Assembly: GCA_964019055.1 (NCBI GenBank) | Contig: OZ025215.1 | Span: forward strand, 3,435,001-3,499,000 | Origin: Anthopleura xanthogrammica | Lineage: Eukaryota; Cnidaria; Anthozoa; Actiniaria; Actiniidae | Direction of reading: 5' to 3' | Length of the DNA: 64,000 bases | Shown here: piece by piece, positions 1 through 64,000 of the stretch | Position numbering within the stretch: position 1 is the first letter of the stretch | Layout: each line of letters opens with the position of its first letter | Notes under the pieces: model-generated | Databases searched by the model: none | What the model was told of the DNA's origin: nothing | What the model saw: only the letters and a program-made list of their open reading frames with translations | Program-made: the position numbers and the translations under genes

Positions 1-35
1 GAAGTGAAGTCGTTTTGAACAACAGGCGAAACCGT

Positions 36-92
36 ACATAGAAGAAAGACACATAGATAGATGGCAAGAAAAATCCCGATTCATCATACCAT
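36..92 (+). pseudogene. Fragment of the nuclease-like small ORF family
   Basis: This short stretch translates to a relative of residues 18-35 of the ORF at 198 (EERHI..W..KSRF) and then runs into a stop. It shows that the family was present in tandem here. Confidence 0.4.
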
Positions 93-197
93 AATAAAAC
101 ACCGACATTACTATTGTTTCAAAATCATATAAATTTGGTAGAAAAATACTATTTTATACTATACTCATACTTATAAGAAAACGAAAACAAAATAATT

Positions 198-649
198 ATG
201 AGTATTAAAGAACAATTAAGTCAAACTAGATTGGATGAGGAAGCGAAAGCCCATATTGAAGAGAGGCACATCGAAAACTGGCCAGGAAAATCAAGGTTCT
301 TTATAACTAAAGAAGAGGTTTTCGACCTTGTGAGCAGTATGGTACGAGAGAAGCTGCATACAAAAATGAAATATCCGAATTGCAACCGAATAACACAATA
401 GTGTTAAGAAAGGTGATGGAACAGGAAATAGGCGTGAAAAGAGTTAATGGAGAAAAGAGGGATAACATAATGTTTGTCATTATAAGAGATAAAAGAGTGG
501 TTACTGCATACCCCGCTGGGTTAGAGAAAAACATAGAAGAAGTGTATTGCGAAGGAGTGGACGATGAAGGGAATTATATCACCAGCCCATCACGGCCCAT
601 CCAAAGCCCATCCCAAACGCGGATCGTGTGGTGCTTACACTACTACTAG
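198..649 (+). pseudogene. Small nuclease-like ORF, copy 1, frameshifted
   Basis: Starts at ATG 198 and reads a helical segment with AHIEERHIENW and SRFF; a two-base insertion near 353, compared with the copy at 2839, moves the rest to another frame (380-649) with NTIVLRK and DKRVVTAYPAG. The order HxxRH, then Arg, then a final VVTAYP strand recalls bacterial BECR-fold nuclease domains found in polymorphic toxins; this is recognition by eye only. It sits upstream of zinc-finger and PolB fragments, so it may have been cargo of the same element. Broken here. Confidence 0.45.
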
Positions 650-960
650 TGTTCATAATGGCTGCTTCAAACCAAGAAAATGCTGTTTTAAGTGATGGTT
701 AGCATACCAGACACTATTTCTACTCTTCTTCTATTATATGATTCCTTATGAAGCACTTGAAAACCAGAATGGAACCAGCAAGAAGGTATTCATTCATTTA
801 TTTATTGATATCTTAAAAGTATTACACCATAAAACAAAAACATGTCTACTCATTAAGTTTTATTTGCGTTAGTATTAACCAAACTAATAAATGTTTATTT
901 TTATATATATTTTTAGACTCCTACACAAAAGAAAACGCACCATTGTGAAATATGCGGTAA
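318..960 (+). repeat. 640-bp direct repeat, copy 1 (copy 2 at 2839-3478)
   Basis: Nearly identical to 2839-3478, covering the nuclease-like ORF, a spacer and the start of the zinc-finger exon. After 960 versus 3478 the copies diverge abruptly inside the finger codons, which indicates recombination between elements. Confidence 0.8.
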
Positions 961-1175
961 AAAATTCAAGCGTACTGATCACCTCAAGAGACATCAAAAC
1001 GTTTACACCAAAGAGAAGATTTTTGAGTGCCAAACCTGTGGTAAAAGTTTTAACGATAAGAGGAATCTCAATCGGCATGAGAAGATTCACCAGAGACCTG
1101 GAGTTGCGTGATAGTTCTCCTGTGAAAAATGCAATGAAAAATTCAACAATGTGAATTCATTGCATGTTCATATTT
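917..1175 (+). pseudogene. C2H2 zinc-finger exon, copy 1, with stops
   Basis: Follows an acceptor (tatttttag). Encodes CEICGKKF...HLKRHQNVY, in which the last zinc His is Tyr, and CQTCGKSF...NLNRHEKIH, an intact finger. TGA and TAG stops at 1109 and 1112 precede a third finger CEKCNEKFNNVNSLHVH in the same frame. Such fingers are common at the front of PolB proteins of animal Polinton-like elements. Not functional as it stands. Confidence 0.65.
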
Positions 1176-1586
1176 AGACTACCATCCCAAACCCTCTATG
1201 AGTGGAACAAAGAGAAAAAACAAAAAATTATCCATATCTACGATTCTTACTGATTGAATAGATTTTTTTGGTTTGTTTGTATGTTGATACAAACTTTAGC
1301 TCAATAGCTACGTTATTAAGGTTACTGTAAACCTTCAGGGGTATGTTTCGTTTAAAACTATCTCTCCGCAACATATTAAACAAAACCATTTAAAACTATA
1401 TACCGTTTTAAAGGTTATATGATAAAGATTTCAAATATAATACTTCCAAAAAGCAATTTTATAATCTGAAACAATACCGGTGCCGTAAAGACAAATCGGG
1501 TGGGTTTCGTAGACATGAATTAATGGCATCGGGTTAACGAGGAATTCCAAATGAACTGCACTACCTTAATAGGGTAATGTTAAACT

Positions 1587-1737
1587 AAAAAAGGGTGTGA
1601 GCGATTTTTGTTTTTTTGCTTTATTAAAAAGTTATGAGAGTTTAAAGTTGGACGGTGGAAAAAATTCTCTATCGATTGACGTTTGATCGCATTTCAGGCG
1701 AAATAATCAAAATATCAAAAAACGCTCACACCCTTTT
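1587..1737. mobile_element. MITE nested in the TTAA element
   Basis: A 15-bp perfect terminal inverted repeat (AAAAGGGTGTGAGCG) bounds 151 bp of AT-rich DNA with no coding potential. Confidence 0.55.
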
Positions 1738-2049
1738 GTTTATTAATATCTATACATGCTCTCTGCCAAATTTCTTCGAAATTAAACAAAACCTCATACC
1801 CTATTAATTCATTTAAAGAGAGGGAATTGTCGAAAAATTGATCATAGAGATTTTAAGCTTTAAAGATTTTGGATGCGTTCACACCTCGTTAAGACGACTG
1901 TCAACAGTCAGAGACCGACAACCAATCAGAGATGGAGTCAAACGGAGTATTGACAAGCTTTTGAAATTCGCGGGAAATCATACAGTTTTATTTGAATGAC
2001 ATTGTTTTGCTACTGCCTTCTTGTCACTGGACGTCGCGAAGAGATCAAG

Positions 2050-2241
2050 ATGCCGAAGCGTAGCAAAAGAGTTGCGTCTAATTCCAGCAAATCACAAAAG
2101 AAACCGAGAACTACCAGATCGCAATCTAAAAATACAACATCAAAAACGACTAAGGTTGTTAAAGTGCCTAAGTCAAGAAAGAAACCGACTACAAAATCTT
2201 CGAAGAAAACAGTCAAGAAACCCTCTGATGAATCATTACTT
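2050..2241 (+). CDS. Lysine/serine-rich basic ORF (left half)
   Basis: From ATG 2050 (an upstream in-frame ATG at 1996 is possible) comes a very basic, low-complexity segment rich in Lys, Ser and Thr (MPKRSKRVAS..., KSRKKPTTKSSKK). The frame stays open to 2553, but beyond 2241 it reads as the antisense of another lysine-rich ORF. Function unknown; DNA binding or nuclear localisation is a guess from composition. Confidence 0.4.
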
Positions 2242-2249
2242 TCGCTAAT

Positions 2250-2498
2250 TTCGATGAAGCTATCGGTTGGCTCAACATCTTGGCTTTTTTCGGCCGATTG
2301 GGCTTTTAGCTTCAAGGAGCTAGCGCTAACTTTCTTTGGTTTTGGCTCGTCCTCTTCGTACTCTTGCTTGAACCAACAGCCTTTATCACTCTCCGCTAGT
2401 GACGCTTTACGCTCCTCTTTAAATTCAAATTTAATTCTTTTTGGTCCAGGTTTCTTCTTTATATCACTCCATGGATTTCCCTTTTTTCGTTTTGACAT
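2250..2498 (-). CDS. Lysine-rich ORF on the opposite strand (right half)
   Basis: ATG at 2498 gives MSKRKKGNPWSDIKKKPGPK, a Glu/Lys-rich stretch and the acidic EPTDSFIEISESNDSSEG. The frame remains open to 2010 but becomes the antisense of the ORF at 2050. A TATA-like motif lies about 25 bp upstream. Not recognised. Confidence 0.4.
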
Positions 2499-2838
2499 AA
2501 CTTATACGAACATACAAGCATATAAAAGCGCAGTCGAAGGTCCAAAGGTATAGTTCATCGGTCAAGATGTAAACAAACTTATTCAAAGACCCGGATGTCC
2601 TTTTTCGCGGGAAATATCCACAGGACTCCATGATATTATAATAGGATTAGTACACCTTCGATCTTTTTTTACTTTTCCTTCAAATTATATTTTGCAAAAT
2701 AACTCGCAAAATATTTAACAATTTGAAAATTTCTTTTTTGTAAAAGAATTTTCATTATATAAGCTTTTACATTATGTAAAAAAAATTTTTTTTAAACAAA
2801 TGGCCTCTGAAGGTTTACAGTAACCTTAACAAGATCAA

Positions 2839-3170
2839 AGGTTTTCGACCTTGTGATCAGTATGGTACGAAAAGCTGCATACAAAAATGAAATATCCGAA
2901 TTGCAACCGAATAACACAATAGTGTTAAGAAAGGTGATGGAACAGGAAATAGGTGTGAACAGAGTTAATGGAGAAAAGAGGGATAACATAATGTTTGTCA
3001 TTATAAGAGATAAAAGAGTGGTTACTGCATACCCCGCTGGATTAGAGAAAAACGTAGAAGAAGTGTATTGCGAAGAAGTGGACGATGAAGGGAATTATAT
3101 CACCAGCCCATCACGGCCCATCCAAAGCTCATCCCAAACGCGGATCGTGCAGTGCTTACACTACTACTAG
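2839..3170 (+). pseudogene. Nuclease-like small ORF, copy 2, N-terminally truncated
   Basis: The frame is open from 2853 to 3170 and covers the C-terminal two thirds of the family (NTIVLRK, EQEIGV, VVTAYPAG). The N-terminal HxxRH part was lost, its place taken by the end of the TTAA element plus a short flank. Confidence 0.5.
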
Positions 3171-3436
3171 TGTTCATAATGGCTGCTTCAAACCAAGAAA
3201 ATGCTGTTTTAAGTGATGGTTAGTATACCAGACACTATTTCTACTCTTCTTCTATTATATGTTTCCTTATGGAGAGCTTGAAAACCTGCATGGAACCGGC
3301 AAGAAGGTATTTATTCATTTATTTATTGATATCTTAAAAGTATTACACCATAAAACAAAAACATGTCTACTCATTAAGTTTTATTTGCGTTAGTATCAAC
3401 CAAACTAATAAATGTTTACTTTTATATATTTGTTTA

Positions 3437-4241
3437 GACTCCTACACAAAAGAAAACGCACCATTGTGAAATATGCGGCGACCGGCGAACTCCAATACTT
3501 CCATTTCAGCAACAACAACAGCAGACTATTTGAAAAGCTGTTCCTCATCTCCAGTGCCCAAGATTTGGTAATGCCGTGTCTGATGCAAGAAGAGCTGGGG
3601 ATGCTGATCCCAGTAAAGCTATCATTGCAGATACTATGAATTTGGTAAGTTGTTGATACTTTACGAATTTGCATAATACGGGTGATTATAATTTTGTTTT
3701 TTTATTATTTTTTCAGGTTGGAAATTCTAGTTATGGTAAGACTATCATAAACCAGATGAGACACCGAGAAGTCAAGTTCTGTGATGATGGAGATGTGTCC
3801 AAACACATTAACACCAAGTTTTTTCGTCAACTGGACCACATTGATTAAGACACGTATGAAGTCCAGTCAGCGAAGAAACGGATTAGTTTGAATCTGCCGA
3901 TGCAGATCGGTTTTTTCGTATATCAATACGCCAACCTAAGAATGCTACAGTTCTATTACGATTTCTTAGATATGTACCTAGATAGGTCTGATTTTCAATA
4001 CTGTGAGATGGACACAGATTCAGCCTACATTGCTATTCCTGGAAAAAGTGTGGAAAGTTTGATCAAACCCAAGTTGCAATCGGAATTCGAATCCGACAAG
4101 CACAACTGGTTTCCGCGTACCAATATGCCGGTACACCGGGCTTACGACAAGAGAACGCCAGGTCTATTCAAGACTGAATTTGAGGGGGAGGGAATTATTG
4201 GGTTATGTTCTAAAACCATATCTACGATTCTTACTGATTGA
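3437..4241 (+). pseudogene. Protein-primed type B DNA polymerase fragment, polymerase half
   Basis: A zinc-finger exon start (3437) fuses to PolB-like sequence at 3478. An exon ending at 3644 (AIIADTMNL) splices in phase 0 to 3717, giving VGNSSYGKT, motif B of type B polymerases. Motif C follows as EMDTDSAYIAI near 4005-4040. A TAA at 3846-3848 breaks the frame. This polymerase group drives Polinton/Maverick and related virus-like elements. The end merges with a sequence shared with 1231. Dead copy. Confidence 0.75.
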
Positions 4242-4307
4242 AAATATTTTTTGTTTTGTTTTGTTTGTATGTTGATATCCATCTCTTTACTTTAGCTTAA
4301 CATAGCT

Positions 4308-4328
4308 ACGCTATTAACAAGATCACCG
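4308..4328. other. Empty target site for the TTAA transposon
   Basis: GCTACGCTATTAACAAGATC occurs here without insert; the same flanks at 1309 and 2830 are split by the 1.5 kb element. About 40 bp of the left flank also align. Confidence 0.65.
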
Positions 4329-4803
4329 CCCTAATCTGCAACCTTCGTATGCGCTGCAGCAGTCAATTGCAGTTATAAATTACTCAATCCATGTTTCATT
4401 ATTAGAAAACCAAATTAGTATAGAACCTCTCGAAAGGCATACGATCTACCTTAAGATAACTTTAAATCTTTTCTACACCCTAAGATTTAAGTTATTATTT
4501 CAATTAATTGATTTATCTTTATTTTCGTTGTACAACAACATGGCATCCTTGTAAGGCAGCCTTTATTTTCTTTTTACGCAACACATTTATTTATAATTAT
4601 AGATTAATATATTTAGCTTAGTTAGTGCAGTGTAGTACTATCTTAGCTTAGTATAGTATTTTACACGTATTTTTAAATTAGTATATGACCCTATTTATTT
4701 ATTCTGTTCTATTCTAACTCGTAGTAGATCTTGAAAAAATAGATTCCAAAATCTTGGGTTACAACTCTCCCTTAAAATACTTTTTTTTATTTTCTTTCTT
4801 CAG

Positions 4804-5043
4804 ACCTGTTGTATTTGCCTGGATGAAAATCAGGAGAGTAATCTTAATCAATTGCTTTGTTGCAAAAAATATATTCATAGCAAGTATGTGCTTGATTTCA
4901 TAATGTATGATAGGCCAAACACATTCAAAGCGATGTCCTCATTGCAGGCAAAAGCTCTCATTAAGGCATTATTCCCCGGTTACCGCAATGTATTTCATCA
5001 AAACTTAATGGATAGTTTGATACCAAATAGAGATGATAATTGA
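4804..5043 (+). pseudogene. RING-like zinc-binding exon
   Basis: After a polypyrimidine tract and acceptor (ttcttcag) the exon reads TCCICLDEN and then LLCCKKYIHSKYVLDFI, the spacing of a RING finger N-terminal half, although the usual Cys before VLDFI is Tyr. It runs 79 codons to a TGA. Probably part of the surrounding element. Confidence 0.5.
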
Positions 5044-5065
5044 AGGAACTTGTCTTCATCTTCAG

Positions 5066-5256
5066 GGAATATAAAAAGGAGAGAGGCAGAATTGCGGTGG
5101 TTAATGAAACATTTCCCGGAAGAAAAAAAGGAAAAATTAGCGAGACCGGTTTACAGGAGATGCGGGAAGCTAGTATCCAGAATCACTTTTACAAGTAGTT
5201 GGGATGTACTACTGGTGGAGATGGTAAAGCCTATACTTATGGTGGCAACATCTTAG
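5066..5256 (+). other. Possible further exon of the element, unrecognised
   Basis: Follows an acceptor-like ttcatcttcag and stays open for about 63 codons (KRREAELRWLMKHFPEE). No known domain is seen; composition is charged and helical. Confidence 0.3.
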
Positions 5257-5420
5257 AATCTAAACAAGTAACTTTTGGAGAACATCGAATTTTCAACGAG
5301 TGACAATGATGATGACAAATTAAATTTACAAGATTTGATTAATGAATGTGATATGAATAAAATTGGAAATGCAAACGTTACAAATCTAAAACTCACTTAT
5401 ATGAACTAGAGGAAATAATT

Positions 5421-5527
5421 AACTCATGTAATTTTGTTTTTTGATTCTTAACCCTCGTACTTCTTAATTCATGTAATTTTGTTTTTTGATTCTTAACCCT
5501 CGTACTTCTTAATTCATGTAATTTTGT
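5421..5527. repeat. 45-bp tandem repeat, 2.4 copies
   Basis: Two almost identical 45-bp units (5421-5465, 5466-5510) and a partial third. Non-coding. Confidence 0.85.
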
Positions 5528-5609
5528 CCTGTAGTTTTGTACCTGTAGGAAGAAGTTCAACACTTAATCAAACAGGAAACGCCATGAAAAGACGCATCAA
5601 CACCGTGGA

Positions 5610-5798
5610 GTGGAAAGAGAGTACTCCTGTGGTAAAAGTCAGGAGAAATTCAACAATGTGAATTCACTCCGTGTGCACATGGACACCGCTCATCCAACAC
5701 CCTCTACCAGTGGAACCAAGAGAAAAAACCATTCCCCACAGAAAATATCAAACAAGAAACAGAAAAAGAATGTTTCTGAAGAAGGTATTTCATCATAG
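5610..5798 (+). pseudogene. Degenerate zinc-finger exon followed by a basic tail
   Basis: Matches the third finger at 1112: EKFNNVNSLRVHMDTAH is conserved but the first Cys pair is damaged (YSCGKSQ). Then PSTSGTKRKNHS and a Lys-rich tail to a stop. Confidence 0.5.
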
Positions 5799-5937
5799 TT
5801 TAATAACACCAGCTGTGCTTCATTAACTGTTTAGGAAAATTGTAAAAACTCTTTCTCTTTGCTTCCTTTGAGGTATTAGCGAACAACAACAACAATCAAC
5901 TAATTGGGTAACTGATCCGCCAACTATCCCACGCACT

Positions 5938-6715
5938 TTGGTCTTGAATCTTGATGAAGCGACGAGAGAAATTTACAAGAAACACTGGCGCAGACTTCGA
6001 ACAACATTCAGTTGTTGCAGCAAGGTTCAAGATTGGTATAACTTCAGAATTGACAGACTAAATACTGAAGACCTTGTCCAACACGTGAGCAGCATTTTCC
6101 TAGACCAGACCACCGTGTTCCGGTTGAATATATCCTTTGGCTTTGTTCTCCGGAACAATGAGACCAGTGAGCTTCAATATTATCACCCAAGTCACAACAA
6201 AACCCGAGTGTTTGAAGAACCACTTCTCTTATATCAATAGTCTGGCCCGGTACTCTAAGTCCTACCAGTGTTCGCGTTGTGGGAAGTACTGGAAAATGGG
6301 GTTCAGTTTGAGCCGCCACGAACAAAAATGTGAAGCCAAGACCCGCTTAAGATTTCCTGGGGTGCGTATACTGTTCCACCAACCATCTTTGACCAGCTGG
6401 CTGATGAAGGAATAGAGATCCCTGAGGAGATGAGGTACTTTCCACACTTCGCCACCTACGACTTCGAGTGTATGTTCAACCGAGAAAACCTGCCAAACAA
6501 TACCAAGAAACTGACCTGGGAGAATAAGCATGTGCCGCTGAGTGTCAGTATCTGTTCCAATGTTCCTCGGTTTAAAAGTCCCAAGTGTTTTATAACAAAT
6601 GGTAGTTCTCATGATTTGTTAAAAGACTTTGTAGAATACTTAGTGTATATCAGTCATGGGAGTAAGTTATCGTTTGTTATTGAACGACTTTCAAGTTACC
6701 TTCACCGCCATGGAT
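5938..6715 (+). pseudogene. Type B DNA polymerase fragment, N-terminal finger and exonuclease I
   Basis: Three frames hold one protein: TSELQYYHPSHNKTRVFEE (as in 3480), then CSRCGKYW...SRHEQKC, a zinc finger, then PPTIFDQLADEGIEIP and FATYDFECMF, where DFE is the exonuclease I motif of the 3'-5' proofreading domain. Two frameshifts (near 6240 and 6360) break it. It is the upstream half of the PolB whose polymerase half lies at 3437, but here it comes after it. Confidence 0.7.
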
Positions 6716-7008
6716 GAGAAGATTGGTGAGACTGATGATGGAGTCCAGGAAATGGTGGATTTACTGGTAGGACTGGAAGAAGAGGGCGAAGGAGGAATCG
6801 ATGTACTTGACTCAGATGATGAAGATGAAGAACAGATAGAGAGTGAGAATGAAGAAGATCAGTCCTTCATCAATAATGACAGTGAAAGTGAAGAACAAGA
6901 CTTAAATTTCTACAGAGCCCTGGACCAGGAACTTGGAGAGCCGGTGTGGGAAGCAAGAGAAGCTCCAGAAAAAAAGACAAGAAAAAACACCCACTAGTGA
7001 AGCTTAAG
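6716..7008 (+). pseudogene. Acidic linker of the PolB fragment
   Basis: Glu/Asp-rich stretch (DSDDEDEEQIESENEE) followed by FYRALDQELGEPVWE. The exon ends with a donor at 7008 but in a frame shifted by one from the acidic ORF. Confidence 0.5.
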
Positions 7009-7126
7009 GTAATTTATGAAATGCTTGTTTATATGATTCTATAAGCCTAGATTTAAGAAAAGAAATAGCTTTTTCATCTCTAGTATCATTATAAATACTT
7101 ATCCTAATTATTTTATTTGTTGTTAG

Positions 7127-7720
7127 GCTAAGCTGGAAGAATACTTAAAAGAGATGCCTGTCTTGGGGTTCAACTCTGGTAAGTATGATCTGAACGCAGT
7201 GAAAGTGTTTCTTCTCCCATACCTTGTCAAGAATGAATCCATCAAGATTACGATCAAGCGCAACAATAACCATGTGTCTCAAGATGGGGTCTTTTTGCTC
7301 AACTTTCAAAAGAGTCTATGTCAATATACTAAGGGTAATAGCTATCAAGATTGGTTCCACTGTAAACTGGGTTTACATTTCCTTAAAGTTGTCCCTAAAT
7401 TGTACGTAATTTTTATAGATAAAGTTCAACAGCTGCCCGACAACAAACCACAAAAGGGTGAGGCAGAAACAAGACCCATAGGTATGATGTAAACATGATT
7501 TAGGCTTCACTAAACACTGGGAAAAAAATAAACCGAAATGACTATTTTGTAAAATGCAATCTTTGTAATTTGCTTTCTTTCTTTTTATTTCTATTTCATT
7601 AGTGTATCCTGCCGGGTACGAGGATGGAGATAATGATGATGTTGGCGATTTTTGGTTTAACTATGTAGAAGAAGAAGAAGAGCCAACGCTGGCAGAACAA
7701 ATTACTCCCAAATTACAAGT
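7127..7720 (+). pseudogene. PolB fragment, exonuclease II exon and following exon
   Basis: Exon 7127-7481 carries LGFNSGKYDLNAVK, the exonuclease II motif. A donor at 7482 and acceptor before 7603 join in frame to VYPAGYEDGDNDD, then an acidic segment. The reading is then lost in a T-run near 7720 and in a copy of the zinc-finger unit. Confidence 0.65.
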
Positions 7721-7785
7721 TTTTTTTTTTGTGTTTTTGGATATTAACCAAACTAATAAATGTTTTCTTTTATATATTTGTTTAG

Positions 7786-7990
7786 ACTCATACACAAAAG
7801 AAAACGCACCATTGTGAAATATGCAGTAAAAAATTCAAGCGTACTGACCACCTCAAGAGACATCAAAACATTCACATCAAAGAGAAGATTTTTGAGTGCC
7901 AATTTAACCTATGATAAAAGTTTCAATGATAAGACGAATCTCAAGCGGCATGAGAAGATTCACCAGAGACCTGGAGCTGAAGTACGTCCT
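7786..7990 (+). pseudogene. C2H2 zinc-finger exon, copy 3
   Basis: Same upstream 45 bp and acceptor as at 917 and 3437. The first finger is intact (CEICSKKF...HQNIH), but the second has lost its Cys pair to an altered stretch with a TGA at 7909-7911. Confidence 0.6.
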
Positions 7991-8196
7991 CTTTTATACA
8001 CCGTAATCAATGAATTCAGTATAAAAACATACTGTTGTCAATATTCGCCCTCAAGAAAGGAAAATCCTTCATGTTACTTAAAATAAAGATTGTTTATACC
8101 TATTGTCAATATGAAGTATGCCCTCTTATATACACCGTAATCAATGAATTCAGTATAAAAACATACTGTTGTCAATATTTGCCCTCAAGAAAAGAA
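7978..8196. repeat. Imperfect direct duplication, about 85-bp units
   Basis: Units at 7979-8063 and 8111-8196 share TATACACCGTAATCAATG and ACATACTGTTGTCAATAT, parted by about 45 bp. Non-coding. Confidence 0.75.
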
Positions 8197-8239
8197 GTAA
8201 TAATCTGTTTGCATGGTTTGCTGTATTTAGATTAAACCC

Positions 8240-8868
8240 TCTTGAATGATTTTTTTCATAGTTTTAAAATTGTAAATTAAATTTATAATTAGCAAATTAT
8301 ATTTCAACATAAATCATAGTCTATAACTTTCATATACATACATAATATACTTTAAAACAATAAATTATTAAACACTTTGTTTTTCAAAACATACTTTAAA
8401 CATTTGCAACATGATTGTAATAAATGACATGAATATTGGTTTAACAATGGATACTGTCAAAATTATCTTAGACGCAAGAGGCTAGCTTGAAAATACAAAA
8501 GAAATGCCCAAAATCCATGAGAAAAAGTGGGTTTTCTTTTGAATTCTTCGATTAGCCATGCATCAGAGATCATTTTGAAAAATATCAGTTAATGTTATTA
8601 TACATTATAGTCACTAAAGTAACAGAAAAATAACTAACGTGGCAGGCTACTTTGGAAAGTTCAATTTGTGCACATGTATGAAAGAGCTCATAACCCATGA
8701 ACTGCCATAAAATTTTAATCGGGATAAACATATTTTTGTAACTTTTACATGGGAAAAACCCTAAAACTAAATATTGCATGGCACCCTATAATTTTATTAA
8801 GTGAATAAAAAAATGCTAAATTTTGGTATTTGCCTGCCACGTGAAGCGAATCCGTGATAATCTGTGAA
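8240..8868. other. AT-rich spacer, nothing recognised
   Basis: No splice-bounded exon, RNA gene or repeat with clear borders is seen. Confidence 0.5.
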
Positions 8869-9142
8869 ATTGACATGATAAATGAATTATCTGTAGGTTT
8901 CTCTGCCAATCATACATTACTCATGTCACGAAAGAAATGAGATTTTTGATTTCAATTTTCGCTCAAAGAAGAATCAACATTTATTCTAAGATGACAAAAT
9001 GTATAATAACACAATTATTGGTTTCGGTTTTCCCATAAATATCGTAAATTATCAAGACATTAGCAGTTACGGCTAAGGCAGATAAACATGGCCTCAGTCC
9101 TGAACATTTATGATATCATGCTGAACCTAATTCAATAATTGT
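8869..9142. mobile_element. Composite inverted-repeat element, copy 1
   Basis: Contains TGACATGATAAATGAATTAT at the left and a palindromic block ending in CAATAATTG at the right. The same blocks appear in inverted order at 35527-35835. Confidence 0.6.
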
Positions 9143-9424
9143 TTGATTTGTATTAAAAAAATATTAACGCTTTTCAGAGCAATATTCGAAAGGCAGAATG
9201 AACACGATAAGACTTTAGTTAAGCTTAATATGCTTCTTATAGGCTCTTACTTTGAGCTCCAATCTTCAGTTTTCCTCAAAACAATAAGCTTACAGTTTGT
9301 TTAAGCTTATTTGAAAATCTATTCTTCGAAGTTTTGCATTTTTTATTGCAAAAAAGCACCAAGTTTTTAACGTTCAAAATCAGAGCTTTGGATGCATATA
9401 AGCATTTAAGTTTAACTAGAGAAT

Positions 9425-9790
9425 TTGTACCTTATTTCTTTAAGTTTTTTTCGCTTGTTTTGAAGCTCGAAATTCGCCTTGAAACGCCATGTGTTTGGCG
9501 CCATTTCTCTCCTGAAACAAAAGGAAAAATCTCAAATATATATATACTTGAAAAATGCTCTTTACGACTTCTACTTTTCGTAAGTATACTTAATTTGAAA
9601 TAGAGAAATTATTTACCTTATTTCCTTGAGGTTCTTCGCTTGATTCGAAGCTTAAACTTCACCTTCAAAGTCCATGTGTTTGGACGCCATTCTCTCCTGA
9701 AACATAAAGAGAAATCTCAAATAAATATAATTGAAACATACTCTAATACTTTCTACGAGTTTCATTTTTCGTAAGTATACTTTGTAATAT
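9425..9790. repeat. Tandem duplication of about 180 bp
   Basis: Halves 9425-9600 and 9606-9790 share CCATGTGTTTGG, CTCTCCTGAAACA and TTTTCGTAAGTATACTT. The ORF inside the first half is not conserved in the second, so it is not coding. Confidence 0.7.
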
Positions 9791-9799
9791 GAGCTAAAC

Positions 9800-11324
9800 T
9801 AGGAATACTTACTCTTTGAGGTCCAAACACAGCAACTTTTGACCTATAACTTTCTCGAACAACTTCAGCTGACGGTCTCCGATTGAATGATGCACAAAGT
9901 TCATACGCCAAGTATTTCTACAGTCATACCCACAAAGCATCATGCCATTGAACCACAGGTAGACCAACTTGTGTAATTATCAACTTTCAACTATCAAAAG
10001 TATACCAGTAGTGGGAATGACAAGTAGATTCACTTTAAATATTTCATATACTGCTACATAAAAATAATCTCGAAAGTCTGCACAATCAATTCAGCTCGAA
10101 AACTAACCTTGGTTCTGCTTCAAGATGGTCTTTGATCAGTGGCCAGAGAATGTTAGTTACGTTGTTTGGTTTTAATGAAACAAAAGACTAAACAATGCCA
10201 TCCAACGGTATCTTTTTTAATTCAAATTCGCCAAGAAATAAAACAAAAGACTTTTTCCTTCAATAGCCGACTAAGCTCAGCCAGAAGTCAAAGGAATAAA
10301 TCAAAGTTGAAATTTAAAAACTGAACATCGCTGCCAGGCAATAATGAAAATATTAAATTGAAGATAGTATGTTACTGAAACGTAGTATTAGAACTTTTTG
10401 CGGTCAATTTCTTTGGTTTACAAGGACCTCTAATTATCATGAAATAATCCGTATTTTGTTAACTTCACGTGTTGTGCCTTGCCATAATAGTTAAAATCAA
10501 AGAAAACTTAAGACAACGGGTTTGAAAACCGAGTAATATTCAAAAATGAAGTGCCCATCGGCCTCTTGTTTATTTATCAGTACTTACTTGATGTCTGATA
10601 ACTGACTCAAATGTTTTTGAATCTCTGAAGTCAAGGCAAAAGCTTTTGAATTTTTGGTGGAATAACTTAAGATTTGTTTCTGCTTGATTTAGTTTCCGAC
10701 GCATGGTAACGTTTGCGCAACGTGCTTTTGTTTATTCAGTTAGCTAACCCTTTTGTTTCTGTAAACAAAGCGTATGTGGTGATGCCAGCTGTGTTTGCCG
10801 CCTTTGCTTCTGAAAACCAACTTCAACAAGTAATTAGTGGGCAGAAAGTCCGTGGTTTCTTTATATTTTTCGTTAGTTTTGATAATTTTTCGAATTCAAA
10901 TTTTATTGCCAGAAATCATGACGTAGTAGCTATAACGTACCGTAGTTAGTTGTGGGGAAATCGACAGTGTTTACAGCGGCAAAAATGTACTGACTTCGAA
11001 TAAAAATATGCAAATAAATGTTTTTAACAGTCAGAAGGCATTTTCCATAGTCGTTTGTTTACGTCGCTTTCGTAAAGGTTTCGATCCTTTTTCAAGTTTT
11101 TACCCAAAAACGTGTTTTGTTCCCCTTGTTTTTTGTCTAGTGTGTTTCTGCTGTATATAATTTAGAACTCGTTTGTTTTACAAGAATTTTTTACAAAAAT
11201 GATGCGAATAAACATTCCTTTGCATTTGTTGGCGGAATCACATTGTTTGTTGCTGAAAACATGGTGTGTTTTCCCTCATGAAACCTTACTTTGGAGGAAT
11301 CCGTAGTACGTCGAACTATAACAG
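9800..11324. other. Spacer, nothing recognised
   Basis: A 78-codon ORF at 10713 lacks splice context and domain signature. No other structure seen. Confidence 0.45.
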
Positions 11325-11632
11325 GCTAGGGTTCCCTCCGACTCATATCATCTGGAAAAATAAAATTCCCTTACTTTTCCCTGACCAAAAACCATTTTTC
11401 ACTGATCACAATAGGCACTTATTTTACGAAAAATGGTAGTTCGACCATTGGAAGCCCAACTGAAAATTCTGAATTAAAAATGATTTTCAGAAGGCTGATA
11501 GAAATTCCCTGACTTTTCACTGACTTTTTGGTTAATTTCAAAAATTCACTGACCAATTGCAAAATCAAAATTTCATGACAATTCCCTTGCCTTGAAAGAA
11601 GTTAAAAATTCACTGACTTTTCCCTGGCATAA
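11325..11632. repeat. Dispersed repeat rich in CTGACTTTTCCCTGAC motifs, copy 1
   Basis: About 300 bp match 53305-53605 in the same orientation: ATCTGGAAAAA, CCTGACCAAAAACCATTTTT, GGAAGCCCAACT and TTCACTGACC in the same order. Non-coding interspersed family. Confidence 0.75.
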
Positions 11633-11717
11633 TGAACACAACAGCTTTGATTATTAGATTATTATCACTTTGCATTCAAAGGATGAAGATAGTTCTCAAC
11701 GGCCGGTCGAAGTGCAA

Positions 11718-12521
11718 CATCGCCAGAAATTCCGAACGGACATGCGCAGTTAAAGTCATGATACTTAGAAAATTCAGGGCTCAAATATGGTGGGAAAAGT
11801 ATTGAGAAATTTCGATAAAGTAAAATATTTTAATTTTAACTGGATAAATAAGCCAGCCCGAACCTCAAAAACATTAAAGTGTATTTGAACTTTCATTTGA
11901 TCTCAATTTAATTCCGTTGGTGATAGTTTTCAGCTCGGTAATTACATTTTAATGCCAAGGACTATAATAGTCAGCCATTACAGTGGATTAGTCATAAGAA
12001 TACCTGAACCTGGTCTCACATCTTCGGCTCTCAGCTCAAAATAGTCAAACCTTTTTTTTCTTCCCCAACTTCCAATCGATTGAGTAAGTGTGTCTTGAGC
12101 ATTTCCCGAAATTTCAGAAGAAATATTTAAATTTTCGTCTCGGTTTTACGAGGTGAAGTTTAAGAGCATTTTAAAACCGGGCTTTCATTTCTGCCTCCAT
12201 CTTCAGATGTAACTTGTCTTTAGAGTACAAGATGAAGCGCATTTTCGCACTGAATTCTTCTAAACGTTGTTTATTCCGTTTATCCAATCTTGTTTAAAAT
12301 CTTGGGTAAAATATCAACTGTGGAAGTGCTATTTAATGCCGAATAAAACCCTTTTTCTTGTCGAGACGCAATTATTATCGCAACCGGAAAGCTAGGTAAA
12401 CATTCAATTGTCACATTCACAATAGCCCAATCACAATCGAATCTACACAATTGCTTGATTGACAGGGTAAAAATCATGAATAATAAGCTCCGCCCAAAAT
12501 GGTTCGGAATTTCTGGCGATG
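11718..12521. mobile_element. 0.8 kb element with 20-bp perfect terminal inverted repeats
   Basis: CATCGCCAGAAATTCCGAAC at 11718 is exactly complementary to 12502-12521. No transposase inside; a 65-codon ORF on the minus strand is not convincing. Confidence 0.6.
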
Positions 12522-13142
12522 AAACTCCGTTTTATTGGGTTTAAAGAAATTCATAAACTAACAAACTACCCAAATCAATTTACTGTCCAGTAAAATTAAA
12601 GTTATTAATGAGTTCGAAATTTTTCAAAAAATTAATTGCAAAAGTCCTCATTCTTCTGTATGAAAACCAGGAACCTGAACCGTAGTGGTTGGAAGAAAGG
12701 TTTTCATTGCTTTTTTCATGACTTATATTGATTCAAAGCTCAAGCTAGCTTATAGTTTATGTAGGTAAGTTACTTTAAATAACGTTCACGACAACCTTTA
12801 GAGGTCGAGTCTGGTAAAAACCCGATAAATGAAAAACAAAGAAGCCATTTTAAAAATATTTCGTCGCTATCACGTGTTGACTCGTTACAGGTTGTAAACT
12901 GAGGGAGAAAATATACGTAAACTTGGGACTTTGTTCTAGGTCGCTAGAAAAAAAATAAAATAAAAACGAAAGGTACACGAAATTGAACGAAAAGATAGAT
13001 TTCAAAGCAATGAACCAGCCATAGCAAATAAGTTAATTCATAGTCGTAGTCGACTCGCCTCTCATGCACCCTAGGGCCTCGGCTTTGATATCTTGACTTT
13101 TCTCTCTTTGCTTGCTCAGCAAAATGTAACTAAATCCCAAAA
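12522..13142. other. Spacer, nothing recognised
   Basis: No supported gene or repeat. Confidence 0.4.
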
Positions 13143-13360
13143 CGATCTGTGACTTAGCCGTGCCCTGACTTAGATCAGTCCAGAGGTTGTTTCAGGGTTC
13201 GATCTGTGACTTAGCCGTGCCCTAACTTAGATCAGTCAGAGGTTGTTTCAGGGTTCGATCAGTGAGTCAGTATGCACTGACATAGATCAGCCCAGAGGTT
13301 GTTTCAGGGTTCGATCAGTGAGTCAGCCGTGCCCTGACATAGATCAACCCAGAGGTTGTT
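13143..13360. repeat. 57-bp minisatellite, four units
   Basis: Units at 13143, 13200, 13256 and 13312, each CGATC(T/A)GTGA...TAGATCA...AGAGGTTGTT. Units 1-2 and 3-4 form two subtypes. Confidence 0.92.
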
Positions 13361-13974
13361 ACCGAACACGTCTGTCGTTCAGTAATGTATTTTAAATAAC
13401 AAATGAAGGCCATTATTATGATCAGGGTTGGATAAAATGGAAGGTTAAAGGACCAATTAAGAAAACTGATAACGTCGTAGTCACCTACCAAAATCAGAGT
13501 ACGCTTGAATAAATAATATTACGTAGAAACATGTTTAATGCTCATTGAACTTTATTAGTGCTTAACTCAGACTAATTTACTAAGATACAGATATAATTTC
13601 TAAATATTAGAGAAGTTAACTCCTTTTAGCCAAAAGCTCTATGAGAGCCAAGAAAATAGTGTCGTAACTTAACCATTAAATTCTTCTAAATATTTGATCA
13701 TCTAGGGTACTATACATTTGATAAATAAATTCATTTCATATAATTTTTGTCGTTGTCATTCTTGTCCGTTTACCATGGTGATATCTCTTGATCCACTAAG
13801 CATGCACGGATTCTTTTTCCTTTTCTTGTGTTTTGGGCTTGACAGGAGGTCTTCCCAAGATCATTCTCTTGAACTTGTAGATGTCTGGTTCCTTTTCCTA
13901 TAAAATCATTCAACATGCTTAGTAAATAAATGAATAGTTTTTCGTTTTAATTATATTTGCTACCTATCTTTTTC
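13361..13974. other. Spacer, nothing recognised
   Basis: No supported feature. Confidence 0.4.
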
Positions 13975-14074
13975 TAGCCTCCTTTGCAGACATTCTTAAG
14001 GTCGTCACGTCGTCACGCAACGTTTTGGAAAGAAGTGTTGTGTGACGACCCTAAGAGCGTCTGCGTAGGAGGCT
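13975..14074. mobile_element. 100-bp MITE with terminal TAGCCTCC inverted repeats
   Basis: TAGCCTCCTTTGCAGAC pairs with GTCTGCGTAGGAGGCTA, with an inner pair around CGTCACG...GTGTGACG. A hairpin MITE. Confidence 0.8.
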
Positions 14075-14229
14075 AATCTTTTTCCTATCTTTTGATATAT
14101 TTACAGTTAAAAACTAAAAAAAAAACAATAAACACCTAAAATTTCTGGAATGTTTAATGTGTTTTACCACAGCGTGATTGCGCAAAAGTTGTTTGCCATT
14201 ACAACCATAATCAAAAAACTAAGTTCGAA

Positions 14230-14336
14230 AAATTACATTTTTGAAAGAAATTTTAGACTGAATAAAATATTTTAGAGGATAAAATGATTAAAATCTTAGA
14301 TTCAGTCCAAAATCTCCCTCAAAAATGTAATTTTCT
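14230..14336. mobile_element. Imperfect hairpin element
   Basis: AAAAATTACATTTTTGA and a following TTTAGACTGAAT pair with ATTCAGTCC and TCAAAAATGTAATTTT on the right. No coding content. Confidence 0.6.
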
Positions 14337-15292
14337 AGTTTAGTTCTTTGAATGACGGCCGACGAAATGCTAGTTGGTAAACGATAACCAAGCTTTGAGG
14401 ATCGCACTTCAATGATAATGGTCCTAATAGTTTCACACTCCATGTTTTAGTTTTATTTTCGAGAAATCTAAAGATTTCTATTCGAGAAGGACGGATACAC
14501 GAGAGAAGGATTCATTACAAACTCTGTTTTCACGGTGGCGAAAAATTATTTTTACATGTAACGGTTTAATAATACATTCAACGCAGGCATATTTTAGGTG
14601 TTCACGGCTTTAGTTTGACTGTAACATAGCTATCTGTTAGATATTCTATATCAAAAAAAAAAATGACTGTATGATGCTTCAAGAAATTTAAGAACGCTTA
14701 TAAAGTCTAGCTCATGAGCTCGCTATCAAAGCCGCTTCAACAACAAAGTCAGTATGCGAAAGATCCGCGAATTTGTTTTTAGCTAAACGGATGACTGATC
14801 TTGTTTTATCCTAACTTCAACTACAAGGTATTTAGAATTATAACAAAAGAGGTCATAATAGTTTGACAAACGCTTTGGTTATATGGGAACGCCTTTTCTG
14901 TTCTTGTGTTTCACGGTAGAACTACAGATAAACAAGCTTAGCCGAAAAAAATTGAAGACACAGGTATCCCATATGGAAATTTCGACGCGTTCACGGGTAG
15001 CCACTTTCCTTAAATTTGCTTCGTTTTCAAAAGACACAGGTATACCGAATGCAAATTTAAAGAATTCAAGGGACGCGTGAGTTGATGACTTGTTCTTGAT
15101 ATGGAAGTTCTTGTTCTCTCGTCTTAGCTGGCATGCATGTGACGTAAAAGCTGTCATGCTGGATAAATTTACGCGTTTTTCGACTTTGGCATGTCATCAC
15201 GATTGTAAAAAGGTTAACTCTGGTCCTAGCTCGTTAGCCGCGCATTAACAATCAAAGTTATTGTTGAAAAGCGGGAAAACTTATTAAAAGCC
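14337..15292. other. Spacer and 3' flank of the giant gene
   Basis: A small direct repeat (AGACACAGGTAT at about 14955 and 15033) is seen. No canonical AATAAA is clear just after the stop; a weak AATAAG variant lies on the minus strand near 15281. Confidence 0.4.
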
Positions 15293-16589
15293 TTAGCTTC
15301 TTTTAGCCTGCTTTTTTATTATTTTTTTTATATGAAAATATGTTGTTACCTGTTGCCGGCAAATAGCTCGGGCTATACTTCCAGAACGAGCAAGGAGTTG
15401 GTTGAAAGAGCGAACGTAATAGGCATTCTTATCCTTGTACGTCATTCCCAACAACGAACCTGTGAATAATGATAATTGAGCATTGAAAACCATGGATAGT
15501 AGGTAATAAGGTATGTGTGTGTGGGTGGGGGGGTGATGAGAGTGGTGAAGGGAGGAGAAGAGAGGCCAGGAGAGGAGAAAAGAGTGATGATAAAATAAGA
15601 TTTCCTTATCGGGAACGTTTGTCTGCAGGACATTGCTCAAATTCCAGCTTGCGCCAGATAGTACTTTTTTTTCTCCCTTTGCATTTATCCATCATAGTTA
15701 TGTATATTAACCTACCTCTCCTGTATGATCCAAGCCTTACGATAAAAATCTTGACCTTCCTCCTCTCCAAGGTGCGTGTTATATGACGTATTCTTCCAAG
15801 GAAACGTCTATCAGGGCGTCCTGATGTCACCACCACCAATGTACGCTGGATGTAGTCAGGTTCGTTACGGAAAAATACATTATAAGCTTTCTCCATACCG
15901 AGATCAAGACGCTCTCCGCGGCGGTTTGGATAGGAAGTTGAGACAATCGCTCTTTCAATAGAACTAAAACTGTTGTGCTGACGGAACCTAATAATATAAA
16001 CAGTAAAAATATAAATAAACTGATAAGGACTAGAGGTTAATAGTTGGAACTGCGTTAGAGTGTCGAATACAAGAGAATATGAAGGAAATTGACCGTGTAA
16101 AAGAAAGTTTACAATTATACTGACGTTTGGGACGAAAGTCCGTCGGAGTATAAAAGGCAAGTAAGAAAATAAGTTAACTATAGGTCCAATTTCTAAAGGG
16201 ATTAAACTTATCATTTACTTTGCGATGTAGAAAAAACGGGCATCACCATAAAAAAATCATCTTCATCAAAAAATTGAATATTTTCACTCGAACCCAGTCC
16301 CTTCCTAAATTTCGAAAAAGGACAATCCCAAGGAGAGACAAAAGAGCGTTTGCAATGGCTAATGGCTTGTGCTGAGATTTTTGCTTCTTTAACTGGGATC
16401 TGTACTTTACCTCATAGCGACATTAGCTCTATTGGAGTAAGTCACAAGACCAACGTGTGTTTGGTGCTTAGTGATGGTAAAAGTGCTAGCGATTTTCCTG
16501 AGGAAGAGTTTCATCAAGTGGAAGTTTCGTCGCCCAACGCCGCTTGATCCATCGATAAGGAAACCAAGATCCAGAGTAACTGGACAGTG
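15293..16589 (-). CDS. C-terminal von Willebrand factor A domain of the giant gene (three exons) and stop codon
   Basis: Exons 16411-16589, 15716-15987 and 15293-15459 join in phases 2 and 1. The first carries the strand-1 motif LDLGFLIDGSSGVG, the second the strand-4 motif RTLVVVTSGRPD, the third a typical vWA C-terminal helix ending ARAICRQQ. The domain is about 185 residues, normal for vWA. MIDAS residues are eroded: DxSxS reads DGSSG, the usual TxTG reads LDLG, and the usual VVTDG Asp is Ser. The last 18 codons (15293-15349) could be read through or interrupted by a 42-nt intron in the same frame; read-through is preferred because 42 nt is too short. The 5' border of the first exon could instead be 16606. 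A MITE lies in the upstream intron. Confidence 0.8.
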
Positions 16590-19500
16590 CTTGAGTTTGG
16601 AGTAAACTGTGGAAATTACGATTTAAAATCAATCGAAATATTTGATGTATATTGAAACAATATACAATAGACCTTTCCCGAATGCGCTTGAGTGACCACA
16701 AAACAATGGTTCCAAGTCGAGGTTGGACTTGATAAATACAGTAAATGTATGAAAAGATCAAGTCAAACCTCGGACTTAAACCATTGTTTCGTGGTTACTC
16801 AAGCGAATTCGGGAAATAACTATTATCTGAGTTTTGGTTTTGTGTTGTTCAGATAACCTACCTGGTCTTCTGGTGGGTCTTCTGGTGGGTCTTCTTGTAG
16901 GTCTGATTATGGAACCACCAACTTTAACAAATAATGATTAATTAATGTGTATACGCCATGTCCGAATTATACAAAAAACGGCCACAGGAATTCCAAAAGA
17001 CAACTAACAACACCAAAATTAAAAATCATTAAAGCAAAAACATGAGCACCAAACAAATATTTTGTCACTAAATGAGAATTTCTAGTTACTTTTAATTTTA
17101 GTAAGCTTACCTGGTCGTCGTCCCATTAATCCGAATCTCAGTGAGATATGCGCGTGCCATGTTTTTGGTATGATCCTGACGAAACGAGCTCGGATGACGG
17201 GGCGAAGGCTACGAGCCACTACGGTGTTTCTGTCACTATTTCCAAGGAATACCTGAAACAACCATTATTGAATATATTAAGCTGCATTTGGTTAAATTTG
17301 TATCATCAACCTTTGAACAATACTTTATTCTACCGAGCTTTTGAGGATACAAATCTAACCAAATGAACTTAAACCCAATCTACAAACATCTATTTGATTA
17401 TATTAAGCTTGTTTTTTCCCCACACCTTTTAACAAATACATTTCCTACAAATTTCCTACAAATCGATCTTTTTTGTGCCCTATGCACTTACCCTGACACG
17501 TCCACGGACTCTATATGTTATGAAGCGCCTTCCATTGTTGCTGTAAGCTACAGTGTATGTCTTGACCCACTGGTTCGTATCTTGACGACCTTGAGTAAGA
17601 ATCTTACTAATGATTGTCCTTTTTCCAATATCAACTTGAATCCATTGCCGTCTGTTGTTTTTCTTGGCAGACCATCCACCAACATTTCGTCCTCTTCTTA
17701 TGTTGTTAAGTCGGGCAAGATGAGGTCCATGGTTACGATTCCATTGAGATGATGCACTGAAGGCAGATTTAGGAATCTTGCCATCCTCGATACCAATTGG
17801 AACTTGGTTTGAAGCTGCAAGTAAAAAGTGGCATATATATAAATAAAATTTCTAGGAAATGTACTTCTTACTTAAAGGTATTGGACTACTTTGACGATAC
17901 TGCGGCCATCTTGGTAGGGGGCAAATATACAGAGCTTTATTACAATAATAGCGTCGATTAACATCCGTAATGTACCACAAGGCAATTTAACAGGGGATGA
18001 TTAAGAACTCAAGATGAACATGAAAGAAAGACAAATAAACAAAATTCTATATGTTAAGGGGGCTTTTATTCATTAGTGTATGGGGGAAAGGATCGGCAAA
18101 ACCATCTGTTGCCTTTTCCAAATATTACCCAAGCCCCAGTCCCAACCCCCCTTCCTCGTTGGCAAAAATACCATAACCCCCCTATATTTCGCCCAGTTTA
18201 TTACTAAACCCCTATAAAGCTTCCGAAAATAATGTGGCCCCCCAATATTGCCGACCCCCCATAAAGTAATAAATGAAAGCCCCCTAACCCGCGTCATCTT
18301 TGATTTGTTCCCCACCCCCCCCCCCCCCCTGGAAGCACCATAATAACTTGCGATTCAATATGGCCGCCGTATCGTCGAAATATTCCATTCGATTTGGCCG
18401 AGCAATGATTTGACACTCAAAATTTTTTTTTTTTCCACTTACATGCTCTGGTAACATAAAATTCAGCCCTTAGAGAAACATGTCCGCGCCATGTCCTGGG
18501 ATTGATTCTGACATAAGTAGCCGTAATTGGAGGATCGAAAACATTTTCCTTTAGGGAGTTGCGATCTCTGTTGCCACGGAAGACCTGGAAATATTAATGA
18601 AATAAAGACACGTAAGAAAAACTGGAAAAACCAGAGAAAGAAAGATCCGGCGTAGCAAATAAGAGATATAAAAAAAAGAATTAAAAAAAAAGAATTTAAA
18701 AAAAGAATTTAAAAAAATTTAAAAAAACAATAAAAGAAACAATAAAGAAAAAAAAATCAAAAACAAACAAACAAAAACATCCAAAAAAAGACAACAAACA
18801 AACAAACAAACAAAACACTTACCTTTGTTCTTCCTTTTGACGTGTATGTGGTCCATCGCCTTCCATCCTGACTGTATAGGATAACAAAGCTTGTCACCCA
18901 CTGGTTCGTATCGCTTCGTCCTTGAGTCACAACCTTGTAGATCTTCTTTGGTGATCTCAAGTTAAACTGAATCCATTGTCCCCTGTTATTTTTACGAGCT
19001 GACCATCCTCCAACTTGACGTCCACGTCGTTTACGATTGAGACGAGCAAGCCATGGGGCGTGGTTTCTGTCCCATTGGCTGGATGCTGTGATGTATCTGT
19101 TGGGTAGACGGCCATTGGAAATGCCACAAGGGACTGGTATAGGTACGCGACCTAGATAATTAAGAATAAATGTTTCATTAATAAAAAATATTTTTATTGG
19201 TCATACACAGTTTGTGTTTCTTAGAATAAAGAAGGTTCGTGGTCGAGTGCCTTGTTTAACGATACTCACCATATCTTCGACCATACAACTCGACTCTCAT
19301 AGACATGTGACTATGCCAGGATTGTGGGTAGATGCGAACGTAACGAGCCGTGAAGGATTTTCGGAACCTGTTGTACACTATGGAGTTCCTGTTCCTGTTG
19401 CCTCGTAAGACCTTTAAAAATCATGAGCATAGAAATAAACATTTTTGTAGCAAAAGAAAACGACTGAGTAGACTAGTTCGAGCTACTTCGGTGAATTACT

Positions 19501-22500
19501 AGCCATAAACAATGAATACAATATGAACTGCTCACTGTAAAAAGAAAGAAAAAGAAGGAAAGAAAATAAAAAAAAAAAAAAGAAAGGAAAGGAAAAGTAA
19601 AGAAAGGAAAAAAGGCTCGAATATAAACTACGAATAACTTTTTTATGACTACTTACCGCTCTTCTCCTGCCAACTCTGTATGTTGTAAACTTTGATCCAT
19701 CCCTACTATATGCCACGTAGTAGCTTGTCACCCATTGATTTGCATCTTGTCGTCCTTGGGTAGCAATACCGGTAACTCGGGCAAGGCTTCTGAGATCAAT
19801 CTGGAGCCACTGACCACGTCGATTGTGTCTAGAAGACCACGCCCCTGTTCTACGTCCTCGTCGAACAAAGTTGATTCTTGCATTTGATGCTCTGTGGTTG
19901 ACATTCCAAGAAGACGACGCTGATAAAGCGCTGTCTGGTATTCGCCGATCTTGCACACCAAGGGGTAAGTATCTTGGATCTTTTGAGCATAAAAAGGGAG
20001 GAAAATCAATAACTGAATAACTTGTGGATAAGTGAAACCTGTATTTATAACAGACATGTGCAAATATTAGTTCCATTAGTGAATTCTACGTACTTGCATT
20101 TCTTCCATACAACTCCAATCTCATTGAAATGTGGCGATGCCATCTGACTGGATGAACACGGACAGCTATTGCGTATATGGCAGGACTAAATCTGTTACGT
20201 TTGACGGAGTTGCGGTTGCGATTGGCATTAAACACCTGTTATTAGAAAACAGACCATTATTTCAATAATAAGTACGCATATATTTTATGAGAAAAGTGAA
20301 TTCTTGGATTCTTTTAAGATATCAGTAATGATTACTGAATAAATATTAAATAAAATTTAAGTTTCAATAATTCGGCACGGTTGCAAGCAAGCATAACAAA
20401 ACTCGAATCGCAAAATTTGATAATCGTTCCATCGGTCCGTTAGCTCAGTCGGCAGAGCGTGGTGCTAATAACGCTAAGGTCATGGGTTCGAGCCCCATAC
20501 GGACCACGATGTATCTTTACTTTTTTAAACACAAACAAAAAAATATCCCTCAAACAGACCAAAAACAGAGATAAACTCACAAAAAGTGATAATTTCATTC
20601 GGGGAAAAAGTCTAGTATTCATAGCCTTCTCATGGCGTAAACCTCTTTTAAAACTTAAAATCGAAGACAAATTGATCAATTGAGCAGAATACTGATACTG
20701 ATACGTTAAAGTGGCACTTGGATGAAAAAGCCCCATATTTTGAAAGTCAGAATAGTTCAAGTATATAAAAATAATATGACTCAATCATGATTATGAAAAC
20801 CAGATTGGCAAACATTTTAGCCTGGGAGCCACTCGCAGTTGAGAAATTTTGGTTTAAAAACTAAAAGAACAATAGGGTTGAGTAAATGACGTCATTTACT
20901 CACAATTTAGATGCTGAAAAAAATATATAATTCTATCCGCAAATTTTGACTGTGAAGAAAATATGTTGCTTGGCTACTATTGGGGCCATATAGATAAGTT
21001 TAACCAAGTTTCAAGGCATTTCCAATTTTCATCGATTTTCATCCAAGTGCCCCTTTAAGCGACTAGATTAAATACTAGATTAAATACTAAATATAGAACT
21101 AATTAAAAATTACTACTTACAACTGTGCGTGATGCTCTGGAAAATCGAACAAAATGCACACCATCCATACTATACGTAATGAAGTATTTTTTCACCCATT
21201 GGTCAGCGTTCTGGCGACCCTGTGTTGCTATAGCAACGATTTTCTTTGGACTTCTGAACGTAACCTATAAAGAATGTGTAAGGGTAAGATTTTTAAAGGT
21301 TAGGAATCATATAGCAGTTGATTTGACAATTTGATTCGAATGGCAAATGCCACCTGGCTCGGTCACGGTACTGAAATGATGGTATATCCCTTGAACCAAG
21401 TGCTTAGTGCATGCCTAGAGTAAACGGTGCTCATCCAATGAAAATGCTGAAACACGGTTACTTCACGATCACTCAAGCCCACACCATGAAATGCTTGTAT
21501 AGCCAAAATTCAACAATGTTCGGCTAATAACAATCTTGAAATCCACACATTAGACTAGTTTAACCAACTCAATGAACTTGACCACCAAAAGTAAAATTCA
21601 ATAAAAGAAAAAAACTTTGTCTTAACAGACCAATAAACGGTCGTACCTGTAAGTATTGATTTCGGTTGTTATGTCTTGCAGACCAACCACCTTGATATCT
21701 TCCTCGTGCACGTCTGTTTAGTCTGCCCAAGAAGGCACCATGGTGATGGTTCCAGTTTGAGGATGCACGGATCTGGTTGTTACGGATACGACCGCTCTGC
21801 ATACCGAGAGCCTTGGCTCCACGATTGGGTGGAGGCCGAATTGTTCCACCTACAAAAAATCAAATAATAGCTTTATAATAGTGTTTTTTGTTAAAACAAT
21901 CGCGTACTTTTCTTGTTTACATACCTGATCGTCTTCCTCGGAATCCAATTCTCATAGAGATGTGTGACTGCCAGGTTCGTGGAAGGATTCGGATATAACG
22001 TGCTCGAATGTAAGGCCTCAAGCCACGAACAGCAACAGTGTTTCTGTCTGAGTTACCCAAGAACACCTGAAACCATTGTAGCGTGTGAATTTTATGATGA
22101 ATTTTAACACGAATTTTAAGATCAATGTCTTGAAAAATTTTTTTGTAGATGTGTAAGTCGACGCTATCCAGTCTTGCAAACACAATCGTATTGCGTTCAT
22201 TTACTACTATCTTGATAATAAACTTACCCTAACACGTCCACGGAATCTGTATGTTCTGAAGTGCCTTCCATTGTTGCTGTACGACACAGTGTATGTCTTG
22301 ACCCACTGGTTTGTGTCTTGACGACCCTGGGTAAGAATCTTACTAACGATGGTTGGTTTTCCGAAGTCAACTTGGATCCATTGTCGTCTATCATTCTTTC
22401 TAGCGGACCATGCTCCAGTCTTTCTTCCACGCCGAACAGTGTTGAGTCGAGCCCGTGACGGTCCATGGTTTCGGTCCCATTTCGAGGAAACTCGGATAGC

Positions 22501-25500
22501 CAAAGAAGGAATCTTTCCATCCTCTACACCCAAAGGCAATGCGTTGCGAGCTGCAAATACGAAAGAAGAGTCACATATATATTCACAGTTCGGAAATCAT
22601 AAACTCTTTTTCATATCGAAATAATTTTTTTGAACAGATTCGAAGCTTGCTTATTCCTGAGTATACAGTCTGAGATTTACATGGCCGATCTTCTATATAT
22701 AAGCTATCGTACAGAGTCGTCCTTAACTTACCACATCATTGCCAACGAATCATTTTATTGAATGCCAATGCTAAGTAACTGTTCCTTAGCTTAGTTCGGC
22801 GTATAAGAAAATGATGTGCCAACGAAATAATCGAAATTTCTGGTAAACCATATTATTACTTACATGCTCGTCTGACATAAAATTCCGCTCTGAGGGAGAT
22901 GTGTCCTCGCCAGGTTCTTGGGTAGATTCGTACATACTGAGCTGTGAATGTTGGCCTGAATAGATTTTCCTTCAGTGAATTTCGGTCGCGGTTTCCGGGG
23001 AAGACCTGGTTTCGAAAATTAAATTGAAAAAATTGAAAAATGTATTTCTTAAAGTTTTAAAAATAAACATAAATCGTACCTTAGTGAGACTGTTCTTTTT
23101 GTAAGACACCCATCGTCTTCCATTTTGACTGTAACGGATGGTAAAGCTTGTCACCCACTGGTTCGCATCGCTTCGTCCTTGAGTCACAACCTTGTAGATC
23201 TTCTTTGGTGATTTCAAGTTAAACTGAATCCATTGTCTCCTGTTGTTTTTACGAGCTGACCATCCTCCAACTAGATGTCCTCTTCGTTTACGATTGAGAC
23301 GAGCAAGCCATGGGGCATGGTTTTTGTCCCATTTACTTGATGCTGTGATGTATCTGTTGGGTAGACGGCCATTGGAAATGCCACTTGGGAATATATGAGG
23401 TCGGCGAGCTAAAATATATATAAAAAATGCATTTCTTTATATTCAGCTCTAGGCACTTTATTGTATAATGCTTTTAGACAAAGTCAGAGTTGAGCTCACC
23501 ATATCGACGTCCGTAAAGTTCCATCCTCAAAGAAATGTGTCCATGCCAGCTTCTTGGGTAAACACGTACAAAACGTGCTTTAACAGGGCGAACGAATCGG
23601 TTGTATACTATGGAGTTCCTGTTACGGTTACCACGGAATATCTAGAGATAAAAGCAATATATGTTTTACGTTTATACTGCGGCAGAATCGAAAATTGAGT
23701 TGCAAGAGAGAAGAAAAATTGATGCGTAATGTATGTCATTGTGGTTTTCATAACATGTTCTATACCTACAACAACCACTTCTGGGAACTACTCACCACTG
23801 TTCTTCTGCCATGTCTGTATGGTATAAATTGTCTTCCATTTGTACTGTACTTCACGTAGAAGCTTTTCACCCATTGATTTGCGTCTTGTCGTCCTTGGGT
23901 AGCAATACCGGTAACTCGGGCAAGACTTCCAATATCAACCTGAAGCCACTGTCCATGTTTGTTGTGTCTAGAAGACCACGCTCCTGTTCTACGTCCTCGT
24001 CGAACAGAGTTGAGTCTTGCGTTTGATGCTCTGTGGTTGTGGTTCCAGTTTGAAGATGAGCTGAAAGCGCGTTCTGGAATACGACGGTCTTCAATGCCAA
24101 GAGGTAGACGATGAAGACCTGCAAATACCAAATTTACATCCATGATGAATACTTAGAACTTTTACTATTTAGAAGAAGAAAAAAAGCTATAGAGGCCAGT
24201 TGTACATTAGATACTCAAATTGCCTAGAAAGTGAAGTTTTGTCTTCTTTACTGCTTTTAAGACTGAGGGTTAAAATGACTACTGAAAACTTTTCTAATGA
24301 GATATACCGAGTTATTGTTATAAAATGAAAACCAGAAGGGGAGAAAGCGAGTAAATAACCCCCAAAAACACTGCGAATAAATTTACTTCAGAATTAACAA
24401 AAAAAAAAAAAACTAGGCAAAAATGATTATCAACTTTTCTAAAGAGATTTAAATTCTTTTGAATAGATCTACAAACCTGCGTTTCTTCCATACAGCTCCA
24501 GTCTCATTGAAATGTGTGATTTCCAGCTGTACGGATGGATACGAACACTCACTGCTCTGATAGCGGGTCGGATTCGTCGACGAACAACTGTATTACGATT
24601 ACGATTGGCAGCAAATATCTGCAAAAAAAATGCCAATGATTAATCTTATTTATATTGCGAAGTACATTGACGACATTAATACTTTTTATCCTTATTTTGA
24701 TTAAAAGACAAAATATTTTGTATGAATTGCGTACATCAACACCGCAGCAAGAAAAGTAAGCACTGAATTGCAGCTTTGAATTAGACGTTCATTGCGAGTT
24801 TGCCCTGCTCTAATTTCCGTTTGATGGACTCAGAGGTGGTTCGTTTAGGTATCAATAAAAGTTTTTACGATGTACATATTTTGTTTGGGATTTTACTGTC
24901 TTCTACCAATACCCACAGAACTAAAACGAAAGAGACAAAATTGTATTTACGTACCTTAGTTCGACCACGAGACTTGAATGCCGTATAATGTATTTTGTCC
25001 AAACTATAAGTGATATAGTAACGGGTAACCCATTGGTTGGCGTTCTGGCGACCTTGTGTTGCAACAGCCGTGATTCTTTTAGGGCGACGGAAAGTCACCT
25101 AACAATTTAAATTGAAATATTTTTCATATCTATACAAGTTTACCTTAACTTCACAATGTAAGCAAAGGAAATCTTCTTACCTGAATAAACTGGTTACGGT
25201 TGTTATGTCTCGCTGACCAACCACCTTGATATCTTCCTCGTGCACGTTTGTTTAGTCTGCCCAAGAAGGCACCGTGGTACCTGTTCCAGCTTGAGGATGC
25301 ACGGATCTGGTTGTTACGGATACGACCGCTCTGCATACCGAGGGCACGGAACGACACTGGAGGCCTTATTGGTCCTTCTGTAATAAAATAGTCAAGTGTC
25401 ATTCGGTTAAAAATTCAGCGCCTCTGCTTTTCTGAACCCTTTTATCGTTGCTATTGCATTAATATAGACCCCTTACACGTGACGTCAGAGCAGTTCAATT

Positions 25501-28500
25501 TGGAGGGCAAAACAAAAGAATTTTAATCTCGCGAGAATTGGAACCTATTGTTTTGCCCTCCATATTGAGCTGCATTCCGACGTGCTGCAAGGGGTCTATA
25601 ACCTCAAACCACTCATTCTCAGATAAAGTGTACCGATAGCTATTTTGACTGTCTTCAGTGATTAATAATTAATAATAAATTAATAACTTTACTTACGTCT
25701 TCTCTTTCCAAGTAATTCCATTCTCAGTGACATATGTCCTTGGTAGGTTCTTGGATAGATTCTGATGTAACGTGCTCGAATTGCTGGTCTGAGTTGACGA
25801 GTTACAACGGTGTTTCGGTCACTATTGGCCAAGAAGACCTGTTATGAAAATAACCAGACTTTAAAACCCGAAATGATTTTATTTTCTAACCCCATTGCCT
25901 TAACTGGCTCCATGGCTCACAGTCCGGTATAGGCAAGCCATAGGGAAACCCCTGCTGAGATATTTTTTATTTCTTTACACACAAAATTACAATACAGTGA
26001 AAGAACAAAGACAAAGTTGATATTTACAATTTTATAAATATTCTCGGAAACGTGATTTTTCTTAAGATAATGACCGAGGCTTACCCTGACTCGTCTACGG
26101 ACTTTGTATGTTCTGAAGCGTCTTCCATTGTTGCTGTAAGCCACAGTGTATGTCTTGACCCACTGGTTCGTATCTTGACGACCTTGAGTACGAATGCCTG
26201 TGATGGTTGTGTACGCTCCTAAAGCAACCTGAATCCATTGTCCTCGGTTGTTTTTCCTGGTAGACCATCCACCAACCTTTCTTCCACGTCTGACGTTGTT
26301 AAGACGAGCAAGATATGGTGCATGGTTGCCATCCCACTGTGAGGAAGCTCTGATAGCATAGTTGGGGATTTTGCCATCTTCCAAACCAAGAGGGATGCTG
26401 TTAATTCCTGAAATGCAAATTAATTACAATTATTAGTTGGCTGTAATAACAACTCTATTTAATGAGGGTAGCACATAACAGTTGACCCTGTCAAACCTGT
26501 GGCCCTCCAAACCTATGGCATAGTTCAGGTAGATCAGTATTGAAAGGAACTCTGGTTCAGTGCCTTTACGATGGACGTTGAAAATTCATGGTTCCGAATT
26601 TCTTTAGTTACCGTTGCTATCAGCCCTCGTCACAAGCTCATTAATTTAGCTTAAAAATCTCAGAATCAGATACTTTAAGCGCGGAAAAGTGGTTGTAAAA
26701 TGTTTACGCCTTTTACTATCTTTATCTAATTTTACGTTTTTACTATCCCATGAAAACAGGAGAAAAGATTTCTAATGCTTTTTATATTCTTGAAAACAGG
26801 AAAAGTTTTACTTATTTGGGGGACAAAAATTTAGTTTTACTGGGAAAAGTGCACCTACATACAGCAATCGGTCCGCTGTTTTCTGAGTCAGAACCATGAA
26901 TTCAAATGAGTTGAAAAATATAAATTTCATGATTTCTCAAAACATGGGGATACAATTGTTACTTTAAGCTGGGATTCTTTTTTCCTGAGGCTGTCGTACT
27001 TTCAGTATTTTGTATTTCACTCCTTTTGGTCGGGCTGATTAGAAGTAGGTGTGTGAAAAAGAGCTTGGTAAAAGCATGAAAATAATTTGAAAACCTAAAA
27101 AATGCTCATTTGATTAGACTAACTAACAGCACTGTTGTTTTACCCATTGGATCATTTGCTGACGAAATCCTACTGTTCGTAACAATGCGCTAATTTTCTT
27201 GAAGTGCATATCATAAACTTACGTTGGTTGAAACCATAAAGCTCAGCTCTCAGCGAGATGTGTCTATACCAAGTCCATGGGTAGATACGAACAAAGCGTG
27301 CGATGATCGGAGGCTGAAGCAGGTTTGCTTTTACTGTATTGCGATCTCTATTTCCAGGAAGAACCTTTATACGAAAAAAAAAAAAAAAAAGATTCAAAAC
27401 TTCACGAGTTTTTCAGGACATGCATATTTGATTATTTGATATTGGATTTTCTTACAAAACTAAACAATGTTTAACGACTAGCTCCTCAATATGATCTTTA
27501 CACTGAAATAAAATTGAACAAAGTCAAAACAATCACAAAACAAAACAAAACAAAAAAAAAACGAGAAAAAAGTAGCAGTAATGCTTGTCATGTTTTCCTA
27601 TAACATTCAGTATAGATTAGTAAATACCTTGACCACATTGTTCACTTTGTAGGACACCCAGCGTCGTCCGTCCAAACTGTACTTAACAATGTAACTCTTT
27701 ACAAACTGGTTGGCGTGGCTACGACCTTGGGTGGCAATCTTGTAGATCTTTTTAAACCTTCTCAAGTCAAACTGAATCCATTCTCCACGTCTGTTTCTCC
27801 TGGCAGACCATCCACCCATGTACCTGCCTCTTCGCTTGAGATGTAGACGAGCGAGCCATGGGGCATGGTATTTGTTCCATTGACTTGATGCTCTGATGTA
27901 TCTGTTGGGTAGACGCTTGTTTGAAATACCACATGGTCGAGGTAGACGAGGTTTTCCTAAAAAAACAATGACATTAATTGATATTTGAAATAATAAAGAG
28001 GGACGGACAAGCTATTTGGAGTCTTAGGGTAAATAAAACAACAACATCTTAGTATTTTTAAAATGCACAAGCTATGATAGAAACTGAAATATTGTAATAC
28101 ATGTAAGAAATATAACAGCCTGAAGATACTTTTTGCCCTATATAGCCAGATGTTGATATATCAGTTTGAAAACGGACGCATCGTACTAGGAAAAGACTCT
28201 GGCTGGGCTTAAGGAATTATAAAACTACTGTTGATATTCGGCTAAACATGGTAAGCAAAATAAAAAGGTATGGTCAAAAGTTTGTGATGGAAACGGTAAC
28301 ACTCAATAGTAGTTAATGAACGCCGCTAATGATCCTATTGCAGCGCGACGCGCAAAGGTAGGACCACATTTAATGTATTCGCATACTTCTATGCACGGGA
28401 TTTTGTACTTTAAAAAGACACATTTGATGCCAAACTGTCTGGTTTTACAAAAAAAGGGGTGTAAAAACTCGTTTGTAAAAACTCGTTGGGCAGCAAAAAA

Positions 28501-31500
28501 CCTGTGCATAGAAGTATGCCAATATATTAAAAGTGGTCATACTTTTGCGCATCGCGCTGTAACCATAAACGTTTCAAACTTATATTGTTACGACATTACA
28601 AAATATTATCAACTTACTATATCGATGACCATAGACTTCCACTCTCATTGCGATACCACCACGCCAGGATTGTGGGTAGAAACGAACATAGCGAGCGGAG
28701 AAGGGTCGTAGACGGTGGAATACGACCGAATTTCTATTTCTATTACCACGGAAGCTCTGAAAATGTAATTTGGAGGTTTGACATTATTTATTTATTTTTA
28801 AACAAATCTTTTCTTAATTTGGATTCTAAAAACGAAACATATACTTACATAGATACTTCTGCCAGCTCCGTAGAACGGGAATCTTCGTCCGTCTTTACTG
28901 TACTTTAGTCGGTATCTCGTCACCCATTGACTATAGTCTTGTCGTCCCTGGGTAGCAATACCAGTCACGAGGGCCTGGCTTCCAATATCAATTTGCAGCC
29001 ACTGACCATATTTACTAGGTCTAGGACACCACGCCCCTGCTTGTCCTCGTCGATATAAGTTGAGCCTGGCATTTGCCGGTCTGTGTTTATGGTCCCACAT
29101 GGACGAGGCACTCAAAGCTGAATCAGGAATACGGCCGTCTTGGACTCCAAGAGGTAAAGATCTTGTAGCTAAATAAAAATCGAAGAAGACAATTATGATA
29201 GAATTTATGACAACTTTTCCTGTATGGACATATTCAAAATAATTCGCTGTCTACGATATACATTTACTATCATTCCTGTCAATCAGTATGCTGCAGTTTC
29301 TGCAACTATTGTCCGGAAGAAAAAAAACAGGAACAAACAAACAAAAACCAAGAAAATTGAGAAGTTTAAGAAGATTGTATTGTGATATTGATTTAAATTT
29401 AACAACCTTGTACACACCCTTGAAAATACAGATTTATAGACTGACTTATAAATTGGTCTTTTCAGTACACACTCAATCAAGATAACATTATTGAACTTGA
29501 AGGGCCAAGACCAAGGCCGCTGCGTAGTCGAGCAAGTACGGACAATCATGCTCTAGTTAGGATTTCTTTCTAACAACTACACCTACCAAGAAACGTTTTT
29601 CTGGTTGACTTGACTTAGCTTGCAATGAACTTTCTCGTATAAATCTTATCGATAGTGTACTGGAGCACGAATCGAATAAACAGAGCGGGTATTACAGCAG
29701 CATCTCAAAATTCCATTAAACAGATCAACATACCTGCGTTTCGTCCGTACAGTTCAAGTCTCATGGAAATATGACTTTTCCAGCTGAATGGGTGAATGCG
29801 AATGCTTTTTGCTTTGATGTTTGGTCTCAGTATGTGTCGAACTATTCCATTGCGGTTCTTGTTTCCACGGAATACCTTTTCGTTAGCGAAACAATTATAA
29901 TGAAATGTCAGGAAAGGCTTTACCATATAGGAACAAATAAATATACTTATTTCAATAAAGTTAGTCACCTGAAAAGCTATCGGAAGCTGAGACCGACAAG
30001 AATTATAGTTATATACATTTTACATGTTTTCAACTGATTGATAAACTGAATTACTGATGGACTAGTCACAGTTTCACCTCCTGTGAGCATCCTCAAACTG
30101 CAATTTGTATCAAAAGCTTTACTTGTTTGATATGAAATGTTTCCCATGATCCTCATCGATCTCAGTTTTTTTAGGTTTTTTGGTGACTAGCTTTCGTGAA
30201 ATAAGTATGTAAGAGAAAGGTATATACGATTATTTTCTTACATTGGTAATTCATTCTCAACAAAGCATTATTTACAATTCTGGCATAGTTACTTTCCATT
30301 TTAATGAACTCGTCTATGACAGAGACTATGCTAATCTAAAACACCTTTGTACGTGGGTGTATTTGTCATTATAAATTTTGCTACTACCACGTATGATAAA
30401 ATTGACTTTATTGTAGCGCGCATATTGTCGTTTGTACATTTGAATCCTCGCATGTAAATAAAGTAGATCATTCAAGCCCTGAAGACGGACGCTAAGTCCG
30501 AAAGCTTGGCTACAATAAAGTCAATTTTATCATACGTGGTAGTAGCAAAATTTATAATGAGAGACTATGCTGTTAGAAATTCATTTTCTTGCTTACCTTT
30601 CTTCGACCACGAGATAGGTATGGAATGTAGTGTAAGTTATCCAAACTGTAAGTAATGGAGTAACGAGTGACCCATTGGTTGGCATTCTGGCGGCCTTGTG
30701 TAGCAACCGCTGTAATGGTTTTGGGGCGACGGAATTTCACCTTAAACAAAGAACAATAATTTTTTTTTAATGAATCAAGAAAGATGTTTCGTACGATTTA
30801 AGCCGCCTGAAAATTTCCTTTGTAATAATAGATGGAAAAAATTATCTGTTTTTGGGCTTACAATTTCCCTTTCCGAGATTCAAGGGAAGAATTCTTGCAA
30901 CATTAATGGACAAAGTAAAGTGGGAAAATTTTCTAGGAGCAAATGAAAAGGCCATGCCATCCAGGGTTCCTATAATTCCACCATACATTTGTACCCAAAC
31001 TTATTATTTCAAGTTTCAAGAGTCCGAACCTCAACAGGTCAAAACACTACCATTCAATATATTATTACCTGTAAATACTGGTTACGGTTGTTATGTCTTG
31101 CTGACCAACCACCTTGAAGTCGTCCTTTTGCACGTCTGTTAAGTCTGCCCAAGAAGGCACCGTGGTTTCTGTCCCAGTTTGAGGATGCACGGATCTGGTT
31201 GTTACGGATACGACCGCTCTGCATTCCAAGGGCCCGTAATGGTACAGGGCGTCTTATTCCTAAGAATGATTAAAACAACAGCAAAATGAGTCATTGAAAG
31301 CAGCATTATTAAGAAACATATTCAAGTATTTCGCTCTTTGTAAATGTTTGGAGCTCTATAACATAAGCATACCTTTTCGTCTTCCTCTAAAAGCTATTCT
31401 CATAGAGATGTGTGAATGCCAGGTTCGTGGATGGATTCTGATAAACCTTGCTGTTATGTAAGGCTTCAAGAAACGAGCAGCAATTGTGTTTCTGTCCGTG

Positions 31501-34500
31501 TTACCCAGGAACACCTACAAATTTGAAGACAATATTCGATTAATACTTTTATTTACACAATCCAGAAGTATTCGAAGCATTACTACCCCAGTGCGATTAT
31601 ACTACATTTTTACAACATAAAAAGTCGACAAAGATAATCTATGAGGCTTACCCTTACTCTCCTTCTTACTCTGTAGGCCCTGAAGCGCCTACCATTGTTG
31701 CTGTACGACACAGTGTATGTCTTGACCCACTGGTTCGTATCTTGACGACCCTGGGTAAGAATCTTACTGATGGTAGTTGGTCTTAAAAAGTCCACTTGGA
31801 TCCATTGTTTTCTGTTGTTTCGTTTGGCGGACCATGCTCCAGTCTTGCGTCCTTGTCGAACAGTGTTGAGTCGAGCGCGTGATGGTCCATGGTTGCTGTT
31901 CCATTGTGATGAAGCTCTGATAGCCCTGGAAGGAATCTTTTTATCCTCGATACCCAAAGGCAGTACATAGCGAGCTTTGAATAGTAATGGAAAAAACAGA
32001 TTTTTACAAACATTACTATCACTTTCTGATGAACCATACATGTTTATTCAGGCGCATACATGAAACGATAGAAAAAATGTGGCAGACAAAAAGGTAAGAA
32101 GGAACTTGTTAAAAATACTTACAAGCTGGCCTGACGTAGAACTCGGCCCTGAGGGAAATGTGTCCTCGCCATTTTCTTGGATAGATTCGCACATACTGAG
32201 CTGTGATTGGTTGGCTAAAGCAATTTTCCTTTAGCGAATTTCTGTCACGGTTTCCAGGGAAAACCTGTTATATAGAAAAGCTTAGTAGGAATATGTTTCT
32301 CACAAGGACCGCGAACCACCTTAAAAGAGTTGGGGGGAGGGATGCTTAGATTGGAAAATATAGGAGACTTCTATGCAAAGGGTCAAAAGTTGGGGGGTTT
32401 AGATTGGATAACTTAGTGGGTATTAGCTAGACGTGGGAGAGCTATAGAAACACCCCTCCCCCTCCCCCACTGCCATCTCCCCCAACGGTCCCTGTCTCCG
32501 GCAACGAGTTATGTCACTTCTTTTTAACACTTTTTAACACTTTTTTGCAACTAAAAACTGTGTGTCAATAGCATTTAATTGTGGTTACTATTAAACAAAT
32601 GTGTTATTATCCTATTGCCGTCATTTTACCTTAGTGATACTGTTCTTTTTGTACCACACCCATCGTCTTCCATCTTGACTGTAACGGATGATAAAGCTTG
32701 TAACCCACTGGTTCGTATCGCTTCGTCCTTGAGTCACAACCTTGTAGATCTTCTTTGGTGATCTCAAGTTAAACTGAATCCATTGTCCTCTCTTATTTTT
32801 ACGAGCTGACCATCCTCCAACTAGACGTCCACGTCGTTTACGATTCAGACGAGCAAGCCATGGGGCGTGGTTTTTGTCCCATTGACTTGAGGCAGTGATG
32901 TATTTGTTGGGTAGACGGCCATTGGAAATACCACTTGGGAATATTCGAGGACGGCGAGCTAAAAACATAAAAAATATGGAAATATGTTATTTGTTATGCT
33001 TTTCATATTTGTATTTAAAAAAAATAAAACAGTCGAAGTGTCAAACGAAATGCATTTGAGTGATTGTGAAAGCATTTCCGTTTGCTGATTGTTATAAATT
33101 TTTCGATTAGTCCTCTAAGAAGAGCCCTTTAATTTATATATATTATTATATTTATATTTTCATCCTTAGAATTGATGGAAGTATGAGGTAATCTCAAATG
33201 AAATCGATAAGCGATAACTATTACAACCAATACTAAGGATTCTTTCCTTAAATACTGTTTTATTATTATACAAAATTAAACCCTGCACGGTAAAGTAGCT
33301 AGCTTTGATATAGGAATATTTTTTTCTTTTCAAGGAAATGGTCTTTCAATCGATGTATCCCTGCCTGATCCAATTACCCGACCAGTAAGAATTGTCCGTT
33401 CCTTGCAGGCCCTTCACTTGTTTCTTTATATTCTAGAACTGATACTTATAAATATAGCCTTTTACCAAGAACAATTAGAGACTTGAAATCTCTTCCATGA
33501 TTCCGTAGTAGATATCAATATTGTGAACCATTTTAAGGGAATGGCCTTCAGTGTTTTTTCTTAATGCTATAAATGAATCCTTTGTAAGTCACCTATTTAT
33601 TTATTGTGACCATTTCTGTAAGACCGCTGACCGTTTTTAACATTTTTAAGCGTTTTTAACGTAAAGGCTTTCCGAAGTAAAAATTAGTAGAAAGGGTTCT
33701 AAACTAAACTGATAGGTGAATTTATTGTAGATTCTGAAATGTTTGCCTTTAAAAGATCACTAAAAGCAAATCACATATTATTGTGGAGGGGTTAGTACAA
33801 GGAATTTAAATGAGCTCACCATATCGTCGTCCGTACAGCTCCAACCTCATAGAAATGTGTCCATGCCAGCTTCTTGGGTAAATACGTACAAAACGTGCTT
33901 TCAGAGAGCGAACGAATCGGTTGTATACTATGAAGTTCCTGTTACGATTAGCAGGGAATATCTAAAGAGAAAAGCAACAGTATATTAATGTTAATTATAG
34001 TTAATAAAAGAGTGTCTGTTTTTTTAGTAATTACTCATAAAGCATTTATAGATAGGAGTACAACAAAGAAACAGCCAGAAAAAAAGAAAATTAATCTTGG
34101 AAACTCTCTGGTTAAGAAGAGCAAAGCGTATTAACGACAAATTTGTAAATGGAAAAAATTAAGAGTACCTTTTAGAATTGCGATAAAAGAAAGAAACACA
34201 AGTAAAAAAAAAAAAAAAAAAATTAGGGGAATCTTTACTCACCACTGTTCTTCTTCCATGCCTGTAAGGTACAAATCGTCTTCCATTTGTACTATACTTC
34301 ACGTAGAAGCTTTTCACCCATTGATTTGCGTCTTGTCGTCCTTGGGTAGCAATACCGGTAACTCGGGCAAGACTTCCAATATCAACCTGAAGCCACTGTC
34401 CATGTCTGTTGTGTCTAGAAGACCACGCTCCTGTTCTACGTCCTCGTCGAACAGAGTTGAGTCTTGCGTTTGATGCTCTGTGGTTGTTGTCCCAGTTTGA

Positions 34501-37500
34501 AGATGAGCTGAAAGCCCGGTCCGGAATACGACGGTCTTCAACACCAAGAGGTAGACGATTTACAGCTGAAAATAATATTACCATATTAAAATATTTTCAT
34601 GGAAATTTTTTGGATTTTTGAGAGGCTTTCCTAGACTGAATGATATTACTAACCAGCATTTCTTCCGTACAGTTCCAGTCTCATGGAAATGTGTGATTTC
34701 CAACTGACAGGATGGATACGAATACTCAGTGCTTTGATAGCGGGTCGGATTTTTCGACGTATTACTGTGTTACGATTGCGATTGGCGTTGAATATCTAGA
34801 TTAAAAAAATGATATATAAAATAGTTAGTATTTCAGTTCGCTGAACCAATAAAATCTTGACGAGATTTGACGATGATGACAGTTCCAAGAAAAATCTGGG
34901 TATGGTTGGTATGGCATAACGTCCGCAACAGGTGAACTTATCTCATATATCTTAATATTGGCCACTTTGAAAACGAGCAAGGTACAAGGGCGAGTTATGA
35001 GTTTTAATCTAACTAGCAAAAAAGTGTAGTCATCTGAGATAGCATACTGCGCAATATATAGAAAAAATTGAATGGAAATGCGCTTCTGTTTAACAATAAT
35101 ATTAACCCTTTTTTTAACTACAGAGATGGAATCAATGGAAGTTTACCTTGACTCGGCCTTGTGATACAAATCGCGTGTAGCGAATTTTATCCAAACTGTA
35201 GGTTATATAGTAACTCGTGACCCATTGGTTGGCGTTCTGGCGACCTTGTGTTGCAACAGCTGTAACTGTTTTAGGACGACGGAAATTCACCTTGAGAAAA
35301 AAAAAATGAAGTTATCGTCATTTATAAAATAACTGATTCAAAAAATGTTTCTACTGAAAATGTTTCTAAAATGCTTTTTTTCCCTTCTTCTTTCAAACGA
35401 AGAATAAAACAGCATTGGTTAATTTATGTCCTGATTATTTCATTTAAACGTTTCATTCTCTTGTGTTCTCTCACCATATTTAGATCAGACAATCTAAAAC
35501 GGAAAGCTTTCTCCCTTGATGCTAATAAACAATTATTGGATGAGGTTGAGCATAATATCGTAAATTATCAAGACCAAGGCCGTGTTATCTGCCAAAGCCG
35601 TAGGCTGAGGCGGATAAAACGGCCGAGGTCTTGATATTTACGATATCATGCGAAAATCGAATTCAATAATTGTTTTATTATACATTTTGTAAACTAAGAA
35701 TAAATATTTAATTCTGCTTTCGAAAAAATAGCAAATGTATTTCCATTTTCATAATTGTCACCTTTGAACTCGACATGATAAATGTATTATCTGTAGGTAA
35801 AACCTACAGATAATACATTTATCATGTCGAGTTTACACGATATCAGGGATTAGCTGAGGGCTCTTGGCCAATCAGAAGCGAGATAGTGAGTAAAATATAT
35901 AATAATGTTAATTATTAGTGTTTTTTAACATCCTTTTACCTGTATATACTGGTTACGGTTGTTGTATCTTGCTGACCAACCACCTTGATATTTTCCTCGT
36001 GCACGTTTGTTTAATCTGCCCAAGAAGGCACCGTGGTGATGGTTCCAGATTGAGGATGCACGGATCTGGTTGTTACGAATACGACCACTCTGCATTCCGA
36101 GTGCTTTTGATCGTTTTGGGCGCTTTATTGGTGCCTCTGTAACATAAAAACGAAGTGCGTGTTAAATTATTCGCACTCTAATGCGTTAATCATTTTCTAA
36201 AAAAAATTATCAAAGGAAACTATACTTGTCAGGGTTAACATTCTTTAGATAGGAGCCTATAATTACGGAACAAAATCAGCTCAAGTCCACTAAATGTGAA
36301 CTCATTCCATTGTTCGACATGTATTTAAAAATGGGCGTTCAATTTTAAGGGATTTGTCTTTATACAAGGCCCCTCTAGATACCAGCGTTTAGCTGAATGG
36401 GCCACCCTGTGTAAATAAAGGTTACATAAACATAAACATATTGCCCAATCCCGAAAATAAGGATGGTGAATTGTTGACTAAATCCATTACTTACGTTTAC
36501 GTCTTCCAAGTAATTCCATTCTCAGTGACATATGTCCTTGATATGTTCTTGGATAGATTCTGATGTAACGTGCTCGAATTGCTGGTCTCAGTCGACGAGT
36601 TACAACGGTGTTTCGGTCACTATTTCCCTGGAATACCTATAAAATTTATAAAAAGTACCCTTTGTCAATGCTTTCGACAAAGTTTTGAAGACACAAAACA
36701 AAAGAAAATCATATTTGCCCAATTTTAATCACTTCTATAGGCGGTACCCCCGGTTTGCATGATGGCGTTATTTTACTACCACTACCAAGATACTTCGCGA
36801 ATTCATATATTAATCATATATCAAATTTCTATTTCCTCGTAAGAATAGTAAGACAATTGGTGCTTATTAACAGAACAAAAGAAAGTGTACAAAGAATTCT
36901 GGTATTGGTAGTAAATGACGCCATAATGCAAATGCCCTATACTACGATTTCTACATTAATTCGTTGCTTACCCTGACTCGTCTACGGACTTTGTATGTTC
37001 TGAAGCGCCTTCCATTGTTGCTGTAAGCCACAGTGTATGTCTTGACCCACTGGTTCGTATCTTGACGACCTTGAGTACGAATGGCTGTGATAGTTGTGTA
37101 CGCTCCTAAAGCAACCTGAATCCATTGTCCTCGGTTGTTTTTCCTGGTAGACCATCCGCCAACCTTTCTTCCACGTCTGACGTTGTTAAGACGAGCAAGA
37201 TATGGTGCATGGTTACCATCCCACTGTGAGGAGGCTTTGATGGCATAGTTGGGGATTTTGCCATCTTCAAGACCTAGTGGGATTCTGTTGATCCCTGTAT
37301 AGGAATTTTTGTGTGAGTTGGTGTAAGACAAATATCAAACAAACAAACAGACAAACAATAAAATATACTAGCATTTGCTATGTAAAATTATATACATTAT
37401 ATATATACTAGTTGGTAGTATTCTCCGTGCATGAAAAAAAGTTCGTAAGAATAAGAGATCTTCGAGCACTAACCCTGATTGAAACCATAAAGCTCAGCCC

Positions 37501-40500
37501 TCAGTGACATATGTTTATACCAAGTCCATGGGTAGATACGAACAAAGCGTGCGATGATCGGAGTCTTGAACACGTTCTGTTTAACTGACTTGTGATCTCT
37601 GTTCCCAGGAAGTACCTAGGTAAAAAATATGTAATTTTACGTTTTTGTTGATGTTGTTTGCGCATGGTTTGATTGAGCTCAAAATTTCATATTTTTATAT
37701 ATTCTTTCAAACACCAAAACGCTAAAATAACAACCTGAAAGAGGACTTTCGCCATTCGAAAATCACGCTTTTCAGGCAATGGATATATATGTGGGCCAAC
37801 AGAAACTAGAGTCAGACGTCTAACAAGCAAATCAATTGAACGCCAAAATAATACTTTTTATTAGATACACCTACTTGCAAAAACGTTGTCATACAACATT
37901 TGAACATTTGTAGTTTCAAGATTAGGAATAAATTAAAAGTACAAAAGAAAGAGTTCTGCTTCAATGATCTTCTTTTGTACTTTTAATTTATTCCTAATCC
38001 ACTAAACTACAAATGCTCAAATGTTGTATGACAACGTTCTTGCAAGTAGGTGTATATGAATTTCGTCTTTTTATTGTACAAAAAGCTAAATAATTCTCAT
38101 TTATATACTATATAAGGTTAATACCTTAACCACATTGTTCACTTTGTAGGACACCCAGCGTCGTCCGTCTAAACTGTACTTAACAATGTAACTCTTTACA
38201 AACTGGTTGGTGTGGCTACGACCTTGGGTGGCAATCTTGTAGATCTTTTTAAACCTTCTCAAGTCAAACTGAATCCATTCTCCACGTCTGTTTCTCCTGG
38301 CAGACCATCCGCCCATGTACCTGCCTCTTCGCTTGAGGTGAAGACGAGCGAGCCATGGGGCATGGTATTTGTTCCATTGGCTTGATGCCCTGATGTATCT
38401 GTTTGGTAAACGCTTGTTTGAAATACCACATGGTCGAGGTAGACGAGGTTTTCCTAAAAAACAATAATGACATTAATTGATATTTGAAAGAGAAGCACAG
38501 TTATTATACTTTATTTTACTGATATTGTATCAACAACTTACTTCCACTTCAACTTTTTCAGCTTTAATTATATTAGTTTTACTCACCATATTTGCGACCG
38601 TACAATTCCACTCTCATCGCGATACCACTACGCCAGGCTTGAGGGTAGAAACGAACATAGCGAGCGGAGAAGGGTCTGCGTAGACGGTGGAAAACGACCG
38701 AGGTCTTGTCTTTATTACCACGGAAGCTCTAAATAAATGAAGCATTTGAAGTAAGCTTTTTAGTGCTCTTCAGTTTTATTGTCGCAAAATAATACGTTAC
38801 TCTAATTCTTTTCTGATCTAAGTCTTCCTTTTGTTCTCACTAATGCTCCTAATGGCGGGAGTGTGGGTATAGCCAGGGTATATTGAAATTTTGAAAGTAG
38901 CTGGGATTTGATCAAAACTTCGTAATTCACGGTGATAAGAAAGTGTGGATTGCCCACGGGTAAAACTAAAAAGAATGCAGAATAGCAGGTGTATCCATCC
39001 ATTCAGCCCTACGGAAGATGTATTGATAAATGCACAATATTGGAATTCGTTTTATCATTCGTATTACTAGTCATAAATTTAACTGCAAAACTTACGAGAA
39101 TTCTTCTTCCAACCTTGTAGAACACGAATCTACGGCCATCTCTGCTGTACGTCAGCCGGTATTTCCTCACCCACTGACTTATGTCTTGTCGTCCCTGGGT
39201 AGCAACACCAGTCACGAGGGCCAGCCTTCCAGTATCGATTTGCAGCCACTGACCATATTTGCTAGGTCTAGGACACCACGCCCCTGCTTGTCCTCGTCGA
39301 TATAAGTTGAGCCTCGAATTCGCTGGTCTGTGTTTATGGTCCCACATGGATGAGGCACTCAAAGCTGAGTCACGAATACGGCCATCTTCCACTCCAAGAG
39401 CAAGAGATCTTGTGGCTGAAATAATAAGATCATTTCACTTGCAAATAATTACAATATGTTCCGTGTTAAAAGAATTTTTAGTGTAGATGTTCTTGAATCA
39501 AAACGAAGTATGTATTACATACCAGCATTTCTTCCATACAGCTCAAGTCTCATAGAGATATGACTTCTCCATTTGACTGGGTGAATGCGAATGCTCTTTG
39601 CTTTGATGTTTGGTTTTAGCACGTGTCGAACTATTCCGTTGCGGTTCCTGTTTCCACGGAATACCTGGTAAAAGTTAATAAATTTCGATGCAGCTTAATA
39701 TCGCAAAACCGTTAAAATTCTAAAGAAAAGAGACAAATATGTCAAAGCCTTTGTAATACTAGATTAGGTAGACCATTTCTTTACCTTTGTTCGACCACCA
39801 GACTTATATGAAATGTAATGCACAGTATCCAGACTGTAAGTGATGTAGTAACGAGTGACCCATTGGTTGGCATTTTGGCGACCTTGTGATGCAACCGCCG
39901 TGACAGTTTTGGGGCGACGGAAAGTCACCTTTAAACAGAGAATGAGTCACAAAAAATCACGTGAATAACAAAAAATATCGGGAAATCACTTAATACGAAA
40001 CAACTCTAATGGAATGCTGTAAATATTGAATACTGGCATATATCACATATCACACCTGTAGATACTGGTTACGGTTATTGTGTCTTGCTGACCAACCACC
40101 TTGATATCTTCCTCGTGCACGTTTGTTTAGTCTGCCCAAGAAGGCACCGTGGTGATGGTTCCAGTTTGAGGATGCACGGATCTGGTTGTTACGGATACGA
40201 CCGCTCTGCATCCCAAGGGCACGGAGGCGAGGTTTCTTTATTCCTGGAAATAAGATAAGTATTTTTATCTTTGTTCCTTTTTTATTTATATCATCAAATC
40301 AAGGGACTTACCTAAACGTTTTCCTCTGAACGCGATTCTCATAGAGATGTGAGACTGCCAGGTTCGTGGATGAATTCTGATAAATCGAGCTCGAATGTAA
40401 GGCCTCAAGTGACGAATCATAACAGTGTTTCTGTCTCTGTTACCGAGGAACACCTTCAAAATATTAAATTAATATAATGAATTCAAGGAAATCTGTGAAT

Positions 40501-43500
40501 GTTTCAATTTTATAAGTTAATCAACTTACCCTTACTCTTCCTCTCACTTTGTAAGGCTTAAAGTGCCTTCCGTTGTAGCTGTACGATACCGTGTATGTCT
40601 TGACCCACTGGTTCGTATCTTGACGACCCTGGGTAAGAATCTTACTAATAAATGTAGGTCTTCCAAAGTCAACTTGGATCCATTGTTTTCTGTTGTTTCG
40701 TTTGGCGGACCATGCTCCAGTTTTACTTCCGCGTCGAACAGTGTTGAGTCGAGCGCGTGATGGTCCATGGTTGCTGTTCCATTGTGAAGAAGCTCTGATT
40801 GCTTTTGAACGTATCCTTCCATCCTCGATACCCAAAGGCAAAACGTAACGAGCTGGCAATTAAAATACAGAAACAATTTTCGCATTACAATACACTAGGC
40901 CCACTTATCCTTAAAAACATAAAAATAATCTTTATCACATGATTATACATTAAAACAGTTCAAAGTTTTCCCTTAAGAACTAATTTATGGATACTGGATC
41001 TTAATTTTGAATAACCCAGATTATTTTCCTTAGGATTGTCACCCTCCGTAAACGTCATAAATAAAAAGTAAAATAAATAAAGTGCGACATTTTCGGTCGA
41101 TAACCGAGGCTAACTACAGATCAGCAAAACTTCAGCCTATAACTTCGTATTGATCAATTTTCTTGTAAACCATTATTACTTACAGGCTGGTCTAACGTAG
41201 AACTCAGTTCTAAGGGACATGTGTCCGTGCCAGGTTCTTGGGTAGATCCTTACATATTGAGCTGTGATAAGTGGGCTAAATACATTTTCTTTCAGTGAAT
41301 TTCTGTCACGGTTTCCACGGAAGACCTAATATCACGAAAAATAGCAAATTAACAGGTCGTTCAAAAAATTTTGAAAATATTTTTTTATCTCTTACCTTAA
41401 TCGCGCTATTCCTTTTGTACCACACCCATCGTCGTCCATCTTGACTGTAACGGATGATAAAGCTTGTCACCCACTGGTTTGCATCACTTCGACCTTGAGT
41501 CACAACCTTGTAGATCTTCTTTGGTGACCTCAAGTTAAACTGGATCCATTGTCCCCTTTTATTTTTACGAGCTGCCCATCCTCCAACTAGACGTCCACGT
41601 CGTTTACGATGTAGACGAGCAAGCCATGGAGCGTGGTTTTTGTTCCATTGACTTGAGGCTCTGATGTATTTGTTGGGTAGACGGCCATTGGAAATACCAC
41701 TTGGGAATATTTTAGGACGAGCAGGAGCTGCTACAGGTGAAATTGAAAAACTGAGTTTTAGCAACTTACTAGAAATATGGCCTACCAATTACCTTATTAT
41801 AGGAAATCAACGAAATTAAAGTATTGGAAATTAGTGCGACTTGAAAGAGAAGCCAAAATTCCCACTTAATGGACACAAAGATAACTCATCTGAAAGTGAA
41901 AATGAAGAGCTTGTAGAATGAAAAGCGAAAAGATAATTTCCGACAAAAACTGAAATGTTGTTATTATTAAGTTATTGTTATTACTAAGCTGTAATTTTCA
42001 GTTTTAAAATAAATAATTTTTCAAAAGTAGATTACAGATAAAATTGCTAGAAATAGACATCGTCAAAATTAACGCTCCACTTTATTAATAATATGGAAAT
42101 TAACATTAAAAGAAATAAACACGACTTAAATTAATGTATTTTTTTTGAAATTCGCGTTAATTTCATTGAGCGTTTATTTCCTATAATAAGGTAGTTCCTT
42201 TTCCTTAAAAAATCTTCGTTTATTAGTAACTTGTCTTGACCGGAAAGTCAAGGCCTAAATTGACACCACATCTGGTATACACAGAAGAGGTAGTAGGTGA
42301 ATTGGATTTATGTTATGAAGATCATTTGATAACAAAGAAATAAACAATCAAAATAGCCAAAAAGTAAGGCACTACACACTCACCATATCTTCGCCCATAC
42401 AGCTCCAACCTCATAGAAATGTGTCCACGCCAGCTTCTTGGGTAAATACGTACAAAACGTGCTTTAAGAGGGCGAGCAAATCTGTTGTATACGATAGAGT
42501 TTCGGTTTCGGTTTGCTCGGAATATCTATACAGGTAGGAAGAAAACAGCATTTTTAATCAATAATTTAATAATGAAAAATGGATAAAGAATATATGATCA
42601 TAGGAAACAGTATTTTTTTTTATTTTTTGGAGTTCCTTTTCGGATGCTAATGATAATATTAATATCTATTAACTTATATATAGCGCCAATATCAATGTGC
42701 ATTTTCATCAGCGCATGTTTAAAGAAACGTAGATCATGGGCATTTATTTGCTCACCACTGTTCTTCTTCCATGCTTGTAAGGTACAAATCGTCTTCCATT
42801 TCTACTATACGTCACGTAGAAGCTTTTCACCCATTGATTTGCGTCTTGTCGTCCTTGGGTAGCAATACCGGTGACTTGTGCAAGACTTCCAATATCAACC
42901 TGAAGCCACTGTCCATGTTTGTTGTGTCTAGAAGACCACGCTCCTGTTCTACGTCCTCGTCGAACAAAGTTGAGTCTTGCGTTTGATGCTCTGTGGTTGT
43001 TGTCCCAGTTTGAAGATGAGCTGAAAGCGCGATCTGGAATACGACGGTCTTGGACACCAAGAGGTAAACGATTTATAGCTGAAAATAACATAAGTATTAT
43101 TATAATTTATCTTCTATATCAACTGCTTTTTAAAACCTTTCGCACAGGATATTACTAACCTGCATTTCTTCCGTACAGTTCCAGTCTCATGGAAATGTGT
43201 GATTTCCAGCTGTAAGGATGTATACGAATACTCAAAGCTTTGATAGCTGGCCGTAGTCGTCTGAGAACCACTGAATTACGATTACGATTAGCAGCAAATA
43301 TCTAGAAATGGAAATGAACGGTTAAAATATAGAAATAGAATTTACACACGATTTTTTTAACATATTCAGATTATGTTTATTTTACGCTACTTACTTACAT
43401 AGACAAATCATGGATGAAAAAAGACATAGAAATTAGTTGCTAGGATACCTGGAAGACTAATCAAAGTCTGGGAACCTAGTACTAATAAGTTAAGCAAGAC

Positions 43501-46500
43501 TATGCCTTTGATCGTGTAAAATTGGCACAATGCAATAAATTTGAAAAAATAGAAATTCTGCGAACTGTTTGGTTTTCAAGTTTTCATTTGGTTTTCATTG
43601 GTCAACGTCAAAAACGACAAAATTAAAAACCCTTCTTAGTTACTGAAGAAAAAGTATAACACAATAATGCAGATTAATTCAGCCTCTTTTCTTACCTTCG
43701 TACGAACACCAGACTTATAAGGTATGAATCGTATTCTATCCAAACTGTAGGTTATGTAGTAGCGTGTGACCCACTGGTTGGCGTTCTGACGGCCTTGTGT
43801 AGCAACGGCTTTCACGGTTTTGGGACGGCGGAAATTTACCTATGAGAATAACAATATATAAGTAATTGGCCTTATGGTCAAAAATAACCCCCTTCATTAT
43901 TCATGATCAGTCACTTATTTCATTTGCTAATTTGGCCAAATTGATTGCCGATATACAGATATTTTACCTGTATATATTGGCGACGGTTGTTATGTCTTGC
44001 TGACCAACCACCTTGAAGTCGTCCTTTTGCACGTCTGTGAAGTCTGCCCAAGAAGGCACCGTGGTTCCTGTCCCAGTTTGAGGATGCACGGATCTGGTTG
44101 TTACGGATACGACCGTTCTGCATTCCAAGGGCTCGTAATCGGCGTGGTGGTTTTGTTACTCGACCTGAGGACGATATTTCAAATATACAAATTTAATATA
44201 ATAATAATGTATAGAAAGTCATGATTCATAAGTTTGTTGAATTCCTAATCTCGAATTTGAAGACTGTCAATCAATTACCCAATACACCGATCCCGGCTTT
44301 TCTTTAGTGACCACCAAGAAAGGGAAGTTTTCCCAATGGAATATAGAACAAACTCGAATTCGGAAGATGTTTAAGTATAGTTACCCCACCCCACTAATTA
44401 AATAAAGAGAAAGCCCGGTTCTGATCGTAAAATACCGGTAACAAAGTAACAGTGACAATAGCTAGAATAATCCTACTTACGTTTTCGTTTTCCAAGTAAT
44501 TCCATTCTCAGTGACATATGTCCTTGATAAGTTTTTGGATAGATTCTGATGTAACGTGCTCGAATTGCTGGTCTCAGTTGACGAGTTACAACGGTGTTTC
44601 GGTCACTATTTGCCAAGAAAACCTGCGAAAATGAGAAAAAGTATTTCAGTATTGATTGTACATGAGGTGAATAGTTAAATGGTGAAATATTTCTTCATTT
44701 GAGTGTTGAACCTAACCCCTAATACAATACTTTCAGTATTGATTGTACATGAGGTGAATAGTTAAATGGTGAAATATTTCTTCATCTGAGTGTTGCGTCT
44801 TTAAGTTATAAAGTTTTATACTTAATGACTCAGGCTTCATTAAAGTATACAAATTTTAACTGGTTTACGCATAGATTATTTAAAGAGCATCATCATTATA
44901 ATCGTTGTTTCCACAATGTTTACTGTAAATTTGATGTCTCATAATGGCAAGTGTTTAGTATTACAAGTAAAAAAAATACACTCAAAATCCTGCGTAAACA
45001 TATTAGAAGTATAAACCTTTACACCGAAAGTTAAAGGAGATAGTAATAGTTCTAGTCCGATTAACAAAGGAATGAGAAATTACCCTGACTCGTCTACGGA
45101 CTTTGTATGTTTTGAAGCGTCTTCCATTGTTGCTGTAAGCCACAGTGTATGTCTTGACCCACTGGTTCGTATCTTGACGACCTTGAGTACGAATGCCTGT
45201 GATGGTTGTGTACGCTCCTAAAGCCACCTGAATCCATTGTCCTCGGTTGTTTTTCCTGGTAGACCATCCGCCAACCTTTCTTCCACGTCTGACGTTGTTA
45301 AGACGAGCAAGATATGGTGCATGGTTACCATCCCACTGTGAGGAAGCTCTGATAGCATAGTTGGGAATCGTGCCATCTTGCAGGCCAAGAGGGATTCTAT
45401 TGTTTCCTAGAAAAAAAAACATTTCTTAAGTTCTTTCGCACTAATTTGATCAAAATTGGAATGAAAAAAACAAAAACTATTCAAGACTATTCTATTCTAT
45501 TCAAGAAGTGAATCTTCATAGTGGTAGTTATTATGTTTCGGAATTATTTTCTGCAGATTAATTCCATCCAGGCAAAACTCACTTTGATTGACGCCATAAA
45601 GCTCTGCCCTCAGTGACATATGTCTATACCAAGTCCATGGGTAGATACGAACAAAGCGTGCGACGATGGGAGGCTCAAGCAAGTTCTCTTTCACTGACTT
45701 TTGATCCCTGTTCCCAGGAAGTACCTTAGTGTAAATAAGATAAGATGTGTCAACTGCTACCTAGACTTTGCCGGATTGAGGGCGAATATTAAATATATTT
45801 GCATAAAAACAAGTCAACAAAGGAATAATACTACAGAGTTGATTGTATTAAATAAAATAAAAACCAATACCTTGACCACGCTGTTCTTTTTGTAGGACAC
45901 CCAGCGTCGTCCGTCCAAACTGTACTTAACAATGTAACTCTTTACAAACTGGTTGGTGTGGCTACGACCTTGGGTGGCAATCTTGTAGATCTTTTTAAAC
46001 CTTCTCAAGTCAAACTGAATCCATTCTCCACGTCTGTTTCTCTTGGCAGACCATCCACCCATGTACCTGCCTCTTCGCTGGAGGTTTAGACGAGCAAGCC
46101 ATGGGGCATGGTATTTGTTCCATTGGCTTGATGCTGTGATGTATCTGTTCGGGAGACGCTTGTTGGAAATACCACATGAGACAGGTAGACGCGTTTTAGC
46201 TTAATAGAACAATGATTTATTTGATCAGCTTGGTATTTATATTTGCTCCCAAACTACTATTTAGAAAAACTCAACAGTTATAACCTGTTTCTGAATTCAG
46301 CATAAAAATCACGGCACGGACTGGGTAATATGCACTACTGATAGCCTGGCTTTCATTGTCGCAGGGCAAGTCCACAGAAGTGTTAATAGATGTGAGTAAA
46401 GTCGCATTTAGACCCTATTCTGATCTCATATATGTTTATATTTGCTCGTAAAGATGAACATCCAAATTTCAATTCAATATGACAGAGAACATTTTAGCTA

Positions 46501-49500
46501 TGAGCCTGAGGATTTCACCGCAATTTAGTATTGGGTTCGAGAGCATTTCCTGTCTCTCTCTCAAGTAGAATTGCATTTTCAAGAATCGCAAATAAACTAG
46601 AATTCTTAGCCATACTTATTTCAATAAAATTAGACACCAAAAACCAACAAAGGTGGGACTCCTGAAGATCGCAGAAAACATTTCATACCAAAAAAGAAAA
46701 GATTGTGATCCAAACTGCAGTTTCAGGATGCTCACCGGAAGTGAAACTGTAACTGGAATCTCAAGTCCATCAATAGTTATCGAGTATTTGGAACATGTAA
46801 AATCGATCTACCAATACTCTTCGTCGATGTCAGCTTTTCAAATGAGTACAAAGTTATATTGTGCTAAAAATGTGCAGTCGTGACAAGTTTACTTACCGTA
46901 TCGATGACCATACAGTTCCACTCTCATTGCGATACCAGATCGCCAGGATTGTGGGTAGAAACGAACATATCGAGCAGACAAGGGTCTGCGTAAACGGTGG
47001 TACACGACCGAGTTCCTATTCCTGTTACCACGGAAGCTCTGAAAAATAATAATAATCATCGTAGTAAAAACGTTCCTCCCCTCTTATGCAGTGGTCAAAA
47101 TGAGAATTATAAAACAACAAGTACGACCAACAACTGTTAATACATGCGTTGGTAACGAGGCAAAAACAATTTAAAGTTAAAAAGTGGGGATTTTTTTCGG
47201 AAAGGGCGCATTCGAAAAAAAGTCTGTTTATGCTTGCACTCTGGCTTGACATTGAAACTGAATACTATTGCATTCGTCACGAGGACGCCTAGTTTCGTAG
47301 CGGTGAGAGCGCTCGCCTCTCACAAATGCGATCCCATTCGAGTTCTGCCGGGCTCGGTTTCGTATGTGAGTAAAATTGCTTGTTGGATCTCTCCTGCATG
47401 TGTTTAGAGGGTTTTCTTCCGGGTTTTCAGGTTCTCCTCCCTCCGTAAAAATCAAATTCTAAATTCCAATTCGAATTTCAGTGGACGAATAGCTAGCTAC
47501 TCTTTAGAGATGCCACTGGTAAATCCCATTTTTTTTATTCATAGGTTCGACAATACCAAGAGAAAGAAAGCGCACCTGGAGGTTACCCTTGAGAGGATGG
47601 GAGAAACTTTCTTTTTGTGGTTTAGCAGTTAAATGTGGCAAATAAGAAAATAGTTTCATGGGCCGGGGACAAGTAAATATAATTTATAAGAAAACGATCG
47701 ATAAAAGCGAATTTAGATGCCAAAATTAGCGTGAAGTAAACATTAACTTACATAGATCCTTCTGCCGGCTCTGTAGAATGGGAATCTTCGTCCGTCCCTG
47801 CTGTACCTCAGTCGGTATCGTGTCACCCACTGACTATGGTCTTGTCGTCCCTGAGTAGCAATACCAGTGACGAGTGCAAGACTTCCAATATCAACCTGAA
47901 GCCACTGACCATATCTGCTAGGTCTAGGACACCACGCCCCTGCTTGTCCTCGTCGATATAAGTTGAGCCTCGAATTTGCTGGTCTGTGTTTATGGTCCCA
48001 CATGGAGGAGGCACTCAAAGCTGAGTCAGGAATACGGCCATCTTCAACTCCAAGAGGTAGAGATCTGGTTGCTAAAGATGAGAAGAAATATTTGTAATTA
48101 AAGATGTGACAAATAATCTCAAGTCTAATTTGTTTATGCAAAAATATATGCAAGTACATAAAGAAGCCATTTATCCAAGCTTATTATTATTCAGTACCTT
48201 TAAAAAACTTACTGCGGGAATTCAACAAAACATAATTCCAATTTTAATAGTCTATTAGCTTAAGGAATTTTAAAGTTTTATAATTATACATTCCGTTTTA
48301 TGAAGTAGCGGTATTTTTTGTCTAAATTACCACAACTCAGGTTCATCTTAAAATAACTGACGGTTATGATTACAAAAAAGGCCCTGTTCCTACGAGCGAA
48401 TTTCAAATCAAATGAAGTTAAATCATACCGGCGTTTCCTCCATACAGTTCAATTCTCATGGAAATATGACTTTTCCAGCTGACTGGATGAATGCGGATGC
48501 TTCTTGCTTTGATATTTGGTTTCAGTATGTGTCGAACTATTCCATTGCGGTTCTTGTTTCCGCGGAATATCTGTGTTGAAAAATTGAAGAAATTCGAGTT
48601 AGACAAGTAAATTGAGTTAGGGCCTTCGGAATATAACGTTAAAAAGAAGGCACGTTCCTTTTTCTCCCGATCCCTTTCGTAAGCTGCATTTGTGCATATT
48701 TACCTTTCTTCGGCCATGTAACGTATATGGTGTATAGCGTAGGTTGTCCAAACTGTAGCTTATGTAGTAGCGAGTTACCCATTGGTTGGCGTTCTGGCGA
48801 CCTTGTGTTGCAACTGCTGATACTTTTTTAAGACGACGAAAACTCACCTAAAATATATATGTCATACGATTAATAGTTGTTACCAGAAATGGAGAAAACT
48901 AGAATACTATAAGAGAAAACTTACTTGTATATACTGGTAACGGTTGTTGTATCTTGCTGACCAACCACCTTGATATCTTCCTCGTGCACGTCTCTTTAGT
49001 CTGCCCAAGAAGGCACCATGGTGATGGTTCCAGTTTGAGGATGCACGGATCTGGTTGTTGCGGATACGACCGTTCTGCATCCCAAGAGCACGGAGTCGGA
49101 CTTTCCTTATTCCTATATATAAATAAAAAAAGGTTTCAATACATTATTTTTGGAAAATGAAGGCAGAGCCATAGAGGTAGTTTCTTACCTAAGCGTTTAC
49201 CCCTGAATCCAATTCTCATAGAGACGTGAGATTGCCAGGTTCGTGGATGGATTCTGATATAACGTGCTCGAATGTAAGGCCTCAAACGACGAATAACAAC
49301 GGTATTTCTATCTGAGTTGGCGGGGAACACCTGAAACATGATTGCATTAAGTTATTTTCGCTCTAATGAAAGTATGTTCATGGAAATTGATGTTAGCTTT
49401 AATTTCTGCACATTCTTTATATAATTATGTTACACATGCTTAGATTATTACGCAATAACTTACCCTCACTCTTCTTCTTACTCTGTAGGCCCTGAAGCGT

Positions 49501-52500
49501 CTTCCATTGTTGCTGTACGACACAGTGTATGACTTCACCCACTGATTCGCGTCTTGACGACCCTGCGTAAGAATTTTACTGATAATGGTTGGTCTTCCAA
49601 AGTCAAATCGGATCCATTGTCGTCTATCATTCTTTCTAGCGGACCATGCTCCAGTCCTTCTTCCCCTTCGAACAGTGTTGAGCCGAGCGTTTGATGGTCC
49701 ATGGTTTCGATCCCATTGCGTTGAAGCTCTGATGTTCCTGGAAGGAATCAATCCGTCTTCCACACCCATGGGCAACTCATACCGAGCTGTAAATACACAA
49801 AAACACATTAAATTAACCGAATACATTAAATGTTGTAATAACCTATGTTTTACTAGAAGCTGTTCAAAAATCCAATACTAACGAACAATGTGACTTCATT
49901 AGTACAGTAGAATTTAGAGTATTCAGTTACTTACATGCATGTCTGATATAAATCTCCGCCCTGAGAGAGATGTGTCCGTGCCATGTTCTTGGGTAGATTC
50001 GGACATATTGAGCTGTGATTGGTGGACCAAAGTAGTTTTCCTTCAAAGAATTTCTGTCGCGGTTTGCAGGGAACACCTGTAAGACATGATAAAATACTCA
50101 GAAATATATTTCTAATGGCTTTTTTTATTACATGATTTTTTTTTTACAATCCAAGTTAGTTACATAGTTTAGCAATACTGTTTCCTTTTCACCCATCAGA
50201 GACTTCAAATATACTAACGTTTATCTCAAAATCATGTTATAGGGACTGCATTTATGTTATAAAACCTTGACAAGTCGTACCTTAGTCACGCTATTCCTTT
50301 TGTACCACACCCATCGTCGTCCATCTACACTGTAACGGATGATAAAGCTTGTTACCCACTGGTTAGCATCGCTTCGTCCTTGAGTCACAATCTTGTAGAT
50401 CTTCTTTGGTGATCTCAAGTTAAACTGAATCCATTGTCCTCTCTTATTTTTACGAGCTGACCATCCTCCAACTAGACGTCCACGTCGTTTACGATTGAGA
50501 CGAGCAAGCCATGGGGCGTGGTTTTTGTCCCATTGACTTGATGCTGTGATGTATCTGTTGGGTAGACGGCCATTGGAAATACCACTTGGGAATATACGAG
50601 GACGGCGAGCTGATTATTAAAAAGATAAAATCAAAACCTTCTAAGGTGACTGTAGTTTAAAGAATATTGTATATTTCTTTAAACTTTGCTAATTTAAACG
50701 GGCAATCTATCGTTACTATTGCATAAAAACATTTTTCATCAAGTAAAACAATTAAATCGCTAAATAAAGGATAGAAGATAAATAGGATTTCTGATTTACT
50801 ATATATTGCGTTCTGAACTGAACGTGGACAGCTCGAGCCTAGCACTATGCAGGCTTCTGTCATATCAACCCAGTAAAGTGCACACAACAATCTGAGTCTC
50901 CCTGTAGCTCAGTGGTAGAGCATACGACCGGTATCCCGAGGGTCACGGGTTCGATTCCTGTCCTTGCAAAAGCTAGTGACTAATGAATAAGTTTTCTATC
51001 AATGAATTAAATCGCTGGGTTTTTTTTCCACCAGAAATATCTTAAGAAATTCGAACTTCTTATGAAAAACAAACCAAGAAACAATCAATCAAACAAAACC
51101 CCTATAATAATGCGAGGGAAGCAGTACTCACCATATCGTCGTCCGTACAGCTCCAACCTCATAGAAATGTGTCCATGCCAGCTTCTTGGGTAAATACGCA
51201 CGAAACGTGCTCTCAGATTACGAACAAATCGGTTGTATACTATGGAGTTTCTGTTACGATTAGCTCGGAATGTCTAAAGGAGGAAAATATTTATTTATTA
51301 GCGCGTATAAAGGCATGCTAATATCTAAAATATCTTGAAAATACTTTAAACATTAAGTTAGTTAAACCATTTTTTCTAACATGGTAGCAGAAAAGGAGTA
51401 TCCGTTAAAACTTGTTCGTGCTCACCACTGTTCTTCTTCCATGCTTGTATGGTACAAATCGTCTTCCATTTCTACTATACGTCACGTAGAAGCTTTTCAC
51501 CCATTGATTTGCGTCTTGTCGTCCTTGGGTAGCAATACCGGTAACTCGGGCAAGACTTCCAATATCAACCTGAAGCCACTGTCCATGTCTGTTGTGTCTA
51601 GAAGACCACGCTCCTGTTCTACGTCCTCGTCGAACAGAGTTGAGTCTTGCGTTTGATGCTCTGTGGTTGTGGTCCCAGTTTGAAGATGAGCTGAAAGCCC
51701 GGTCTGGAATGCGACGGTCTTGGACACCAAGAGGCAAACGATTTATAGCTGAAAATGATAGTGTTTTACAATGAGTATTTACCTCGATACGCATTCTAAA
51801 GTAACATAACATGTAATTTTAAAGTTGTAGGGAAAATAGCATCTTACTAATAGGATGGGAAAAGTTCTTGCTAAAGAATTATTTAATACAATGGGTTTTT
51901 CATTGGCCTGGTCCAAATGAACCTGCACGGTGTTTGGGGTCCACGGAAATATAAATCCTTTTAAAACTTTTGGGAAGAAAACAAAGCTGCCAGGACATTG
52001 TTCGCAAATTTACTTCTAACAGGCGGAGGATAATGAGATAACGTTCTCGAACATGTACAAGCATCAACAAACCTGCTTTCCTTCCGTAGAGTTCCAGTCT
52101 CATGGAAATGTGAGATTTCCAGCTGACAGGGTGGATACGAATACTGAGAGCTCTGATGGCTGGTCGTAGTCGTCTGAGAACCACTGAATTACGATTACGG
52201 TTGGCTTTAAATATCTAAAAGTGTTAAGAAAGGCAACAATTCAATAAAGTCAGCTTTGTTTATCGTAAAATAATTGAACACAGTGAGAGGTCGAGCCACG
52301 TTATTCCGGTTTTTTTTAATGGATCGACAGAACAAACTCAATCGATATTTGCCATAATGATATCAGATGTAAACAATAAAAATACTGAAAATAAAAACAA
52401 AATAAATAATAATAAAAATATATCATTCGAAAGATATAAAATACATTGACAATGTTGAACAGCAATACTTAAGCAAAATTAAGTCCTCAAAAAAATTACC

Positions 52501-55500
52501 TTTCTGCGCCCTCGTGACTGGTACGATGTAAAGTGTATTTTATCCAAACTATACGTGATGTAGTAACTTGTAACCCATTGGTTGGCGTTCTGGCGACCTT
52601 GTGTTGCAACAGCTGTAACTATTTTAGGACGACGGAATTTTACCTTAAATAAAAAAGGGCAAAAAGGAAAAAAAAAAGATATTTAACAATTAGTCCTCGA
52701 GTCCGAATGGTCTACGAGTCAATAGCCCATGAGGCCGAAGTATTTAGTAAAAACCTACTAATCGGTCCAATAAAAGGATGCAAAAAGTTTTGGATTTTGC
52801 TTTAAATATATATTTTTTGGTTTTCAAAACCGGCGCTTTTCGCTACTAGAGGTCTATCACTAATAGACCCCTAGTAGCTCAGCCAATCACAGGGCTCGAT
52901 TGGTGATAGACCATTAGTAGGTTTTTTCTAATACAAATTATTTTCAAATCTGAATAACAGACAATGCATATGGCTCTGAAGCGATGTAAAAGAAGACAGA
53001 CAGCCATATATCACCTGTATATATTGGTTACGGTTGTTATGTCTTGCTGACCAACCACCTTGATATCTTCCTCGTGCACGTTTGTTTAGTCTGCCCAAGA
53101 AAGCACCGTGGTAATGGTTCCAGTTTGAGGATGCACGGATCTGGTTGTTACGGATACGACCGTTCTGCATTCCGAGTGCTCGTAATCGTCCTGGAGGTTT
53201 TATTGGACCTTATGAAATGATAACGACAATAATAATTAATTCGATAAGGTGTTTAACATAAGTTGAAAGTTGTTTTTCACTACCTTTCTAGTCTTATCTG
53301 ATAACAGGGTTCCAACTCATCTGGAAAAACAGAATTATCTGACTTTTCCTTGACATTTCCCTGACCAAAAACCATTTTTTACTGATCACACTCTTATTTT
53401 ATGAAAAATGGTAGATCAACCACAGGAAGCCCAACTAAGACCAAAACCATTTTTTGAAGGCTGACAGAAATTCCCTAACTTTTCACTGCCTTTTGGGTTA
53501 CTTGCAAAAATTCACTGACCAGAATCAAAATTTCGTGACAACTACCTGACCTTGAAAACAAATCAGAATCCGCTCACTTTTCTCTGACCGTGGGAACTCT
53601 GGATTAGAACACTAAACCGTAGACAACGACTACCACGATTCATGTAAAAGTGCCAGAAGTACGGTGAGGATTTCCTGTCATGATACTAGCTAAATAAACC
53701 GTAGGGACATTAACATCAGCAGCGGCATCTCTAAGCGTCATACCTATCACCTGTTAGCTCCCTGACACTGTATTGCAAACTAGCGAAACCTGAAACCTGA
53801 AGTCGCTCTTTTTTTCCCTTTTCCCTAAACCTTACGTCTTCTTTTTCGTCTTCCAAGTAATTCCATTCTCAGTGACATATGTCCTTGATAAGTTCTTGGA
53901 TAGATTCTGATGAAACGCGCTCGAATTGCTGGTCTCAGTTGACGAGTTACAACGGTGTTTCGGTCACTATTTGCCAAGAAAACCTGCAAAGAGATTTCAG
54001 AAACTCGTTAAACACCGCACCCAAACAAGGACTGAATAAGGAAAGGTATAGGATAATTCGTGTACTGCTCTTGTTAGAAATTTGTGCAGTATTAGATTTC
54101 AACATATTACCCTGCTTTAAGGAAGGAGCTTCTCTGCAGGTATTCCTGCTGTATCGTTGAGGACAATGTTTTTCAAATCAATTTTTTTTACTAACAATTT
54201 GCTTATATGAATAAGTTACTTGGTTGTTATGTCATCCATACTAAAGAAAAAAATCGTTGGAGTGACATTGTTTATAATTTGTGGCAAGACGCAAGTTTCA
54301 TAAAATATTGCAAATAAAAGCGCAGCACCCTCTCTCTTTCTTTCAACTAGAGAATCATACAAATTAAAAAAATACATATTAGTTCTACTTTCTCTATTTT
54401 ACCCTGGCACGTCCGCGGACTTTGTATGTTCTGAAGCGCCTTCCATTGTTGCTGTAAGCCACAGTGTATGTCTTGACCCACTGGTTCGTATCTTGACGAC
54501 CTTGAGTACGAATGCCTGTGATGGTTGTGTACGCTCCTAAAGCAACCTGAATCCATTGTCCTCGGTTGTTTTTCCTGGTAGACCATCCACCAACCTTTCT
54601 TCCACGTCTGACGTTGTTAATACGAGCAAGATATGGTGCATGGTTACCATCCCACTGTGAGGAGGCTCTGATGGCATAGTTGGGAATCGTGCGATCTTCC
54701 ATACCAAGAGGGATTTTATTATATCCTAAAATAGACACAGGAATAAGTTAATACCAATGAAAATATTTCAGTAATTCCGTTGAAGGTACTTTAGTCTTAA
54801 AAACCATATAATCTCTCTATAATGACATATATTATCATTATAAGCTAAGATTGTGGAGCTTTATTGTATACTTATAGGCTTAAGTATAGGATGTTTCAGT
54901 AAAAATAAATAATTGTTATTGAGTGTATCGACTGATGTAGAAAGGACCATTCATGGGCTCGGTGTCGTATGTGAGTAGAGTTGTTTGTTGGTTCTCTCTT
55001 GTGCTTTAAGGGCTTTTCCGGGTTCTCCGGTTTTTCCTCCCTCCTTAAAAATTAACTTCTAAATTCAAATTGGAATGCAGTGGAAGAAGAGCCACTTGGT
55101 GGATTACACTGTTAATTCTCATTTATTCATTAATTTATTTTTATTCTATTTAATAATAATAATAATAATAATAATTATTATTATTATTATTATAATAACA
55201 ATAATAATAATAATTATTATTATTATTGTTATATAGCTAATCATTTTGACTATATAACGAGCATTCTCATTGGTTGATAGATGCTCACGTGATACTAGTT
55301 AAATCTAACTGTATCCCGACCGGGATACAAGTGCCCAGCGCACGTGATCAGAACGTGAGAAATCAGTGGGGTGATATTATGAACCAATCAGAAACAAGTA
55401 TGCTACTGAAGGTCATGAGCAGATCACATGCAAAAATATTTCCAGCTCGAGTGAAAATGGAGCCAAAAACGAAAAAGCAGAGATTTTCCAGTCTTTCTAG

Positions 55501-58500
55501 TGAAGAAATACAGACTCTTGTTGACAATAAGGACTCAGAAAACACCAAAAAAGCTACGAAAAACGCTATCGCAACCCTAGTAGCATTTTCTGATGAAACT
55601 GGTCATGAAAATCCCGAAAGATTAGCAAAACAAGAACTTGACGATCTGTCCGCAATCACCTGTACTGATGCAGAATTTTGCTTCCCAAAGTCAAGAAACA
55701 GTGACTTTTCAAGCAGGGGCTTTTTCAGGTGCAAATGTGACCCTTAATTTCTACTCGAAGTGAGTTTTAAAGAAACATTGAACTATTCAAAAATCTTATA
55801 TATTCATTGAACTTTGATTTTTTGATCTTTTGAATCGTGTATCCGTTTAGTAACGGTCTTATGTTATGTTGCAAGCTCACGGAATAAAAATTCAAATTTT
55901 CTAAATTGACTTGTCTAAAATGATTAGCTATATAACAAAACGCTTAATGACTGATCCCTCGGGACCAGTCATTAAGTGTATATAATAATTATAATAATAA
56001 TTATATCAATAATAATAATAATAATCAAAAGTAAAAATGACGTGAACTTTCTAGAAGCAAAAAACCTATTGTTTAATGACTGAAATTTAAACTTACTTTG
56101 ATTGAAGCCATAAACCTCAGCCCTCAGTGAAATATGTCGATACCAAGTCCATGGGTAGATACGAACAAAGCGTGCGATGATTGGAGGGTTAAACAAGTTC
56201 TGTTTAACTGTGTTTCGATCTCTGTTTCCAGGAAGAACCTTCATGTAACGAGAAAAATATATTTCAAATTGTCGAGTGAAATTGTAGTTGTTCAATATTG
56301 CATAGCATCGTCAGTGCAAAAAGGTAACGTCAAGACTTCCGAATTTCATCAATTCAAATTAACAACAGTTCCATACCTTAACCACACTGTTCACTTTGTA
56401 AGATACCCAGCGTCGTCCGTCCAAACTGTACTTAACAATGTAACTCTTTACAAACTGGTTGTTGTGGCTACGTCCTTGGGTGGCAATCTTGTAGATCTTT
56501 TTAAACCTTCTCAAGTCAAACTGAATCCATTCTCCACGTCTGTTTCTCCTGGCAGACCATCCGCCCATGTACCTGCCTCTTCGCTTGAGCTTTAGACGAG
56601 CGAGCCATGGAGCATGGTATTTGTCCCATTGGCTTGATGCTCTGATGTATCTGTTCGGTAAACGCTTGTTTGAAATACCACATGGGAGGGGAAGGCGGGT
56701 TCGAACTAAAAAAATAATAATTTCTTTTTAGTGACAAGGTAAATAAGCAAGTAAATGTAGAAAATTGTTTGTGTAAGACAGGACAAACTATAAAAAACTG
56801 CCATTTGCATATATAGTAATCAAAGCAGTGGAGCCTCAATTGTGTTGGGAATGAAAAAAAAATGACGTACTGTATCTTCGACCATAGACTTCCACTCTCA
56901 TTGCAATGCCACTACGCCAGGATTGTGGGTAGAAACGAACATAGCGAGCAGAGAAGGGTCGTAGACGGTGGAAAACCACGGAAGTCCTGTCTTTGTTGCC
57001 ACGGAAACTCTGAAAAATTACGAAATTTACTATTATTGTACACAAACATCTCAATATTTTCCCCTTTAAACTTTACAGATGCTTTTATATAGTATCCTAA
57101 GGTGAAGAATAGTTAAGCTCTCTCGTTTACAATTGTCTACGAAACTTCTCCAACAAAACTGTAGAAGCCTATGTTTCATTTTAAAGGTCATGTGGTAAAA
57201 ATTACGAAAAGAATATAAAGTAATCTAAAAAGACTTAAAGTAAAAGGATTAACGAGGCTTCCTACACTTTAGCTTCATTTCAATCATATATCCTTTTATT
57301 CAAAGTAGACTTACATAGATACTTCTGCCAGCTCCGTAGAACGGGAATCTTCGCCCATCTTTGCTGTACCTCAGTCGGTATCTCGTCACCCATTGACTAT
57401 AGTCTTGTCGTCCCTGGGTAGCAACACCAGTCACACGAGCCAAGCTTCCGATATCAATTTGCAGCCACTGACCATATTTGCTAGGTCTAGGACACCACGC
57501 CCCTGCTTGTCCTCGTCGATATAAGTTGAGCCTGGCGTTTGCTGGTCTGTGTTTATGGTCCCACATGGACGAGGCACTCAAAGCTGAGTCAGCAATACGG
57601 CCATCTTCAACTCCAAGAGGTAGATATCTGATAGCTGGAAAAATGATATAAATTTCTAATTCAGTTTCTATTAAACGATAGAATTATAGGGCAGACTTGC
57701 TGCGATTTTCAATATTCTGCGAACTCGGTAGTTGAGAGTTGCCTGTTGGTATTTGTTTTTTCACTGCCACCAGTCAAAAATATAAGATGTACCGACTGAT
57801 TAGTTATGATTGACGGCAGGGAAAAACCAATTTCTCAACAAGCGGTTGAAATGTCTGAGTTCTTAGAATATTGAGAATCCCAGTAAGTTTTAAAAAAAGC
57901 CGGTTGCTATTCATTATTGGCAGAACTGATATCAATATTTTATTTATCCATAGACACCATTAAATGTCCATGGGATTGGTATTGTTCAACTTCCCCAGTC
58001 TTTACGCTACAGTTATTTGATTTGCAAAAGTCAACTGTAATGTAAAGAATATGGAAGTTAAAATATGCCGATGTTTTCAAATGACAAGCTGTCTTATAAA
58101 CAAGGCTAAGCCTGTGCAAATGAATCCGTGCTCTTCAAAAATAGTGGTTTGCATCGAATGCGAAACTGGCGTATTAAGACATACCTGCGTTTCGTCCGTA
58201 CAGTTCAAGTCTCATGGAAATATGACTTTTCCAGCTGAATGGGAGAATACGAATGCTTTTTGCTTTGATGTTTGGTCTCAGAACGTGTCGAACTATTCCA
58301 TTGCGGTTCTTGTTTCCACGGAATATCTGTGTTTGAAAAAAGAAAGAAAGAATAAATGAATGCATAAATCAAAGATGGATGGATGGATGGATGGATGGAA
58401 TATAGAAAGGACGGAAGGAAGGAAGAAATGAATGAATGGTAGAACGAATAAAAAGTAATTATATGAAGTACAAAGCATCTCGACACGTTTACACCAAATT

Positions 58501-61500
58501 TAACAATAGCTGTCGGGTTTAAAAGGTCAAATCATCCAAGCTAAGACCGAGGAGTATTTTGGGTAGCTTCGTGATATCCTGGGCATTTGGAAAGTCTTTA
58601 CATATACACACATGCGCGAAGAGTGAGAAAATGCTTTGTTTGGTAAAGCCTGGTTTCAATAAGTCGGCGACATCCCTGCCACCGCAGGTACTGCCTGGGA
58701 CGACATTCCGATGCGGGAATTGTAATACCGATACGGCGTAAAGCGCATAAAATTGTATTATATCTCGATCAGTTATGCCGGCTGAAAATATCGCAGATAG
58801 ATCGCCAATTATGCTCCTATATTCCTTGTACGTTGTTAATAGAGGTTTTGCACCATCACGTGACGACATAAGAAGGAATTCAATTTCCGAGAGGAAAGGC
58901 ATTTTATTGTTTTGCCATCTAACCACAGGCAGCCCAAGCTGTATTATGGCCGCCAACACGTGATGGCGCAAAACATCTATTACATAAGTAAATTAAATTA
59001 GAATTTTTGGAATATGATGTTAAATAGTAGGATCCGCCTTATGTCCCATCCCTAAGCAGCATAGCTAAATATTTACCTTTCTTTGACCACGTAACCTATA
59101 CGGCATGTAGTGCAAGTTATCCAAACTATAGGTTATGTAGTAGCGAGTGACCCATTGGTTTGCGTTCTGGCGACCTTGCGTAGCAACGGCCGTTACTTTT
59201 TTAGGGCGACGGAAAGTTACCTTAAATAAAAAAAAGTGGAAAAACCATGTCACATGAAAATTCACATATGAAGGAATGAGTATATACAAGTCTCTTACGG
59301 CATGAGATTAGAAAACTAAAAATATCTTTTTTACCTGTATGTACTGGTTACGGTTGTTATGTCTTGCTGACCAACCACCTTGATATCTTCCTCTTGCACG
59401 TCTGTTTAGTCTGCCCAAGAAGGCACCGTGGTTTCTGTCCCAGTTTGAGGATGCACGGATCTGGTTGTTACGAATACGACCGCTCTGCATTCCAAGGGCA
59501 CGGAATCGGCGTGGAGGTCTTATTTTTCCTGCTATAAATCAATTTATATTATTATCATTATGATAATGCAAGAGTTAATTTGAACTAAATATGATTCAAA
59601 GGTTCAAATTTTATCGTGCCCTGAAACAACTTTTGGGCTGATCAAAAACGCATGTCCGTAATGTCGCGTCCAGGAATCAAACTCAAGACCGGAGGCGTGT
59701 GCACTATCGCTACGTCACCCTTGATCGTCACATGCGGCAAACAAAGTTAGCCTTGTTGTCACAACTGGTAAGTAAGTGATATTCCTTCAAAGTACTTCCA
59801 GTGCATTAAAAAAAAAGATGCATTCTTTTGAAAAGAATAGACATTTTTAGCTTCGTATGTACATTGCCTATTCCAGACCACATGACCTGATTCCCTTAAG
59901 AAATGTTCTTTTGTTAAAATATTTACAGATGAAAGAATTAACTCCCAAGAGTAGCATCACATGGTCTGAAACAGGCACAACAAACAACAAAGCTCAATAA
60001 AAACGTCTATTTCGTGGTATACAGTAAGAAAATGTAGCGGAATATAAATAAATCTACAGTTGTAGTTTAATTCTTTTTTTCGTAACTTTCCACTTCCACC
60101 GAACACTTACGTTTTCGTCTTCCAAGTAATTCCATTCTCAGTGACATGTGTCCTTGATAGGTTCTTGGATAGATTCTGATGTAACGTGCTCGAATTGCTG
60201 GTCTCAGTCGACGAGTTACAATACTGTTTCTGTTACTATTTCCCAAGAAAACCTGTAAAGAATCAGAAACAATAAATTAATTATTAACATTATCGTTATT
60301 ATGTTTATTAGCAGCATTACTGCACACGGCAGTAAAAATCACAAATCAAAAAAATTATCTATTGTATTAGGTTTATTATTTTCGTCATCAAAGGTTTGGA
60401 CAAAGTATAAGCAAATTCCGTCGAAGTATGAGATTCATTCTTCTCTTTGTAAGGGTATTGTTTAGAATAGGAACTTCCTTTATTCTTCTTCTCTATTTCA
60501 TGTTATCTCTTTTCTTGCTCTTGTTTTACTTAATTCTTTTGTATACTTAAACTTCATTCTTATTATTTACCCTGACTCGTCTACGGACTCTGTATGTTTT
60601 GAAGTGCCTTCCATTGTTGCTGTAAGCCACAGTGTATGCCTTGACCCACTGGTTCGTATCTTGACGACCTTGAGTACGAATGCCTGTGATAGTTGTGTAT
60701 GCTCCTAAAGCAACCTGAATCCATTGTCCTCGGTTGTTTTTCCTGGTAGACCATCCGCCAACCTTTCTTCCTCGTCTGACGTTGTTAAGACGAGCAAGAT
60801 ATGGTGCATGGTTACCATCCCATTGTGAGGAAGCTCTAATGGAATAGTTGGGAATCGTGCGATCTTCCATACCAAGTGGGATTTTATTATTTCCTTAAAT
60901 AAAAGAATAATTAATAAGCATTTTGAGCGTTAAGCGTGGTTCGTACAAAAGTAAAAAAATATATATAATTTATTGACTCCACTCCTTGCCTTGAATTCTA
61001 TGGGAGCCTGAGAGCCGTTATAAAAACAGGTTACCTTGTTTTAAAAAACACTTTAGAGAACCGACGTTTTTAAGCAAAACCGCTAAATTACAACAGAAGA
61101 CATGCTTGAAATTCGAGAGCGCAAAACACTTTAATTTTGAGGTGAATTCGTAATTTCCTTCAACATTCCTGAATAATACGTCTTTTGTTTTTGCGCCTTT
61201 TATTTAGTAAAGCTTGTCTCAAACGGTTTAATTTTCTATAAGCATTATAACTATCACTGTACAACGTAATCGTGTCTGAAATAGCTGTCTACTGGGGCAA
61301 ACTTACGTTGGTTGAAACCATAAATCTCAGCTCTCAGCGAGATATGTCTATACCAAGTCCATGGGTAGATTCGAACAAAACGTGCGATGATCGGAGGGTT
61401 AAATAAGTTCACTTTCACTGTGTTTCTATTTCTGTTACCAGGAAGTACCTTTAATACAAAAATAGGAAAGATTGAGAATATTGTTTATTAATGATTTACT

Positions 61501-63913
61501 AAAACGATCGGAGGCTAAAAGGATTTCCCTTTCGCCTAATTTTGACCCTGTTGTAAATTGTAAATTTATATGTTTTTGAAGCCGGAAATGGTAATAAAAT
61601 TAGTACTGTTGTTGTTGTTATTAAGAACTATAAATATATCGGTAACTTCTGGTGAGGTCATCCAAGTAATATTCAGCGCTTTCCATACGTCAGCTCACTG
61701 GTCTAACACAAAGCATTCAACAGAGGCTGAAAGGTTCAAATTTTAATCCTGTACCTTGAAACCTCGATTTAATGATTGTGTGTGACAACTGATGCCATGT
61801 ATGTATCGAAGGAGGTGAATAGTAGGGAAGGTAGCGACTTTATTTTAAGAGGGTGACACGTGACATTAACAAAAATCACTGACAAACTAGTGGATCTCAA
61901 AGGTCATCCTCATATTGATCAAATCTAAGAGTTCTTCGAAGAAATTGAAATCAGATTTTCGATCATCTGGGTAAAATCACGTGTCTATTGTTACAAGAAC
62001 CAAACGAAGCCACACAAAAACAAAAAAACAATAGTTCAAGGATGCAATTGGTTAAGGTAGGGTTAATTGTGTTCTTAAAAGTGGCTTTATTTATTACTGA
62101 AGTTTGATAAGAAATACCTTGACCACGCTGTTCTTTTTGTAGGACACCCAGCGTCGTCCGTCCAAACTGTACTTAACAATGTAACTCTTTACGAATTGGT
62201 TGTTGTGGCTACGACCTTGGGTGGCAATCTTGTAGATCTTTTTAAACCTTCTCAAGTCAAACTGAATCCATTCTCCACGTCTGTTTCTCCTGGCAGACCA
62301 TCCACCCATGTACCTGCCTCTTCGCTTGAGATGTAGACGAGCGAGCCATGGGGCATGGTATTTGTCCCATTGACTTGATGCTCTGATGTATCTGTTCGGT
62401 AGACGCTTGTTTGAGATACCACATGCAGCAGGCACGCGAGTTGGAGCTTTATCAAACACAAATCAAATTATTATGTCAACTGTAGAATAAAACGAAAGAA
62501 TATTTTATTTCTATATTTTAGTATAACTCACTGTATCGGCGACCGTACAGTTCCACTCTCATCGCGATACCACCACGCCAAGATTGTGGGTAGAAACGAA
62601 CATATCGAGCAGAGAAGGGTCGTAGACGGTGGAAAACCACGGAAGTCCTGTCTTTGTTGCCACGTAAACTCTGTAATAAATCATGCCGTTAAACATTTAG
62701 TTAAAAATTCCTTCAATTATTATCTACAGGTTTGAGTATAAAAAGAAAACAAAAATAAACTTACATAGATTCTTCTGCCAATTCCGTAGAACGGGAATCT
62801 TCGTCCGTCTCTGCTGTATCTCAGTCGGTATTTCCTCACCCACTGATTATAGTCTTGTCGTCCCTGGGTAGCAACACCAGTCACGAGGGCCAGTTTTCCA
62901 ATATCAATTTGTAGCCACTGACCATATTTACTAGGTCTAGGACACCACGCCCCTGCTTGTCCTCGTCGATATAAGTTGAGCCGGGCGTTTGCTGGTCTGT
63001 GTTTATGGTCCCACATGGAGGAGGCACTTAAAGCTGAGTCAGGAATACGCCCATCTTGAACTCCAAGGGCTCTGTTTCCTGAAATGTATCACAGTTTATC
63101 GCATTAATAGGTAATGATGTCTTCTATAAGTTTAAGATTTGGTCTTTTCACTCTTAAACATTGTTTTTTTACTGCGATCATTTTATTTTCTATTGTTGGT
63201 GCATAGTAGTTGGAGGTTGAGATCAACGACTTCTAACATACCAGCGTTTCGTCCATACAGCTCAAGTCTCATGGAAATATGACCTTTCCAGCGATAAGGG
63301 TGAACACGGATGCTTCTTGCTTTGATGTTTGGCCTCAGAACGTGTCGAACTATTCCATTGCGGTTCTTGTTTCCACGGAATATCTATGTTGCAAGAATTA
63401 AAGCAAATTGAATTAAAAATTTGGTAGCTGGCTTTAAGGCGTGCCCTGTACAACCCTCTGGGTCTTCAAAAAATCGAGGAGAAGGTGCTGCCTTAGTGTT
63501 CGAACCCTCTTTTTGTAAACTTTTCAAAACTAATTCCAAAAAACGTTTGCGCCCTTTTCTGAGACATTAAAAATATCTGTTGAACTACCCAAATTGGAGG
63601 AATAACGCAGATTGCTGAAACATTTCAAACAATGTAATGTGCATAGATAAAGTAATATTTTTGTAAAAGCAAAATATTTAGACAAGTCGTAACCCAATAC
63701 TTGTTCTCCAGGCATGCAAATTGATTGGACACAACCTATATATAAACCAAGTATAAGTTTTCTATGTACCATATTGCGACCACGTGATTTGTATCGGATA
63801 AAGTGTACGTTGTCCAAGCTGTATGTAATGTAGTAACTCGTGACCCATTGGTTGGCGTTCTGGCGACCTTGTGTTGCTATGGCTGTAACTTTTTTAGGAC
63901 GACGGAAATTCAC
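15293..63913 (-). CDS. Giant F5/8 type C (discoidin) repeat protein with C-terminal vWA domain, 5' incomplete
   Basis: Ninety-three coding exons can be placed by hand with GT-AG borders and consistent phase, from the partial domain R40 at the right edge down to a TAA stop at 15293-15295. They encode 40 tandem F5/8C domains of about 155 residues, a 14-residue acidic linker and one vWA domain, roughly 6,400 residues in this window. Each domain carries the discoidin core TQGRxDxNQWV and an ending like SHISMRLELYG. Domain-to-domain introns are phase 1 and introns within domains are phase 0, so each domain is a symmetric module. The start codon and any signal peptide lie beyond 64000. F5/8C and vWA domains are typical of secreted or surface adhesion and matrix proteins; no transmembrane segment is seen at the C-terminus. 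Function in adhesion, mucus, skeleton matrix or recognition is inference. The array could in principle be split into several transcripts, but I saw no internal stop, start signal or frame break that would require it. Confidence 0.85.
16674..16816. mobile_element. MITE, about 60-bp arms, in the vWA intron
   Basis: Arms 16674-16733 and 16757-16816 are complementary with few mismatches (TTTCCCGAATGCGCTTGAGT). Confidence 0.8.
16862..16902 (-). CDS. 41-nt microexon encoding an acidic Pro/Glu/Asp linker
   Basis: Good acceptor (cataatcag) and donor (gtaggtt) flank 41 nt that translate, in phase with R1 upstream, to DLQEDPPEDPPEDQ. It contains a 12-nt tandem repeat (Pro-Pro-Glu-Asp). It separates the basic F5/8C array from the vWA domain and is the only strongly acidic stretch seen in the protein. 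The following exon at 16411-16589 fits phase 0. Confidence 0.65.
17111..17814 (-). CDS. F5/8C domain R1 (last domain; mixed X4/Y4 class)
   Basis: Exons 17492-17814 (323 nt) and 17111-17252 (142 nt). Starts VPIGIEDGKIP, has NHGPHLARLNN, the core TQGRQDTNQWV and the end GLMGRRPG. It mixes X4 features (LARLNN, VGGWS) with Y4 features (ISKILTQGR). It is the C-terminal edge of the array and clearly diverged from inner copies. Confidence 0.85.
18050..18330. repeat. C-rich low-complexity stretch in intron
   Basis: A strand-asymmetric run rich in C tracts ends in a poly-C run at about 18311-18329. The minus-strand ORF over it is compositional. Confidence 0.6.
18443..19151 (-). CDS. F5/8C domain R2 (class Y3)
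   Basis: Exons 18823-19151 (329 nt) and 18443-18584 (142 nt). Start motif PCGISNGRLPNRY keeps the Cys that other Y3 domains replace by Ser, so it looks closer to the common ancestor of X3 and Y3. Core VTQGRSDTNQWV. The intron at 18585-18822 is A-rich low complexity with an AAAC run. Confidence 0.85.
19270..19979 (-). CDS. F5/8C domain R3 (class Y2, diverged)
   Basis: Exons 19657-19979 (323 nt) and 19270-19411 (142 nt). Motifs YLPLGVQDRRIPDSAL, RRGRRTGAWSSRHN, ATQGRQDANQWV and VLRGNRNRNSIV. It has SALSASS where inner Y2 domains have RAFSSSS. The acceptor at 19980 is set by the reading frame, since a nearer AG would break it. Confidence 0.85.
20094..21849 (-). CDS. F5/8C domain R4 (class Y1, three exons)
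   Basis: Exons 21647-21849 (203 nt), 21121-21264 (144 nt) and 20094-20235 (142 nt). Class-1 start ALGMQSGRIRNNQIRASS; core ATQGRQNADQWV; end HISMRLELYGRNA. The third exon begins FNANRNRNS, as in Y1. Its 885-nt second intron holds a tRNA-Ile gene on the opposite strand. Confidence 0.87.
20434..20506 (+). tRNA. tRNA-Ile (anticodon AAT)
   Basis: A 73-nt cloverleaf: acceptor stem GGTCCGT with ACGGACC, D arm GCTC/GAGC, anticodon loop CTAATAA, T arm ATGGG/CCCAT with loop TTCGAGC, and discriminator A. Only wobble pairs weaken the anticodon stem. Intact A and B boxes suggest it can be transcribed. It lies in an intron of the giant gene, antisense to it. Confidence 0.93.
21925..22550 (-). CDS. F5/8C domain R5 (class Y4)
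   Basis: Exons 22228-22550 (323 nt) and 21925-22066 (142 nt). Motifs ALPLGVEDGKIPSLAIR, GPSRARLNTVRRG, SKILTQGRQDTNQWV, and VFLGNSDRNTVAVRGLRP in the second exon. Only 75 nt separate it from R4. Confidence 0.88.
22864..23408 (-). CDS. F5/8C domain R6 (class Y3)
   Basis: Exons 23080-23408 (329 nt) and 22864-23005 (142 nt), parted by a 74-nt intron. Start FPSGISNGRLPNRYI, where Ser replaces the X3 Cys; core VTQGRSDANQWV; second exon VFPGNRDRNSLKEN. Confidence 0.88.
23500..24118 (-). CDS. F5/8C domain R7 (class Y2)
   Basis: Exons 23796-24118 (323 nt) and 23500-23641 (142 nt). Motifs LPLGIEDRRIPERAFSSSS, RRGRRTGAWSSRHN, ARVTGIATQGRQDANQWV, second exon IFRGNRNRNSIV. Antisense ORFs over this exon are shadows of its arginine-rich coding. 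Confidence 0.88.
24477..25377 (-). CDS. F5/8C domain R8 (class Y1, three exons)
   Basis: Exons 25181-25377 (197 nt), 24955-25098 (144 nt) and 24477-24618 (142 nt). Start FRALGMQSGRIRNNQ; core AVATQGRQNANQWVTRYY; third exon IFAANRNRNTVVRRRIRP, the Y1 mark. First member of the regular inner array after the diverged tail R1-R4. Confidence 0.88.
25463..25600. mobile_element. 138-bp MITE
   Basis: TATAGACCCCTT and GGAGGGCAAAACAA pair with TTGTTTTGCCCTCC and AAGGGGTCTATA on the right. Confidence 0.8.
25697..26407 (-). CDS. F5/8C domain R9 (class X4)
   Basis: Exons 26085-26407 (323 nt) and 25697-25838 (142 nt). Motifs LGLEDGKIPNYAIRASS, NHAPYLARLNNVRRG, GIRTQGRQDTNQWV; second exon VFLANSDRNTVVTRQLRP. 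The 815-nt intron to R10 (26408-27222) shows nothing recognisable. Confidence 0.88.
27223..27956 (-). CDS. F5/8C domain R10 (class X3)
   Basis: Exons 27628-27956 (329 nt) and 27223-27364 (142 nt). Start PCGISNKRLPNRYI with the X3 Cys; RRGRYMGGWSARRN; core ATQGRSHANQFV, where Gln-Trp becomes Gln-Phe; second exon VLPGNRDRNTVK. The intron just upstream is nearly identical at its 3' end to that of R18, marking a recent duplication. Confidence 0.88.
28341..28559. mobile_element. 219-bp MITE with CAGCGCGA ends
   Basis: CAGCGCGACGCGCAAAGGTA at the left is complementary to the right end with two mismatches; inner CATACTTCTATGCAC also pairs. Confidence 0.75.
28618..29168 (-). CDS. F5/8C domain R11 (class X2)
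   Basis: Exons 28849-29168 (320 nt) and 28618-28756 (139 nt). Motifs SLPLGVQDGRIPDSALSASS, NLYRRGQAGAWCPRPSKYG, ATQGRQDYSQWV. The second exon has one codon fewer than the 142-nt norm. Confidence 0.88.
29734..31259 (-). CDS. F5/8C domain R12 (class X1, three exons)
   Basis: Exons 31069-31259 (191 nt), 30597-30740 (144 nt) and 29734-29875 (142 nt). Start ALGMQSGRIRNNQ; core AVATQGRQNANQWV; third exon VFRGNKNRNGIVRHILRP, the X1 mark. The second intron (29876-30596) contains a perfect inverted-repeat MITE. Confidence 0.87.
30367..30559. mobile_element. MITE with perfect 49-bp terminal inverted repeats
   Basis: 30367-30415 and 30511-30559 are exactly complementary (starts CATTATAAATTTTGCTACTA). 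The 95-bp core has no ORF. Confidence 0.88.
31373..31974 (-). CDS. F5/8C domain R13 (class Y4)
   Basis: Exons 31652-31974 (323 nt) and 31373-31514 (142 nt). Motifs YVLPLGIEDKKIPSRAIR, GPSRARLNTVRQG, SKILTQGRQDTNQWV; second exon VFLGNTDRNTIAARFLKP. Confidence 0.88.
32123..32958 (-). CDS. F5/8C domain R14 (class Y3)
   Basis: Exons 32630-32958 (329 nt) and 32123-32264 (142 nt). Start IFPSGISNGRLPNKYI; core VTQGRSDTNQWV; second exon VFPGNRDRNSLKENCF has an unusual Cys. The 861-nt intron upstream (32959-33819) shows nothing recognisable. Confidence 0.88.
33820..34565 (-). CDS. F5/8C domain R15 (class Y2)
   Basis: Exons 34243-34565 (323 nt) and 33820-33961 (142 nt). Motifs RLPLGVEDRRIPDRAFSSSS, RTGAWSSRHNRHG, ATQGRQDANQWV; second exon IFPANRNRNFIVYNRF. 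Confidence 0.88.
34654..36136 (-). CDS. F5/8C domain R16 (class Y1, three exons)
   Basis: Exons 35940-36136 (197 nt), 35147-35290 (144 nt) and 34654-34795 (142 nt). Start KALGMQSGRIRNNQIRASS; core AVATQGRQNANQWVTSYY; third exon IFNANRNRNTVIRRKIRP. The first intron carries a composite inverted-repeat element at 35527-35835. Confidence 0.87.
35527..35835. mobile_element. Composite inverted-repeat element, copy 2
   Basis: Block with ACAATTATTGGATGAGG to CAATAATTG, then a spacer matching the reverse of 8990-9010, then a perfect hairpin of 32-bp arms (35767-35833, CTCGACATGATAAATGTATT). Related to 8869-9142. Confidence 0.75.
36495..37294 (-). CDS. F5/8C domain R17 (class X4)
   Basis: Exons 36972-37294 (323 nt) and 36495-36636 (142 nt). 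Motifs LGLEDGKIPNYAIKASS, NHAPYLARLNNVRRG, AIRTQGRQDTNQWV; second exon VFQGNSDRNTVVTRRLRP. Confidence 0.88.
37474..38453 (-). CDS. F5/8C domain R18 (class X3)
   Basis: Exons 38125-38453 (329 nt) and 37474-37615 (142 nt). Start PCGISNKRLPNRYI; core ATQGRSHTNQFV; second exon VLPGNRDHKSVKQNVF. The intron between the exons holds a 189-bp inverted-repeat element. Very close to R10 in exons and in part of the flanking intron. Confidence 0.88.
37866..38054. mobile_element. 189-bp MITE, long hairpin
   Basis: TACACCTACTTGCA, GTCATACAACATTTGA and AGGAATAAATTAAAAGTACA each pair with complements in mirror order. Few mismatches, so a young insertion. Confidence 0.85.
38587..39415 (-). CDS. F5/8C domain R19 (class X2)
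   Basis: Exons 39096-39415 (320 nt) and 38587-38728 (142 nt). Motifs LGVEDGRIRDSALSASS, RRGQAGAWCPRPSKYG, VATQGRQDISQWV; second exon SFRGNKDKTSVVFHRL. Confidence 0.88.
39523..40243 (-). CDS. F5/8C domain R20 (class X1, three exons)
   Basis: Exons 40056-40243 (188 nt), 39785-39928 (144 nt) and 39523-39664 (142 nt). Start ALGMQSGRIRNNQ; core ATQGRQNANQWV preceded by an unusual Ser (AVASQGRQ is read here); third exon VFRGNRNRNGIVRHVLKP. Confidence 0.87.
40312..40852 (-). CDS. F5/8C domain R21 (class Y4)
   Basis: Exons 40530-40852 (323 nt) and 40312-40453 (142 nt), intron only 76 nt. Motifs YVLPLGIEDGRIRSKAIR, GPSRARLNTVRRG, SKILTQGRQDTNQWV; second exon VFLGNRDRNTVMIRHLRP. Confidence 0.88.
41184..41730 (-). 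CDS. F5/8C domain R22 (class Y3)
   Basis: Exons 41396-41730 (335 nt) and 41184-41325 (142 nt). Start IFPSGISNGRLPNKYI; core VTQGRSDANQWV. The acceptor is a tandem NAGNAG (TAGCAG), so the exon may also end at 41727; both choices keep frame and change one Ala. Confidence 0.87.
41790..42203. mobile_element. 414-bp element with 18-bp perfect TIR
   Basis: TACCTTATTATAGGAAAT at 41790 is complementary to 42186-42203, and the next bases (CAACGAAATTAA) also largely pair. No ORF. Confidence 0.7.
42384..43078 (-). CDS. F5/8C domain R23 (class Y2)
   Basis: Exons 42756-43078 (323 nt) and 42384-42525 (142 nt). Motifs RLPLGVQDRRIPDRAFSSSS, RTGAWSSRHNKHG, ATQGRQDANQWV; second exon IFRANRNRNSIVYNRF. Confidence 0.88.
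43160..44164 (-). CDS. F5/8C domain R24 (class Y1, three exons)
   Basis: Exons 43968-44164 (197 nt), 43696-43839 (144 nt) and 43160-43301 (142 nt). Start ALGMQNGRIRNNQIRASS; core AVATQGRQNANQWV; third exon IFAANRNRNSVVLRRLRP. Confidence 0.88.
44481..45406 (-). CDS. F5/8C domain R25 (class X4)
   Basis: Exons 45084-45406 (323 nt) and 44481-44622 (142 nt). Motifs IPLGLQDGTIPNYAIRASS, NHAPYLARLNNVRRG, GIRTQGRQDTNQWV; second exon VFLANSDRNTVVTRQLRP, identical over this stretch to R9. The intron has a tandem duplication at 44668-44799. Confidence 0.88.
44668..44799. repeat. Tandem duplication, about 87-bp period
   Basis: CAGTATTGATTGTACATGAG...TTCATYTGAGTGTTG occurs twice, 87 bp apart. Confidence 0.85.
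45583..46199 (-). CDS. F5/8C domain R26 (class X3)
   Basis: Exons 45871-46199 (329 nt) and 45583-45724 (142 nt). Start SCGISNKRLPNRYI; core ATQGRSHTNQFV; second exon VLPGNRDQKSVKENLLEP. The 697-nt intron upstream (46200-46896) shows only a short motif shared with two other introns. Confidence 0.88.
46897..48071 (-). CDS. F5/8C domain R27 (class X2)
   Basis: Exons 47752-48071 (320 nt) and 46897-47038 (142 nt). Motifs SLPLGVEDGRIPDSALSASS, RRGQAGAWCPRPSRYG, ATQGRQDHSQWV; second exon SFRGNRNRNSVVYHRL. The internal intron carries a tRNA-derived SINE. Confidence 0.88.
47275..47495 (+). mobile_element. tRNA-derived SINE
   Basis: The head has an A-box-like GTAGCGGTGAGAGCG and a B-box-like ATTCGAGTTC, followed by a body (TCGGTTTCGTATGTGAGTA, TTTTCAGGTTCTCCTCCCTC) shared with 54955-55085. 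Short, intronic, non-coding. Confidence 0.65.
48429..49112 (-). CDS. F5/8C domain R28 (class X1, three exons)
   Basis: Exons 48925-49112 (188 nt), 48704-48847 (144 nt) and 48429-48570 (142 nt); compact, with 77- and 133-nt introns. Start ALGMQNGRIRNNQ; core AVATQGRQNANQWV; third exon IFRGNKNRNGIVRHILKP. Confidence 0.88.
49189..49786 (-). CDS. F5/8C domain R29 (class Y4)
   Basis: Exons 49464-49786 (323 nt) and 49189-49330 (142 nt). Motifs ELPMGVEDGLIPSRNIR, GPSNARLNTVRRG, SKILTQGRQDANQWV; second exon VFPANSDRNTVVIRRLRP. Confidence 0.88.
49935..50609 (-). CDS. F5/8C domain R30 (class Y3)
   Basis: Exons 50281-50609 (329 nt) and 49935-50076 (142 nt). Start IFPSGISNGRLPNRYI; core VTQGRSDANQWV; second exon VFPANRDRNSLKENYF. 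The first exon has no longer ORF by itself in a six-frame search because an in-frame stop follows its acceptor side, but borders and frame are clear. Confidence 0.86.
50898..50967 (+). other. tRNA-like sequence, probably pseudo-tRNA or SINE head
   Basis: A box TAGCTCAGTGGTAGAGC and B box GGTTCGATTCC are excellent, and the D and T arms fold, but the anticodon and acceptor stems do not pair. It may still recruit Pol III. Confidence 0.55.
51132..51748 (-). CDS. F5/8C domain R31 (class Y2)
   Basis: Exons 51426-51748 (323 nt) and 51132-51273 (142 nt). Motifs RLPLGVQDRRIPDRAFSSSS, RTGAWSSRHNRHG, ATQGRQDANQWV; second exon starts TFRANRNRNSIVYNRF, Thr replacing the usual Val or Ile. Confidence 0.88.
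52073..53208 (-). CDS. F5/8C domain R32 (class Y1, three exons)
   Basis: Exons 53015-53208 (194 nt), 52500-52643 (144 nt) and 52073-52214 (142 nt). Start ALGMQNGRIRNNQIRASS; core AVATQGRQNANQWV; third exon IFKANRNRNSVVLRRLRP. The first intron holds a MITE at 52744-52931. Confidence 0.88.
52744..52931. mobile_element. 188-bp MITE with inner palindrome
   Basis: TTAGTAAAAACCTACTAAT pairs with ATTAGTAGGTTTTTTCTAA; an inner hairpin GCTACTAG...CTAGTAGC spans about 52840-52878. Confidence 0.7.
53305..53605. repeat. Dispersed repeat, copy 2
   Basis: Same family and orientation as 11325-11632, with small deletions. Confidence 0.75.
53836..54725 (-). CDS. F5/8C domain R33 (class X4)
   Basis: Exons 54403-54725 (323 nt) and 53836-53983 (148 nt; two codons longer than usual at the 3' end, coding extra Arg/Lys-rich residues). 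Motifs IPLGMEDRTIPNYAIRASS, NHAPYLARINNVRRG, GIRTQGRQDTNQWV. The 1.37 kb intron upstream carries a SINE tail, AT microsatellites and a Crypton-like element. Confidence 0.87.
54947..55090 (+). mobile_element. 5'-truncated SINE copy
   Basis: Matches the body and tail of the SINE at 47275 from CTCGG on, including CCGGTTTTTCCTCCCTCCTT, but lacks the tRNA head. Confidence 0.6.
55145..55227. repeat. AAT/ATT microsatellite, self-complementary
   Basis: AAT runs alternate with ATT runs, forming hairpin-capable AT repeats next to the element at 55228. Confidence 0.85.
55228..55936 (+). mobile_element. 709-bp element with 20-bp perfect TIR and Crypton-like ORF
   Basis: GTTATATAGCTAATCATTTT at 55228 is exactly complementary to 55917-55936. 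It encloses the ORF at 55274-55747. A further hairpin (CTTAATGACTG...CAGTCATTAAG) lies just outside at 55944-55977. Confidence 0.65.
55274..55747 (+). CDS. Crypton/KIAA1958-like N-terminal fragment
   Basis: 157 codons from ATG 55274. RFSSLSSEEIQTLVDNKDSE and NTKKATKNAIATLVAF match the N-terminal region I know from the KIAA1958/ZMYM/DUF3504 family, derived from Crypton tyrosine recombinases and abundant in corals. No catalytic recombinase part follows. It is antisense to the host gene, in the R33-R34 intron. Likely a decayed or non-autonomous remnant. Confidence 0.5.
   Translation: MIDAHVILVKSNCIPTGIQVPSARDQNVRNQWGDIMNQSETSMLLKVMSRSHAKIFPARVKMEPKTKKQRFSSLSSEEIQTLVDNKDSENTKKATKNAIATLVAFSDETGHENPERLAKQELDDLSAITCTDAEFCFPKSRNSDFSSRGFFRCKCDP
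56097..56705 (-). CDS. F5/8C domain R34 (class X3)
   Basis: Exons 56377-56705 (329 nt) and 56097-56238 (142 nt). Start LPCGISNKRLPNRYI; core ATQGRSHNNQFV; second exon VLPGNRDRNTVKQNLFNP. Confidence 0.88.
56871..57634 (-). CDS. F5/8C domain R35 (class X2)
   Basis: Exons 57315-57634 (320 nt) and 56871-57009 (139 nt, one codon short as in R11 and R39). Motifs LPLGVEDGRIADSALSASS, RRGQAGAWCPRPSKYG, VATQGRQDYSQWV; second exon SFRGNKDRTSVVFHRL. Confidence 0.88.
57706..57878. mobile_element. Imperfect inverted-repeat element
   Basis: TTTTCAATATTCTGCGAACTC pairs imperfectly with GAGTTCTTAGAATATTGAGAA. No ORF. Confidence 0.5.
58185..59528 (-). CDS. F5/8C domain R36 (class X1, three exons)
   Basis: Exons 59335-59528 (194 nt; a TAGCAG tandem acceptor also allows 59531), 59077-59220 (144 nt) and 58185-58326 (142 nt). 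Start ALGMQSGRIRNNQ; core AVATQGRQNANQWV; third exon IFRGNKNRNGIVRHVLRP. The 750-nt second intron contains an unrelated 150-codon ORF. Confidence 0.87.
58376..58400. repeat. GGAT microsatellite
   Basis: Six GGAT units, followed by GGAAG and GAAT runs. The hydrophobic minus-strand ORFs over it are artefacts. Confidence 0.85.
58519..58971 (-). CDS. Unrecognised 150-codon ORF inside an intron
   Basis: Open from ATG 58971 to a stop at 58519 on the same strand as the giant gene. It has normal amino-acid mix, no low complexity, and segments such as YKEYRSIIGDLSAIFSAG and DIIQFYALYAVSVLQF that look like folded helices, but no family is recognised. No splice sites tie it to the host gene. It could be a retrogene fragment, transposon gene piece or chance. 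Confidence 0.35.
   Translation of the reverse strand: MRHHVLAAIIQLGLPVVRWQNNKMPFLSEIEFLLMSSRDGAKPLLTTYKEYRSIIGDLSAIFSAGITDRDIIQFYALYAVSVLQFPHRNVVPGSTCGGRDVADLLKPGFTKQSIFSLFAHVCICKDFPNAQDITKLPKILLGLSLDDLTF
59650..59745 (-). mobile_element. tRNA-derived SINE head
   Basis: On the minus strand it reads a tRNA-like GACGTAGCGATAGTGCA, CGCCTCCGGTCTTGAG and TTTGATTCCTGG (degenerate B box), then GACGCGACATTACGGACATG. Fits a SINE. Confidence 0.5.
60111..60893 (-). CDS. F5/8C domain R37 (class X4)
   Basis: Exons 60571-60893 (323 nt) and 60111-60252 (142 nt). Motifs IPLGMEDRTIPNYSIRASS, NHAPYLARLNNVRRG, GIRTQGRQDTNQWV; second exon VFLGNSNRNSIVTRRLRP. Shares MEDRTIPNY with R33, fitting the adjacent X-X tetrads being a recent duplication. 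Confidence 0.88.
61307..62446 (-). CDS. F5/8C domain R38 (class X3)
   Basis: Exons 62118-62446 (329 nt) and 61307-61448 (142 nt). Start PAACGISNKRLPNRYI; core ATQGRSHNNQFV; second exon VLPGNRNRNTVKVNLFNP. The 669-nt internal intron shows nothing recognisable. Confidence 0.88.
62532..63078 (-). CDS. F5/8C domain R39 (class X2)
   Basis: Exons 62765-63078 (314 nt, two codons shorter at the start) and 62532-62670 (139 nt). Motifs ALGVQDGRIPDSALSASS, RRGQAGAWCPRPSKYG, VATQGRQDYNQWV; second exon SLRGNKDRTSVVFHRL. Confidence 0.88.
63242..63913 (-). CDS. F5/8C domain R40 (class X1), first exon outside the window
   Basis: Exons 63770-63913 (144 nt) and 63242-63383 (142 nt). Core AIATQGRQNANQWVTSYY; last exon IFRGNKNRNGIVRHVLRP. 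The first exon of this three-exon domain should lie right of 64000, so the gene continues past the window edge. Confidence 0.87.
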
Positions 63914-64000
63914 CTAAAAAGGCAAAAAGTAAATAAATGTTTTTATTAAATATTTTTTCCCTCAAGGTGTACATACTTATTTCAATAAAATTGGTCACCA

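What the first reader, a model, noticed from the sequence alone, without database searches (positions are those of the whole stretch)
17111..63913. Coding higher-order repeat: eight F5/8C classes in alternating tetrads
Forty discoidin domains are not a simple tandem. They fall in eight classes: X1 (RGNKNRNGIVRH), X2 (GAWCPRPS), X3 (CGISNKRLP), X4 (IPNYAIRASS), Y1 (ANRNRN), Y2 (RAFSSSS), Y3 (FPSGISNGRLP) and Y4 (RARLNTVRRG). They occur as X and Y tetrads, each about 3.5-5.7 kb. Alternation over R5-R36 gives an eight-domain period of roughly 8-11 kb. This means a 4-to-8 domain block is the duplicating unit. I know of no described protein with this order, but could not search.
Basis: partly seen in the sequence, partly recalled or inferred. 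Interest (0 to 1): 0.92.

Follow-up and report, generated by a model that had tools for sequence, protein, structure and literature searches.

The report
Giant adhesion-like protein repeating in eights
A gene, probably from a sea anemone, seems to encode a huge and strongly positively charged adhesion-like protein whose 66 similar domains follow a repeating pattern of eight, a rare case of a protein built from repeats of repeats; what it does is not yet tested.

Summary
The window's minus strand holds 40 F5/8C domains (89 exons, no stop). In the genome the same gene model runs on upstream to 66 domains (148 exons, 10,352 codons, no stop). Domains eight apart are 82% identical, four apart 68%, neighbours 46% (shuffled 53%, sd 1.7%). 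A tree needs 11 label changes for 12 classes, the minimum. X and Y tetrads alternate with one break (X X), start with half a Y tetrad and end in a third set, Z, followed by a TRRP linker and VWA exons.

A paralogue about 0.35 Mb away ends X-Y-Z, each once, with the same linker and VWA: the unamplified state. Its older 55 domains have their own period of eight on an odd/even dimer. Copies are old: 15 of 455 same-position intron pairs align, within-class dS 0.16-0.56, dN/dS 0.19-0.28. So this is neither an assembly artefact nor a recent block amplification.

The array is an extreme polycation (17% Arg, pI 12, net +1,936). I infer a secreted polyanion-binding matrix or adhesive protein; that is untested. 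Coding higher-order repeats are known (titin, NBPF): a new variant of a known kind.

The parts
60111..63913 (-). tetrad X (window domains 1-4; W27-W30 of 66); the first exon of domain 1 lies beyond the window end
53836..59528 (-). tetrad X (domains 5-8; W31-W34); together with the tetrad before it the only break in the alternation
49189..53208 (-). tetrad Y (domains 9-12; W35-W38)
44481..49112 (-). tetrad X (domains 13-16; W39-W42)
40312..44164 (-). tetrad Y (domains 17-20; W43-W46)
36495..40243 (-). tetrad X (domains 21-24; W47-W50)
31373..36136 (-). tetrad Y (domains 25-28; W51-W54)
25697..31259 (-). tetrad X (domains 29-32; W55-W58)
21925..25377 (-). tetrad Y (domains 33-36; W59-W62); its third domain groups with the paralogue's Y3
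17111..21849 (-). tetrad Z (domains 37-40; W63-W66), the terminal set, shared one-to-one with the paralogue
16854..16919 (-). linker exon core, GGSIIRP(TRRP)n; 12-bp tandem repeat in the DNA (core of the match, exon ends not fixed)
16410..16604 (-). VWA exon 1 (Pfam PF00092, E 1e-12; 98% identical to the paralogue); core of the match
15714..15986 (-). VWA exon 2 (Pfam PF00092, E 9.5e-6; 82% identical to the paralogue); core of the match
15350..15463 (-). further conserved exon (71% identical to the paralogue), probably the end of the VWA domain; no Pfam match of its own

Best explanation
The locus is one giant gene, probably of a sea anemone, for a protein of at least 66 F5/8C domains, a TRRP linker and a VWA domain. 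SHOWN by sequence: the array was built by nested duplication. An odd/even dimer became a tetrad, the tetrad became X, Y and Z, and in this gene the X-Y octad was multiplied to about eight copies while the paralogue kept one. SHOWN: the copies are old and under purifying selection. INFERRED: since introns have drifted apart, gene conversion now works exon by exon within a class, while X and Y exons are too different to convert each other except at the first exon of position 1; this keeps eight classes sharp. INFERRED: the protein is secreted and works as a multivalent polycation (about +28 per domain) that binds sulphated or otherwise anionic polymers in mucus, mesoglea or pedal glue, with the octad as the repeating contact unit and the single cysteine of each X2 domain as a cross-link point once per octad.
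For: Gene model: 66 domains, 148 exons, 10,352 codons, 0 stops. Period. Classes on a tree. Unamplified X-Y-Z paralogue with the same linker and VWA. Odd and even domains of the paralogue (38 and 37) split by one branch, SH-aLRT 97, shuffled mean 25.4 changes. Age and selection: within-class median dS 0.16-0.56, dN/dS 0.19-0.28; 15 of 455 same-position intron pairs with a blastn hit at E<1e-3. Exon-scale homogenisation: dS X1 A1 0.29 against A2 1.07; Y3 A 0.23 against B 1.00; X1-Y1 A1-part dS 0.35 while exon B is saturated; longer exons have lower dS, Spearman -0.49, p 0.038, 18 exon types. Charge: Arg 17.3%, pI 12.0, net +1,936 in 10,287 residues. Cysteine: X2 Cys in 8 of 8 here, 0 of 1 in the paralogue; X3 Cys in 5 of 8. 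Fold: neuropilin b1 is the best PDB relative, E 5e-42 and 1.4e-37; neuropilin-1 b1b2 binds heparin (PMC4089425, passages). A sea urchin glue protein, Nectin, has six tandem discoidin domains (PMC10057474, passages).
Against: No signal peptide exon was found in about 25 kb upstream: a strict scan gave none, a relaxed one a single weak candidate 22 kb away, so secretion is inferred from domains only and the 5' end is open. No RNA, protein or binding data. The exon-length link is weak (X4 B, 142 nt, has dS 0.16) and uneven synonymous constraint could mimic part of it. Distance matrices of positions disagree, so octad copies cannot be traced as blocks. The VWA metal site looks degenerate (DGSSG in place of DxSxS; motif recalled). 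The extra-intron pattern of the paralogue's older array is not 8-periodic (p 0.49).
Confidence: 0.55

Rival explanations
1. The period of eight has no function: it is the neutral trace of which block unequal crossing-over happened to copy, later kept by gene conversion and by selection on each domain's fold alone.
For: Nested doublings 2-4-8 are what repeated unequal crossing-over gives; dN/dS 0.19-0.28 needs only fold constraint; the odd/even dimer and the X-Y-Z tail of the paralogue show the steps; two-domain units also recur elsewhere in the genome (C19, 1,768-bp spacing).
Against: X and Y keep 24-30 fixed differences at positions 2-4 across seven or eight copies each; the older array shows a period of eight as well; X2's cysteine is fixed in 8 of 8.
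Confidence: 0.35
2. The array is an assembly artefact or a dead pseudogene.
For: Long tandem arrays are error-prone in assemblies; no expression data were seen.
Against: Copies differ: dS 0.16-0.56 and almost all introns unalignable, which collapse or false joining would not give; 10,352 codons without a stop; dN/dS well below 1.
Confidence: 0.02
3. The array is a splicing cassette: domains are symmetric phase-1 modules, and cells choose subsets to vary binding specificity.
For: In the model every inter-domain intron is phase 1 and every intron inside a domain is phase 0, so any whole domain can be skipped in frame.
Against: Symmetric phase-1 modules are usual for extracellular mosaic proteins (recalled); domains of one class are nearly interchangeable, which gives little variety; no RNA data.
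Confidence: 0.12
4. The polycation binds something other than an adhesive's glycans, for example the poly-gamma-glutamate of stinging capsules, a mineral surface or nucleic acid released in defence.
For: Net +28 per 150 residues would bind any polyanion.
Against: Nothing here points to one of these ligands in particular.
Confidence: 0.25

Closest known systems
Titin A-band super-repeats (PMC10665226, passages)
   Same: A multi-domain unit repeated in tandem (six copies of 7 domains, eleven of 11); domains at the same place in the unit resemble each other more than their neighbours; recursive duplication proposed.
   Different: Ig and FnIII domains in an intracellular muscle filament; here one domain type only (F5/8C), probably extracellular, strongly basic, with an unamplified paralogue 0.35 Mb away.
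NBPF / Olduvai 3mer higher-order repeats (PMC9584774, passages)
   Same: Coding higher-order repeat with two exons per monomer and distinct monomer types in fixed order.
   Different: 3mer with copies under 5% diverged; here an 8mer whose introns have lost similarity while the coding classes stay distinct.
Sea urchin Nectin (PMC10057474, passages)
   Same: Tandem F5/8C (discoidin) domains; a secreted adhesive protein.
   Different: Six domains, 984 residues, rich in Ser, Gly and Ala; here 66 domains, 17% Arg, no class alternation reported for Nectin in the passages seen.
Neuropilin b1/b2, coagulation factors V and VIII C1/C2, lactadherin (PDB matches)
   Same: The F5/8C fold at full domain length.
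   Different: One or two domains per protein in the matched chains, not long ordered arrays.

Membership tests
F5/8 type C (discoidin) domain, PF00754 | Match above Pfam's gathering score | tested here: met
   two window exons tested: E 1.1e-18 (68 bits) and 8.2e-17 (62 bits), cut-off 28.2
F5/8 type C (discoidin) domain, PF00754 | Full-length match to solved F5/8C domains | tested here: met
   two whole domains tested: neuropilin-2, E 5e-42; neuropilin-1, E 1.4e-37
F5/8 type C (discoidin) domain, PF00754 | Cysteine pair joining the two ends (common, not defining) | tested here: not met
   20 Cys in 66 domains, none of the domains with two
Coding higher-order repeat (titin or NBPF kind) | Unit of several domains in tandem with position-specific similarity | tested here: met
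Coding higher-order repeat (titin or NBPF kind) | Unit copies closely similar over their whole length, introns included (as in NBPF) | tested here: not met
   15 of 455 same-position intron pairs with a hit
Coding higher-order repeat (titin or NBPF kind) | A partner structure with the same period (as the thick filament for titin) | not testable with these tools
   no ligand known
Nectin-like secreted adhesive | Six or more tandem F5/8C domains | tested here: met
   66
Nectin-like secreted adhesive | Signal peptide | tested here: inconclusive
   5' end not found
Nectin-like secreted adhesive | Present in an adhesive secretion | not testable with these tools
   needs proteomics; not filed as a member
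VWA domain, PF00092 | Match above Pfam's gathering score | tested here: met
   two exons: 49.1 and 26.4 bits, cut-off 23.8; the third exon has no match

The most novel reading that the evidence does not exclude
Eight F5/8C domains form a physical unit, such as one turn of a superhelix or one period of a matrix ligand, and selection for it has produced an eight-domain period twice: in the X-Y octads of this gene and, separately, in the older 55-domain part of the paralogue. Gene conversion gated by sequence identity then keeps the classes apart without conserved introns. The protein would be a repeating extracellular ruler or glue, with a cross-linking cysteine once per octad.
Probability: 0.25. 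Interest if true: 0.85.

Novelty: new variant of a known kind. Interest (0 to 1): 0.64.

Why it matters
Coding higher-order repeats are few, and the best known (titin) reads a filament period. Here a single domain type carries a three-level hierarchy (2, 4, 8) and a paralogue in the same genome still shows the state before amplification, so the order of events can be read directly. It also offers a natural test of how classes of repeats stay distinct inside one array once introns have diverged. If the protein is a glue or matrix polymer, its regular spacing, extreme positive charge and one cysteine per octad make a concrete design to test.

Tried and rejected
Assembly artefact and pseudogene: rejected by divergent introns, dS and intact frame. 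Simple recent block duplication: not supported. Congruent octad phylogenies: not found. Inheritance of the extra intron as independent evidence for octads in the older array: tested, not periodic (p 0.49 at separation 8). Tetrad level in the older array beyond the dimer: not significant (p 0.076), although separation 8 given tetrad phase is (p 0.0005). Register between the older octads and X or Y: none seen. Signal peptide: strict scan none, relaxed scan one weak candidate; a comparison of the two genes' upstream regions gave only short matches with stops. Homologues in other species: could not be searched. Viral, phage, plasmid and GTDB collections were not searched, as an animal gene is not expected there. 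Taxon by rRNA or cox1: no answer. GFP exon: first sent on the wrong strand, then on the right one.

Limits of the counts: trees carry warnings (bootstrap not settled, long branches meet; quick search without bootstrap). Older-array domains are tblastn matches, not full exon models. Genome searches scored only 150 candidates each (150 of 888, 150 of 315).

Full report
WHAT IS THERE. A tblastn scan with five exon-sized seeds found the F5/8C exons on the minus strand of the window, so the gene reads from high to low coordinates; a second scan found the second-half exons. Each domain is exon A (about 323 nt) plus exon B (about 142 nt); at position 1 of each tetrad exon A is split into A1 and A2. 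In the model introns between domains are phase 1 and those inside domains phase 0. The window part has 89 exons, 40 domains, 6,211 codons and no stop. Two exons tested pass Pfam's F5/8C cut-off; two whole domains match neuropilin b1 in the PDB at E 5e-42 and 1.4e-37.

THE WHOLE GENE. The window is C10:3,435,001-3,499,000 of a 289.8-Mb, 125-contig genome. Reading on, the array starts at C10:3,533,546 with Y3-Y4 and has 66 domains: half Y, then X Y X Y X Y X, X, Y X Y X Y X Y, Z. That is 148 exons and 10,352 codons without a stop. No further F5/8C match better than E 0.026 lies in the next 25 kb. Downstream come a TRRP linker and VWA exons, 71-98% identical to those of the paralogue. The 5' end of the gene is not found.

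THE PARALOGUE. On the plus strand about 0.35 Mb away, 75 domains (D01-D75, tblastn-level for the older ones) run from C10:2,977,386 to 3,097,251. They end in one X, one Y and one Z tetrad (12 domains, 27 exons, no stop), then the linker and VWA. D56-D63 match positions 1 to 4 roughly in order. D01-D55 are older: identity 0.387 at separation 1, 0.427 at 2, 0.445 at 4, 0.487 at 8, 0.466 at 16, 0.473 at 24. Permutation p is 0.0005 for 4, 8, 12, 16 and 24 and 0.007 for 2; for 8 given tetrad phase it is 0.0005; for 4 given dimer phase it is 0.076, not significant. On a tree of the 75, odd and even domains split by a single branch (SH-aLRT 97; shuffled mean 25.4 changes), and octad positions of D01-D55 need 17 changes (minimum 7; shuffled mean 39.3, 0 of 200 as low). 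The older octad positions show no preference for X over Y, and X-Y identity (0.59-0.76) exceeds the identity of matched older domains to this gene (about 0.49 at best by position), so the X/Y split looks younger than the split between the arrays. Whether D01-D75 is one gene is open: 10.5 kb separate D55 and D56, with no VWA match there at E 0.01.

AGE AND UPKEEP. Within-class median dS runs from 0.16 (X4) to 0.56 (Y1), dN/dS from 0.19 to 0.28; X against Y at one position dS 0.83-2.15; neighbours about 2.9. Same-position introns: 15 of 455 pairs have any blastn hit at E<1e-3; one recent patch (W14, W22, W42; up to 189 bp at 94%) stands out. dS differs between exons of one class (X1: A1 0.29, A2 1.07, B 0.31; Y3: A 0.23, B 1.00) and tends to fall with exon length (Spearman -0.49, p 0.038, 18 exon types), with exceptions such as X4 B (0.16). 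Distances between six full octads are not congruent across positions (mean Spearman 0.07), and dS does not rise with separation (rho 0.10, p 0.15, 210 pairs). I read this as old block duplication followed by exon-scale conversion within classes; uneven synonymous constraint is not excluded.

COMPOSITION. The 66 domains have 17.3% Arg, 4.8% Lys, 3.3% Asp plus Glu, pI 12.0, 1.22 MDa and net +1,936 over 10,287 residues. The paralogue's X-Y-Z part has 15.6% Arg; its older part 11.6% Arg and 1.13 Cys per 150 residues against 0.29 here. X2 carries one Cys in 8 of 8 copies, absent from the paralogue's X2; X3 carries one in 5 of 8. The VWA metal motif reads DGSSG (sequence; canonical DxSxS recalled).

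LITERATURE. Ten searches of open-licence PMC papers; the term F5/8 cannot be searched as written. Passages, not whole texts, were seen of PMC10665226 (titin), PMC9584774 (NBPF), PMC10057474 (Nectin), PMC4089425 (neuropilin and heparin), PMC12549020 (Nematostella matrisome; FA58C in Polydom only in the passages shown) and PMC6626399 (Exaiptasia pedal disc; one discoidin-like gene raised); PMC5080974 (Hydra) held none of discoidin, FA58C, von Willebrand. No listing or passage seen describes an ordered F5/8C array of this kind; subscription journals are not covered.

VERDICT. The structure is certain, its origin by nested duplication well supported, exon-scale homogenisation likely, function inferred. 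The kind (coding super-repeat) is known; a 2-4-8 hierarchy of one extracellular, strongly basic domain with its unamplified paralogue alongside is, as far as I could search, new.

Noticed in passing
[not shown]
   Followed up: no
window 3849-4241 (+): Open frame with MDTDSAYIA, which I recall as a family-B DNA polymerase motif of large DNA transposons; no Pfam match.
   Followed up: partly
window 55250-55747 (+): 165-codon open frame in the long intron between exon B of X3 (W33) and exon A of X4 (W34); looks like a mobile-element remnant, no Pfam match above cut-off.
   Followed up: partly
window 13143-13384: 56-bp tandem repeat, about four copies, downstream of the VWA exons.
   Followed up: no
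genome C10:2,903,559 and C10:2,943,297: Two more VWA exon-1 relatives (56% identical), 39.7 kb apart, the second preceded by a single F5/8C domain at 2,942,082: further members of the same gene family.
   Followed up: partly
genome C19:2,611,299-2,616,992: F5/8C matches spaced exactly 1,768 bp apart in two interleaved series with near-equal scores: a recent tandem of two-domain units, the dimer step caught young.
   Followed up: no
genome C4:16.25-16.34 Mb and C13:2.92-3.05 Mb: Long tandem arrays of VWA exons, some at equal spacing of about 2.79 kb (C4) and 1.76 kb (C13).
   Followed up: no
genome C10:3,336,000-3,402,000 (-): Another F5/8C cluster just downstream of the window gene, many with the whole domain in one exon; not fetched.
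   Followed up: no
L010 and window 44164-44481: Introns before Y1 of W14, W22 and W42 share up to 189 bp at 94% while nearly all other introns share nothing: a recent conversion or copy event.
   Followed up: no
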